NCBI GenBank assembly: GCA_030386875.1
Contig: CM059575.1
Coordinates: 16,640,293-16,704,292 of the forward strand
Source: Morinoia aosen
Lineage: Eukaryota; Arthropoda; Malacostraca; Amphipoda; Talitridae
Length of the DNA: 64,000 nt
Reading direction: 5' to 3'
Shown: positions 1 through 64,000 of the stretch, piece after piece
How the letters are laid out: the number at the start of each line of letters is the position of its first letter
Numbering within the stretch: position 1 is the stretch's first letter
Notes under the pieces: generated by a model
Told to the model about the DNA's origin: nothing
Databases searched by the model: none
What the model saw: the letters and a program-made list of their open reading frames with translations, nothing else
Made by a program: the position numbers and the translations under genes

Positions 1-717
1 CGTGATGAATTGGGAAACTTCTACTTTCGTCTGGAGAGGGAAAATTAGAAAAAATTTTTTTTCAGAAGATATATGCACTCGAAGAAGGTCAGGGAAGAAG
101 TTTTACGTTTAAGAACGGGGGAAATCTGAAGAGCCTCGCTAATTCGATAACTATTATTCAACATTTGTGATATAAGAGAGGGGTCTTAATTTTCAGGAGT
201 TTCAAGCGAGATCTCAGGGCGGCTGTGTACTGTAGATGTTTATCTAGGCGAACTTTCAGAATAAAACGTGGTAGGAGATCAACACCAGTTAAAAGCATGG
301 GCGAATTAAGCTCCTGAACAAAAACTTACCGTAGCCGGAAAATTCAAGTTTCGTTGTACTTTAAAAGGGCTATTCATATATTTTGATTAGTGTGGTAGGA
401 CGGGAGCTCATGAATATTACTTTACGAGATGATGAAAAGAGTGCAGAATGTAGTAATGTAGCGATTTGTGCGAGAATAAAAGTTGCTACAAAATGAATAA
501 ATGCCCAACAATTTATTTTTGAAGCAATTCGATTCCGGGTTTAAAACGTCTAAGTTCAACAGTTCCGCAAATTGAAATTAAAGCAACTGACTGTCGGTCA
601 CAAGTTAGTTATAGAAAGAACCCTGAAATTAATTGCGAGAAAGTTTTATTTGGAAATTCAAGAATGAGCTTTTATTGTAAGCCAATATGGCAAATTTAGC
701 TATTGATCAAACTTCCA
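1..717. other. Unassigned intergenic DNA
   Basis: AT-rich sequence with more G than C on the + strand. I see no open frame with coding character, no RNA gene and no clear repeat boundary before the dispersed repeat that begins near 718. Confidence 0.4.
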
Positions 718-1085
718 GATTAGATTGGATTATTATTTAGTTTAAGCCTCCCTATCCTCAACAAATGAGATCCAAAGAGATGAAGGAAGAAGGTACAATT
801 TAATATGGAGTTGAAAGAACGTGGAATCTATGCAGACAGGGCACAGAAACAGTAAGATGAGAAAGAAGTTCATGAAACAAGATCAAAGTAGAAGAAGTAG
901 CAGGTGCTGAAAAAACAGGACAGCAGTGTACCGAAAAAAGATGGTCCGTAACGAAACAAAAACCTACGTTATTTCAACAAAAAGAAAGCCTACCTAACCT
1001 TTGGCTCGGGCCCTCACACTGTCCCCCTGGGAGCGCCAATGCCCATAGATACAATAGTTGTATCCCCCAGAGGGGTGATACAACT
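718..1085 (+). repeat. Dispersed ~350-bp repeat, copy A
   Basis: Aligns by eye with 60350-60660 and, more weakly, with 50880-51205. Shared landmarks in order are a start like AGCCTCCCTATCCTCAACAA, a purine-rich middle with GAAACAAGATCAAAGT, ACAGGACAGCAGT, and an end like GGGCCCTCACACTGTCCCCC. Downstream is a perfect short inverted repeat, GATACAATAGTTGTATC (1048-1064). No coding frame is visible. It could be a SINE, a non-autonomous LTR fragment or another short interspersed family; I cannot assign a class. Confidence 0.6.
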
Positions 1086-1740
1086 TCCAATTTATGGCGT
1101 GCGTAGAGCGGACTGGCATTGTAAATGTTTCAGTTAGAGCAGAGCTTGTCAATGCAACTGTATATATTCATTAGAGCAGTGGAATGCAAGGCGTGAAATT
1201 GACTAATGGTTAATCGGAAAGTGCAGAGCAAAATTTGCGTGTGATTATTACGTGAGGTGTATACCGACCCGTTCAAAAATACGTTCATCAAAGAATTATG
1301 GTTTAGGCGTTATCAACTGTTGCGGAGCAAGGTCATGCTAGTGAAATTTAACACTGTTTTAGTCACGGTCGAAAGATAGGAAAAGATCCAGGACTTAAGG
1401 AAATACTGAAATCAATTCGTAGATACACTATTTGCAATCTGCATTTCAGTTGCAAGTTCAAAGACAAGCTCAGGAATTCAAACTTGACAAAAGAAGGTGG
1501 TCAATTGATTTATTTGTACTTGCATGATGCTTAACTACACGATGGAGTGGGACTGAATTGCACTTTTGTCCATCTACGGCCAATGGAGGACATTCATGAA
1601 TATTATTGATAATTCAAGGCCGAGTCTTTACATTTCTACGACCATTGTGAGCTTTGAAGGGTAAACAAGCTAGTATAGCTTTTCTGCTACCAACCAATGA
1701 TCATTTTGCCCAGCAGGGGAACGCTCAATTTTTATCTAGT
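1086..1740. other. Unassigned intergenic DNA
   Basis: AT-rich DNA between the dispersed repeat and the TTAA-flanked element. No gene, RNA or repeat is recognised. Confidence 0.35.
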
Positions 1741-2913
1741 TTAAGGGAAGGAACCATGTTGGGGGCATCTGCAGTCCAAAAGTCGATTCTCCCGATTTTT
1801 TTTTTTTATTGCTTCAAATGAGTTTGATATATGTCCCCGAATGTCTGTAAAAATATCAGGAACGTATCTCAGAGCTAACGTCCCCCCCCCCCCCGGGAGG
1901 AGGAGAGCATCCCCCTTACGGACCTTTATTTCATTTTTGAACCTAGAGCCATGAAATTTGGTATACTGATAGGAAATGCAATTTAGAATCATTTATCATT
2001 CATGACAAAATGAGATTTTCTTGAAAAGAAAATGGGAAATCATAGAAAACGACATTTTTGGGAGGGTTTTCTAAGCTTCTTCTCCTACAGTTTTTGAGCT
2101 ACAGTAATGATTTTGGTATCATTGGATGCAGAATAACGTGGACATTCCAAAAACTTGAATGCTTTTCCTCTAATTTTCAATATAAAAATTAAAAAAAAAA
2201 AAATCAGAATATTCTGTAGAAAATTCAAATTTATGACGTCATAACTTTGAAACAAGAATGTATTTTGAAAAACTTCCTAATCCATTGTGAAGCCCTGGTT
2301 TTTTTGCATCCAATGATACCAAAATCATCACTGAAGCTCAAAAACTGTAGGAGGAGAAGCATTTTTTTCTTAAAATAGGTCTTATAAAACAAGTAAGTTT
2401 TCAAGACGTTTGTCGTTATAACTCCGACGTTTACAAAGCTAGAGCAATGTGGTTTGCTGCATTTGGAAGTCTAATGTGTACTCCAAAATTTTTGGCACGT
2501 TGATTTTCAAAAATTTCTACGTGAAATTTTTTCCGTAGACTTTTTACCCTAAATTTAAACTCGGACTATAGCTTTTTCAAAAAAAATTCTATAAATTCAA
2601 AATGAATTAAAATTCAAAAAACGGTCGCCAGCATTTTTGGAGCACACGTTTTACTTTCGCATGCAACAAACCGCATTGCTCTAGCTTTCTAAATTTCGGC
2701 CCCATTATAACGAATGTTATATATATATTTTTATTTATTTATCATGAATAACTCATTTTCTATGTCCCAATGCAAAAAAACTTGTAGAAGAAAAGTTGTT
2801 GGGAATCTAGAGATCTAGTAGTCTGCAAATTTTCATAGACGTAAGTCCGATAGAAAAAAATCTACGGATGGAAATTCAAGTTATGGGCCGACCGGTGAGC
2901 ATGGTTCCCTTAA
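1741..2913. mobile_element. TTAA-flanked non-autonomous foldback element
   Basis: The interval begins and ends with TTAA. The ends are inverted relatives: TTAAGGGAAGGAACCATG on the left, and TTAAGGGAACCATG read from the right end on the minus strand. Inside are two further inverted-repeat pairs: about 2075-2140 with 2300-2370 (sharing GATTTTGGTATCATTGGATG), and about 2430-2485 with 2640-2690 (sharing AAGCTAGAGCAATG). There is a poly-C run near 1883-1896. No transposase frame is present. A TTAA duplication with GGG-type ends is known for piggyBac-like elements and their MITEs, so that class is suggested but not proven. Length between the TTAA copies is 1165 bp. Confidence 0.55.
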
Positions 2914-3359
2914 CTGAATTACTCTTTACGTTAAAGCATTAAGATGCTTACAAGAGATGTTTTACATGGGTAAGAATAATTTTCAGAGCAGTGTGCCAGT
3001 GCTTATAGACTTCTTCTGGCGGCTGGGTCGTTCTGAGTTTTATAAATAGCTTAGGAAGGCGGAAACGGTATTCAGGATGTTTAAATCGACACAGACCGTT
3101 TCAATTCGACACCATTGAAAAAATTCATCGAGTAATATGACTTATAATAGTTATAACGATTATAACTAAATTGGGAAAGTTTGCACGAATAGTAAGTAGA
3201 AAGTCTGCGCTGACTAACATTGGATCGGAAGAAATATTTCATTTACAATGGCGTCGCACCACTGAAAGAACTACCAGCCTTCCCGGAATACTTAACTTAA
3301 TAATTCATCGACCATAGTTCGCTGGAAATATTACACAATATTCATAAAAATTTACATTC
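2914..3359. other. Unassigned intergenic DNA
   Basis: AT-rich sequence between the TTAA element and the first 221-bp direct repeat. Nothing recognisable. Confidence 0.35.
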
Positions 3360-3580
3360 TTACCTTGCCTGGAGCCTTGGAACACAGACGGAATTGCAGA
3401 TCGCGAAAACTTTCTAGGCACTGAAGAATAATACGCGTAGAAGTTGAAGTAAGCTGTGACCAATAATTTTTCTATCGAGTGTCTTATTTATGGGCTCGTA
3501 ATTGTGAAAGGTCGGGCTTATTTATGTGTCGCTACGAAAAAATTTGTATGTGAATGTAGTACAATTCGAAAAGTGGTGTT
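3360..3580 (+). repeat. 221-bp direct repeat, left copy
   Basis: Nearly identical to 4490-4710 (a handful of substitutions), from TTACCTTGCCTGGAGCC to AAAGTGGTGTT. The copies lie 1130 bp apart, so the arrangement is repeat, about 900 bp, repeat. LTRs of a short element or a local segmental duplication are both possible. The ends do not show the usual TG...CA of LTRs and no primer-binding site is recognised. Confidence 0.75.
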
Positions 3581-4489
3581 TTTCAGGACTCGAATTTCAC
3601 GCATGGGGAGGAAAGAGAAAAATGGAAATTTATAATTGGTGCAGATACTAGCATTAAAGTCTAGAATAGGAGTGAAAGGATTCTTTTGCTGAAAGATGTG
3701 ATGAGACTATTTGTCGAGTAGTCATTTTTTATGAACAAAATTGGTGCTTCCGAGAAGGAATTTGTTTAAATATGGTAGGGAGATTGCAAAAATTATGAAA
3801 AGTCTATTGTTGTTTTTTTCGATTAACTGATTGAACGTGAAAAAAAAGATTTGGGTAATCGAAGAATCCAAGTGGCCATTAATGCTTGCTTGCAAATAAG
3901 TTTGGGGGGAGATTTTGTAAACGGTAGTTGAGTAAGAAATGGAAGGAGTGGTTTGTCGAAAAGAAAAATTGAGCACATGTTTTAATAAGCTAAATTGACC
4001 GTGGCCGTATATGATTTTTTTGCTCCTAAAGTAGTGTAAAATGAATTGTTCTTTTGATTTAGTTGTTCTTTTCTTCCGATTTTGATAACGGTACTGAATT
4101 ACGCTTTCATGCAGCAAGCTCATAGATGTAGCGTGCGAATAAAAGGTGAAAGATGATATGAATTGAAGTAAAGTAATGTCAAGGGATATTTGAGGAGTTT
4201 GTGGGTGAAATGAGAATTGAAATCAGCACAGTGTGTGTGTGACGTTAGGATTAAGTTGGTTGGGAACATTTTGTTGAGTAGCGTTGGGAATATGTTGTTT
4301 ATTTCGTGGTGTGTGCACATGTGGAAAGGCAATGAAGGTGAACATTTGAAGAGTTTGGAAACCTGTTTGAAGGGCTTGGGGGCTGCAAAATGAATGTATT
4401 GGGAGATAAAAGACTGATTGGAAAGTTATGTGGATGCGAAGAAGAATTTGCATGGCTTTGCACTTATTTTGTGTTGAAGGCCGAGTTGT
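3581..4489. other. G/T-rich spacer between direct repeats
   Basis: Purine- and T-rich on the + strand, with long open frames on the minus strand that result from C depletion rather than coding. No protein motif is seen in any of them. Confidence 0.4.
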
Positions 4490-4710
4490 TTACCTTGCCT
4501 GGAGCCTTGGAACACAGACGGAATTGCAGATCGCGAAAACTTTCTAGGCACTGAAGAATAATACGCGTAGAAGTTGAAATAAGCTCTGACCAATAATTTT
4601 TCTATCGAGTGTCTTATTTATGGGCTCGTAATTGTGAAAGGTCGGGCTTATTTATGTGTCGCTACGAAAAAATTTGTATGTGAATGTAGTACAGTTCGAA
4701 AAGTGGTGTT
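4490..4710 (+). repeat. 221-bp direct repeat, right copy
   Basis: Second copy of the repeat at 3360-3580. Identity stops abruptly after AAAGTGGTGTT, where this copy runs into a perfect palindrome (4711-4741) and the left copy runs into unrelated sequence. Confidence 0.75.
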
Positions 4711-4741
4711 CTATACTTCTATTCAGGGAATAGAAGTATAG
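4711..4741. other. Perfect 14-bp-stem hairpin
   Basis: CTATACTTCTATTC is followed by a three-base AGG loop and its exact reverse complement. It abuts the end of the right direct repeat. It could be a foldback formed during repair at the repeat junction or the terminal hairpin of an element. Confidence 0.7.
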
Positions 4742-6440
4742 ATAGCGTCGTGGCATTTGGGAAAATTCTGTTTTAGGCGTAGGAATGCTTCTTTTCCTTA
4801 GATAATATGAGAGAATAAAAATGAACCCGAAGGGTCAGTGGTGATTATTTGAAGGGCGTACGAGAAAGTTGGGAGAGAAAATGCTAATTGTCCAGTGTTG
4901 GTAGAGATTTTTGGTTGGGTAATGTTGTGAGTAACTGACGAAAATGGGGAAGTACGCGCGTCAGGAGTTTGGAGAGGAAATATTGTTGCGAGAGTCGTTC
5001 ATTCTGGAGCGTGATGAGCTTGAGCGATGGCATGGTTATTTTGGCGAGAAGTTATCTCAAAGGAGAAATTGGCGAGAGTACTGATGGGGTGGGTAAGCCT
5101 TTAAATGAGATGGCTTATAAGAAATATAAATTGTAATTCATTAGGTTTTTCAACGAATATATTTGAATGTCTAAAAAACATTTTGGAAAAGTTTTTTGAT
5201 CATTTAATTGGTTATCGAATCAAAGTGACCAAAGTAAGAATTTGAGACAAACATCAAATGATCACAGTTGAATCAAATGTTTGTTTGTGAACAGATTGTA
5301 GGGAAATGTGAAGGGGAGAACAATTCAATAAATTGTCAAAAATATGTTGTTAATTGATTTTTCATTCGAATTTTAAGTTGGGAGTGCTTAATGAGTTAGG
5401 GAAGTTAATTTTTGTGGTTAGGTTTTTGTATTTGGTTGATATCGAAGGACTTTTCAAATCGCTGACGCTAGGTTTGAGTTTTATTCATTTCATTAAGACT
5501 GAAATGTTACACTACTTTGTGTGGGGCTTATTGCAATTGTGTAAGTGAATGACATTCAATGTTGGGCTTTAATATTTAATGAAGGTGTTGATTTTAGTGT
5601 GTGTTTGGTTAATTTACTGTGCGTGGGCAATGAACGCAGCTGTTGCACAATTTTTAGATCTTATCAGTGTTTTTTTTATACTTCATATGTAACGTTATAT
5701 TACTGAATGTGTTTCTCATATTTGAGATGGTGTTTAAACTTGAGTGGTTTTGGTGTTTTCCGATTATTGTCAGTAAGATTTCAATAAGATTTTCCGTTAT
5801 TGTAGCCGAAGGAAAGTGCTTTGGGTAGTCAATTCCTTTTTAGAATTTTAGTAGTGTCACAAGCTATATTTGCGTTCGATAAATATATCTTGAGAATAAT
5901 TGTAGGAATACACACGGTCTGTTGTGTTAGTTTTGGATGTGTTGGTATGTATTAGGGTTAGGTTAGAATTGTCGTTAATATAGGTTGGGTTTGATATGGA
6001 TGGACTGTGATGAGATGGGATAATTTATTTAATTTTAGAATTATGCTTACATTTTTGAAGGGGGAAAATAAGATAAATGAGGTTATGCTTCAGATTACAT
6101 GGGACAGGTGTATTACTGATGGTACAGTTGTGAAAATAGTTTTGTTCGTTAATAATTTCTGTTTGAACGGCATTAAATGTGTCGTAATTACAATCAGTTG
6201 GTGGAATATGAATGTCCTTTCGTTTATGATGTTTGGAAAGTTGATTGGAATTGACTTTCAGTGTTTGCATTAAAATTGTGACCTTTGAAGAGAGTGTATC
6301 GAAAAATTTCGATGGTGTTTGTGAAGATGATGATGTGTATCTGTCGAAGAGTAAAGATGGTGTCTAGAATAATGAATATTGTTCATCAGAATTCTTTGTA
6401 TTTGGTTGGTGAACCGTGATGAGAGAATATGTGAAAGATG
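4742..6440. other. G/T-skewed AT-rich DNA
   Basis: The + strand is strongly C-poor here. By hand count, 6001-6060 has A18 C3 G13 T26. The open frames present follow from this skew and show no protein motifs. No gene is supported. Confidence 0.5.
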
Positions 6441-6490
6441 CATGATGGGTTGGTTGGGTTAGCTTAGGTTGGGTTAGGTTAGGCAAGATT
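6441..6490 (+). repeat. Degenerate TTAGG/TTGGG island
   Basis: Runs of GGTTGGGTTAGCTTAGG and GGTTAGGTTAGGC resemble decayed insect telomeric TTAGG repeats. The same motif occurs in the opposite orientation (CCCAACC, CCTAAC) in every unit of the array at 23.9-49.9 kb. Confidence 0.5.
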
Positions 6491-6689
6491 ATGATATTTT
6501 ATCTTGGGTTGGTTTAATTGTTATCGGTAGGCGTAGTGATTAAACTACAAGGTTTAGTGATTATAATAGTATAAATGTTCTTATCAGAAAGGTTTGGTTA
6601 AAGTGTCATATAAGAAGAGGTTGAATTCTTGACCGGTTGAGTGATGGTTTATGGTTAGGAGTGAATGGTTTGTTGTTAAATGAAGTAGT

Positions 6690-6780
6690 GGTTGTGGTGT
6701 TTGAAAGTTGAACATAGAGGGTTGGTGATAGGTATTGTATGGGCTCTATTAGGATGATGTGTGTGTGTGTGTGGTATGTT
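6690..6780 (-). repeat. Short inverted relative of the array unit with (GT)n
   Basis: The sequence near 6695-6717, read on the minus strand, contains CTATGTTCAACTTTCAAACA, also found in array unit U2 at about 30075-30097. Here it lies next to a (GT)n tract at 6759-6773, and the unit likewise has a (CA)n tract upstream. With the TTAGG-like island at 6441-6490 the order matches the start of a unit in inverted orientation. The rest is too diverged to align by eye. Confidence 0.4.
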
Positions 6781-6949
6781 GGTGTTGATGATTTGTTGTT
6801 GATTTTATAAGTGTGCGATTTGCGTGTGTTGAATGATTTGTTGCTGTGTGTTTTTTTGAGTGGTGTGGGAGGGCGTGATGTGTCTGGATAAAAATCTGTA
6901 GGACTCACCAGAACTGGGTATGGAATAGATTAAGAAGTGTGACACGGGA

Positions 6950-8848
6950 TGAACACAATGGGTGCGCAGCGGAGAGTCTAGGAAAGGTCTAACGTGGACG
7001 TGTGTTCTGCTGCTAAGGTAAAATTCTTAATTCAAGTCGAACGCTTAGAAATGCAAAACTACCGTGACAAACCGAGTTCATAATTATTAACCTTCGGTGT
7101 GACATAGTCTAAATAACTGAAGCGCTAGCAAACCTATGTTACTACTACTCCTACTCATAATTATTAGATTTTTATGTAATCGAGTATTTTAAACCACTTT
7201 TTGAACCAAATTTTAAAAATAACCTCATATTTAAATTGCAGCTAACTAGCGTCCAAGCATAACGAACTTTACATATGAAGTCTAAAAGCCAACTCACAGC
7301 TAAATTTAACTATTGTACATGGAATTTTCCGTCAAATAAGGTTTATTTGTCTCTAGAAAGCAATTGTCTCTAAAAGGCAAGAATTACGCCTGTAAACCAT
7401 AAAAACTTCTTAAGAAACGCTTCCTCATAAATCTAGGTTCCAGAGTATTTTTAAAAGTGAGATGTCCAAGGTGCGATCTATTTCTCTTTGAACATAACAC
7501 TACGAAGTAGGTTTTTTATAATTAAACACTGATTACATATTGCTGTTACCCAAGAACTCTCTAAAAAAGAGGTAAACATTATGCGAAACTTTGCCTTACG
7601 AGTTCGTTGAAAATTTATAAATGTAAGAATTGAGATCGATAAAATGAAAAACACTTCGGCCAAAAAAAATCTACGCTGATTTCGTACTAAGTGTTATCAT
7701 ATGTACACCAAGGTTGTTTTTTCCATATTTCAGGCACATTCTGCAGCTGTGGTTGTACGTGCGAGCACGTCTAAATAACCCGTGCGGAGTTTCCTTCATT
7801 GACATTATATTTAACCTGAAACCCGAGGATTATGATAAATGATTATTCATAGTTACATGTACACCGAATTAGAATTAAATGGCACTCTACTTGGTGAGCC
7901 ATTTTTTGTGAAACCCGTTTGCTCTCATAGGGACTCAAAAGGGACTTTCATAAATAATTAAATTGGTTTTCGTGTATGAAGCACAAACAATAAATGATTT
8001 TCACCATACATCCAGGTCCGAAGCTCACGATGAAAATTGATACACAATCTTTCAGAACAGTATTTGGTTCCATATGATGCTGCAGTTTGAGTAAACTAAT
8101 AAATTTGGTTGAAAAAGCAAACAGTTATTTCTATTTGTCTCGTGCAGAACGGAAATTCATTTTTTGGAGATCTGAGGCCCATCGTTCTTGTCCAACACAT
8201 GACTTGAAAATTGAGCGAATCTAGCTCTCAATAGAGCACTGAGCTGTGCACCACAATGGCGTCAAATGAATACAAAACAGAGTTTGCAAAAACTGCCTCA
8301 GTATCGAAGGACAATTAACAAATTTTATGTGATAAAAATAAGCGTCGGCAGTTTTATAAGCAGATGTATTGGATTTCTTAAAGTTGATTGGCTATCGGTT
8401 AAAAACATGAATAAATCAAAGGTGTAACTTTATAAATGTTTCATTTGAATCAATAAAGGAATGAAAAGAAACAGGAAAATAATTAAGTACAAAACAATAA
8501 CAATATATTACAGAAGAGAGATTCACGCAAAAATCTCATCAAACTAGAGTTTTAGCAAAGGTATGCATGCTCCCTAGAGAGGACCACCAGATACATTCAA
8601 GACGTGGAATCCTCGCACTTCTTTACCACCAGTGATCTAGGAACTGCGATATTTCAAACATTATCTGAGGCACAACAAATTTTACTTGCATGCAGAAGAT
8701 ATCGACAATAATTCCTAGCTTAAAGCTTAAAAAAAACTTGCTATTATTCAGTAAAGAATCCCGGTCTCAAGCTAACTTGAAGATTGATAATGATAAAATT
8801 TGTGCTCGCATAACCGGCTTTATAGGTAGATGGAGTTCAAACACACCA
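6950..8848. other. Intergenic DNA, nothing recognised
   Basis: Base composition returns to near strand balance. I find no coding frame with domain character, no RNA gene and no repeat structure. Confidence 0.4.
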
Positions 8849-9612
8849 CACTGAAAGAAACTTTTGCCTCTCTAAGTGTCTCATGGCTGTTCATGTGTCA
8901 TAGATAGCCAGAACGTCTCAAAAAAAGAGTAGATGTCTCATCGGAAGTGCGACCCCTCGATGAGCGCTAAGTGTCTCAAAATACTGCCTATGTTTTATTG
9001 GCGATGGTAATAAAATAGCTTAGTCACCGCTCAAATCTGACTTCAGATACTTGAGTGTTCAGTAAATGTAACACGGAGCGAATTTAATTTTTGCTACGTA
9101 CGTAACTTCTCTTGTAGATTGTGTGAATACTCTCGTTAGAAGAAATTCCCGCTTAACGGCTATCGCTCACTGCTGAACGAGAATTGTAGCTGGTTGCAAA
9201 ACAGGGTCTAACTGCTTCAGAAGAGCGCAGTTCCTGTCGCAGCTTTTTAGCGGTAGGACCAAGTATAGATATAACCAGCAGCAGCTATCGCTTAGCTCAA
9301 GAGTACGTAAGCGTATTCAAATTTCTCCATGGCGCTGGAAGCGTCAACCTTGCTTGGCAGTGGAATGTCACAGCTTAATATCCGTAGAGTTTTGTGTGAG
9401 ACATCAGTTGTAAATGCATCAAACTCAAGCCCAAGTGTCTCATCGATGCACTTTTAGTGAGGCACTAGAGCGTCTCTAAATCGGGTCTGGAGGCACTGGT
9501 ATGCATCCTAATCTTGGGTGTCTCATTGATGATGCATCTGCATGTCTCGGTTTTGGGACAAACGTCAGATGCACCTGGGGGTTTCACAATAGGGCTATTA
9601 TTTCTTTCAGTG
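8849..9612. mobile_element. CACTG-ended MITE-like element
   Basis: The segment begins CACTGAAAGAAA and ends with its exact reverse complement TTTCTTTCAGTG, a 12-bp terminal inverted repeat around 764 bp. The sub-terminal regions are enriched in GTGTCTCA and related words in both halves. A CA dinucleotide flanks each end, compatible with a 2-bp target duplication. CACTR-type ends are known for CACTA (EnSpm/CMC) elements. No transposase frame is present, so this would be a non-autonomous copy. Confidence 0.5.
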
Positions 9613-10857
9613 CAGGGAATACAATGAAACTTTCCATTTACAGAGTTTTGAGATGAATAAAGGCGTGTTTCAGTTTCAAGATATTCCCGACGGAAACTTT
9701 CGGTGCGGAAGAAAATGTAGATATAAATTCAAAATCTGACACCGATAAAAAAAATGATAAAATTCTTTTCTCCAGATCTGGAAGATTATTTTCAGAAAAT
9801 CCCCTCCAAAACATTTCAGAAATCTCAATGACAGATCTGCTGACCCAATTTTGCTATCTAGGAATAAATTCCTCCTCGCACTCTGTGCATTCTTTTACGG
9901 GCTGATGTTGCTCACCTGGCTTCGCAATTTAAAATTTGCGATATTGAACTTACTGTACATGGGTACAAACAATATAAATTTTACAGATTTTTCACACTAC
10001 TCAGAGAGAATCGGAAAATAGCCTTATATTAAAAGAAATTTTACATTGTCATTAACAATGACAATGAATCGTACAACTGTCGTTGAAAAAGTGCTTAATT
10101 TAAAGTAAGGAATTTGCTTAAAAAATCGGAAAAATATAGGCAACAAAGAGTATAAATCGAAACGTTTCTTTTGAACCTTGTTCAAACCTGCTCCCATAAA
10201 CTACTCATCGTATAAGTGAATTCTGTTGGGTAATACAATTTGCTTGAATTAATTTAGGTTCGTTCGGACTTCTAACCAACATTTCAATACATTCCTAGCC
10301 CGTCGTTAAGTATTCCTTTTCAATCAAATAAATTCTGCTGTTTCAAACCCCCAATTTGAGAGCAATACTACTGCAACTCCGGAGTTTATACTAATTTTAT
10401 TTTGTTCTTCCCAATGTCCTTTACAATCCAACTTACATTTCACATCATGTCATGAAAAAGTCTGAGCTCAGCCCCTAGAAAGGGTTTCCTTGAATGATGT
10501 TTCTCTTGTTAAAAAAAAAATTTCTCTTGATCCCTAGAACACTCTGGTTGTAAATTGCGCTACATACTCTTAGCGCTAATCAAAATTAGATAGAAATACC
10601 CCAAGGTGCACGTGTTAGGGAGGGATTAAAAGGTGTTCTTCGAATGATTCTCACGTTCATTCGTCATGAGTTTTTGTCACTGAAACTCGACTCCGCCCAT
10701 CATTGTTTCTAAAAACCCAAAATTGTTTCCCACAAGCATCCTCTCGATTGCTGCCGCAACACACAAAAAACATAACGTTTTAGTACAATTTTATGTCTGC
10801 TATTTTATATTCAGACGGGTAATTTTTACGCATGCTACGTAAAAAACAGGAAGACAC
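9613..10857. other. Intergenic DNA, nothing recognised
   Basis: AT-rich sequence between the CACTG-ended element and the orphan exon at 10858. No feature is supported. Confidence 0.4.
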
Positions 10858-11053
10858 CTAAATATTTATAGAAGTGCTCATTATAGTGAGGCCATACTGA
10901 CGACCAAAGTTATAAACCTGGTTCTTCTCAGTTTCTTCTAATTCTGGGGCATGAAGACGGAGGGTCTTGGCTCTGGTCTTCCTCACAACTGGCACAAGTT
11001 TCTCCAGCCCTTCTTTGGACAGTTTGCACTGAAGCAGCCACAGCTCACACAAC
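10858..11053 (-). CDS. Possible alternative terminal exon of the TRIM-like gene
   Basis: On the minus strand a good acceptor (pyrimidine-rich tract then GTGCAG, cut after 11054) opens a 65-codon frame ending in TAG at 10860-10858. The peptide begins LCELWLLQCKLSKEG and has leucine spacing like a leucine-rich repeat. The frame needs two preceding bases, which fits the donor of exon 2 (15223, ending GG) exactly, and would give a 411-aa isoform that skips exons 3-5. It does not fit the phase of exons 3 or 4. It could instead be the last exon of a lost duplicate gene. No canonical AATAAA is seen just downstream. Confidence 0.45.
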
Positions 11054-12151
11054 CTGCACAAAAAGTAAAAAAGCGATCAGGCCCGTGTATAATGAATTCA
11101 GCGCTAACGTTTTCGCTTGAAAAATTCGCTCTTCGCTAAAATTTTTAGAATCTCTTTTATGATTTGGTAAGAAACATCATCAAGGAAGCTGTGTAAACAA
11201 GCAGGCGAAAAGATGCATAAAATCAGGATGGTCAATTTAGCATTTACGAAAGTGACTTTCATCAACAAGGTAATGTTTTTTTTTAAATTTCATTTTAAAC
11301 CTCTCAAGAACAAACGCCCGTTAAAAGTTTCTTAACATATCTGCGGAATTGTGCATTCAACTAGAGATAGCTTCCAAAAGTAAAAGCAACACTATCAACT
11401 ATTTTGTAAGGAGCAAAATTAAAACCACACGTTGTGCTCACTGCAGTTTTCAAATATCAGTCAACGTGGATTGTTTAAATTTCTCTTGATAATGCATATA
11501 GGAAGATTGTAATAAATGGAAAATCTAAAGCTCAGAAATATTCAGTTGAAATACCGATAGAGATTAATGCAATAGGTAAAAGGGCAAAAGTTTGTAGCAC
11601 ATTACAAAACAACTTATTATTTGATTCTATAAATTTTGTTGACAGTCGAAATTTCCTAACGCTCAGAACAATCAATGTTCGGTCATTTCCAGATCATTTC
11701 ATTTCGATCATTTCCAATTTTGTTTCGCTCCTTCCACACAAAATTTTATCAAATTAAAAATATTTTCAGGATATTACTTATGAATTTTCAGTTTGGGTTC
11801 TCTACACAAATTTGCAACGGGATACATGTAAGGGGATTGACAAACTACTCCAGAACAGGTATCACTTGCTCTCGAGAGAATGCTTTTGAGGCATTCGCTG
11901 AAGTTCTAGTCATTATTTTGCTGAGATTTCCTCTGAAGTTTCTAGTACAAACAGTAAACATAAATCAGAAGGTGTTCTACTATTTATTTTCAGTATTCCA
12001 TGCTCTTCATAAGTCCCTCAATAAATGAATTTGGCTAAGACGAAGCGAATAAAAACAATCTCACGCCATGACAGAATCACCTACATAATTCGCCTGCTCA
12101 CATATAATTATGAATATAAACATACATTTTCAAATCAATACTGTATATTGA
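11054..12151. other. AT-rich DNA downstream of the main last exon
   Basis: Contains fortuitous open frames but no motif I recognise. If the exon at 10858-11053 is used, this would be intronic. Confidence 0.35.
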
Positions 12152-12157
12152 TTTATT
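12152..12157 (-). terminator. Polyadenylation signal AATAAA
   Basis: TTTATT on the + strand is AATAAA on the minus strand, about 55 bases beyond the TAA stop of the TRIM-like gene. Position and sequence fit the main cleavage signal. Confidence 0.55.
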
Positions 12158-12211
12158 ACTATACATATGTAGATCAATTCAAAGCTAAAAACATATATTT
12201 TAGTAGAAGTA

Positions 12212-12375
12212 TTACTTATGAGCGGGAGGAGGAATCAGTTTCGGCAGAACCTCCGAGCACCATGTAACTTCTTTATCTTCAAGCTCCAGGATGTAAAGAC
12301 GCAGTGAAACGTTCGTTGTCATCTGGACAGGTGTGGACACGTCAACCGGGATGACGGCTTTACTGATTACAAGTT
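12212..12375 (-). CDS. Last exon (5) of TRIM-like gene
   Basis: Encodes residues 430-483 after acceptor TTTTCTTTTCAG, beginning ELVISKAVIPVDVST and ending IPPPAHK before TAA at 12214-12212. An AATAAA follows within 60 bases. Confidence 0.75.
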
Positions 12376-15300
12376 CTGAAAAGAAAAGTTACTTGTCAGC
12401 GCAACGCAGGTACTAATCGTAAAAACGAGATTTTCCCCCCAAAAAAAGATGTTTCAAAACGTTGGTGTGTGTGTTCACCAGTTTTCCTGCGTCGGTATAC
12501 ATACGTTCAGAATGATCGAGGGGAAGCCTGAACGAGTTCAGATTTGTACTGTAAAATTATTCTGTTACTTGAAGGCTGGAATAATAGGTTACAATTAATT
12601 GAAAGTTCTGTTGATTCTTTAAATGGGAAATTAGAATTTGAATTCACTCCTAAAATGTACGAATAATTATATTGACGACTTGATTGTGCTTCTTTTGCAG
12701 AATTTTTTTTGCGTTGAATAGAAGAAAACAACGAGCTTCATTTGTATCACGTTTGGTGTTGTCACCGTAAGCCTTTCCAAAATAACTTATACTCTTTTAA
12801 AAATTTCATATAGTAAGAGGTTAAGCCCATACGCTCGAGGAAGTGTAAAGTTCGGGCAAACTTTCTTTAAGAAATTCTTTGCTTGTTTTGCCGAGTGGGT
12901 TCATGCAACAAGATTACTTCTTTCTTATTTTTCATATTTGGAGGACATTTTCTCTGCAAAATATAAGACTTCTGACAGTTTAACCTACACCAACGTTTGA
13001 AATGAGTTCACTCGTGCATTACCGATTTTGAATACAAATGAAAACCCTGAAAATTGTATGGGAGGCTAATTTCCTTTTTATTGGAACTTAATGGGAGATG
13101 ACACTTTAGCATAAATATTATTCCGGGAATACGTCAGTAAATTTCTATAGATGGACGAACTTACCAGTTTTTCCGACCACTGCCTGTTGCTGTGCGTTAG
13201 CAGCTCTTGGATTTCGTGCCATCGTCGATGTTGGAGCTGGGCGATTCATTCCTGAAAATCCATAAAATATTTCAATTTTAGAACAATTGTGAATGGAAAT
13301 AACAATCATCATTGGATTGAAGTGAACATTACGAGCTCTGAAACTGAGTGAAGGAAGCATATTTAATTCTAAAGCCCTTATTCAACAATTTGGGGCATTG
13401 ACCATGAAATACTTGGGGAATTTGAGCATATTTCCTTTTTCTGTCTCAGGAAGTATTTGCTTCATGTTTTCAAAAATGTCGATATTATTTCAGTTAGAGT
13501 ACGGGTGAAACTATTGTAAAACTAGATAAATAATATGAATAATGTTTTCGTAAATAACGAATGATTTGATTAACAGTAATCTAGGCAATATAAATTTTAA
13601 TGACAAGTCAGTGTTTCTTATAATTTGATGCGGCATTAATTAAGTGAATAATTTAATGTAAAAAATGACAAATTCGGATATCGATGTAATTTCATGCCTA
13701 TAAGGATTCAAAATAGCCATTTATGTCTTTAATTCTTCTGCTAGAGCACTTTGTTATGTTACGTTACGAAGAATGCCCAAAATTTATAACAGATATGAAA
13801 TGCCGAGAGTGAGCGAAACTCAAACGCCCTAAAAGCGTTGTTTCGAGGTTCTCATCCGGCTTTTCCAAAGCGCAAAATTTCTAATACAGTACGAATATAT
13901 ATTTCCTGAAATAAAACCGTGATTCTTTCAGGCGTAATCGTGCAATTACGTAAAATTACTTGACCCTAAAACAGAACTAACAAGTATTTAATAGCAAAAA
14001 ATAACGACCTTACGCAAATTAACTAAAACCAATAATGAAAAAAAATTGAAAGTCAAAACTCAAATATTAAATTACCTTGAACAAGTTTTTCGAAGTTTTT
14101 CGATACGGTTGCGTTGAGCTCTGTCACTGCAGCTCCAGAGTCCAGACGTAACCCCAGTTCACTCAGTTTAGTTGTATCCAACTTTAGCCAGTTGGCCTTT
14201 CGGTCCATGTAGCCGTAAAATGAGGCCAAGTTTTTTCTGCAAATCATGAGACCATACAATAGAGCTTATGAAAAAGAGACTCAAAACAAGAACATCATAA
14301 AATGTTGAAAGTAGCTCTAATGCATATTCCAGGGCGCAAAGGTGATGCCATCTACAAAGTGACATAGGTGCACATGACGTCATAGACAAGATGGCACATG
14401 ACGTCAACAATTTGAAAAAAAGATAAATGGAAAACAAAAAAAAAAGCGTTGACAGATATCCAAATAGAATGTATTTACGGAGATACACGAAATACTGAAT
14501 TCATCCACTCGGTGTATCGTACTAGAAAGGTCTAATTGGAACTTCTCAGGTAAATTCTTAGAATATCATTTACGTCATTTATTTCATAAGATTATAAAAA
14601 GCAATAATGTTATCAAAATATACTTTATTGTATAAATTGCAGTGATTAACACAGAATAGCAAAGTTTTCTTGAAAAAACTCAGGAAGGACAAGCAATGTT
14701 ATTTCAAAAACAGAATTCTTTGTCAAGTAGAGAAAGTTGTTTGGTTTGTTGTTCAGAGGTTCTGTTTCATGTAAAAAAGTCATTTGAAACATTTATCGTT
14801 CATGCTTTCAACGCGAAAATTTTAGATCGCGATCTGAGAGTGAGACCTTATTCTTGTTGAAATAAGATATATTTCTCATTGTTAAAGACCATTTTTTCGG
14901 TACACTGCATTCCTGCATTTCAGTACATCACGTTTTTTTCTTCAACTTTGATATTGTTTCCTAAAACTTCCTTATCAACTTACAGTTTCTATGCGCAAGT
15001 GATCCTGTCCGGAAACACACTTTGTACATAAATTCCACGTTTTCTTTAACTCCATAATAAGTGGTGCCTTCATCCTTCCTCTCTTTGAAAATCTTCGTTA
15101 GGGCAAGGAGGTTAAAAAAACTTATTTTCAATCAATTCCCACTAAGGGAGCACATAAATAACATTGAACGGACGCACAAATTCAGTTAACAGAACTCTCA
15201 AAGTTACGATACAAATACTCACCCAACGTCTTCCCTAAGTGCAGGCTCCAACCTGAAGTGGTCGGTCAAGAACTGAACGCCGTAGAAGAACGAGTCTAGC

Positions 15301-17153
15301 AGCAGAAGGCGGATGGAACATCCTTTCCTCGCAAGGGCTATAAGAAGCTCGGGCAAGCTATGAATTGGGTTGCTCTGGGTTGACATCACAGTCACAGAGT
15401 GAGGTGGTTGGACATTTGATGTTTCCAGAACATTCAAAATTTTCAGAGCATTTTTCTCTCCTTCAATCGTCCAATTCAATTTTTCGAACAAAAGAGCTTG
15501 TTTCGTGTCTCTCAGGTTTTCACGCATCAGCTGTAGAAAGAAAAATTTCCCCAGGAATAAGGTTTATTTTATCAAACTATGCTATACCCTATAAAGTGGT
15601 ATTTAGAATTACTGTTAATTGAATAAAGTCATTAGTACATAATTTTGAAACAATCTTATTCACTTAATAGGTTAAATTAACTTGACCTATTAAAGGGCAA
15701 TGGAAAAATGAATATCTCTTCAATGTGATGAGTCACGGTGGGGGCCGAAAATGTCTTTATGGAGTACCTGAAATATCAAAAAGCCTCCATGATACGCAAG
15801 ATGTTACACAATAAAATGTTGGGATTTTCAAATGTTTATTCCTAATCAAATATTGAACTTAGCCCAATCTGAAAGCATGAAATGTCTAGTTCTGCAAATA
15901 AAATTTTATTTTAGTCGTAATTATAGTTTAGGAATTGTCGCGCAAAAAAAGAAAAAATTTAATTTAGCTCATTGCGCGAGCGGGTCTTTAAAAGTATAAT
16001 TACTAACTTCATTTACTTGCATAGAGCTGAATATCAAAATAGTCAAAAATCTCAAAAACAGTTATTTTTTAAAGGAAATCATTTATTTTCAATAGTAGCG
16101 CAATTTTCCTTTCAATTCCCAATAATTAATTTATTCCAACCAATGGCCACCGTTGCTTGCGAGACACTTTTGGCATCGGTCTCTCATTGCTCGCATCTAG
16201 TTTGACATGTGGTAGAGTGGCAGCCATATGATCCCGACCTGGCCCCGAGCGATTTCTTTCACTAGGTCATTTGAAAACTAAAATCTAAAGGTACAGATTA
16301 CTTGATCTTTCAGAAGATCAAATAAATTAGTTGGAACGTTTGGGATCTGATGAGATTGGAACCACGAGCCGTTCTTAAATATAAACAATGAGGAAATATT
16401 GTAGCTTGACACTCACGGTACCTTTATTCCAGCATTCAGAGTAGAGAGCTTCGTACACGCCACCTCCATTTTTTGTGACAACGAGGAATGTTGCATGTCA
16501 CATCGTGTCATCACTTTAGCTAGGTCTTCCAGTTTTCCTTTCACTGAGGCACTGCCTTCAATTTCTAAGCCTTCAATAACATTAATTGTGCTTTTTTCTT
16601 GGGCCTGTAAGAACTTCATGCAGGACAATAGAGTTTTTTGGGACTCACTGATAAGTTCAATCACTTTCATCCCTTCCTTGCAAATATCAGTCGAAGCATT
16701 GATATCTGCCAGCACTTTGGGCCCAATTTCACGGAGAAACTTATCCTTTACGTTGTCAACATGCTCTACAGTGTCAAACAAGGATTCAAAAGCAATGTTG
16801 CCATGCGCATAATGATTCGCAGGTATGCATTTCTTGCAAGTGGCCACATTGCATTTGCAGCACCAGTATTCCAAGGGATTTGAGTGTAAGGAACACACAT
16901 CATAGTCAAGTTTTTCATCCTCTTCGGTATTTTTCCGCTCAGAATTGTTTAGAATGAGCATGCAAGAGACGGGCAGCATATAGGCATTACAATCCCAGGC
17001 TTCTTTACAAGCAGGGCAGAGTTTGTCACCAGAAGTTTCAATGTCGGTCAGGCAGGCGAGGCAGTACGTGTGCCCACATGGCAGTACCAGGGGCTTGCGG
17101 TTGGCGCAGTTGAAGGACTCCTCACACACTTTACAATTAACGGTCCCATTCAT
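12212..17153 (-). CDS. TRIM-like RING/B-box/coiled-coil protein (five coding exons, 483 aa)
   Basis: Coding exons are 17153-16422, 15530-15223, 14236-14076, 13251-13165 and 12375-12212. All four introns (789-986 bp) have GT-AG ends and the phases join without a frameshift or stop. Residues 7-49 form a C3HC4 RING (C7, C10, C26, H28, C31, C34, C46, C49). Residues 87-117 form a type-2 B-box (C87, H90, C98, C101, C106, C109, H114, H117). About 125-244 is charged and probably coiled coil. The 240-residue C-terminal part matches no domain I know: no SPRY, NHL or filamin repeat is visible. By family, the product is probably an E3 ubiquitin ligase using the RING to recruit an E2. The start is the first ATG after a strong acceptor (17166), so a non-coding 5' exon lies upstream, unlocated. 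Confidence 0.8.
13165..13251 (-). CDS. Exon 4 of TRIM-like gene
   Basis: An 87-base exon for about residues 401-430, beginning MNRPAPTSTMARNP: basic, proline- and alanine-rich, probably a flexible linker. Acceptor GGATTTTCAG, donor GTAAGT. Confidence 0.75.
14076..14236 (-). CDS. Exon 3 of TRIM-like gene
   Basis: Encodes about residues 347-401, beginning KNLASFYGYMDRKANW. The acceptor is GATTTGCAG and the donor GTAATT. The phase joins exon 2 (two bases) to this exon (one base) and leaves one base for exon 4. No known domain. Confidence 0.75.
15223..15530 (-). CDS. Exon 2 of TRIM-like gene
   Basis: Encodes about residues 245-347. Flanked by an acceptor TTCTTTCTACAG and a consensus donor GTGAGT. 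It starts in phase 0 and ends after two bases of a glycine codon. The peptide has a leucine-rich stretch near LPELLIALARKG. Its closing phase is compatible both with exon 3 and with the orphan exon at 11053-10858. Confidence 0.8.
16205..16300 (+). pseudogene. Mariner-family transposase relic
   Basis: In the + frame starting near 16216 the translation reads EWQPYDPDLAPSDFFH, then stops, then KLKSKG. This matches the third catalytic-Asp block of mariner transposases (PYSPDLAPSDFHLF-type). In-frame stops show it is dead. It lies in the first coding intron of the TRIM-like gene, on the opposite strand. Boundaries beyond this block cannot be seen. Confidence 0.65.
16422..17153 (-). CDS. Exon 1 (coding) of TRIM-like gene: RING, B-box, coiled coil
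   Basis: Encodes residues 1-244, holding all the zinc-binding residues and the coiled coil. The exon begins 12 bases before the ATG, at an acceptor with an eight-T tract. Two donors overlap at its end. The GTGAGT-type site would shift frame into a stop, whereas AAG followed by GTACCG keeps the frame into exon 2, so the latter was chosen. Confidence 0.85.
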
Positions 17154-17165
17154 GGTCGTAGATGT

Positions 17166-17180
17166 CTGAAAAAAAACGAA
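17166..17180 (-). other. Splice acceptor upstream of the TRIM-like start codon
   Basis: On the minus strand CGTTTTTTTTCAG is followed by 12 bases and then the ATG. It implies at least one non-coding 5' exon to the right of 17166. I could not locate that exon or a promoter. Confidence 0.6.
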
Positions 17181-20100
17181 TGCTGTTATATACCTACTTT
17201 TCGTCTAAGGTCATTTCGTGTATTCGAAATTAAAGGCTCTGAGACGCATAAAATTATCAACACTGCTAATAAAAAACTTAACTGTCATGATTAGGCAAAT
17301 AAGGTGAAATCTTCCTGGGCTTTGACTCAGAGGAAGGGCGAGGAACGAAATATAAAAAGGCGTTATAGAAAAAGTACGTTCGGGCTAATACTCAACCTCA
17401 GCCAAGGACTTTAGAAAAGAATACAAAATTGGGGCAATCAAACTTTTGCAAAACCTAAAATAAAAGTTTTCTTGATAAGAATACACTAAAGAACAATTTT
17501 GGAAAGCTATGCGCTACTATGCGTGGAAGATGTTAACTCCCCTGGTTTTTGAAAGACGGTTTGTTCAAATCGCAATAACCACGCATAGGGAGAAATATGT
17601 GTCACAAAGTTTTCATCAGCTACTAACTTTAGTAAATGACAAAAAAAGTAGGAAATTAAAAGGGCTGCCAATGAGCATGGCTGAGCAGTTGGTTGCTTTT
17701 TGCCCTTCCTGCGCATCTTAGTTCAAAGTACGGCATGTTGAGGAAATTTGAGTGAAAATAAATTATTGAATAGCACAACAACAAGACTTCAGAGTAGAGC
17801 CCTAATGTTCGTTCTACTTTCGACTACGGCAAACAACAGTTCACCGCATGTAGACACGGTTCAATCCATACGTCGCGAAATCAGTTCCTGAATTAAATAG
17901 CAAATGATTACATGTTGATACCATTGTATGAGCTAGATACCGTTAATTACGGTGGGTTACAATGAAAATCAATATTCAACTCAAACTAGGGTTAATTTCA
18001 GAAATCAATTTTGAAAATAAGGAATATTAAATAAATCGTGCCTTTATTTTTCTTTAAGTATTTATGAAAATTGAGTTTGTGACTGCTGCTCGGTCAGCAG
18101 CATTAGGAAAATCCTCTCAATAACCACCTGTGTGTCACGTCGCAGTCAAAGTGTTAGTTAATCTAACTTGGAGTCGCCCAGTTGCAGACAGGCTCGCCCA
18201 GTAGTTATCATTATCTAATCGTAGGAAACGATCCGCCCCACAATATTTATCTGGTCAACTGCAGCATTGTTTCATAAATTCAGCCAAGTTGTTACTCATG
18301 AATTACACGTGGAAGAAAATTTTAATGTATAAGAAATTGGGTAAAATTTGATTTTTGACTCTCAACGAAGGTAAATCTTAGAGCTTGATCCTACAGTATT
18401 TTGAAAAAAATCACTGTTTGTCAAAAGAATCTCGACTACTTCGATGACCTCATATTTTCTTATGTCGTTTAATTTTCCGCACATTCACTCATTTCGCCAT
18501 GTTCAAAAGCCGCAGCTGCGTCCTTGATCCAAAATTGAATAAAAGACGACCGCCGGAAAATCAGCTTACAGTAACGGGTAATTCTTGAATGAACAGAAAT
18601 GATCTCCGATGACGCTTAGATAATTAATTTCCATGATGTGCTGTCTCACTGTTGCCAAAGTGTATGATTTCTTATGGTTCGATGCAAAGGTTGTTTATCT
18701 TCCACTCAAGAAAACGTGAGTAACGGCTTCTTAAAGCTACATTTTTGTATCTAGATCGTTTCACGCACGCGCAACAACGCTATCCTCCGTCATAGCTTCT
18801 GTTCTTAATTATACGGCCAAAATATATTTGAAATTGATTCTTTAAGTTTCTATAGAAGTTTTGTGCCGTAGTAATTTGATTTTATTTACCCATAGCATTT
18901 TGTTTACGACACCCAAAAAATTATCAGAAGTAGTAGTACGGAGTTGCAGTTGAAAAGGCTTAAGAATTAATTATTTCACATAAAGCTACATAAACCATTC
19001 TTTCATTAGTTACCTTTCCCTTCATTAACTGAGTTATAAACTATAAAACGGTTCAACTACAAGGTCCTCCACTGAGACTTTTTTAGGGTGCGGCATGAAC
19101 TGAAACAATTTCGAATTCGACCAAGTTACCATTCCCAAAGTACAGCATCCACGCCCAAATATTACAGGACTTTAAGTTCAACAGACGATTGCATGAAATG
19201 CAATGCAAAACCGTACGGCATGTGTTTTTTGTTATAAGGTGACAACCTGAGAATAACTTTACAAAGGGAATATATTTTTACATTTTTCACTCAATTATTT
19301 TTTGTTCGACAAGCAACACGGGTATTGTGACACCCAAATACTTTTATCAGCTAAGGATCTTTAAGTTACGGCACTTTAAGAACTTATGACCTCTGTCTTT
19401 ATAGGATATAAACCATTTTTTTCTTTATTTTAAATATAATTCAGAGTCCCAACATCAGGTATTCTTTTGACTGTTTCGGTATTCTTTTGACTATACCTCG
19501 AAAGCTAAAAAGGAGTTAAAATACTACCAATCGATAATAGCGCTTCAGTGGCATCAGCCAGCAATCAGCACAGTAACTCCCACTGTTGACTTTTTTATAT
19601 TTCGCCACGAGATTTCCTCGAAGTTATTCCCTCCAGAGCCAACGTCGGACCTCACTTTCACAGAATTATCAGACCATCTTCAGCTCATTCATCAGCAGCG
19701 CACAAGCCTCTGACCGTCCATTACCACATCCTCCGATACTGAAAATTTCGGCCATTCCGACATCCTTAGAATATACACGTTCATTGTCGGGGTCCCAGTA
19801 AGAGCAATGAGAGGAAGGCATTAAGCACCATGTGGGTATGGCTATGGCTAAACACCGGAGCATGGGTATGGCTATGAACAAAGACAATGAAATTGAGTAC
19901 CCGAAATAGCCGGTGACGCCATCACACTCAACTCGAATTAACACAGGAAGGACCTAATAATGTATTTTTTACTAATAAGTCACAGCACAAATCTACTAAC
20001 TAAATCCCACGCGTACCATTGCATTTTTTCTAATCACTTACCAAAAATATCAGCTGCATACAAAATAAAAACTCACCCACACGATCTTGTGAAGAAAGAG

Positions 20101-21290
20101 GGGACGGAGCTTTAGCACTTATCGGTACGATCGAAAGTAAACACGGGTATGGGTAAACGCTCAGTATTCAGCGATCGTAAACGGGGAGAGTATTTCTAAA
20201 GAGGAATTTGCGATTGAAATTCATAGTGAATTTCGGAATAATTAAAATTTATCGCCCACACAAAAATAGAGATGAGTCACAACAGCACTTTAAAATAAGA
20301 ACAAAAATTCCTAAAAATTATTGGAAAATTTTCTGGACACTACAATTTATAGCTTCAAATAAAGGTTGGCTTCAGGGTTTTAGATGCAGTGATTCAGATA
20401 TTAGATTGGAATCATTAGCCGTTCATATTAAATCGATTGAACAGGACGGGATAAGAAGGGCCTCGCTCTTCCTTTACATGAATGAGGAAAAAATTTCTGT
20501 GGTGTATGAACGAATACATAATTTCATGGGAATTATTTGGAGACTTATATAAAGTTCTTAAAGAATATGGTTCATTAATCACCTTAAATGCTTGAGGAAA
20601 TGATGGGGTTCGATCAGTGGTTTTAAAACTGCCTCCCGGTTCTTACCATCCGATTGTAATGAAGGAGCGGTTAACAAAGATGCATCATTTGCTAAAAACT
20701 ACTGCTTTTAGTGATGAAAAATAGTTTCTTTCGAATTCAAATTGAAATACCACCTTTTATGAGGATTTTTTTTTAGGCGTGTCATAACTGACAGGTTAAA
20801 AATGGCTAGTGCCATAAAATGTTATATAAATTAATTTTCAACGGAAGCTGAAATCACACAATTTGCTCATAAATAGCATTTAAAAAAGAAAATTATAAAT
20901 TTAGTTTTTAAAACAGTTTGTGCCAAATAACATTAACACGACACATTGGAACAATTTTCCATCATTTATTTTGTCGAGATTCCAATCGTAGCTCTGACGT
21001 GTGAGGCAATAAACAGGCAGTTTCAATACAGTACTAAGCTCCTACAGTAAAGAGCCTCTGCTAATTAATTTCTTAAATCATTCTAATAACTAAAAGAATG
21101 CAATTGTTAAGTGAAGTTAACAAAACTATAATAAAACAAACAGAACTATCGTATTGGGGATCCTCACATCCACGGTAAATCGAGCACCTAAATAAATTAC
21201 TAATTACTACTCGAATCTTACTGAGTCCGAACGCTTCAATGCGGCTTCGGTGGAAGACGAGGTCGGGGAAGCGCTTTGCTCCGGTCCTCA
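17181..21290. other. Intergenic DNA / putative 5' intron, nothing recognised
   Basis: AT-rich sequence that probably holds the first intron, the 5' exon and the promoter of the TRIM-like gene. The longer open frames (for example 20208-20552 on + and 19669-19944 on -) have no domain I recognise. An approximate 20-base direct repeat around GGTATTCTTTTGACT occurs near 19458-19495. Confidence 0.4.
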
Positions 21291-21299
21291 GACGCCTCA

Positions 21300-21665
21300 C
21301 TATTGTTATATGGACAAGGCAGCCTACATTACACGATTCCCACGCAATACTGCAAGAGGTCATGTCTAGTACAGACAGATGGTTCCAAAAGTGGGGTTAA
21401 CCTTCTCTTATACTATATCAAATGCAATGTTTTTTCTAAAAGAAAAACAAAGTTTGATCAGTCATTGATTCTAGCAAACCAACCAGTCCAAACTGTAGTC
21501 AAAACAAAATTCTTGGGAATGGTTTTCGACCATGCCCTAAGCTGGCCCCATCACATCACCTACCTTACAAATCGTTGCTGGAAAGACTTACGTATAATGA
21601 AAATTCTTGCAGCACATAAGTGGGGCGCAGATTATAAACTTCATGCCGATTTTATAATTTTATAA
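21300..21665 (+). pseudogene. Non-LTR retrotransposon remnant, reverse transcriptase 3' part
   Basis: Broken + frames give IWTRQPTLHDSHAILQEV and, after a shift, FSKRKTKFDQSLILANQ and KTKFLGMVFDHALSW. These resemble the segment following the RT active site in jockey-type LINEs (FLGM-x-FD, then a CW...L helix). Frameshifts and a stop at 21663 show decay. The element is interrupted here and resumes at about 22934. Confidence 0.65.
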
Positions 21666-22930
21666 CGCGTGACAAAAATATGCCGTGCCAACAATAGCAG
21701 GGATAAAAACGAGAATAGAACGAAAGATCTTTAATGGAACTAGCGTTGAAGAAACGCTGGGAAGATCGTTAGGTTCAGGAAATCCCAACTATGGACAGGA
21801 GGGGTGGAGACTAGACCGGTTGGGCACCGTCTGGAGTAGCGCTTCCCCGGTGCCAGAATTGCCACGACTACTGTCGACTGATCAATTGAACAGGCCACGA
21901 GGCCGCAATTATTTAAGGTAAATGTAAAGTTGACCAGGGCCCGAGCGATGCCGCAGTAATTCAAGTTTTAAAGTAAAGATGAGCAGAGTGCAAGGCCGCA
22001 ATAATTGAATTTTAAAGAAAAGTTGAGCTCTAATAATTATCTAAATACTAAGCAGAACAGGGCACAAGGCTGCAATATTAATTTAAGTTCAAAGTAGAAC
22101 AGGGCACAAGGCCGCAGTAATTTAAGTTAAATTTAAAGCAGGGCACAAGGCCGCAACAATTTAAGTTTAATGTAAGGCAGGGAACAAGGTCGCAATAATA
22201 ATTTGAAGTTTGGCAATGTCTCTCCACATTTATTTAAGGATACGCTAGGCAGGCCACTGCATGAACTGCTACAACACACCACTCCTCGACGCCACCTATG
22301 GACGATGTCTCACCATTGCAAGCAGTCGAGCTCGTGCGCTGTCCACACGAAAAGGCCTCGGGCGCATCGGAAGTCGGTGCAGAGGTCTCACTCCATCTTC
22401 CCCGCAGAGGAACCCATGACGTGCGACATCATCGGTAGATATACAGTCGTGCGAGTGAAGATCTGGCTCCCAAGTTCTGAATCTCGAGGTAGGAGATGAA
22501 GCGGCAGCGGAATTTTACGAAGGCAGAGGCGGAAGCAGCACGTGCAGAGATTTGCGAATGGAGAGGATATATCGACACCGGCAAAGTAGAGCAGCCCCAG
22601 ATACAGGATTCTCGGAGAAGAACACTCACATTCAGAGATGATGACGACGAGAAATTTAAGCACCGCTACATCCTTCGCAAATGAACACTTACGTTGCACA
22701 AATAACCGGGCGCCGTCGCCTGACGAGAGAGATGTGTAACGTCCGCACATAGGATCAGAAGGAGCCCCTGCAGCAAATCGTGCCAGCCTGAGGAAAAGGC
22801 TCGTGTTGCCATATATTTGGAGTTCCTGTGATGGCTTCAGAGGAAAAATTAGACCACCGCCCACAAGCTAAATCGAGAATGGTGCATCAGAACAGTGGCC
22901 CGTTAATTAAAGTTTTATTGTAACATTTTG
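21666..22930. mobile_element. ~1.25-kb insertion splitting the LINE remnant
   Basis: The LINE reading stops before 21666 and resumes at about 22934 with only a few residues missing, so this interval looks inserted. It is more CpG-rich than its surroundings, holds a minisatellite (21885-22215), and has short open frames near 22203-22700, one beginning MKRQRNFTKAEAEAARAEIC. No terminal repeats or transposase are recognised, so its class is unknown. Confidence 0.45.
21885..22215 (+). repeat. Minisatellite, ~40-55-bp units
   Basis: About seven degenerate tandem units around the consensus CAGGGCACAAGGCCGCAATA followed by an AATTTAAGTTTAAAG-like half. Spacing varies through small indels. Non-coding. 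Confidence 0.7.
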
Positions 22931-22933
22931 TTT

Positions 22934-23770
22934 ACAGCAACTATCTTATCAAAAATTTATTATGGTTGCTTCTTATATGATAATGCAGCAATAACAAACC
23001 TAAATAAACTATATCGAATACAGTATCCTGCTGCCATGCAGACTAATGATTGGTGCACTCAAAAGCACCCCTACCTATAAACGTAAATTAGAAGTCAATT
23101 TATACCCCCTCAGCATCCGACGCAAAATGAAACTGATATCTTATACATCCAGAACACTGGGCATTAAGGAACATTCAATCCGACAGATGATGCTAAATTA
23201 CTATCCCTACTCATTGTACAGCAGCCTACTTCTTCCTCTCCCAGTGGCAGGACGACTGTTGGAGGAATTCAAGAAAACAACGTGAACTACAAAGATATTC
23301 CCACAGTCTCCATGTCTCTACGCTACAATTAAGAAACCAGCACTGCCTATCAAGCAAACACTGAGGACCTGCATCAAAAATCAAATGAACAATGAACAAT
23401 GGCAGACGGTGTTTAAGGATGTCAGCGTCTTTATATGACTATTGCAATCAAAGATAATAAGGATGGGTCTGTGATCAGTGGCGCTGCCAGCTGTAGTGTC
23501 TATTCCTGTAACTTCCAACTGAAAGCAAAGCTTCCAGAACATTCCAGCATCTTTACAGCAGAATTATATACCATTTACATTGCCTTGCTATATATATCCA
23601 ACCAACCAAAAAAGCATATTATCTTCACAAACTCCTCAAGTGCTATCTAAGCCTTGGCCACACAGCAGATCAAATCTCACAACCTGATTCAGTGGATCCA
23701 TAGACTTGTTTATACAATTCTCTCCTGGCTTAATAGCAATTGAATGGGTCCCTAGCACGTGCACCCAGCT
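22934..23770 (+). pseudogene. Non-LTR retrotransposon remnant, RT C-terminal and RNase H region
   Basis: Frames on + read ILSKIYYGCFLYDNAA, then after a one-base shift RLMIGALKSTPTYK and LYPLSIRRKMKLISYTSR, then an RNase H-like stretch with FTAELYTIYIALLYI and IIFTNSSSAI. This is the order found in jockey-type LINEs. The usual FTDSSSAI Asp is Asn here and stops interrupt the frame. The homology ends near IEWVPSTC, about 100 bases before the tandem array. Confidence 0.7.
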
Positions 23771-23871
23771 TAGGCGTAAGCTAGAGATTTTAACCTCGTG
23801 AGTTAAAATCAGCAGAGCTTTGTATGCGCAGAGCGTTAGTCTTTAGTCCTCAGTGGTTAGTTGTTAATTAT

Positions 23872-26800
23872 CCAGCACAGACCGGGGCGGACCACACACA
23901 CACACACAAACACACACTCGCACACCTCATAACCCCAAACATTCACACTCGTACACACACTCCCACACACACACAGACACACATATACACAAATACATGC
24001 CAAGCACACTTTTAAAAATAACCCAAATTAGCCAACACAATCAGATACACCATCGTCTCAAGTCACAAATCGATAAGTATACAGTACATTTTACTCTAAG
24101 CTCTATTTTAACCTTTCAAACATCAAAATGAATTGATTCTCCGACACCATTGCCATTTCAAAACGTAACATGGCCATTTTTACACTTCAAAAATCATTCC
24201 ACAGACGGTGATCTCTCAAATTTCAACGCGTATCTAAGAGACATCGGTTACACTCTTTTCTTTCTGGGAATTTTCTTGGTCTATATCCGAATAACTGAAG
24301 ATATGCGCTGCAGGAGCACAGCTTTGAGGGGTAACTAACATTTTTCATGAGTAACACAACCTCAACAAATCAATCACATCTACTCTTATAAAATGACTAC
24401 ACCAATCACAATTCAACCAATAAGTTCACCAATCACTTCCCAACCAAACCCAAATTAATATAACCAACTCAACCCAACCTAAAATAATCTAACCCAACCT
24501 AGTCTAATGAAACCTAACATAACCAATTTTATCCCAACCTGACTCTATAACCTCATGTATCCAATTCTTTGGTTTAATTTTTAACCACTCATGTTGTATT
24601 CCATTCAACTTAGCGTCCATCCCTTGGTTCTCATCAATTTACACAAAGTCATTTAACCTTTCCTACTCACAATTATATAGCTTCACCTCAAACAAAACTT
24701 AAAATTACATAATTCCCTTATATGAAGCGCGACTGAACTTTCTTCACAATATTATACACAGAATCCTGGGAGAATGATATTTTAATATTACATCACGAAT
24801 TCACCTAAGGTCACAAATGCTTACAAGACTATAAATATGTTCCTTCATTCTACCAGAATACATTACATGTTACCTATAACTAATTTAAATTACATGAGCC
24901 TCATTCCAAATTCTAATTATAGATGCGGTTCACAAATACATTAAATTCTACCAAAGCTATTTCAAATTCCGCCAAAGCCTGACGTAGGGAAATTAGGCTT
25001 CCCATAACCCCCAAAAATTGCCACCTCAGACATCAAAATACATTACTCACCTGCATCAGCGAGAAAAAACCTTCGTTCTTAAAATTCATTTCATACCTTC
25101 AAGAGAAAACAACAATTATCCACCAACTTCGTGTCACATCCAATTACTATCAATACTTTTTCAAACTAACCACAAGAACCAAATATATTCTTGTTCTCAC
25201 GAATAAATCATGTGAATGAGCTGTACATTACCATACATCAGATAGCGTCGCAGTCATTCATGCACAGCCTTTAAATAATCCAATCCTTCTCCAATCTATA
25301 ACAAACAACCATAAATCCTCAATAACATATAAATCATCACCAAAATAAACAAACATCGCAATACCACATCCAAACGAAAGCTAATTCTCGTTTCATACAA
25401 GAACATCGACACCTGTTCATCTTCATTGGGTTCATAATGATGGGACGCGCCGTCGCGCGGTCAAATTCGAAGGTTGAGAAAATGAAATTTGAGTTCTTGC
25501 GCCGCTCTACGAGTGCTACGCACCTCGCAGAGCGGCATAATTGCACCTCTTATATTAGTCACACTCGAGGGGCACGGGATTTACCCTAGAAAAACTTTAA
25601 AACTAAAAAAATGCCATTTCTGTCTCATTTATACACATTTTCAGTGTAGTTACCCCGTACAGTTTACTAACGGGCTTAAAGGCATCAGTCTGTATGGTTA
25701 TGAAAGTATTATCTGCACCGGTTCTCGTCTTTTATGCGTTTTTGCATTGGAAATACCATTTCAATATCCCTCAACGTTTTTGTCTAACTCTTCCTAAATT
25801 TTCCACATGCTTCGTCATTGCACAAGTCGAAATGTCCGACATTGCCACAAAAATAGTTCACAACACGTTCCACTGACGAAATAACGGACAAAACATTTAA
25901 CACAACTTATTTCTCCCTATATCAAACAATTATGAATAAACATAATATAATCAACAACATTCGCACCCTGCTTTTGACTCCGCTTCATATGAGCCCAAAA
26001 TGAATTCTCTACCTGATTTCAAAGTACCCTTCATCGTAAATTTAAACACGCATACAATTTTCGAAAATTACTCATTCACCCCAAAATATCGATAGGTCCA
26101 TTCTCAAAATGTCAGCATAGACAGACATACATATGTACATTGTATCAAAATTTCGAGCATCTACCTGCAATGTACAAAAAAATGATATGCCTAATTCAAA
26201 CTACACTCAGTTGATAACTGAGTTCACCAATGCATCATCATTTACAATGAAAGCAAACCCATTACCTATCAACATAACTCAATATCACTTTCTCCACACG
26301 AAAAAAGTGCTATCGCCTCCCTACATCAGACCGCACGCTTCGTGCAAACTGCAACCATGATCTATGCGAAATGAGTGATTTAGCGAACATCAAATTTAAG
26401 TTTTCGTTCCATGAAGAGACATTGTGCATCTCAAACTAACTGAAAACATGCACTGCTCAAGGGAGAGCTTTCAGGGGTAACTCAAGTAAGAAATTCTGTT
26501 CTGCATTTCCTCAATATTTACATCTTTAAAGACAACATTGAAGCAAAAACGAAGCTTGACATGCATCAAGTGAGTTCTCATTAAAGATTCATTCAAATTT
26601 CGGCATCGAAATAAGTGAAATGACCCATTCCTATAATTTCTAAATAAATTCATGTTCGTCATTTCACCCGTAAATGTTCAATTTACCTCCCGAAAAACAT
26701 AATAGAATCGATCCTTCCATCATATTCAATAGCTTCACTGGTTAACACCGCCTAAACAACTTAGCACCATTTTCTATGTTAAAATGCGAGTTATTTCATA

Positions 26801-29800
26801 TCTTGAATTCTCATCCAGAGGTATTTCCGACTCATGAGCCGATAATATTTCCATGTAGTACCACAAATGTTTCTCAAAAACTCACCGACATATGGAGCTT
26901 TGAACAACGCTTTCGTTTTGTTTTTCAAGTCACTACCAAAAGTTGTACAGTGTCTCAAAATGACTGAACATACCTCTTGATTAAGCACGGCTTCGAGGGG
27001 TAACTCAAGTAAAAAATGCTGTTCCTACTTCTCTCAATATCTAAGTATTTAGGGCAAAGATTCAAGTAACAACGAAGCTTGACATACATAAATGAGTTAT
27101 ACATGAATAGAAAGGAGTTATATCAACAAGTAATAAATATTTAGTATCCATCTTGCTTGGTATCAAGGTCATAAAGGCCATACGCCAGTCCGCGTCTCTC
27201 AGGAGTAATTCGACCATCGAATACCAAATGCAGTTGGAAGTATTAAGAATGCGCATTGTTTTCGTTGCAAACAATAAACACTACAAATAATTACACATAC
27301 CGCAAAAATGGAAGCCAAAATAATACAATTTCTATGATAACTGATAGGTCATTAGTTGCGACAAATTTTTGCGTCGAAAATTAATCACTTTCCATGTTTG
27401 ACCTCCCATTACTTTGCGAATACTATCATGGTCACACCTTCAGCCAAACGAGTAGGTGAATTGTGCGTGAATTTCACTACCCAAAATCCCAATCTCTTCA
27501 ACACCTCCAAGAACTTCCTCTTCCCGACAGACAAGACATTATATTTCAAAATGTTCGAAAATATTACATTAAGGTTAACTCGAGCATTCATTCCTTGCAC
27601 CTTGAATAATCTGGTAACTAATTACAAGCTTTATCTTCCTTAAATTACCATGCATTCTTTCATTAATGTACGGTAGTATGTATTCTCCTAACTATCGAAT
27701 TCTACATTTAAAAGCAATATTTCATCAAAGAGTATACCATATAAATAATTTTCTAAGAATTCCGAAGAAAATTTTTTCGAGGGTTAACAAATCGATTACA
27801 AATATCAGTTATATTTGACGTCAATTGACTTACCTATTACGATTATGGGGACACTTTAGGCCATAGCAGTAGGTGAAACTCTGTGAACATCTTTTACATT
27901 ACAACTTTTACAAGCAGCAGAAGATTTGAGCCTCAAATTCTGTACCTCATTGACATATTGCAATTAGACATGGCCAAGCATAAATACTTTCTCGACTTAG
28001 GCAAAATTTCATCCCAGAACCAAAATTTTTTTTCCCTACCAAAACTTGTTTGAAGTAAAATAATGCTACCATAAGGTAAATCGCCTATTTTAAACACATT
28101 TGCTCTCTATAAAATTTCCTGTGAAACCACTATAAATCCCTGAAATTAATGAATTACGCGTCATGTAAAAAAGTTATAAGAATTTCAAGGTGAAATAAGC
28201 CACTTAGAAGGTTGACTTGCGAGTCCTAATAAATTTATTTCAACTCTAACAACACAGTACAACTCTTAAAAATACGCAAAATTGTCTAGAATAAACCAAA
28301 AATCGGGAAAAACTTTTAACTTCAATAATTCAATTAAATATATTGTTTCGCAATCGAAAACACCACAGCATTAAGTTCATGAAAATGGGCATCTATGTAA
28401 AACCTTTAAACTCAATAAAGTTCCATTTCAGGCCTTAAATTCAGTCATTAAAAAAAATTCGCATTCTGGAGACTTCATTACAACGTGGATCGGTATTCAG
28501 TTTTTGCCCTAGATTTGCCAATTTTCGCGATTCCCCCCTAAGGTTTGATGTTTTTTCAAATTTGAAGAAAAAGTTGAAGGCCTACAACTTTGAGACACGA
28601 GTATCAATCGAAAGATCTCCTCAAGACGCATCTTTCAAGTGATTTTCAGCTCCCTCGAAGGTGAGGAAGTGGGCTTCAGGGGCGAAGGAAAGGCAAAAAT
28701 GGCCTGGAAAAGTGAAAATAACGTCTCACGCTCAAACAAACCCGAAATTCAACCTGCCCAAAAACTTTTGAATGCACGACAAAAAACCGAGCAGAAAATG
28801 TTAAATGAAGTTTTCCGTAGATCGCCCCCATTTTCCAAAAACATGTTCGGAACATTTTTTGGGGGGTGTTGGGGGTTGTGTTTGGAACCATTTTTTGAGA
28901 AAAGTTTCGCTCATGATGAACTGTAAACTTGATAACTTTGAGAAAAAGATTAAAACTAGATCGTATCAAATTTTCAAGTCACAAATCAATCAAACAACGT
29001 CACAACTGGCGGTCGAAAATGACCTTTGAAAAAACGCGTTTTTTTACTTCAACTTTAAAGTTGCGCACCACTCAAGTTTTCTAAGCTGGCACTCTGTAAA
29101 ACTCGCTGGGTATATTACAAAGCTTTCTAAACGAGACTACAAAGTTTGAGAGCCACAGGTATTGCCGTCGAACTCAGGACAAAACTCCCGCCTCACCAAA
29201 ATTGTCCACAAATTTTTAGGAAAACTTTGACCCGAAGTTGTGTGGAAACTTGATCGTTTCGAGAGCCGTTGATTTTATGAGGCGTAGAACTTTTGGAAAT
29301 GTACGAGCTATCAAAGTTTGAAACTTTAAAAGTGCGTGGTTTTCTCAAAAAAATTCTCCAAATTTCGTCAAAATTACCCTAAAAATTTTTCGTCAACTTT
29401 GAGGGGCAAAGAGGGATACTTTTTACGAACGGATCGCAAAATGGCAACGTTGGCGCATGCTCCATTGTTTCGTCTACCACACGCTGAAATTATAGCCGCC
29501 TAGAGCCATTCTATGGGTGTTTGGCAGCAGTTTGAAAATGACCCATTTTGGTCGATTTTTGACCTTTGAACCGCCATTAAAGAAAAAGTTCTCGCCCGAT
29601 CTGAAAGAAAAAAGCTTAGGTTCGTGTCCAAAAGGCCTTTTATGTGCCTGCCAAATTTGAAGGCGCTGCGACGACGCGTTCGAGGGGCTACCCTATTCAT
29701 GGACGACACGTCGGGGTATACACCATTTCGGTGAACGCCAGCGCGGCCCCTAGGGTAAGTGGTGTTCATCCTTCTTCGAATTGGTGCGCGTATGGGTCTT

Positions 29801-29847
29801 GGTTTTTTCACCGGATTATCGCAACGGGTCCGCCGGGCGCGCAGAAA
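23872..29847. repeat. Array unit U1 (~5976 bp)
   Basis: First unit of the tandem array, bounded by CCAGCACAGACCGGGGCGGA at its start and at the start of the next unit. Contents in order: (CA)n tract, CCTAA-like island (24440-24524), hairpin (25501-25536), sub-repeats with GAGGGGTAACTCAAG-type cores (about 24329, 26470, 26993, 27198) and a closing module (about 28200-29847) ending in a CpG-rich block. The first ~400 bp match U4 best. Most of the rest matches U2, and 26770-27300 matches U3. No protein-coding gene is supported. Confidence 0.85.
25501..25536. other. 36-nt hairpin of U1
   Basis: A 13-bp stem (GCCGCTCTACGAG against CTCGCAGAGCGGC, one A-C mismatch) closes a TGCTACGCAC loop that can itself pair TGC with GCA around TAC. 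Confidence 0.75.
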
Positions 29848-29869
29848 CCAGCACAGACCGGGGCGGACC
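29661..29869. promoter_or_regulatory. CpG-rich block at the U1/U2 junction
   Basis: About 25 CpG dinucleotides in 209 bp, in a unit that is otherwise AT-rich. It is almost unchanged at the end of each of U1-U4. It contains a consensus donor-like GTAAGT on + (29755-29760) and is open in several frames on both strands. A promoter or first-exon role is a guess; a TE-derived segment is equally possible. Confidence 0.4.
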
Positions 29870-32800
29870 ACACACACACACACCCACACACACACAAACA
29901 CATCAAAACCCAGACGCTCACACTCCTACACACACTCCCACACCCACAGACACACATATACACATAGACATGCCAAGCACACTTTTAAAAAATAACCACA
30001 ATTGGCCAACACAATCAGATACACCATCGTCTCAAATCACAAACCGATGTGTACAATGTATTTCACTTCAATTTCTATGTTCAACTTTCAAACACCATAA
30101 TCAATTCATTCTCCGACACCATTGCCATATAAAAACGTAACATGGCCATATTTACAGTTCAAAAACCATTCCACAGACGGCGATCTCTCAAATTTCAACG
30201 CGTATCGAAGAGACATTGGCTACACACTGAAGTCTGACATTTCTTTTCTTTCTGGGAATTTTCTTGGTCTATATCCGAATAACTGAAGATATGCACTGCC
30301 GGAGCAGAGCTTTGAGGGGTAACTAACATTTTTCATGAGTAACACAACCTCAACAAATCAATCACATCTACTCTTATAAAATGACTACACCAATCACAAT
30401 TCAACCAATAAGTTCAGCAATCACTTCCCAACCAAACCCAAATTAATATAACCAACTCAACCCAACCTAAAATAATCTAAACCAACCTAGTCTAATGAAA
30501 CCTAACATAACCAATTTTATCCCAACCTGACTTTATAACCTCATGTATCCAATTCTTTGGTTTAATTTTTAACCACTCATGTTGTATTCCATTCAACTTA
30601 GCGTCCATCCCTTGGTTCTCATCAATTTACACAAAGTCATTTAACCTTTCCTACTCACAATTATATAGCTTCACCTCAAACAAAACTTAAAATTACATAA
30701 TTCCCTTATATGAAGCGCGACTGAAACTTTCTTCACAATATTATACACACAATCCTGGGAGAATGATATTTTAATATTACATCACGAATTCACCTAAGGT
30801 CACAAATGCTTACAAGACTATAAATATGTTCCTTCATTCTACCAGAATACATTACATGTTACCTATAACTAATTTAAATTACATGAGCCTCATTCCAAAT
30901 TCTAATTATAGATGCGGTTCACAAATAAATTAAATTCTACCAAAGCTATTTCAAATTCCGCCAAAGCCTGACGTAGGGAAATTAGGCTTCCCATAACCCC
31001 CAATAATTGCCACCTCAGACATCAAAATACATTACTCACCTGCATCAGCGAGAAAAAACCTTCGTTCTTAAAATTCATTTCATACCTTCAAGAGAAAACA
31101 ACAATTATCCACCAACTTCGTGTCACATCCAATTACTATCAATACTTTTTCAAACTAACCACAAGAACCAAATATATTCTTGTTCTCACGAATAAATCAT
31201 GTGAATGAGCTGTACATTACCATACATCAGATAGCGTCGCAGTCATTCATGCACAGCCTTTAAATAATCCAATCCTTCTCCAATCTATAACAAACAACCA
31301 TAAATCCTCAATAACATATAAATCATCACCAAAATAAACAAACATCGCAATACCACATCCAAACGAAAGCTAATTCTCGTTTCATACAAGAACATCGACA
31401 CCTGTTCATCTTCATTGGGTTCATAATGATGGGACGCGCCGTCGCGCGGTCAAATTCGAAGGTTGAGAAAATGAAATTTGAGTTCTTGCGCCGCTCTACG
31501 AGTGCTACGCACCTCGCAGAGCGGCATAATTGTACCTCTTATATTAGTCACACTCGAGGGGCACGAGATTTACCCTAGAAAAACTTTAAAACTAAAAAAA
31601 TGCCATTTCTGTCTCATTTATACACATTTTCAGTGTAGTTACCCCCTACAGTTTACTAACGGGCTTAAAGGCATCAGTCTGTATGGTTATGAAAGTATTA
31701 TCTGCACCGGTTCTCGTCTTTTATGCGTTTTTGCATTGGAAATACCATTTTAATATCCCTCAACGTTTTTGTCTAACTCTTCCTAAATTTTCCACATGCT
31801 TCGTCATTGCACAAGTCGAAATGTCCGACATTGCCACAAAAATAGTTCACAACACGTTCCACTGACGAAATAACGGACAAAACATTTAACACAACTTATT
31901 TCTCCATATATCAAACAATTATGAATAAACATAATATAATCAACAACATTCGCACCCTGCTTTTGACTCCGCTTCATATGAGCCCAAAATGAATTCTCTA
32001 CCTGCTTTCAAAGTACCCTTCATCGTAAATTTAAACACGCATACAATTTTCGAAAATTACTCATTCACCCCAAAATATCGATAGGTCCATTCTCAAAATG
32101 TCAGCATAGACAGACATACATATGTACATTGTATCAAAATTTCGAGCATCTACCTGCAATGTACAAAAAAATGATATGCCTAATTCAAACTACACTCCAT
32201 TGACAACCGAGTTCACCAATGCATCATCATTTACAATGAAAGCAAACCCCATTACCTATCAACATAACTCAATATCACTTTCTCCACACGAAAAAAGTGC
32301 TATCGTCTCCCTACATCAGACCGCACGCTTCGTGCAAACTGCAACCATAATCTATGCGAAATGAGTGATTTAGCAAACATCAAATTTAAGTTTTCGTTCC
32401 ATGAAGAGACATTGTGCATCTCAAACTAACTGAAAACATGCACTGCTCAAGGGAGAGCTTTCAGGGGTAACTCAAGTAAGAAATTCTGTTCTGCATTTCC
32501 TCAATATTTACATCTTTAAAGACAACATTGAAGCAAAAACGAAGCTTGACATGCATCAAGTGAGTTCTCATTAAAGATTCATTCAAATTTCGGCATCGAA
32601 ATAAGTGAAATGACCCATTCCTATAATTTCTAAATAAATTCATGTTCGTCATTTCACCCGTAAATGTTCAATTTCCCTCCCGAAAAACATAATAGAATCG
32701 ATCCTTCCGTCATATTCAATAGCTTCACTGGTTAACACCGCCTAAACAACTTTGCACCATTTTCTATGTTAAAATGCGAGTTATTTCATATCTTTAATTC

Positions 32801-35700
32801 TCATACACAGGCATTTCCGACTCATGAGCCGATAATATTTCCATTTAGTACCACAAATATTTCTCAACCCTCACCGACATATGGAACTTTGAACGGAGCT
32901 TACGTTTTGTTTTTCAAGTCACTATCCAAAGTTGTACAGTGTCTCAAAATGACTGAACATACCTCCTGATTAAGCACGGCTTCGAGGGGTAACTCAAGTC
33001 AAAAATGCTGTTCCTACTTCACTCAATATCTAAGTATTTAAGCCAAAGATTCAAGTAACAACGAAGCTTGACATACATAAATGAGTTATACATTAATAAA
33101 TAGGAGTTATTTAAACAAATAATAACTATTTTGTATCCATCTTGTTGGAATTCCGCAAAAATGGTGAGCAAAATAATCCAATTTCTATCATAACGGATAG
33201 GTCTTCACTTGCGACAAATTTTTCGCGTCAAAAAGTCATCACTTTGCATGTTTGACCTCTCATTACTTTGCGACTACTATCATGGTCACACCTTCAGCCA
33301 TACCAGTACGTTAATTTTGCGTGAATTTCACTAGCCCAAATCCAAATCTCTTCAACACCTCCCAGAAGTTACACTTCCCGACGTACGAGACAAAATATTA
33401 CAAAATGTTCGAAAATATTACATTCAGATAACCTCGAGCATTCATTCCTTGCACCTTGAATAATCTGGTAACTAATTACAAGCTTTATCTTCCTTACATT
33501 ACCATGCATTCTTTCATTAATGTACGGTAGTATGTATTCTCCTAACTATCGAATTCTACATTTAAAAGCAATATTTCATCAAAGAGTATACCATTTAAAT
33601 AATTTTCTAAGAATTCCGAAGAAAATTTTTTCGAGGGTTAACAAATCGATTACAAATATCAGTTATATTTGACGTCAATTGACTTACCTATTACGATTAT
33701 GGGGACACTTTAGGCCATACCAGTAGGTGAAACTCTGTGATATTCTTTTACATTACAACTTTTACAAGCAGCAGAAGATTTGAGCCTCAAATTCTGTACC
33801 TCATTGACATATTGCAATTAGACATCGAAATGGATCCAAATTCTGTCGACTTAGGCAAAATTTCATCCCAGAACCAAAATTTTTTGTCCCTACCAAAACA
33901 TGTTGGAAGTAAAATAATGCTACCATAAGGTAAATCGCCTATTTTAAACACATTTGCTCTCCATAAAATTTCCTGTGAAACCACTATAAATCCCTGAAAT
34001 TAATGAATTACGCGTCATGTAAAAAAGTTATAAGAATTTCAAGGTCAAATAAGCCACTTAGAAGGTTGACTTGCGAGTCCTAATAAATTTATTTCAACTC
34101 TAACAACACAGTACAACTCTTAAAAATACGCAAAACCGTCTAGAATGAACAAAAAATCCGAAAAAACTTTTAAGTTTAATAATTCATTCAAATATATTGT
34201 TTCGCAATCGAAAACATCACAGCATTAAGTTCATGAAAATGGGCATCCATATAAAACCTTTAAACTCAATAAAGTTCCATTTCAGGCCCCAAATTCAGTC
34301 ATTAAAAAAAATTCGCATTTTGGAGACTTCAATACAAGGTGGATTGGTATCCAGTTTTTGCGCTAGATTGGCAAATTTTCGCGATTCTTCCCTAAGGTTT
34401 GATGTTTTTTCAAATTTGAAGAAAAAGTTGAAGGCCTACAACTTTGAGACACGAGTATCAATCGAAAGATCTCCTCAAGACGCATCTTTCAAGTGATTTT
34501 CAGCTCCCTCGAAGGTGAGGAAGTGGGCTTCAGGGGTGAAGGAAAGGCAAAAATGGCCTGGAAAAGTGAAAATAATGTCTCACGCTCAAACAAACCCGAA
34601 ATTCAACCTGCCCAAAAACTTTTGGATGCACGACAAAAAACCGAGCAGAAAATGTTAAATGAAGTTTTCCGTAGATCGCCCCCATTTTCCTAAAACATGT
34701 TCGGAACATTTTTTGGGGGTGTTGGGGGTTGTGTTCGGAACCATTTTTTGAAAAAAGTTTTGCTCATGATGAACTGTAAACCTAATAACTTTGAGAAAAA
34801 GGTTGAAACTAGGTCGTATCAAATTTTCAAGTCACCAATCAATCAAACAACGTCACAACTGGCGGTCGAAAATGACCTTTTAAAAAACGCGTTTTTTTAC
34901 TTCAGCTTTGAAGTTGCGCACCACTCAAGTTTTCTGAGCTGTCACTCTGTAAAACTCGCTGGGTATATTACAAAGCTTTCTAAACGAGACTACAAAGTTT
35001 GAGAGCCACAGGTATTGCCGTCGAACTCAGGACAAAAGTCCCGCCTCACCAAAATTGTCCAAAAATTTTTAGGAAAACTTTGACCCGAAGTTGTGTGGAA
35101 ACTTGATCGTTTTGAGAGCCGTTGATTTTATGAGGCGTAGAACTTTTGGAAATGTACGAGCTATCAAAGTTTGAAAGTTTAAAAGTGCGTGGTTTTCTCA
35201 AAAAAATTCTCCAAATTTCGTCAAAATTACCCTAAAAATTTTTCGTCAACTTTGAGGGGCAAAGAGGGATACTTTTTACGAAGGGATCGCAAAATGGCAA
35301 CGTTGGCGCATGCTCCATTGTTTCGTCTACCACACGCTGAAATTATAGCCGCCTAGAGGCATTCTATGGGTGTTTGGCAGCAGTTTGAAAATGACCCATT
35401 TTGGTCGATTTTTGACCTTTGAACCGCCATTAAAGGAAAAGTTCTCGCCCGATCTGAAAGAAAAAAGCTTAGGTTCGTGTCCAAAAGGCCTTTTATGTGC
35501 CTGCCAAATTTGAAGGCGCTGCGACGACGCGTTCGAGGGGCTACCCTATAAATGGACGACACGTCGGGGTATACACCATTTCGGTGAACGCCAGCGCGGC
35601 CCCTAGGGTAAGTGGTGTTCATCCTTCTTCGAATCGGTGCGCGTATGGGTCTTGGTTTTTTCACCGGATTATCGCAACGGGTCCGCCGGGCGCGCAGAAA
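29848..35700. repeat. Array unit U2 (5853 bp)
   Basis: Near-identical to U1 through most of its middle. It lacks about 160 bp present in U1 (27140-27300) and U3, and joins CATCTTG to GGAATTCCGC near 33139. CCTAA-like island at 30429-30513, hairpin at 31490-31525. The frame of the closing module carries an in-frame TAA near 34691. Confidence 0.85.
31490..31525. other. 36-nt hairpin of U2
   Basis: Same sequence and same single A-C mismatch as in U1. Confidence 0.75.
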
Positions 35701-35722
35701 CCAGCACAGACCGGGGCGGACC
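35514..35722. promoter_or_regulatory. CpG-rich block at the U2/U3 junction
   Basis: Same block as 29661-29869 with only a few substitutions. Role unproven. Confidence 0.4.
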
Positions 35723-38700
35723 ACACACACACACACCCACACACACACAAACACATCAAAACCCAGACGCTCACACTCCTACACACACCCCCACACCCAC
35801 AGACACACATATACACATACACATGTAGGGCACACTTTAAAAAATAACCACAATTGGCCAACACAATCAGATACACCATCGTCTCAAATCACAAACCGAT
35901 GTGTACAATGAATTCCCCTCGAAGTTCTACGTTTACCTTTAAAACACCAAAATCAATTGATTTTCCCACACCATTCCCAAATACCAAATAAAAACGTATC
36001 CTAAGCCCATATTTACAGTTTAAAAATCATTTCACAGACCGTGATCTCTCAAATTTTCACACGGATCTAAGAGACATCGGTTACACAGTGAATTTTCAAA
36101 TTTCTTTTGTTTTGGGGAACTTTCACGGTGTATATCCGAATAACTGAAAATATGCGCTGCAGGAGAAGAGCTTTGAGGGGTAACTAACATTTTTCATGAG
36201 TAACACAACCTCAACAAATCAATCAGATCTACTCTTATAAAATGACTACACCAATCACAATTCAACCAATAAGTTCACCAATCACTTCCGAACCAAACCC
36301 AAACTAATATAACCAACTCAACCCAACCTAAAGTAATCTAACCCAACCTAGTCTAATCAAACCTAACATAACCAATTTTATCCCCACCTGCCTTTATAAC
36401 CTCATGTATCCAATTTTTTTGTTTAATTTTTCACCACTCTTATTGTATTCCATTTAACTTACCGTCAATCCCTTGTTTCTCAGCAATTTACACAAAGTCA
36501 TTTAACCTTTCCTACTCAAAATTATATAGCTTCACCTAAATCAAAACTTAAAATTACATAAATCCCTTATATGAAGCGCGACTGAAACTTTCTTAACAAT
36601 ATTATATACAGAATCCTGGGAGAATGACATTTTCATGTTAAATCACGAATTCCCCTAAGGTCAAAAATGCTTACAAGACTATCAATATGTTCGTTCATCC
36701 CACCAGAACACATTACATGTTACCTATAACTAATTTCAATTACATCAGCCTCATTCCAAATTTTACTTATACATGCGGTTCAAAAAATAATGAAATTCTA
36801 CTAAAGCTATTCAAAATCCCCTCAAAGCCAGACGCACGAAAATTAGTCTTCCCGAAACCCACAAAAATAGCCACTTCTCATTTCAAAATTGATAACTCGC
36901 TTTCGTATGGGAACAATATCCTTTCGTTCTGAAAATTCATTTCAAATATTCCACAAAAAACGCAAAATATTCACCAACTTCTTGACACATCCAATTACTA
37001 TCAATAATTTCTGAAACGAACCTCAAAAACCCAATACTGTATATCTTTCTTTCCACAAATAAATGATGCGAATGAGCGTTACATTTACATACATCAGATG
37101 GCGTCTCACTTATTCATGCAGAGCCCTTAAATCATCCAATCCTGCTCCAGTGTACAACAAAACAATCATTCATCCTCAATAACATAAAAATCATCATAAA
37201 ATAAAAATGCCATCGCAATGCCACATCAAAACGAAAGATAATTCTCGTTTAATAAAACAACATCGACACCTGTTCATCTTCATTGGGTTCACAATGAGGG
37301 AACGCGCCGTCGCGCGATCAAATTCAAGGCTTGAAAACATTAAATCTGAATTCTGGAGCCACTCAACGAGTGCTACGCACCTCGTTGAGCGGCAAAATTG
37401 CAGCTCTTAAATTAGTCATACTCGAAGGGCACTGCATTCACCTTCGAATCACTTTGAAACTCTGAAAAATGTCATTTCTGTCTCATTCCTTCCCAGTTTC
37501 AGTGTAGTTACCCCCTACAGTTTACTAACGGGCTTGAAGGCATCAGTCTGTATGGTTATGAAAGTATTATCTGCAGCGATTTTATCTTCCTTGCGATTTT
37601 GCATTGGAAATAGCATTTTAATATCCCTCAACTTTTCTCAAACTCTTCCTAAATTATCAACACGCTTGGTCATTGCTCAAGTCGAAATGTCCGAAATTGC
37701 CTCAAAAATAGTTCACAACACGTTCCACTGACGAAATAACGGACAAAACATTTAACTAAACTCATTTCCCTATATATCTAACAATCATGAATAAACATAA
37801 TTTATTCACCAACATTGACACCCTGCTTTTCATTCCGCTTCATATGAGCCCAAAATGAATTCTCTAGCTCGTTTCAAAGTACCCTTAATCGTAAATTGAA
37901 ACATGCATAGAAATTTCGAAAATTACTCATTCACCCTAAAATATCGATAGGTCAGTTCTCAAAATGTCAGCATAAACAGACATACATATGTACATTGTAT
38001 CAAAATTCCGAACATCTACCTGCAATGCACAACAAATGATATGCCTAATTCAAACTACACTCCATTGATAACCGCGTTCACCAATGCATCATCATTGACA
38101 ATGAAAGCAAACCCATTACCTATCAATATAACTCAATATCACTTTCTCCACACGAAAAAAATTGCTATCGCCTCCCTACATCACGCCGCACGCTTCCTGC
38201 AAACTGCTACCATGATCTAAGTGAAATTAGTGATTTGTCGAACATCGAAATTCAATTTTCTTTCCAAGAAGAGACATTGTGTATCTCAAAATAACTGAAA
38301 ACATGCACTGCTCCAGGAAGAGCTTTGAGGGGTAACTCAAGTAAGAAATTCTGTTATGTATTTACTCAATATTTACATCTTTAAAGACAACATTGAAGCA
38401 AAAACAAACCTTGACATACATAAAGTGAGTTCTCATTAAAGATTCATTAAAATTTCGGCATCGAAATAAGTGAAATGACCCATTCCTATAATTTCTAAAT
38501 GAATTCATGTTCGTCATTTCACCCGTAAATGTTCAATTTACCTCCCGAAAAACATAATAGAATCGATCCTTCCATCATATTCAATAGCTTCACTGCTTAA
38601 AACCGCCTAAACAACTTAGCACCATTTTCTATGTTAAAATGCGAGTTATTTCATATCTTGAATTCTCATCCAGAGGTATTTCCGACTCATGAGCCGATAA

Positions 38701-41700
38701 TATTTCCATGTAGTACCACAAATATTTCTCACAAACTCACCGACATATGGAGCTTCGAACAACGCTTTCGTTTTGTTTTTCAAGTCACTACCAAAAGTTG
38801 TACAGTGTCTCAAAATGACTGAACATACCTCTTGATTAAGCACAGCTTCGAGGGGTAACTCAAGTCAAAAATGCTGTTCCTACTTCACTCAATATCTAAG
38901 TATTTAAGGCAAAGATTCAACTAACAACGAAGCTTGACATACATAAATGAGTTATACATGAATAGAAAGGAGTTATATAAACAAGTAATAACTATTTTGT
39001 ATCCATCTTGCTTGGTATCAAGGTCATAAAGGCCATACGCCAGTCCGCGTCTCTCAGGAGTAATTCGACCATCGAATACCAAATGCAGTTGGAAGTCTTA
39101 AGAATGCGCTTTGTTTTCGTTGCAAACAATAAACACTACAAATAATTACAGATACCGCAAAAATGGGGGGCAAAATAATCACATTTCTATCATAATGGAT
39201 AGGTCTTCACCTGCGACAAATTTTTCGCGTCAAAAATTAATCACTTTGCATGTTTGACCTCTCATTACTTTGCGACTACTATCATGGTCACACCTTCAGC
39301 CATACCAGTACGTTAATTTTGCGTGAATTTCACTAGCCAAAATCCAAATCTCTTCAACACCTACCAGAAGTTACACTTCCCGACGTACGAGACAAAATAT
39401 TACAAAATGTTCGAAAATATTACATTCAGATAACCTCGAGCATTCATTCCTTGCTTCTTGGATAATCTGGTAAATAATTACAAGCTTTATCTTCCTTACA
39501 TTACCATGCATTCTTTCATTAATGTACGGTAGTATGTATTCTCCTAACTATCGAATTCTACATTTAAAAGCAATATTTCATCAAAGAGTATACCATTTAA
39601 ATAATTTTCTAAGAATTCCGAAGAAAATTTTTTCGAGGGTTAACAAATCGATTACAAATATCACTTATATTTGACGTCAATTGACTTACCTATTACGATT
39701 ATGGGGACAATTTAGGCCATACCAGTAGGTGAAACTCTGTGAACATCTTTTACATTACAACTTTTACAAGCAGCAGAAGATTTGAGCCTCAAATTGTGAA
39801 CCTCATTCACATATTGCAATTCGACATGGCCAAGCATAAATACTTTCTCGACTTGGGCAAAATTTCATCCCAGAACCAAAATTTTTTTCCCTACCAAAAC
39901 TTGTTGGAAGTAAAATAATGCTACCATAAGGTAAATCGCCTATTTTAAACACATTTGCTCTCTATTAAATTTCCTGTGAAACCACTATAAATCCCTGAAA
40001 TTAATGAATTACGCGTCATGTAAACAAGTTATAAGAATTTCAAGGTGAAATAAGCCACTTAGAAGGTTGACTTGCGAGTCCTAATAAATTTATTTCAACT
40101 CTAACAACACAGTACAACTCTTAAAAGTACGCAAAACCGCCTAGAATGACAAAAAAATCAGGAAAAACTTTGAACTTCGACAATTCATTTAAATATAATG
40201 TTTTGCAATCGAAAACCACACAGCACCAAGTTCATGAAAATGGGCAGCCATATAAAACATTTAAACTCAATAAAGTTCCATTTCAGGCCCCAAATTCAGT
40301 CATTAAAAAAAATTCGCATTCTGGAGACTTCATTACAAGCTGGATCGGTATCCAATTTTTGCGCTAGATTTGTCAATTTTCGGGATTCCTCCCTAAGGTT
40401 TGATGTTTTTTAAAATTTAAACAAAAAGTTGAAGGCCTACAACTTTGAGACACGAGTAACAATCGAAAAATCTCTTCAAGACGCATCTTTCAAGTGATTT
40501 TCAGCTCTCTCGAAGGTGAGGAAGTGGGCTTCAGGGGCGAAGGAAAGGCAAAAATGGCCTGGAAAAGTGAAAATAATGTCTCACGCTCAAACGAAGCCGA
40601 AATTCAACCAGCCCAAAAACTTTTGAATGCACGACGAAAAACCGAGCACAAAGTGTTAAATGAAGTTTTTCGTAGGTCACCCCCATTTTCCAAAAACATG
40701 TTGGGAACGTTTTTTGGGGGTGTTGGGGGTTGTGTTTGGAACTATTTTTTGAGAAAAGTTTTGCTCATGATGAACTGTAAACTTGATAACTTTGAGAAAA
40801 AGGTTAAAACTAGGTCGTATCAAATTTTCAAGTCACCAATCAATCAAACAACGTCAGAACTGGCGTTCGAAAATGACCTTATAAAAAACGCGTTTTTTTA
40901 CTTGAACTTCAAAGTTGCGCACCACTCAAGTTTTCATAGCTGGCACTCTGTAAAACTCGCTGGGTATATTACAAAGCTTTCTGAACGAGACTACAAAGTT
41001 TGAGAGTCACAGGTATTGCCGTCGAACTCAGGACAAAACTCCCGCCTCACCAAAATTGTCCCAAATTTTTTAGGAAAACTTTGACCCGAAGTTGTGTAGA
41101 AACTTGATCGTTTCGAGAGCCGTTGATTTCATGAGGCGTAGAACTTTTGGAAATGTACGAGCTATCAAAGTTTGAAAGTTTAAAAGTGCGTGGTTTTCTC
41201 AAAAAAATTCTCCAAATTTCGTCAAAATTACCCTAAAAATTTTTCGTCAACTTTGAGGGGCAAAGAGGGGTACTTTTTACGAACGGATCGCAAAATGGCA
41301 ACGTTGGCGCATGCTCCATTGTTTCGTCTACCACACGCTGAAATTATAGCCGCCTAGAGGCATTCTATGGGTGTTTGGCAGCAGTTTGAAAATGACCCAT
41401 TTTGGTCGATTTTTGACCTTTGAACCGCCATTAAAGGAAAAGTTCTCGCCCGATCTGAAAGAAAAAAGCTTAGGTTCATGTCCAAAAGGCCTTTTATGTG
41501 CCTGCCAAATTTGAAGGCGCTGCGACGACGCGTTCGAGGGGCTACCCTATTCATGGACGACACGTCGGGGTATACACCATTTCGGTGAACGCCAGCGCGG
41601 CCCCTAGGGTAAGTGGTGTTCATCCTTCTTCGAATCGGTGCGCGTATGGGTCTTAGTTTTTTCACCGGATTTTCGCAAAGGGTCCGCCGGGCGCGCAGAA

Positions 41701-41701
41701 A
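35701..41701. repeat. Array unit U3 (6001 bp)
   Basis: The first third is clearly more diverged from U1/U2 (many substitutions over 35900-37500). From about 38450 onward it is close to U1. CCTAA-like island at 36292-36373, hairpin at 37358-37393. The closing module has an uninterrupted 169-codon frame (40494-41003, GTG start) that I do not regard as a gene. Confidence 0.85.
37358..37393. other. 36-nt hairpin of U3
   Basis: Stem GCCACTCAACGAG against CTCGTTGAGCGGC. The pair at stem position 8 is A-T, where U1 and U2 have T-A. One mismatch at position 4. Loop unchanged. Confidence 0.75.
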
Positions 41702-41723
41702 CCAGCACAGACCGGGGCGGACC
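41515..41723. promoter_or_regulatory. CpG-rich block at the U3/U4 junction
   Basis: Same block, a few substitutions. Role unproven. Confidence 0.4.
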
Positions 41724-43330
41724 ACACACACACACAAACACACACTCCCACACCTCATAACCCCAAACATTCACACTCGTACACACACTCCCACACACAC
41801 ACAGACACACATATACACAAATACATGCCAAGCACACTTTTAAAAATAACCACAATTAGCCAACACAATCAGATACACCATCGTCTCAAGTCACAAATCG
41901 ATAAGTATACAGTACATTTTACTCTAAGCTCTATTTTAACCTTTCAAACATCAAAATGAATTGATTCTCCGACACCATTGCCATTTCAAAACGTAACATG
42001 GCCATTTTTACACTTCAAAAATCATTCCACAGACGGTGATCTCTCAAATTTCAACGCGTATCTAAGAGACATCGGTTACACTCTTTTCTTTCTGGGAATT
42101 TTCTTGGTCTATATCCGAATAACTGAAGATATGCGCTGCAGGAGCACAGCTTTGAGGGGTAACTAACATTTTTCATGAGTAACACAACCTCAACAAATCA
42201 ATCACATCTACTCTTATAAAATGACTACACCAATCACAATTCAACCAATAAGTTCACCAATCACTTCCCAACCAAACCCAAATTAATATAACCAACTCAA
42301 CCCAACCTAAAATAATCTAACCCAACCTAGTCTAATGAAACCTAACATAACCAATTTTATCCCAACCTGACTCTATAACCTCATGTATCCAATTCTTTGG
42401 TTTAATTTTTAACCACTCATGTTGTATTCCATTCAAGTTAGCGTCCATCCCTTGGTTCTCATCAATTTACACAAAGTCATTTAACCTTTCCTACTCACAA
42501 TTATATAGCTTCACCTCAAACAAAACTTAAAATTACATAATTCCCTTATATGAAGCGCGACTGAAACTTTCTTCACAATATTATATACAGAATCCTGGGA
42601 GAATGATATTTTAATATTAAATCACGAATTCACCTAAGGTCAAAAATGCTTACAAGACTATAAATATGTTCCTTCATTCTACCAGAATACATTACATGTT
42701 ACATATAACTCATTTATATTACATGAGCCTAATTCCAAATTCTAATTATACATGCGGTTCAAAAATATATGAAATTCTACCAAAGCTATTTCAAATTACG
42801 CTAAAGCCTGACGTAGGGAAATTAGGCTTCCCATAACCCCCAAAAATTGCCACCTCAGACATCAAAATACATTACTCACCTGCATCAGCGAGAAATAACC
42901 TTACGTTATTAAAATTAATTTCAAACCTTCAAGAGAAAACAACAAATATCCGCCAACTTCGTGTCACATCCAATTACTATCAATACTTTTTCAAACTAAC
43001 CACAAGAACCAAATGTATTCTTGTTCTCACGAATAAATCACGTGAATGAGCTGTACATTACCATACATCAGATAGCGTCGCAGTTATTCATGCAGAGCCA
43101 TTAAATAATCCAATCCTTCTCCAAACTATAACAAACAACCATAAATCCTCAATAAAATATAAATCATCACCAAAATAAACCAACATCGCAATACCACATC
43201 AAAACGAAAGCTAATTCTCGTTTCATACAACAACATCGACACCTGTTCATCTTCATTGGGTTCATAATGATGGAACGCGCCGTCGCGCGGTCAAATTCAA
43301 GGGTTGAGAAAATTGAATCTAACTTCTCGA

Positions 43331-43366
43331 GCCGCTCAACGAGTGCTACGCACCTCGTTGAGCGGC
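43331..43366. other. 36-nt hairpin of U4
   Basis: Stem GCCGCTCAACGAG pairs perfectly over 13 bp with CTCGTTGAGCGGC. Loop identical to the other units. Confidence 0.78.
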
Positions 43367-45432
43367 ATAATTGCAGCTCTGATATTAGTCATACTCGAAA
43401 GGCACTGCATTCACCTTCGAATCACTTTGAAACTCTGAAAAATGTCATTTCTGTCTCATTTTTACCCATTTCCAGTGTAGAGACCCCCTACACTTTACTA
43501 ACGGCCTTAAAGGTATCAGTGTCTATTGTTATGAAAGTATGATCTCCAGCGATTTTCGTCTTCCTTGCGATTTTGCATTGGAAATAGCATTTTAATATCC
43601 CTCAACTTTTGTCGAACTCTTCCTACATTTTCCACATGCTTGGTCATTGCACAAGTCGAAATGTCCGAAATTGCCTCAAAAATAGTTCACAACACGTTCC
43701 ACTGACGAAATAACGGACAAAACATCTAACTAAACTCATTTCCCTATATATCTAACAATCATGAATAAACATAATTCATTCACCAACATTGACACCCTGC
43801 TTTTTATTCCGCTTCATATGAGCCCAAAATGAATTCTCTAGCTCATTTAAAAGTACCCTTAATCGTAAATTGAAACATGCATAGAAATTTCGAAAATTAC
43901 TCAGTCACCCTAAAATATCGATAGGTCAGTTCTCAAAATGTCAGCATAAACAGACATACATATGTACATTCTATCAAAATTCCGAACATCTACCTGCAAT
44001 GCACAAAAAAATGATATGCCTAATTCAAACTACACTCCATTGATAACCGCGTTCACCAATGCATCATCATTTACAATGAAAGCAAACCCATTACCTATCA
44101 ATATAACTCAATATCCCTTTCTCCACACGGAAAAAATTGCTATCGCCTCCCTACATCACGCCGCACGCTTCGTGCAAACTGCTACCATGATCTAAGTGAA
44201 ATAAGTGATTTCTCGAACATCCAAATTCAATTTTCTTTCCAAGAAGAGACATTGTGTATCTCAAAATAACTGAAAACATGCACTGCTCCAGGAAGAGCTT
44301 TGAGGGGTAACTCAAGTAAGAAATCCTTTTATGCATTTACTCAATATTTACATCTTTAAAGCAAACATTGAAGCAAATACGAAGCTTGACATACATCAAG
44401 TGAGTTCTCATTAAAGATTCATTCAAATTTCGGCATCGAAATAAGTGAAATGAGCCATTTCTATAATTTCAATATATGAATTCATGTTCGTGATTTCAAC
44501 CCGTAAATGTTCAATTTACCTCCCGAAAAACATAAAATCGATCCTTCCATCATATTCAATACCTAGACTGGTTTAACACCGCCCAAACAGCTTATCACCA
44601 TTATCAACGTTAGAATGCGAGTTGTATCACGTCATTAACTTCTTCCAAAACAGGTCTTTCATGATTCATGAACTGATAAATTCCCTTCCCTTACCACAAA
44701 TTTTCCTCGGTAAATCACCTACATGTAGAACCCTTTACAAAGTCTGCATTATTTAGTTAAAGTCAGTACAACAATTTCCAGCGTACACCCCAAAATTACC
44801 GAACATATACCGAACCAAAGCAAAGGTTTGATGGGTAACTCAAGTAAAAAAATGCTGCTTTTACGTCACTCAATATCTAAGTATATGAGGCAAACATTAA
44901 AGTAACAACGAAGCTTGACATACATAAATGAGTTATACATTAATAGTAACGACTTATATCAACAAATAATAACTATTAAGTATCCATCTTGCTTGGTATC
45001 CATACCATCAGGGCCACGGCAGTCCGCGTCTTTGAGGAGTAATTGGACCATCGAATAAACCTTTGAGAAAGTAATAAACCTACGAAATGTATAATTTCTC
45101 TTTGTATTACGAAATTTGGCGAGTTCTCATCTTTTGAAATTTGCGTATCATGTTCATTTCCATTAGACAATGTTAAAAACTTCTTTTCAAGTTTCGTTTC
45201 ATTAAAGAAACGTGACACTTTCCACTTTTAAAAACTTATGTAATGTTTTTGTATCTATTTCATGAAAACCTCATGTAACACGTCACCGTCCGAAATGACT
45301 GCAGTGTCACAGAAGCATGTTATTCTCTTACCAATGACATATAATCAACAAGTATCCCATTTAAATAATTTTCTATTAATTAGAAAGACAATTTTTTTAG
45401 GGTTAACAAATCCATTCAAAATATCAGTTATA

Positions 45433-45598
45433 CAGGGTGTTTCAAAAATACACGGCATAATTTCAGGTATGTATTTCCCACATGTAGACAATCAAAATAG
45501 TTCATTACAACATATGTCCGGAAATGCTTCATTTCCGAGTTATGGCCTTCACAACATTGAAATTCACCGGAACGTTTTTCTTTCCGCAGGTCGTTGCC
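45433..45598 (+). repeat. Left terminal inverted repeat, 166 bp
   Basis: Matches the right repeat at 165 of 166 positions; the difference is CAGGTATG here against CAGGCATG in the right copy read inward. Confidence 0.92.
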
Positions 45599-45687
45599 GT
45601 CAAAGGACACATTAAGAGGGCACTCTGACAGATCATTCCTAGGCGAAGGTTAAATTCAGTGTTGTGTTTGGCGTTCGACTGTGTGTC

Positions 45688-46755
45688 ATGTACACAAATC
45701 AGGAGCTGGCAGAGATGCACTTGATCTACGGTAAGGCAGACGGCAATGCTGCGCTGGCTCGTCGTTTGTACCAGGAGAGGTACCCACAGCGACAATGTCC
45801 AGATCGGAAGACATTTGTAAGTCTCCATCAGCGTCTGTGCGAGTATGGAAAATTTGACTCTCCTGGATTGGGAAGGGGACGACCAAGATCTACAACTCCA
45901 GAAGAACAGGAGGAGATTCTGGAGATTGTGAACAGAACTCCTTCTGTCAGCACACGAAGGTTAGCGTTGCAAGTGAATGTTCCCCATACGACTGTCTGGA
46001 GACTGCTGAAAGAGTATCAATTGTATCCTTACCATTTGCAACGTGTACAGGCGCTGTCACCAGCAGATTACCCTGCACGAGTTAGGTACTGTCAGTGGTT
46101 CTTGCAGCAATGTGCTGCAAATCCGAACTTTCCTGCCTTAGTATTATTTACAGATGAAGCACAGTTCACACGAGATGGCATAACAAATCTCCACAATCAG
46201 CATGTATGGGCGTATGAAAACCCAAATGCAACTGTTGTATCTCATCACCAGGTGCGGTTCTCCCTCAACATGTGGGCCGGTATCATTGGTGATCGGTTAG
46301 TTGGACCCCATGTACTTGTAAACAGACTTACGGGGCAGGCGTACACAAACTTCCTGGAAAACATCATACCTGATGTTTATGACGACACTCCACTGATCGA
46401 TCGTCAGCACGCTCACTTCTTGCATGACGGCGCTCCTGCACACTTCAGTCGTACGGCTCGCCGGTACTTGGATCGAAGATTTCCTGATCGATGGATAGGT
46501 AGAGGTGGCCCAATTGCTTGGCCTCCACGCTCACCTGATCTGAACCCTCTCGATTTCTACTTGTGGGGCCATTTAAAATCATTGGTTTATTCGTCTCCGG
46601 TGCCTGATTTGGAATCCCTTCGGAATCGAATTGTGGCACGCTCTGAGGACATACGCAACATTCCTGGAGTGTGGGATCGTGTTCGCAGGTCAATGAGACA
46701 TCGATGTGAGGTCTGTATTCAAGCAGGAGGTGGTCATTTTGAACATCTTCTGTAA
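45688..46755 (+). CDS. Tc1/mariner-superfamily transposase with DUF4817-like N-terminus, 355 aa
   Basis: It should cut and paste the surrounding element by binding its inverted repeats and cleaving at TA sites in the nucleus. Residues 1-55 resemble the DUF4817 helix-turn-helix (YTNQELAEMHLIYG). Residues 75-115 look like a second helix-turn-helix ending TTVWRLLKEYQLYPY. The catalytic triad is D156 (LFTDEAQF), D247 (HDGAPAHF) and D284 (PRSPDLNPLDFYLWG), with 36 residues between the last two. The sequence GRGGPIAWPPRSPD is typical of this insect lineage. The start is ATG 45688; an in-frame GTG 24 bases upstream extends the frame but is not expected as a eukaryotic start. There are no stops, frameshifts or introns, so the gene seems intact. 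A promoter is probably in the left inverted repeat, not identified. Confidence 0.9.
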   Translation: MYTNQELAEMHLIYGKADGNAALARRLYQERYPQRQCPDRKTFVSLHQRLCEYGKFDSPGLGRGRPRSTTPEEQEEILEIVNRTPSVSTRRLALQVNVPHTTVWRLLKEYQLYPYHLQRVQALSPADYPARVRYCQWFLQQCAANPNFPALVLFTDEAQFTRDGITNLHNQHVWAYENPNATVVSHHQVRFSLNMWAGIIGDRLVGPHVLVNRLTGQAYTNFLENIIPDVYDDTPLIDRQHAHFLHDGAPAHFSRTARRYLDRRFPDRWIGRGGPIAWPPRSPDLNPLDFYLWGHLKSLVYSSPVPDLESLRNRIVARSEDIRNIPGVWDRVRRSMRHRCEVCIQAGGGHFEHLL

Positions 46756-46756
46756 T

Positions 46757-46922
46757 GGCAACGACCTGCGGAAAGAAAAACGTTCCGGTGAATTTCAATG
46801 TTGTGAAGGCCATAACTCGGAAATGAAGCATTTCCGGACATATGTTGTAATGAACTATTTTGATTGTCTACATGTGGGAAATACATGCCTGAAATTATGC
46901 CGTGTATTTTTGAAACACCCTG
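46757..46922 (-). repeat. Right terminal inverted repeat, 166 bp
   Basis: Begins one base after the transposase stop codon (TAA, 46753-46755) and ends at CACCCTG before the TA duplication. Confidence 0.92.
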
Positions 46923-48770
46923 TATATGAGGTCCTTTACTTACTTATTACGATGATGCGGACACTTCAACATTAGTTGTAACATCTTTGTAGTTGTAACA
47001 TCTTTCACATTACAACTTCTACAAGCAGCAGAAGATTTGAGCCTCAAATTCTGAACCTCAATGAGGTAATGCAAATGGAAATCGAGATGCGTCAAAATTT
47101 TCGGGACTTGGAGAAAAATTGATCGTAGATCCGAAATTTTTTTTCCATACCATGACATGTTGGAACTGAAATAATCCTGCCATAAGGTAAATCGCCTATT
47201 TTAAACACATTTGTTCTCTATAAAATTTCCTGTGAAACGAATATGAACACTCTAAATTCATGAATTTCGCGTCATGTAAAAAATTTATAAGAATTTCAAG
47301 GTGAAATAAGCCACTTAGAAAGTTGACTCGCGAGTCCTAATAATTTTATTTCAACTCTAAGAACACAGTTCAACTCTTAAAAGTACGCAAAACCACCTAG
47401 AATGACAAAAAAATCAGGAAAAACTTTCAACTTGAACAATTCATTTAAATATAATGTTTTGCAATCGAAAACATCACAGCATAAAGTTCATGAAAATGGG
47501 CATCTATATAAAACCTTTCAACTCAATAAAGTTCCATTTCAGGCCCCAAATTCAGTCATTAAAAAAAATTCGCATTTTGGAGACTTCATTACAAGCTGGA
47601 TCGGTATCCAATTTTTGCGCTAGATTTGTCAATTTTCGGGATTCCTCCCTAAGGTTTGATGTTTTTTCAAATTTAAACAAAAAGTTGAAGGCCTACAACT
47701 TTGAGACACGAGTAACAATCGAAAGATCTCCTCAAGACGCATCTTTCAAGTGATTTTCAGCTCCCTCGAAGGTGAGGAAGTGGGCTTCAGGGGCGAAGGA
47801 AAGGCAAAAATGGCCTGGAAAAGTGAAAATAATGTCTCACGCTCAAACGAAGCCGAAATTCAACCAGCCAAAAAACTTTTGAATGCACGACAAAAAACCG
47901 AGCAGAAAATGTTAAATGAAGTTTTTCGTAGGTCACCCCCATTTTCCAGAAACAGCTTTGGAACGTTTTTTGGGGGTGTTGGGGGTTGTGTTTGGAACCA
48001 TTTTTTGAGAAAAGTTTCGCTCATGATGAACTGTAAACTTGATAACTTTGAGAAAAAGGTTAAAACTAGGTCGTATCAAATTTTCAAGTCACCAATCAAT
48101 CAAACAACGTCACAACTGGCGTTCGAAAATGACCTTATAAAAGACGCGTTTTTTTACTTGAACTTCAAAGTTGCGCACCACTCAAGTTTTCATAGCTGGC
48201 ACTCTGTAAAACTCGCTGGGTATATTACAAAGCTTTCTGAACGAGACTACAAAGTTTGAGAGTCACAGGTATTGCCGTCGAACTCAGGACAAAACTCCCG
48301 CCTCACCAAAATTGTCCCAAATTTTTTAGGAAAACTTTGACCCGAAGTTGTGTGGAAACTTGATCGTTTCGAGAGCCGTTGATTTCATGAGGCGTAGAAC
48401 TTTTGGAAATGTACGAGCTATCAAAGTTTGAAAGTTTAAAAGTGCGTGGTTTTCTCAAAAAAATTCTCCAAATTTCGTCAAAATTACCCTAAAATTTTTT
48501 CGTCAACTTTGAGGGGCAAAGAGGGATACTTTTTACGAAGGGATCGCAAAATGGCAACGTTGGCGCATGCTCCATTCTTTCGTCTACCACACGCTGAAAT
48601 TATAGCCGCCTAGAGCAATTCTATGGGTGTTTGGCAGCAGTTTGAAAATGACCCATTTTGGTCGATTTTTGACCTTTGAACCGCCATTAAAGGAAAAGTT
48701 CTCGCCCGATCTGAAAGAAAAAAGCTTAGGTTCATGTCCAAAAGGCCTTTTATGTGCCTGCCAAATTTGA

Positions 48771-48980
48771 AGGCGCTGCGACGACGCGTTCGAGGGGCTA
48801 CCCTATTCATGGACGACACGTCGGGGTATACACCATTTCGGTGAACGCCAGCGCGGCCCCTAGGGTAAGTGGTGTTCATCCTTCTTCGAATTGGTGCGCG
48901 TATGGGTCTTGGTTTTTTCACCGGATTATCGCAACGGGTCCGCCGGGCGCGCAGAAACCAGCATAGACCGGGGGCGGACA
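48771..48980. promoter_or_regulatory. CpG-rich block at the U4/U5 junction
   Basis: Same block with one extra G in GACCGGGGGCGG. It is followed by the diverged partial unit U5. Role unproven. Confidence 0.4.
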
Positions 48981-49940
48981 ACACACACACCCACACACAC
49001 ACACACACCTCAATACCCAGACGCTCACACTCTACACACACTCCCACACACACAGACACACATATACACATACACATGTAGAGCACACTTAAAAAAATAA
49101 CCACAATTGGCCAACACAATCAGATACACCATCGTCTCAAATCACACAACGATATGTGCAATGTCTTTCAATTCAAATTCAATGTTGAACTTTCAAACAC
49201 CAACATCAATTCATTTTTCGACACCATTAACAAATACCAAGCATAAAATTGACCTGACAACATATTTACAGGTCAAAAATCATTTCACACACCTATTTTT
49301 ATCAATAACACATCCTCAACAAACCTCATAAAATGGAAACTTCTCCTACGAATTGACTACACCACTCACAATCCAACGAATTAGTTTACCAATCACTCCC
49401 CCAACTAACTCACACGAAAATAACAAACTCAACCCAACCTGAACTAATCTAACCCAACCTAGTCTAATCTAACCTAAGATAACCTATTTTACTATCACCT
49501 GACTTCATAACCTAATGTACCCTATTTTCTGGTTTAATTTTTGAACACTCTTATTTTACTCCATTTAACTTACCATCCATCCCTTCTTTCTCATCAATTC
49601 ATCCTAAGTAATTTCACCTATCCTACACAAAATGCAATACCTTCACCGAAATCAAAACTTCCAATTACCTAAATCCTTAATATGAAGCGCGACTGCAAGT
49701 GTCTTATCAATATTCTTAACAGAGTCGTGAGAGAATGAAATTTGAATATCAAATCCCGAATTAACCTAAGGTCGAACATGTTAAAAACCCTATCAATATG
49801 ATCGTTCATTCGCCCACAATTCATTAAATGTTACCTTCTACCAAGTTCAATAGCATGAGCCTCATTCAAAATTTTAATCCTACATGCGTTTTACAAATAA
49901 ATGACATTCTTTCAAAGCTATTTCAAATTCCCCCAAAGCT
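48958..49940. repeat. Partial, diverged array unit U5
   Basis: Follows the U4 closing module with the same start motif and (CA)n tract, then the CCTAA-like island at 49425-49484 and sequence alignable to about the first 980 bp of a unit. Divergence is higher than between U1 and U2. Homology ends at the GC-rich segment beginning near 49940. Confidence 0.7.
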
Positions 49941-50166
49941 ACAGGCAACTCGCACGTCGCGCCGCACCTCCCGGCGCACTGAAGTGGCTCAGCCGTCACG
50001 TTATCACTACCGTCACGCTGTCAGCTGTCACGTTGTCATACCGAAGAAACGACCTTCCATCGCACACGCGAACGAGTTGACTCCCTCCTCTCGGCAGCTA
50101 ACGCACGACGTCTTCGACAGCATGTCTGAAATCATCAATACCACTATATTATACAGAAACGAATAA
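49940..50166 (+). other. GC- and CpG-rich segment of unknown origin
   Basis: A sudden GC-rich stretch in G-poor DNA at the end of U5. The + frame from 49828 to 50166 stays open through it, with KKRPSIAHANELTPSSRQL and MSEIINTTILYRNE near the end. Base use differs sharply from its neighbours. It may be an exon or element fragment carried in by a transposon. I recognise no family. Confidence 0.4.
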
Positions 50167-50169
50167 TAA

Positions 50170-50879
50170 ATATCCTACAAAAACCACTAGAGCGTGGATA
50201 TGCTCTACACTGTTTACCATCCTATTTTGCACGTGAATAATAGCCACAACAAAAACTTTCAAACGAAACGACAAATCGCACTTACATTTCCCAAAAAAAA
50301 CCCCAATAAAATAACCACTTACAACTATGATCCCTCAACACACTCGTACGACAAATATTTAAGTCTAAACCTACACTTGTGCATACACATTTCTACTTCA
50401 TTTACACTACATTTGCATTCCATGACATTTACAATATCTTCAATTACCCAAATTTGCATTTCTTTACTTCAGCATCGACTTTCCAACAAGCCAAGTGCAA
50501 ATTTAATCAAGATAAACATCTGAACACGCCCGTTTACTTATTTAACATACACTCTTCCCTTAAACATCCGTGCATTCACGTTCCTTACATCCTATGCAAT
50601 ATCTATCTACTACGACCATGAAACATTACCCATAATGCATTTCCTTCTAAAAACATACCTACTGTTTCAACATTACCGTTCAAGGGGACAAGGAAACATT
50701 CTAACTGTTACATCACTCTCGTATACATACATTTGACGTCGTTTCAACCTTTGGTTATTGCAGTCAAATCACCCTGACGAATATTATATAACACTCTACA
50801 ACACCGACGTGCAACAAAAAACATTCTTAAGACGATTTGCAACACCGACAAAACACATGAAAACTCATTCGTTTCTGAT
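50170..50879. other. A/C-rich DNA, no gene
   Basis: G-poor on the + strand. Open frames here follow from the scarcity of G and show no protein motifs. Confidence 0.45.
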
Positions 50880-51205
50880 ATTATATTACCAGTTTGTTTA
50901 AGCTTCCCTACCCGCAACAAATGCGATCGAAAAAGAGGAAGAAGAGAGTCACCATTTAGTATTGAGTTCAGGTAACGCGGAATCTATGCACAAAGAGCAT
51001 ACAAACAGTTTGTTCAGAAAGAAGTTCGTGAAACAAGATCCAAGTTTAAGAAGAGAGTCTTAGGTAATGAAGCACACAACACCAGTGAACCGAAAACAAA
51101 ATGTTCATTAACATAACACCTACAATTTCATTTCAACAAATGAGGCTTACCTAACTATGACGTCAGGGTCTTACATTCTGCCCCTGGAAGCCCTAATCCC
51201 ATACA
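50880..51205 (+). repeat. Dispersed ~350-bp repeat, diverged copy D
   Basis: Aligns with copies at 718 and 60350 through AAGCTTCCCTACCCGCAACA, GAAACAAGATCCAAG and an end like CTTACATTCTGCCCCTGG. Many G-to-A-type differences from the other copies. Confidence 0.55.
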
Positions 51206-51849
51206 CACAATGGTTGTATCGACCTGACTGAATACATTTTCCACATATCATTAATTCAAACAATTCAATATTCCTATACGAATGTCTACAACCACGCACC
51301 GACAGCCTCCGCATTTTGATCCCAGCATGAATGTTAAACCTATTCCTAAGGGATTTCCAAATAATGTCAAGTCATTATTTCCCGAAAACGAACAAGTTTT
51401 GAGATTTCTGTCACTTGACAAGAACGTTTTACTCGACGTAATTATGCATATAGTTCAAATCAGTGCATCGAATCACGTAAGACCCTGTATATTACAAATT
51501 CAAGTGAAATTACATGAATACCTCTTCCTGAGTTCATTCCCGTGCAAATCTACAAAGTTAAGAAATGACTCAATATTACTCAACACTTTCTATAAAGTCA
51601 CTTCGTACAAACCCAAATCTACTTATTCTAACTCAGACTTGTGTCAATATTAATGGTTCAACACGAAACTGCTCCCCTAAATACCCATCTGCACACAATT
51701 ATCATGAATATCACGTCAGACTTTCAATATTATAATCATTACGTGTACACGAATTGTTATTCACGATATTATACATTCATTTCTAAATCATTCCTAAATA
51801 AATTCCTTAATTACAAACACAATTTAGCCTCACTGATGTACATCAGACA

Positions 51850-52160
51850 AAGGCTCAGCCTCCCTAACCGATACAGAGGGTTCCAAATAATAATGATGAA
51901 AGCAGCATTTACAATGAAGAAATGTGAACGTTAAATCTTTACACAAAGTGCACAAAAACAGTAACTCGACATAGAAGTTCACAAAAAACTAACAGTTTCA
52001 TAGAAGATAACAAATGCTCATAAAGCAATGAACCGACAAAACCATAGTTCGAAACACAATAAAGAAACATCTTCCATTCCATTCTAATAAGGCATACCTA
52101 AAATGTAACTAGGTACCTCACCTCATCACCCTGGGAGCGGAAACTTCCACAGATGCAATG
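51850..52160 (+). repeat. Dispersed ~350-bp repeat, strongly diverged copy E
   Basis: Recognisable by AGCCTCCCTAACCGATACAG near its start and CTCATCACCCTGGGAGCGG near its end. The middle is A-rich and poorly alignable. Confidence 0.4.
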
Positions 52161-52237
52161 ATAGAGTTCCTCAATGGAGTTCATAACAATAAACCTGGAA
52201 GCAAAATTACTTTTACAAAGCCTACCAACAAAACGTC

Positions 52238-52256
52238 AGTAGTAGTAGTAGTAGTA
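52238..52256 (+). repeat. (AGT)n microsatellite
   Basis: Six tandem AGT triplets. Confidence 0.85.
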
Positions 52257-52559
52257 TTAGCATTGATTTGATAGCGCTTCACAACAAAACGTCAATCAAT
52301 GCACATGGCATGGTCTCGCACAACGCACCCACGCACAAAACAAATAGTCAAATCTAAAAAGAAGAATAATACAACGAAAACTTTCAGACTTCATTTGCCG
52401 GGCAAAACTTATGAAGTTAGGAGAAGTCGAGAACTAACAGCACATATTTGTACTACTTCTAGTAACATTGGTTTGCTATCCCATCACTTATCTAAGTATT
52501 TCGCACCGAAGGTACGCATTTCCTCACGGTCATCAATTCAATAAGTTACTTGAAGCAGA

Positions 52560-55140
52560 CATAAGTACACCAAAATTGCCAAAACGTAATTGAGAAGGAA
52601 TTAAGAAAGTGATGCAACATCACATATGCACATCTAGCGTTTCCGCACATTAAAACAATCCCTTACAAACCGAGTGTCTATAACAATATAAGACGAAAAA
52701 GCTACTCCATATTCATAAATTAACAAACAATCCACAAAATAAAGATATTCTGCTTAGAAAAGAATAGTTCAACCCTATGCTGCAGAACGATCTATCACGC
52801 TATCACCTCCAGACCTCACATCAAACACAGACAATTGTGATTCCCTAACTTATCATCATTTGCATTCCCCGTCTCTCGGACCGCACTAACAAAGTTTACA
52901 TCCATCCACAGAAGATATTCTCAAACAAACTCCTCGAGCCACAGAAACCATACGTTTAAAAGAAAGGCAAAATACCACAGTCTAAACAACAACCATACAA
53001 CTTATGTACCTCTAACTCAAGCAACAAAAACCTATCAAAAATCTATCTACACCTCAACATACGTATCTTTATGTCGCACGAGGCACCAGTCCAAATAGCA
53101 GAGTCAACCGTACATCATCTATAAAGAAACCCCTATTCTAACCAGCTAGTACGAACGTAAAATGTAGGAAGTAAACAAACTTAAAAAACTGGACAAAGAA
53201 AAACAGTCCCAACGGCATAACTACCAAAAATCCTGTACATAAATAAACTTATCTAACTTCATTCCTCCCCATGGGATAGCCACGCCTCCCTACTTTGAAA
53301 AACACTCACTTCAACAACCTCAAGTTTTATTTGAGACTCCATTTCCGTTGAGCTTTACAAAGTTCCACACTCTATAGAAAAACCAATGATTACCATCATC
53401 AAACAAATTACATTTCATATCTATACAACCGTTCTAACACACCATACCCTGAACAAACAAACAACCAGTACGACCTAAAACACTGTACACATAAATTAGT
53501 GGAAGACTTTCAGTGGACAGCGGGTAGGCAACACGTAAGTCTCAAAACATCCCAGTTCTTAACGTGAGAATATCTCCCACCATGCTTCATAACACAAGCG
53601 AACTATATACAAACTAACAACCACCTAGTACCGCATTCTTCTCTTCAAAATATAATAAATCCATAACAATTTCCTAACCACTGTCTCCTCACAAATTCTT
53701 CATTGAAATAAGGTACATGTCATCAAATTCTATTCCACCACACAAATACATCTGGAGTCATCACAATTTCATTTTCTATCTCCAAGTCACTCCTATCTCC
53801 CATTCAAATTCTCGTCCATGACACACATCTTCATCTCATCTCACACTCAAGTCAGTACAACGCCCACAATCAAAAGATAACTCAACGCTCGCATAACATA
53901 AAACCACCACACTCTTGTCTCATTTTCCTTAACATAATATCTCCTCAGATTCCGACCATCATCCTTCCACACACCCACTGAACTATAACTATTCCATTTT
54001 ATTACTATTCCAACTGAACAACATCCACACGCACACTATCTACAACTCTTATATATTGAACTAAACATTCCTTCATAAGTGTACAACACTCAGAACAACA
54101 TACACTTGAAAACCCATTCATTCTATAACATTAGGAATTCCTAAGAGTTCCCTCTAATTCCTTTCTTCTTAATATTGCACGTCGCACCTAGCTTCTGAAA
54201 AACACACCTGTCGAGACGTGATACATGAAAATGACGTCATATACTAATATCAACATACCTACAGTGGAGACAAATACAATGCTTCCATTTCAACATGATA
54301 CACCAAAACGACAAACGCCATCAAAACGCCCAGTACAATCGCAACAAATAATTCATGACTTTCACTTTGCCGCCTCCCTCTCTCTCTCTCTCTCTCGACA
54401 ACAGTCGATCATACTCACAAGCATTCACGCCAATAGTTCTTCATCACAACATGTTCTCTCTCAAAGACAAATATTTAGATGCTACACACAAACTACGTGT
54501 ATGACTCACTAGTACTACTTTACAAACCTATCCTTCCCGCACGATAACCATCCAATATAACATCTAGAGCTTTAATCACCATTAATCTTAAATCCACTTC
54601 ATTTACTTCCCAAAACACTTGCTTCTACACTACATCTGCCTTCACATTCTTAGATCATCAAGAATAATCAACGAAAATTTATACCTTTTACCACCCCGCA
54701 TGTTACTTCCATCAAATAGAAACCCTACCATAGAAAGCCTTCGCATCTCCATTGCAATAATCTTGATATTTAATTACTTTAACTCAAAATGCTCTGTACT
54801 CACGCTAACTACACGACATACCAATTCAAAAGGAAAGGAAATCATTCACCCATCAACTTACGTACCACAAGTTACACTTTCTACCTTTATTCATTATAAC
54901 GACACAACGCTTTCTCACCAACAACACGGACAAAGCAACTATCACTTCACAATCCTCCAAGTAACTCGGAAATCCAACATCTTACCCAAGAACAGCATTT
55001 AAACCCCAAACACTATCACAACACAATCTTCATGACGCAGTCCATTTCAATGACGTCCTCACTATTATCAGCACACATGAAGCTCATGACAGGAGGCGTG
55101 CACGGCACCACCGACTAGATCAATAGAATCGTGATTTCAA
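52560..55140. other. G-depleted A/C-rich DNA, no gene
   Basis: By hand count 53881-53940 has A20 C19 G3 T18. A (TC)n tract lies at 54379-54396. No domain or RNA is recognised. Confidence 0.5.
54379..54396 (+). repeat. (TC)n microsatellite
   Basis: Nine tandem TC dinucleotides. Confidence 0.85.
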
Positions 55141-55147
55141 TGCAAGC

Positions 55148-55197
55148 GGCCGTGCAGGCCTCTTGAAGGGCTACGCCCTGCAAGAGGCAGCACGGCC
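55148..55197. other. 50-nt GC-rich hairpin
   Basis: Outer arms GGCCGTGCAGGCCTCTT and AAGAGGCAGCACGGCC pair with one bulged base. The interior GGGC-TAC-GCCC forms a further stem with a TAC loop. The GCTACGC loop core is shared with the hairpins in the array units. Confidence 0.7.
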
Positions 55198-55529
55198 TAA
55201 TATGGAATGCCTGCATCACCAAAAACTACACTCGTAAACACCTGTCAGCGACTGATTTCCTTCTCTCCTTCCTTTATCAATACAGTCCCAAATGAACATC
55301 CTTGAACGACTCCATGAGCACTTTCCAAACGCTTCATTCCAAAATGATCACAACACATTACACTCATGACATACTTCTTCAATATCCAAGTGCATGTACT
55401 TTCAATGCTTTACAAATGTACATACGCTTAGACATATTCAACTTCTCATCATTACCAAAAACATTCCATAAAAAACTCAACAAACAGAGTGATGCCATTT
55501 CAACTACCTAAAAATATAGCATTTAAACC

Positions 55530-55580
55530 TAACTATAAGCTCGGGCCCTCACATTTTCCTCCTTGAACGTCAGAAAGAAA
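55530..55580 (+). repeat. 3' end fragment of the dispersed ~350-bp repeat (copy G)
   Basis: AGCTCGGGCCCTCACATTTT followed by CCTCCTTGAACG matches the terminal part of the family. Confidence 0.45.
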
Positions 55581-56103
55581 ACTCACCAGCTTCACTTCAT
55601 GTTACTACAACACTTCTTTACTTCAATGAAACGTTCCAAACACACAAAATAATTCACCACCATTGAAAATAAACATGCGAAAACCATGAATCTATGCCCA
55701 ACGTGCACACACACGTAATGTCTAATAAAGAACTTGAGAATAACAAGTACACTAGGACAAATTCATGAGTGCTTAAGAACAAAAAAACAACTCAACAAAA
55801 GAATAGTGCTCCGTAACCAAACAAAGACGTTAAATATATCAAACAGAAAAGGACCTACCAAAACTTCACGTTGGGACATCACATATTCACCCAGAGACAA
55901 CAAACTCCGCAAATCTTTACAAAACAAAGGTGACACATAAATCATAACTGTCGCCACGAATCGCAACTTTGCTCCCTATCAACTTTTCTAACTGGATTTC
56001 CAACGGTAGGTATATGACTCTTCAAATGTGCTCTTGCAGCAAACCATAAGAAATACATTTCGAAATCACCTTACCTACCATTAACCCACATCACTTCATA
56101 AGC

Positions 56104-56118
56104 GAAGGCGCAGCCTTC
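56104..56118. other. Short hairpin GAAGGC-GCA-GCCTTC
   Basis: Perfect 6-bp stem with a 3-base loop in otherwise G-poor DNA. Confidence 0.5.
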
Positions 56119-56284
56119 ACCCTCAGACGACGTTAGCCCCCACAAACGCACACGGAAGATAGACATCTGCGCAACAAATACACAGCTTTACATTTTATGC
56201 ATTTCTAACCGACGAAAATACAAATAATAACCGAATTACTATGTCAGATTACATTATATGTTACTTCAAACCTCAAGAACCGTC

Positions 56285-56570
56285 AGAAAAAACCTTTCCA
56301 CCATATAAAGAGAACAACACCATTTAATATGCAAAATAAAGCTACGCAGAATCTATGCGGAACGACCTTACTTCCCATTAATTGAGAAGACAATTATGGA
56401 CAAAAACAATAAAATAATATATTTACAGTACGTAGCGATGAACAGGACAGCAATCAACCGAAAAGAGGTGGTCCCTAACATAACAACATTTCATTCCAGC
56501 TAAAATAAGGCCTACCAAACTATCAGCTCGGGACCTCACACATTGTCTCACTCGGAGTGCTAGTTATCAT
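56285..56570 (+). repeat. Dispersed ~350-bp repeat, diverged copy F
   Basis: Shares GAATCTATGCGGAACG, ACAGGACAGCAATCAACC, GGTGGTCCCTAACATAAC and the end CAGCTCGGGACCTCACA with the other copies. Confidence 0.5.
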
Positions 56571-56965
56571 AAATATAATAGTGATAGCTCCAAAAACGGC
56601 ATTACCATGATATCCTACTCAAATCAAGGACATGAATGTATTCCACCGCATTGAACAGAGGCCTACTCACACACCATCCCCTCAAACAATAACCCTGTTC
56701 ATACAATAATTGTATCCACCTTCCGTGTGGCTGCGAAACCAACATCATTTACGTTAACATCAAATACCCAAGATATGCAATCAAACTATTGTCAAACTCT
56801 CATTACATTTCGCACAAAATTTGTGTCATCAATAATATTCCAATGTCGCTCCTCCATTTCATCACAACAATGAAACATCACATAACTATTTCATTGCAAC
56901 TCGAAATTTTAAACAAAATTCACCCTCTGTATCCAGAAATGCAACATTACGTTGAGTTACACTAC

Positions 56966-57020
56966 GTTATGTTGGGTTTCAATAGGTTATGTTGGGTTTC
57001 AATACGTTATGTTAGGTTAG
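56966..57020 (+). repeat. 20-bp tandem repeat related to TTAGG-type islands
   Basis: Two copies of GTTATGTTGGGTTTCAATAG/C followed by a partial third, GTTATGTTAGGTTAG. The G-rich strand is + here, opposite to the CCTAA-like islands of the array. Confidence 0.7.
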
Positions 57021-57029
57021 CTTTGATTA

Positions 57030-58286
57030 TTCAGTGAAATATAACACTGTACAAATTCCCAAAACATCATTCCGACCAACATGAACAACCTACACTTATT
57101 GCGTACTCTCTAATGCCTCCACTGTTCACGGCAAGACGAAATATTGGTAAGTAAATATTTTAAAGAACTCAAACAAATGAATTTTTCCTCTATTATCATA
57201 CATTTACCTGGATAAACTTCATCTTTTCCTCATACATCCAAAGCCCATGAATCCAATGTTAGTTCTCCTGCCAGAAGCTTAAATCCATTCACCAACCATT
57301 AAACTCTATTTCTTCAAGAACTCATGCAATGCTTCTTGTGACAAATTTACATTAAATGGAATACATTTCTTCCATTGCACAATAATATTAAAACAAGCTT
57401 ACATAAACATGATATTCTTCATCATCAACATACTGAAATCAAATCTTCATTCAGTGATTGTAAGGCCTAAAATATTCATTGATTATGTTCTATGTTACCA
57501 CGAAATAAAGCAATTACATTATTAAATGCATCATTCTCTCCATAAACTATACATTTCATTCAAGACTCTGAAGAACAATAATATTTCTTCCACTTTTTGG
57601 ACATTCTCAACTAGATTTTTCATACCTTATTTGACCTAATAGGCAAATATGAACTGTCAACATTAAACAATTGTGAAACCCACCGGCAATTATGGAGAGC
57701 TCCTTTACACGAACAGCCGCTCACACGAATTCCCTCGTCCCCTCTCCACAGCTCCTGCAACAGGCGTTTCCTTACTTTCTCTCATATTCTATAATTCTCT
57801 TCTACACTACTACGACATCAATTAACCATTCCATTTAAATACCAACAACTCTTCATCATTTAAAAACAAATGCAACTATTCAAACAATCACTGGCAACAG
57901 CCATGCCCAAGTTATTCTTTTCAATGAATGATACCTGAATTTCAACTTGGAGAATTTGCCTTCACACACATAATGGTCTTTTGGGACAGGCATAATGAGA
58001 TTAGTTTCGTTATTATTAGATTTCTAGTTTTGGAAGCATTTCTTTCAAGAACACCAGTTATTTATGGAGAGCAGAAAAGTACTGGAGAAATGTTAGGAAT
58101 ATGGGTCAATGTATACATTCATTATTTCCAGTCAAATTACGGTTTACCTTGGTGCGGAGAAAACAACAAAATGTATCAGTGACATATGATTAATATATGT
58201 CGTGCAGTAAATATCAAAGTGTGGAATATCATACTTTGTAGGTGCATCATTCCTGTGTAGCAGGAGTTTTGATCACCATCAGCAAG
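57030..58286. other. AT-rich DNA, no gene
   Basis: A/C-rich up to about 57.9 kb, then more balanced. The open frame at 57928-58182 has no motif I recognise. Confidence 0.4.
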
Positions 58287-59396
58287 CAGAGTAGCCCAAA
58301 AGTGTTTGAATGGAAAATTGTCAATATATTGTCTTATCAGTCACTTGTTGGGATTTTGGAGGCAATTGTTCACATGAGTGCATCTGAGACATAACAATAT
58401 AACTCATATCTGCATATGAGAAAGGAACTGTTTCGAATGAAATGAACTATGAGTTAGAATTCATTGAAGATACATCTCAAAAAAGACAATGGTGTAGGCA
58501 TTGGTGAAAGGTATGTTATTCTAGATTTATAACTACTTGTTGAATAAATGCACTCAATGGAAAATACCTTCCATTTATAATTACAATTCGTTTCGACATT
58601 TAGGCAATAATGCACTTGAGGTCAATTCTAAGAAAAGTGTAAGCCATCAATGAAAGTGTGTAAATCAAATGTATTGATGGTTCTTGCCTGTATACCGAGC
58701 AAAGTTAAATCACTTACTCAATTACATAGTATTAGGCAAAGATTCCGAAATTTATTTTGTGGGATAAATTAAACATCATAAAGGAAATCTTGAAGCATGA
58801 AAAGACAGGTGAATAGATATCCAAATTTCATGAGGTGGAATATTGCATCAAGCAAGTCACCAATACTTGCTTTGGCCACGTTTGAAGGTGCTTATTTTAC
58901 ACACTGAACTTTCAATACCTATATTGTTGAACACAATGAATATGGATGCAAGATAAGAAATGACACAGGTTGGAGGATACAGACTCACGGTTGGGTCATT
59001 GGCTTTTAGAACACCAGCAGATGAACAAAGGAGGGTAATTACCCCATTTGGAGCACACAACGAAGCAGCGCAGCTAGCAAGGGCTTCATGGATGACGAGC
59101 ATCATTCCAGGGGACACGTGTAGCCCAGGCAGGGATGACGTAGACCAGTACTCAGAGTTGAGCTTGCAAGTTCTGAAATTGAGATTATATTTCAGCAAAG
59201 AATTAAAATGAGACAGTAGTCACTTTCAAGATTATACATTATTAGTTATTTGAAGCCTCCCTATCCTCAACAAATGAGATCAAAAGAGAGGAAGGAAGAA
59301 GGCACGATTTTGTATGGAGTTCAGGGAACGTTAAATCTATGCAAAAAGGGCATAGAAACAGTGACATAAGAAAGAAGTTGATGAAACAAGATCAAA
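58287..59396 (+). repeat. 1.1-kb tandem duplication, copy 1
   Basis: Nearly identical to 59397-60507 (offset 1110), sharing CAGAGTAG at both junctions. It contains the exon-like segment at 58989-59172 and ends inside a copy (B) of the dispersed ~350-bp repeat that is cut by the duplication. Confidence 0.85.
58989..59172 (-). other. Exon-like segment, open (copy 1)
   Basis: On the minus strand a CTCAATTTCAG acceptor is followed by 184 bases open in one frame and a GTGAGT donor. The frame reads TCKLNSEYWSTSSLPGLHV and ASLCAPNGVITLLCSS. It needs two preceding bases and ends in phase 0. I recognise no family and see no partner exons in the window. It may be an orphan exon or a captured gene fragment. 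Confidence 0.4.
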
Positions 59397-60507
59397 CAGA
59401 GTAGGCCAAAAGTGTTTGAATGGAAAATTGTCAATATATTGTCTTATCAGTGACTTGTTGGGATTTTGGAGGAAATTGTTCAGATGAGTGCATCTGAGAC
59501 ATAAAAATATAACTGATATCTGCATATGAGAAAGGAACTGTTTTGAATGAAATGAACTATGAGTTAGAATTCATTGAAGATACATCTCAAAAAAGACAAT
59601 GGTGTAGGCATTGGTAAAAGGTATGTTATTCTAGATTTATAACTACTTGTTGAATAAATGCACTCAATGGAAAATACCTTCCATTTATAATAACAATTCG
59701 TTTCTACATTTAGGCAATAATGCACTTGAGGTCAATTCTAAGAAAAGTGTAAGCCATCAATTAAAGTGTGTAAATCAATTGTATTGATGGTTCTTGCCTG
59801 TATACCGAGCAAAGTTAAATCAGTTACTCAATTAAATAGTATTACGCACAGATTCCAAAATTTATTTTGTGGGATAAATTAAACATCATAATGGAAATCT
59901 TGAAGCATGAAAAGACAGGTGAATAGATATCCAAATTTCATGAGGTGGAATATTGCATCAAGCAAGTCACCAATACTTGCTTTGGCCACGTTTGAAGGTG
60001 CTTATTTTACACACTGAACTTTCAATACCTATATTGTTGAACACAATGAATATGGATGCAAGATAAGAAATGACACAGGTTTGAGGATACACACTCACGG
60101 TTGGGTCATTGGCTTTTAGAACACCAGCAGATCAACAAAGGAGGGTAAGTACCCCATTTGCAGCACACAACGAAGCAGCGCACCTAGCTACGGCTTCATG
60201 CATGACAAGCATCATTCCAAGGGACACGTGTAGCCCAGGCAGGGATGACGTACACCAGTAGTCAGAGTTGAGCTTGCAAGTTCTGAAATTGAGATTATAT
60301 TTCAGCAAAGAATTCAAATGAGACAGTACGTCACTTTCAAGATTATACATTATTAGTTATTTGAAGCCTCCCTATCCTCAACAAATGAGATCAAAAGAGA
60401 GGAAGGAAGAAGGCACGATTTTGTATGGAGTTCAGGGAACGTTAAATCTATGCAAAAAGGGCATAGAAACAGTGAGATCAGAAAAAAGTTGATGAAACAA
60501 GATCAAA
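59397..60507 (+). repeat. 1.1-kb tandem duplication, copy 2
   Basis: Second copy, with scattered substitutions. Its dispersed-repeat part continues past the junction to about 60660, so the duplication broke within that repeat. Confidence 0.85.
60099..60282 (-). pseudogene. Exon-like segment with a stop (copy 2)
   Basis: Duplicate of 58989-59172 with the same splice-like ends but a TGA at 60134-60132 after NGVLTLLC and several amino-acid changes. If copy 1 is a real exon, this copy is dead. Confidence 0.4.
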
Positions 60508-60660
60508 GTTGAAGAAGAAAGTACTAGGTGTTGCAAGAACAGGACAGCAGTAAACGAAAAAAAGACGGTCGCTAACAAAACAAAAACCTACGTTATTTTG
60601 AGAACAAGAAACCCTACCTATCCTTCAGCTCGGGCCCTCACATTGTCCCCCTGGGAGAGG
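60350..60660 (+). repeat. Dispersed ~350-bp repeat, copy C
   Basis: Best-preserved copy alongside 718-1085, from GAAGCCTCCCTATCCTCAAC to CCTCACATTGTCCCCCTGGG. Confidence 0.6.
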
Positions 60661-60754
60661 AAACTTGAAAAATGATGTTGCTAAACATATATTGAAATGC
60701 TAAGCATTATGAGAAATGGAATTCAACAGTTGGTAAATTAGTAGCTTTTGGTAG

Positions 60755-61265
60755 TAATCGATTTTCCAGTTTTCGGTCACAAAACCTATTTCATTACGGT
60801 CAAACAAGCAAGTTGTTCTGTATGGACTTTCTGTCGGAAATGATTACTTAATTAATGGGTTATAGCGTTACGTTTTGTTAAAACTTAGATGATGAATGCG
60901 CTTTAATAAAAAGGTAGTCATACATTTCTTAATTTTGGTTGCTTGAATCATGCTAATAACATCGAAATCAACCCGTTTTTTTTCTATACAATTTTTGAGT
61001 CATATGAGTATTTGACAAGTTAGAGCGGTAGCTTTAGTTTCGTCTGATGGACGCGCATTGGAAGGGAGACTCCATTGCAGTATTGCCATACGCCAGGCTC
61101 TAGGCATTACTTCGCGCTTCAAACACTCGAGTTGCCGTAACTAAGTTACCACTATAACTTGTAAAATACTCATTTGCGACGGAAAAAGCAGAGAAGAAAT
61201 ATTTCACATTTTACCTAATGAACGATGTTTAGGAACCAAAAAGTCAAACATCTATTCCTACCCAA
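60755..61265. repeat. Inverted pair of the TCTGTCGGAAA / GTTATAGCGGTA family
   Basis: A forward arm (about 60755-60880: GACTTTCTGTCGGAAATG, then GGTTATAGCGTTACG) and a diverged reverse arm (about 61130-61265: TAACTAAGTTACCACTATAA, then GTTTAGGAACC). Between them is a more GC-rich spacer. Confidence 0.5.
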
Positions 61266-61269
61266 CGCT

Positions 61270-62090
61270 TCCAATTTTCCGTACAAATTAGTTAGTTCTT
61301 CATTCTTAAAATAAATTAGTTCAAATTAGGACCTATATTCTATATTCAGATATTACAATTCAAATAATATCATGAAATTTAGTTCATTCTAAACCTAAAA
61401 TAGACTTGAAATCGTACAAATTTGATAATGAGGTTTAAAAATTTCATTTCCATTTGATCATTTGTGCAAGATTAAATAATAAGACATACTTTACAATTCT
61501 GATAATGTTCATTTCTTTTAAAATATTTGACACGTTACTCAGGAAGGAAGGATGCAGCCGTATATAATTAGGCATCACGGAAATGTATACCGTGTATCCC
61601 ACAAATTTCACTCGATGCAAAATCAGCAAAGTATGGAATGAAGAACTTCTTAACAAATTCAAAGTTCACAAGCAAACACAAAGAGGCTGATAAGCAAGAT
61701 ACCTGTGAAATGTAATGAATAGTATCTGAAACTCCAAATCTTAAACACCTTGAAAAGAGAGGGTAGGTATGTACATAGAGTCAAACAATTAAGTCAGAAT
61801 TTGAAATTATTCTTGAATACATTTCGCAGCGTCCGATATTTCAAAATATCAGTAACAATTGCTCAATTTCATGGTAAATGTTTAGGAGAGGAATATTATC
61901 GAACGTCGCGTAGCAACACTACAATGGACTCTTCTTTCTCCCACGCTCGCCATTGAAGGGAAAAGTGAACATATTGCTGTAATGTGTTATTCTTGGGTGA
62001 TAATGTCTATTCTACTATTAACTAAAAGATCATAGAAGTGGGTACAGGCTCCGCAGGGGTGGTAATGAATACATTACAAAGTACGCAAAC
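61270..62090. other. AT-rich DNA, nothing recognised
   Basis: Spacer between inverted-repeat clusters. No gene or RNA is supported. Confidence 0.35.
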
Positions 62091-62099
62091 GCAGTATAC

Positions 62100-62212
62100 C
62101 CAATGTAAACATACTGCTATAACTCGTTAAATAATGCTTTCCGACACAAAGTGCATTTCAGAAATATTCTTCATCTACACTTAAGGAACTATGTTTAGGG
62201 ACCGAAAACTTG
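62100..62212 (-). repeat. Reverse arm of the same inverted-repeat family
   Basis: AACATACTGCTATAACTCGT, a CCGACACAAAGTGCA block and CTATGTTTAGGGACCG are the reverse complement of the forward arm at 62737-62890. Confidence 0.6.
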
Positions 62213-62304
62213 GACATCGATCATGGTCTGTTCCTAAACATAGACCAATTCTATTATTTGCTCCTCTCTATAGTGATACCAATTTATGAATTAAAATGTT
62301 GGCT

Positions 62305-62633
62305 GAACATCTGCACAATACAGAAATAGTTCAAGTCATGAGTTATATGTACTATACCCTAACAGAACATACCGCTATAACTCATTCAATGTTTTCCGAC
62401 AGAAAGTCCATATTATACATATTGATTATCTACGGTCTATGTTTAGGAAATGACCATAATCAATTTTCCACTCTTTGCTCCCTAAACATAGTTCCTTACA
62501 TGTCAATCAACAATTTTTCTAATATATACTTTCTGTCGGAAAACATTCTTTAAAGAGTTATAGCGGTATGTTTATTTAGAATATAGTACGTATAACTCAT
62601 GACTTCAACTATTTCTGTATTGTGCACATGTTC
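62305..62633. repeat. Long palindrome (about 150-bp arms, 30-bp spacer)
   Basis: Left arm 62305-62448 and right arm 62479-62633 are inverted copies sharing TTTCTGTCGGAAAACATT, GAGTTATAGCGGTATGTT and ACTATTTCTGTATTGTGCA. No open frame. Typical of a foldback or MITE-type element. Confidence 0.75.
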
Positions 62634-62736
62634 TGCAAATATTTGCATTCATAATTTCTTATCATCATACAGAGGAGCAAGGAATACAAATGGTAAATGT
62701 TTAGGAACAGACCATACTCCATTCTCCACTTTTCGG

Positions 62737-62890
62737 TCCCTAAACATAGTTTGTTCAATGTAAATGAGCAATTCTACTCCTATGCACTTTCTGTCGGAAA
62801 ACATCATTTAACGAGTTATAGCGGTATGTTCACTTTGGGTCAGGTACGTTCAACTCATGACTTGAACTATTTATGTATTGTGGAAATGTT
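62737..62890 (+). repeat. Forward arm of the same inverted-repeat family
   Basis: Carries TCCCTAAACATAG, CTTTCTGTCGGAAAACAT, CGAGTTATAGCGGTATGTTC and TCATGACTTGAACTATTT in the same order as the right arm of the palindrome. Confidence 0.7.
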
Positions 62891-62899
62891 TCGCAAATA

Positions 62900-64000
62900 T
62901 TTACATTCATCAATTTCTATCATACTAGGGTCATTCATCAAATATCAAACTGAACTGATTATCAAACAACTTTCAATATATGCGCGTAACACATTTCATA
63001 AGCATCCAAACTTGCTCAGTGCCAGTCATCTTACATCTAAAACTCCTATTTTACTGATAAAAACTCATTTCTTGGAACTGCAATCTGCTACCAGCTGTTG
63101 CATGCGCATTTCCTGTACGACCCTTACAAATTGATATTTTTTCACTTCAGAAATGTTACGCACTTTGGTAAAATTGCGACGGTTTAACGGTTGGCGTGCC
63201 ACCGTCAACCCTTCGTCATAACTATAGAGTAGTGTTGCCATATCATGTTCTGTTGCTGTATTTCTTTCTTTTCTGCTGCTAAAACCTTCACAAGTATTCC
63301 ATGTTCAATATTCAGTTACTATTCCATGTCAGTATTCAATAGTGAACAAAGGTGTTTGCAGTGAGATATATCAATATAAAGATAATAATATCTGAGATCT
63401 ACCAATATCAATCTTTATATTTATAAATATATATACATCCATATAAAGCCTGTGAGATATATCAATGTATTTAAGGAGTCACTTCTTCTTTATACTACAA
63501 TACATTTCCTACATCTAAGATTTCTGATTATGGATAATTACTGAAACGTATATCGTCTGCGAAGGTAGACCGACCTTGTATACACCTAAGACGGACACAT
63601 TATTTTATTTCACTTATTTTGGTAACAAATATATTCTTCAGTAATTAAATGGACCTTTGACCCATACAATACACTTGGTAATTTTAAATACGTACGTATA
63701 TATCGCCATACACAGTTTTTAGTAAGTTCTGTTCGCATTCAAAATTCAAACAAAAAACATGTTCGGACCCAAATTCTTCTTTGATTCATGTGTGATATTG
63801 ATGCAATTTTGTTCTAAAATGTTCCATTTCTAATACAATAAATAAATTACAACAATCTATGTTGTCTTTAAAGCAACATAACAGAACAAGAAAGCAACTG
63901 TTCACGAATAATCTTGAGGCCCACAACAGTTATTCAGAGCAAAAGTTACTGATTTATGAAGATTATTTCTAGACACACATGGTTTCTGGTCTATATTTGA
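62900..64000. other. AT-rich DNA, nothing recognised
   Basis: Contains the open frame at 62697-63134 overlapping the repeat arm (not coding in my view), an imperfect GC-rich hairpin around 63178-63220 and an AT-rich stretch with partial palindromes near 63365-63470. Confidence 0.4.

Follow-up and report, generated by a model that had tools for sequence, protein, structure and literature searches.

A probable non-autonomous, Helitron-like element with a self-recreated target site in head-to-tail arrays of Morinoia aosen

Described rolling-circle elements and the array in the window

The closest described systems are rolling-circle transposons and the arrays that they or other transposons can form. 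Helitron2/Helentron elements, DINE-1 and HINE are described as inserting at a TT target that is left unmodified and as carrying inverted repeats near both ends, which in HINE elements measure 12-15 bp, while DINE-1 has an internal microsatellite and includes non-coding forms (PMC4067079). The Fusarium elements FoHeli1 and FoHeli2, which are of the Helitron2 type, are given as using TNAT|T targets, with joined-end evidence for FoHeli1, in an account that also lists tandem Helitron insertions in print for bat, Drosophila, rice and maize (PMC5148889). Helraiser is described with a 3' end CTAG, de novo ends CTTG and precise head-to-tail circles, and the HUH (Rep) enzymes of rolling-circle transposons are said there to cleave single-stranded DNA only (PMC4778049). 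Arrays of plant centromeric Helitrons consist, in the summary of PMC12628747, of truncated copies, many with multiple 5' ends and a single 3' end, and the same source summarises the work of McGurk and Barbash on Drosophila TE dimers, in which insertion-site preference seeds tandem arrays.

We analysed a stretch of 64,000 nucleotides (the window) on contig C20, positions 16640293-16704292, of the 1.99-Gb, 29-contig genome of Morinoia aosen. Self-comparison resolved a head-to-tail array at 23872-49940 made of four full units and one partial unit, all on the plus strand. The original prediction had proposed a periodicity of about 5.9 kb, which is borne out by off-diagonals at 5.85-6.0, 11.8 and 17.8 kb, and at 7.25, 13.25 and 19.1 kb across an inserted transposon; the four full lengths that it gave agree with ours within 6 bp. 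Unit 1 (23872-29847) spans 5976 bp, unit 2 (29848-35700) 5853 bp, unit 3 (35701-41701) 6001 bp and unit 4 (41702-48957) 5758 bp plus a 1498-bp DDE transposon insertion, with pairwise identities among the four of 88.7-96.3%. The diverged partial unit expected after them was found at 48958-49940 (unit 5, 983 bp, 77-79% identity) and ends about 1.1 kb in from the left end.

Most of the internal parts anticipated for the unit could also be recognized, while the hairpin that we describe below lies at the junctions. A (CA)n tract and a CCTAA-like island, the latter a set of short related repeats inside the unit, are present in all five units and internal sub-repeats in the four full ones, and the expected CpG-rich unit end corresponds to a rise in G+C, peaking at about 45%, close to where the units end. 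Searching the assembly for further copies, as had been suggested, showed that the units of the window array are also present at many other places, and a local assembly artefact is therefore unlikely.

The DDE transposon inside unit 4 (45429-46926, plus strand) is not part of the element. It matches DUF4817, HTH and DDE_3, sits at a TA-rich site and has 177-bp inverted ends that are 98% alike and a 370-aa open frame (45643-46755); it looks young.

Ends, copies and target of the unit

The left end of the unit is marked by a motif at 29848-29871 (plus strand), CCAGCACAGACCGGGGCGGACCAC, which is followed by the (CA)n tract, and the right end by a 20-base motif at 29828-29847 (plus strand), GTCCGCCGGGCGCGCAGAAA. 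The genome contains 1391 occurrences of the first 16 bases of the left-end motif (base 7 being C or T) and 469 exact copies of the right-end 20-mer (base 14 being R); the reversed pattern gave no match in either case. An exact left end directly abuts 328 of the 469 exact right ends, forming tandem junctions. At the junction at 29825-29872, the minus strand reads GGTCCGCC...CTGG|TTTCTG...GGCGGACC, and the same joint is found at 35700/35701, 41701/41702 and 48957/48958; one junction elsewhere (L012) has an extra T. The inverted repeat GGTCCGCC/GGCGGACC, 7-8 bp long, closes a hairpin with the joint inside, whose DNA fold has an energy of -12.4 kcal/mol (z -2.5), a value reached by 2 of 200 shuffles. 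Neither single end folds better than its own shuffles (z -0.29 and 0.80), the former value belonging to the 53 nt of the 3' end on the minus strand (-1.5 kcal/mol).

A 601-base piece of the unit gave 1707 first-look candidates in the genome, and the 40 of these that were scored showed 91-100% identity and were spread over many contigs. Most genome copies are known by their ends alone, and our conclusions on arrays and flanks rest on 20 places of 10 kb, fetched from among the best matches. Nine of these 20 hold a single unit between host flanks (L010, L016, L017, L018, L020, L021, L022, L024 and L027), and the ends of these solo copies are identical save for point variants, reading CCAGCA(C/T)AGACCGGGG... 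and ...GTCCGCCGGGCGC(A/G)CAGAAA. When the first 12 listed left ends that had no listed neighbour were inspected by eye, 10 had an exact right end 5.75-7.5 kb away, so full-length copies are common.

We joined the 70-base flanks of eight solo copies and searched the genome for the corresponding empty sites. For five of them (L010, L017, L020, L024 and L027), all 140 bases were matched by 140 genome bases at 98-99% identity; for L016, L018 and L022, no empty site was found among the 40 matches scored, 35 of the 40 being the L020 site. Since the empty sites are of equal length, insertion is precise, with a duplication of at most 2 bp (AA): no host bases are lost, and none are duplicated beyond at most two A's, which are common to the left flank and the right end of the element. 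The flanks of L020 (3795-3864 and 9633-9702) belong to an abundant host repeat, with empty copies at 97-99% in 35 of the 40 scored matches.

The sequence around the insertions follows a strict rule. AA stands directly before 1367 of the 1391 left ends, the 24 exceptions including unit 1 of the window, whose left host flank reads ...AATTAT, and YNAR stands directly after 459 of the 469 right ends (absent at 10); among right ends that are not at exact junctions, 131 of 141 have YNAR. Outside the array, the background frequencies in the window are 11.5% for AA, 7.8% for YNAR and 0.9% for AAYNAR. The 459 YNAR sites divide into 431 CNAG and 28 TNAA, which leaves none for CNAA or TNAG, and the target can be written AA|CNAG or AA|TNAA, with bases 1 and 4 always complementary. 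Because the CNAG total includes the junctions, which read CCAG, flanks other than CCAG that were read directly make a cleaner test. There are 34 of these, 27 from 64 listed right-end flanks (the other 37 being CCAG) and 7 further ones, and they comprise 22 C..G, 12 T..A and no mixed pairs (Fisher p = 1.8e-9), although some of the 34 insertions may share a repeated host target and so represent fewer independent events. The motif was found post hoc, which at such strength hardly matters.

The minus-strand sequence of the element is R|TTTCTG...GTGCTGG|TT. At the 131 non-junction YNAR sites, TT is preceded by G in 103 cases and by A in 28, and the G class may include junctions with a variant left end. 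With few exceptions, the unit inserts precisely between AA and YNAR without duplication beyond AA, the exact position of the cut being ambiguous by two bases owing to the A's. Insertion into AA|YNAR leaves AA|CCAG at the left edge and AAA|YNAR at the right edge, so that the left end (CCAG) and the right end (CAGAAA) of the element recreate the target at both edges.

The original prediction had offered two readings of the array, an amplified non-coding locus or an amplified non-autonomous element. The exact termini, the roughly 140 exact right ends with no exact left end directly beside them, the precise empty sites and the strict target motif uphold the second of these and speak against the first.

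How the target may be read, and the place of the unit among Helitrons

These features lead us to regard the unit as, probably, a non-autonomous mobile element of 5.8-6.0 kb that uses a precise, self-recreated target and is mobilized in trans by a rolling-circle enzyme of the Helitron type. We infer that this enzyme is a nickase (HUH Rep, Helitron-type) that acts on single-stranded DNA. In minus-strand terms the target becomes CTNG|TT or TTNA|TT; the 3' end of the element itself, CTGG|TT, obeys this rule, so a single nickase cutting after YTNR and before TT might suffice: with one rule for the 3' end and the target, one nicking activity could both free the ends of the element and open the target. 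Much as at a rolling-circle origin, the nick site would lie within the hairpin into which the joined ends fold.

The complementarity of bases 1 and 4 asks for a further explanation, the simplest being that the two bases pair within a folded single-stranded target. DNA tetraloops with a two-base loop, for instance CTTG and TTTA, are known. We therefore put forward, tentatively, that the unit may belong to a distinct rolling-circle group whose nickase reads its target as a folded strand and needs the base 1-base 4 pair. If this is true, the complementarity at 459 of 459 sites is a genome-scale covariation footprint of single-stranded target choice, and the strictness of the covariation turns into a testable prediction on how the enzyme reads DNA. 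Among the papers that we searched, judged by title and the start of the abstract, we recognized neither such covariation in a Helitron target nor this unit.

The same ends could be produced if circular copies were integrated by a serine or tyrosine recombinase, as in Crypton-, DIRS- or IS607-like elements, at a short core such as AA. The AA found on both sides of nearly every insertion would then be a 2-bp overlap, and the lack of a longer target duplication and the precision of the tandem junctions would follow as well, but such a recombinase does not by itself predict that target bases 1 and 4 should be strictly complementary, and we consider this origin unlikely. We give even less weight to an RNA-mediated route in which a long non-coding RNA ending in AAA is copied by target-primed reverse transcription at a CTNG|TT nick. 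A right end in AAA at a fixed nick motif fits this route, and template switching could yield the mosaic units described below; against it stand the absence of a target duplication beyond AA, the prevalence of full-length copies (10 of the first 12 listed left ends lacking a listed neighbour), the absence of a poly(A) tail at the ends that were read and the absence of codon periodicity.

A rolling-circle enzyme acting in trans, the explanation we favour, would have to come from outside the unit, in which we found no coding signal. Across 23 aligned units, 3 of 47 windows reached p<0.05 for codon periodicity, with about 2.4 expected, and 87% of the indels, scored against unit 2, have lengths that three does not divide. 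Rfam gave no match in the window at gathering thresholds, ARAGORN (bacterial code) detected no tRNA in the window, and a Pfam scan of three ORFs lying in the array but not in the transposon gave no match; a gene or RNA gene in the unit was rejected on these grounds. A viral source was likewise rejected, as IMG/VR contains no exact match to either end motif (22 bases on the left).

Helitron Rep sequences are present in the genome, with 150 scored matches of 289 candidates, and a source of the enzyme may therefore exist. The 20 Rep loci that we compared with the unit, 3.5 kb each, showed no homology to it, and end-like strings occurred at only one of them (L035), with 6 mismatches; the domain is flanked in these loci by about 1.5 kb on each side, so that the termini of the elements would mostly lie outside. 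By eye, none of the listed Rep matches lies near a listed end on the contigs that both listings cover. None of the 20 Rep loci was tied to the ends of the unit as an autonomous partner.

Compared with Helitron1, the 3' end of the unit fits CTRR, reading CTGG on the minus strand, where left ends were located by a motif that starts with CCAG; the CTAG and CTTG of Helraiser fit the CTNG seen here, and the precise head-to-tail joints resemble Helraiser circles. Unlike in Helitron1, the target is mostly G|TT rather than A|T (22 G and 12 A in the 34 flanks), and there is no hairpin 10-12 nt from the 3' end (53 nt folded against shuffles). At the 5' end, R|TTTCTG on the minus strand, either the TC follows a TT, which could belong to the host or to the element, or the register is displaced. 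The likeness to Helitron2/Helentron, DINE-1 and FoHeli elements lies in the unmodified T-rich target, inverted repeats near the ends, the microsatellite, joined ends (as in FoHeli1), tandem insertions and non-coding content, and the TT insertion is matched by the AA before 1367 of the 1391 left ends. The inverted repeat of the unit is, however, 7-8 bp long and lies 13 and 14 nt from the ends, against the asymmetric 12-15 bp of Helitron2/HINE elements; the 3' palindrome of the Helitron2/Helentron/HINE group is lacking, the 53 terminal nt having no stable fold, and target bases 1 and 4 are strictly complementary. As for a RepHel protein, expected in a Helitron or in a partner with matching ends, the unit shows no coding signal, and the 20 Rep loci, with their flanks of about 1.5 kb, are untied to its ends. 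With part of the Helitron features present, others absent and the partner enzyme untied, the unit, most likely a non-autonomous rolling-circle element, is best filed as Helitron-like and not as a member of either Helitron1 or Helitron2/Helentron.

Self-targeting and growth of the arrays

Since both edges of an insertion are targets again, copies can stack head to tail into satellite-like arrays, and self-targeting predicts the single orientation of the arrays that is seen in the listed places. The history of individual units was traced through pairs with near-complete identity. Along its entire length, unit 2 matches L026, a unit on contig C13 with other neighbours, at 99.8% identity, and three units on different chromosomes, L009 (C24), L012 (C5) and L011 (C19), are 99.9-100% identical, again with different neighbours. 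In both sets, the first and last 600 bp are 100% identical. Just outside these units, identity is 86-97% upstream, where array units lie on both sides, and 81-93% downstream between units, and it is 45-48% where one side is host DNA. Identity falls outside the unit in 7 of the 8 pairs tested, the exception being L013/L012 (95-99% upstream of the unit against 94% in part of the unit).

Identical single units with different neighbours, whose identity stops at the unit ends, mean that insertion adds single units to arrays. The best pairs, and unit 2 with L026 in particular, show that single complete units inserted at junctions build head-to-tail arrays. The relationships between neighbours point the same way: of 17 neighbour pieces compared with 23 full units, just 2 have the adjacent unit as their nearest match, although 8 of the 17 span only 300-385 bases, some margins are small and some pieces, such as that upstream of L011, are almost as close to the adjacent unit as to their best match. 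As a rule, a unit and its neighbour are not each other's closest relatives among those compared, so part of the array's growth, at the least, came through insertion of units of outside origin, and local amplification alone does not account for it.

Other processes have also left their mark on the units. Within the window array, the closest relative of unit 1 is unit 2, in a tie with L026, and that of unit 3 is unit 1; units are mosaics of blocks of about 99% identity whose partners change along the unit and include array mates; units 1 and 4, for example, have such a block in common over their first 900 bp. Gene conversion, recombination or template switching therefore acts as well.

The largest listed arrays consist of 5.48-kb units and lie on C2 at 38.13-38.31 Mb and on C3 at 7.79-7.90 Mb, the former with 31 listed left ends over 187 kb in one orientation. 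According to the end listings, these units have the left end in common with the window unit, and nearly all are without the right end tested. At two of the fetched places (L014:6156-10000 and L028:1-3849), the upstream neighbours share about 75% identity with the unit along a part of their sequence, differ from it in their right end, ...GGTCCGCCCGCGCAAAAA, and are joined exactly to units of the window family; these neighbours may be a sister family of the 5.48-kb type.

Rolling-circle read-through might deliver arrays ready-made, as multi-unit concatemers. Xiong et al. (2016; summarised in PMC12628747) reported this for centromeric Helitrons of plants, and it is possible for the large 5.48-kb arrays, but the fetched arrays share single units between places and not pairs: L009 and L013 share a unit at 98.5% and have upstream neighbours at 95.1%, unit 2 and L026 differ on both sides, and co-transposed multi-unit blocks were looked for in the fetched arrays and none were seen. 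We judge this origin very unlikely. Least probable of all is an ordinary satellite, formed when unequal crossing-over or gene conversion multiplies a non-coding locus where it lies. Such a satellite could account for the long one-orientation arrays such as that on C2, for the blocks of about 99% common to the window units and for units 1 and 3 having an array mate as their closest or joint closest relative, but not for solo copies that have exact ends and for which precise empty sites exist, for identical units on different chromosomes whose neighbours differ and whose identity stops at the unit ends, or for an adjacent unit being the closest relative in only 2 of 17 pieces. A classical satellite would be found in tandem only and grow by local amplification, whereas here there are solo copies and relatives lie mostly elsewhere. 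Local amplification as the sole mechanism is contradicted, and it can act on existing arrays, especially those of 5.48-kb units.

Insertion of single units into a self-recreated target, the reading that we prefer, sets these arrays beside two described cases. Like the plant centromeric Helitrons (Xiong et al. 2016), they are long arrays of what are probably rolling-circle elements, but the complete units read here keep both ends and their neighbours are often of different lineages. As in the TE dimers of Drosophila, a site preference sets copies side by side and seeds tandem arrays; here, unlike there, the two ends of the element itself make up the target, and the arrays reach tens of units. 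In the literature searched, we found no full-length, mixed-lineage arrays formed through a self-recreated target. If our reading is true, each insertion makes two targets from one, and the element converts itself into satellite arrays.

The transition from transposon to satellite is often deduced from decayed remnants. In this genome the intermediates can be read directly, as solo insertions, exact junctions and identical units in arrays on different chromosomes.

Several other repeats lie in the window outside the array. A 1.1-kb stretch is tandemly duplicated at 58283-60507 with 96.7% identity, and parts of it have relatives at 729-1064, 50885-51220 and 56441-56582. Two 221-bp direct repeats, 98.6% identical and 1.1 kb apart, lie at 3360-4710, and their outer edges show no obvious sign of a target duplication. 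Nested inverted and direct repeats of 118-292 bp at 62089-62923 give that region a foldback-like structure, and an open frame at 16413-17204 encodes RING and B-box zinc fingers, as in a TRIM-like protein.
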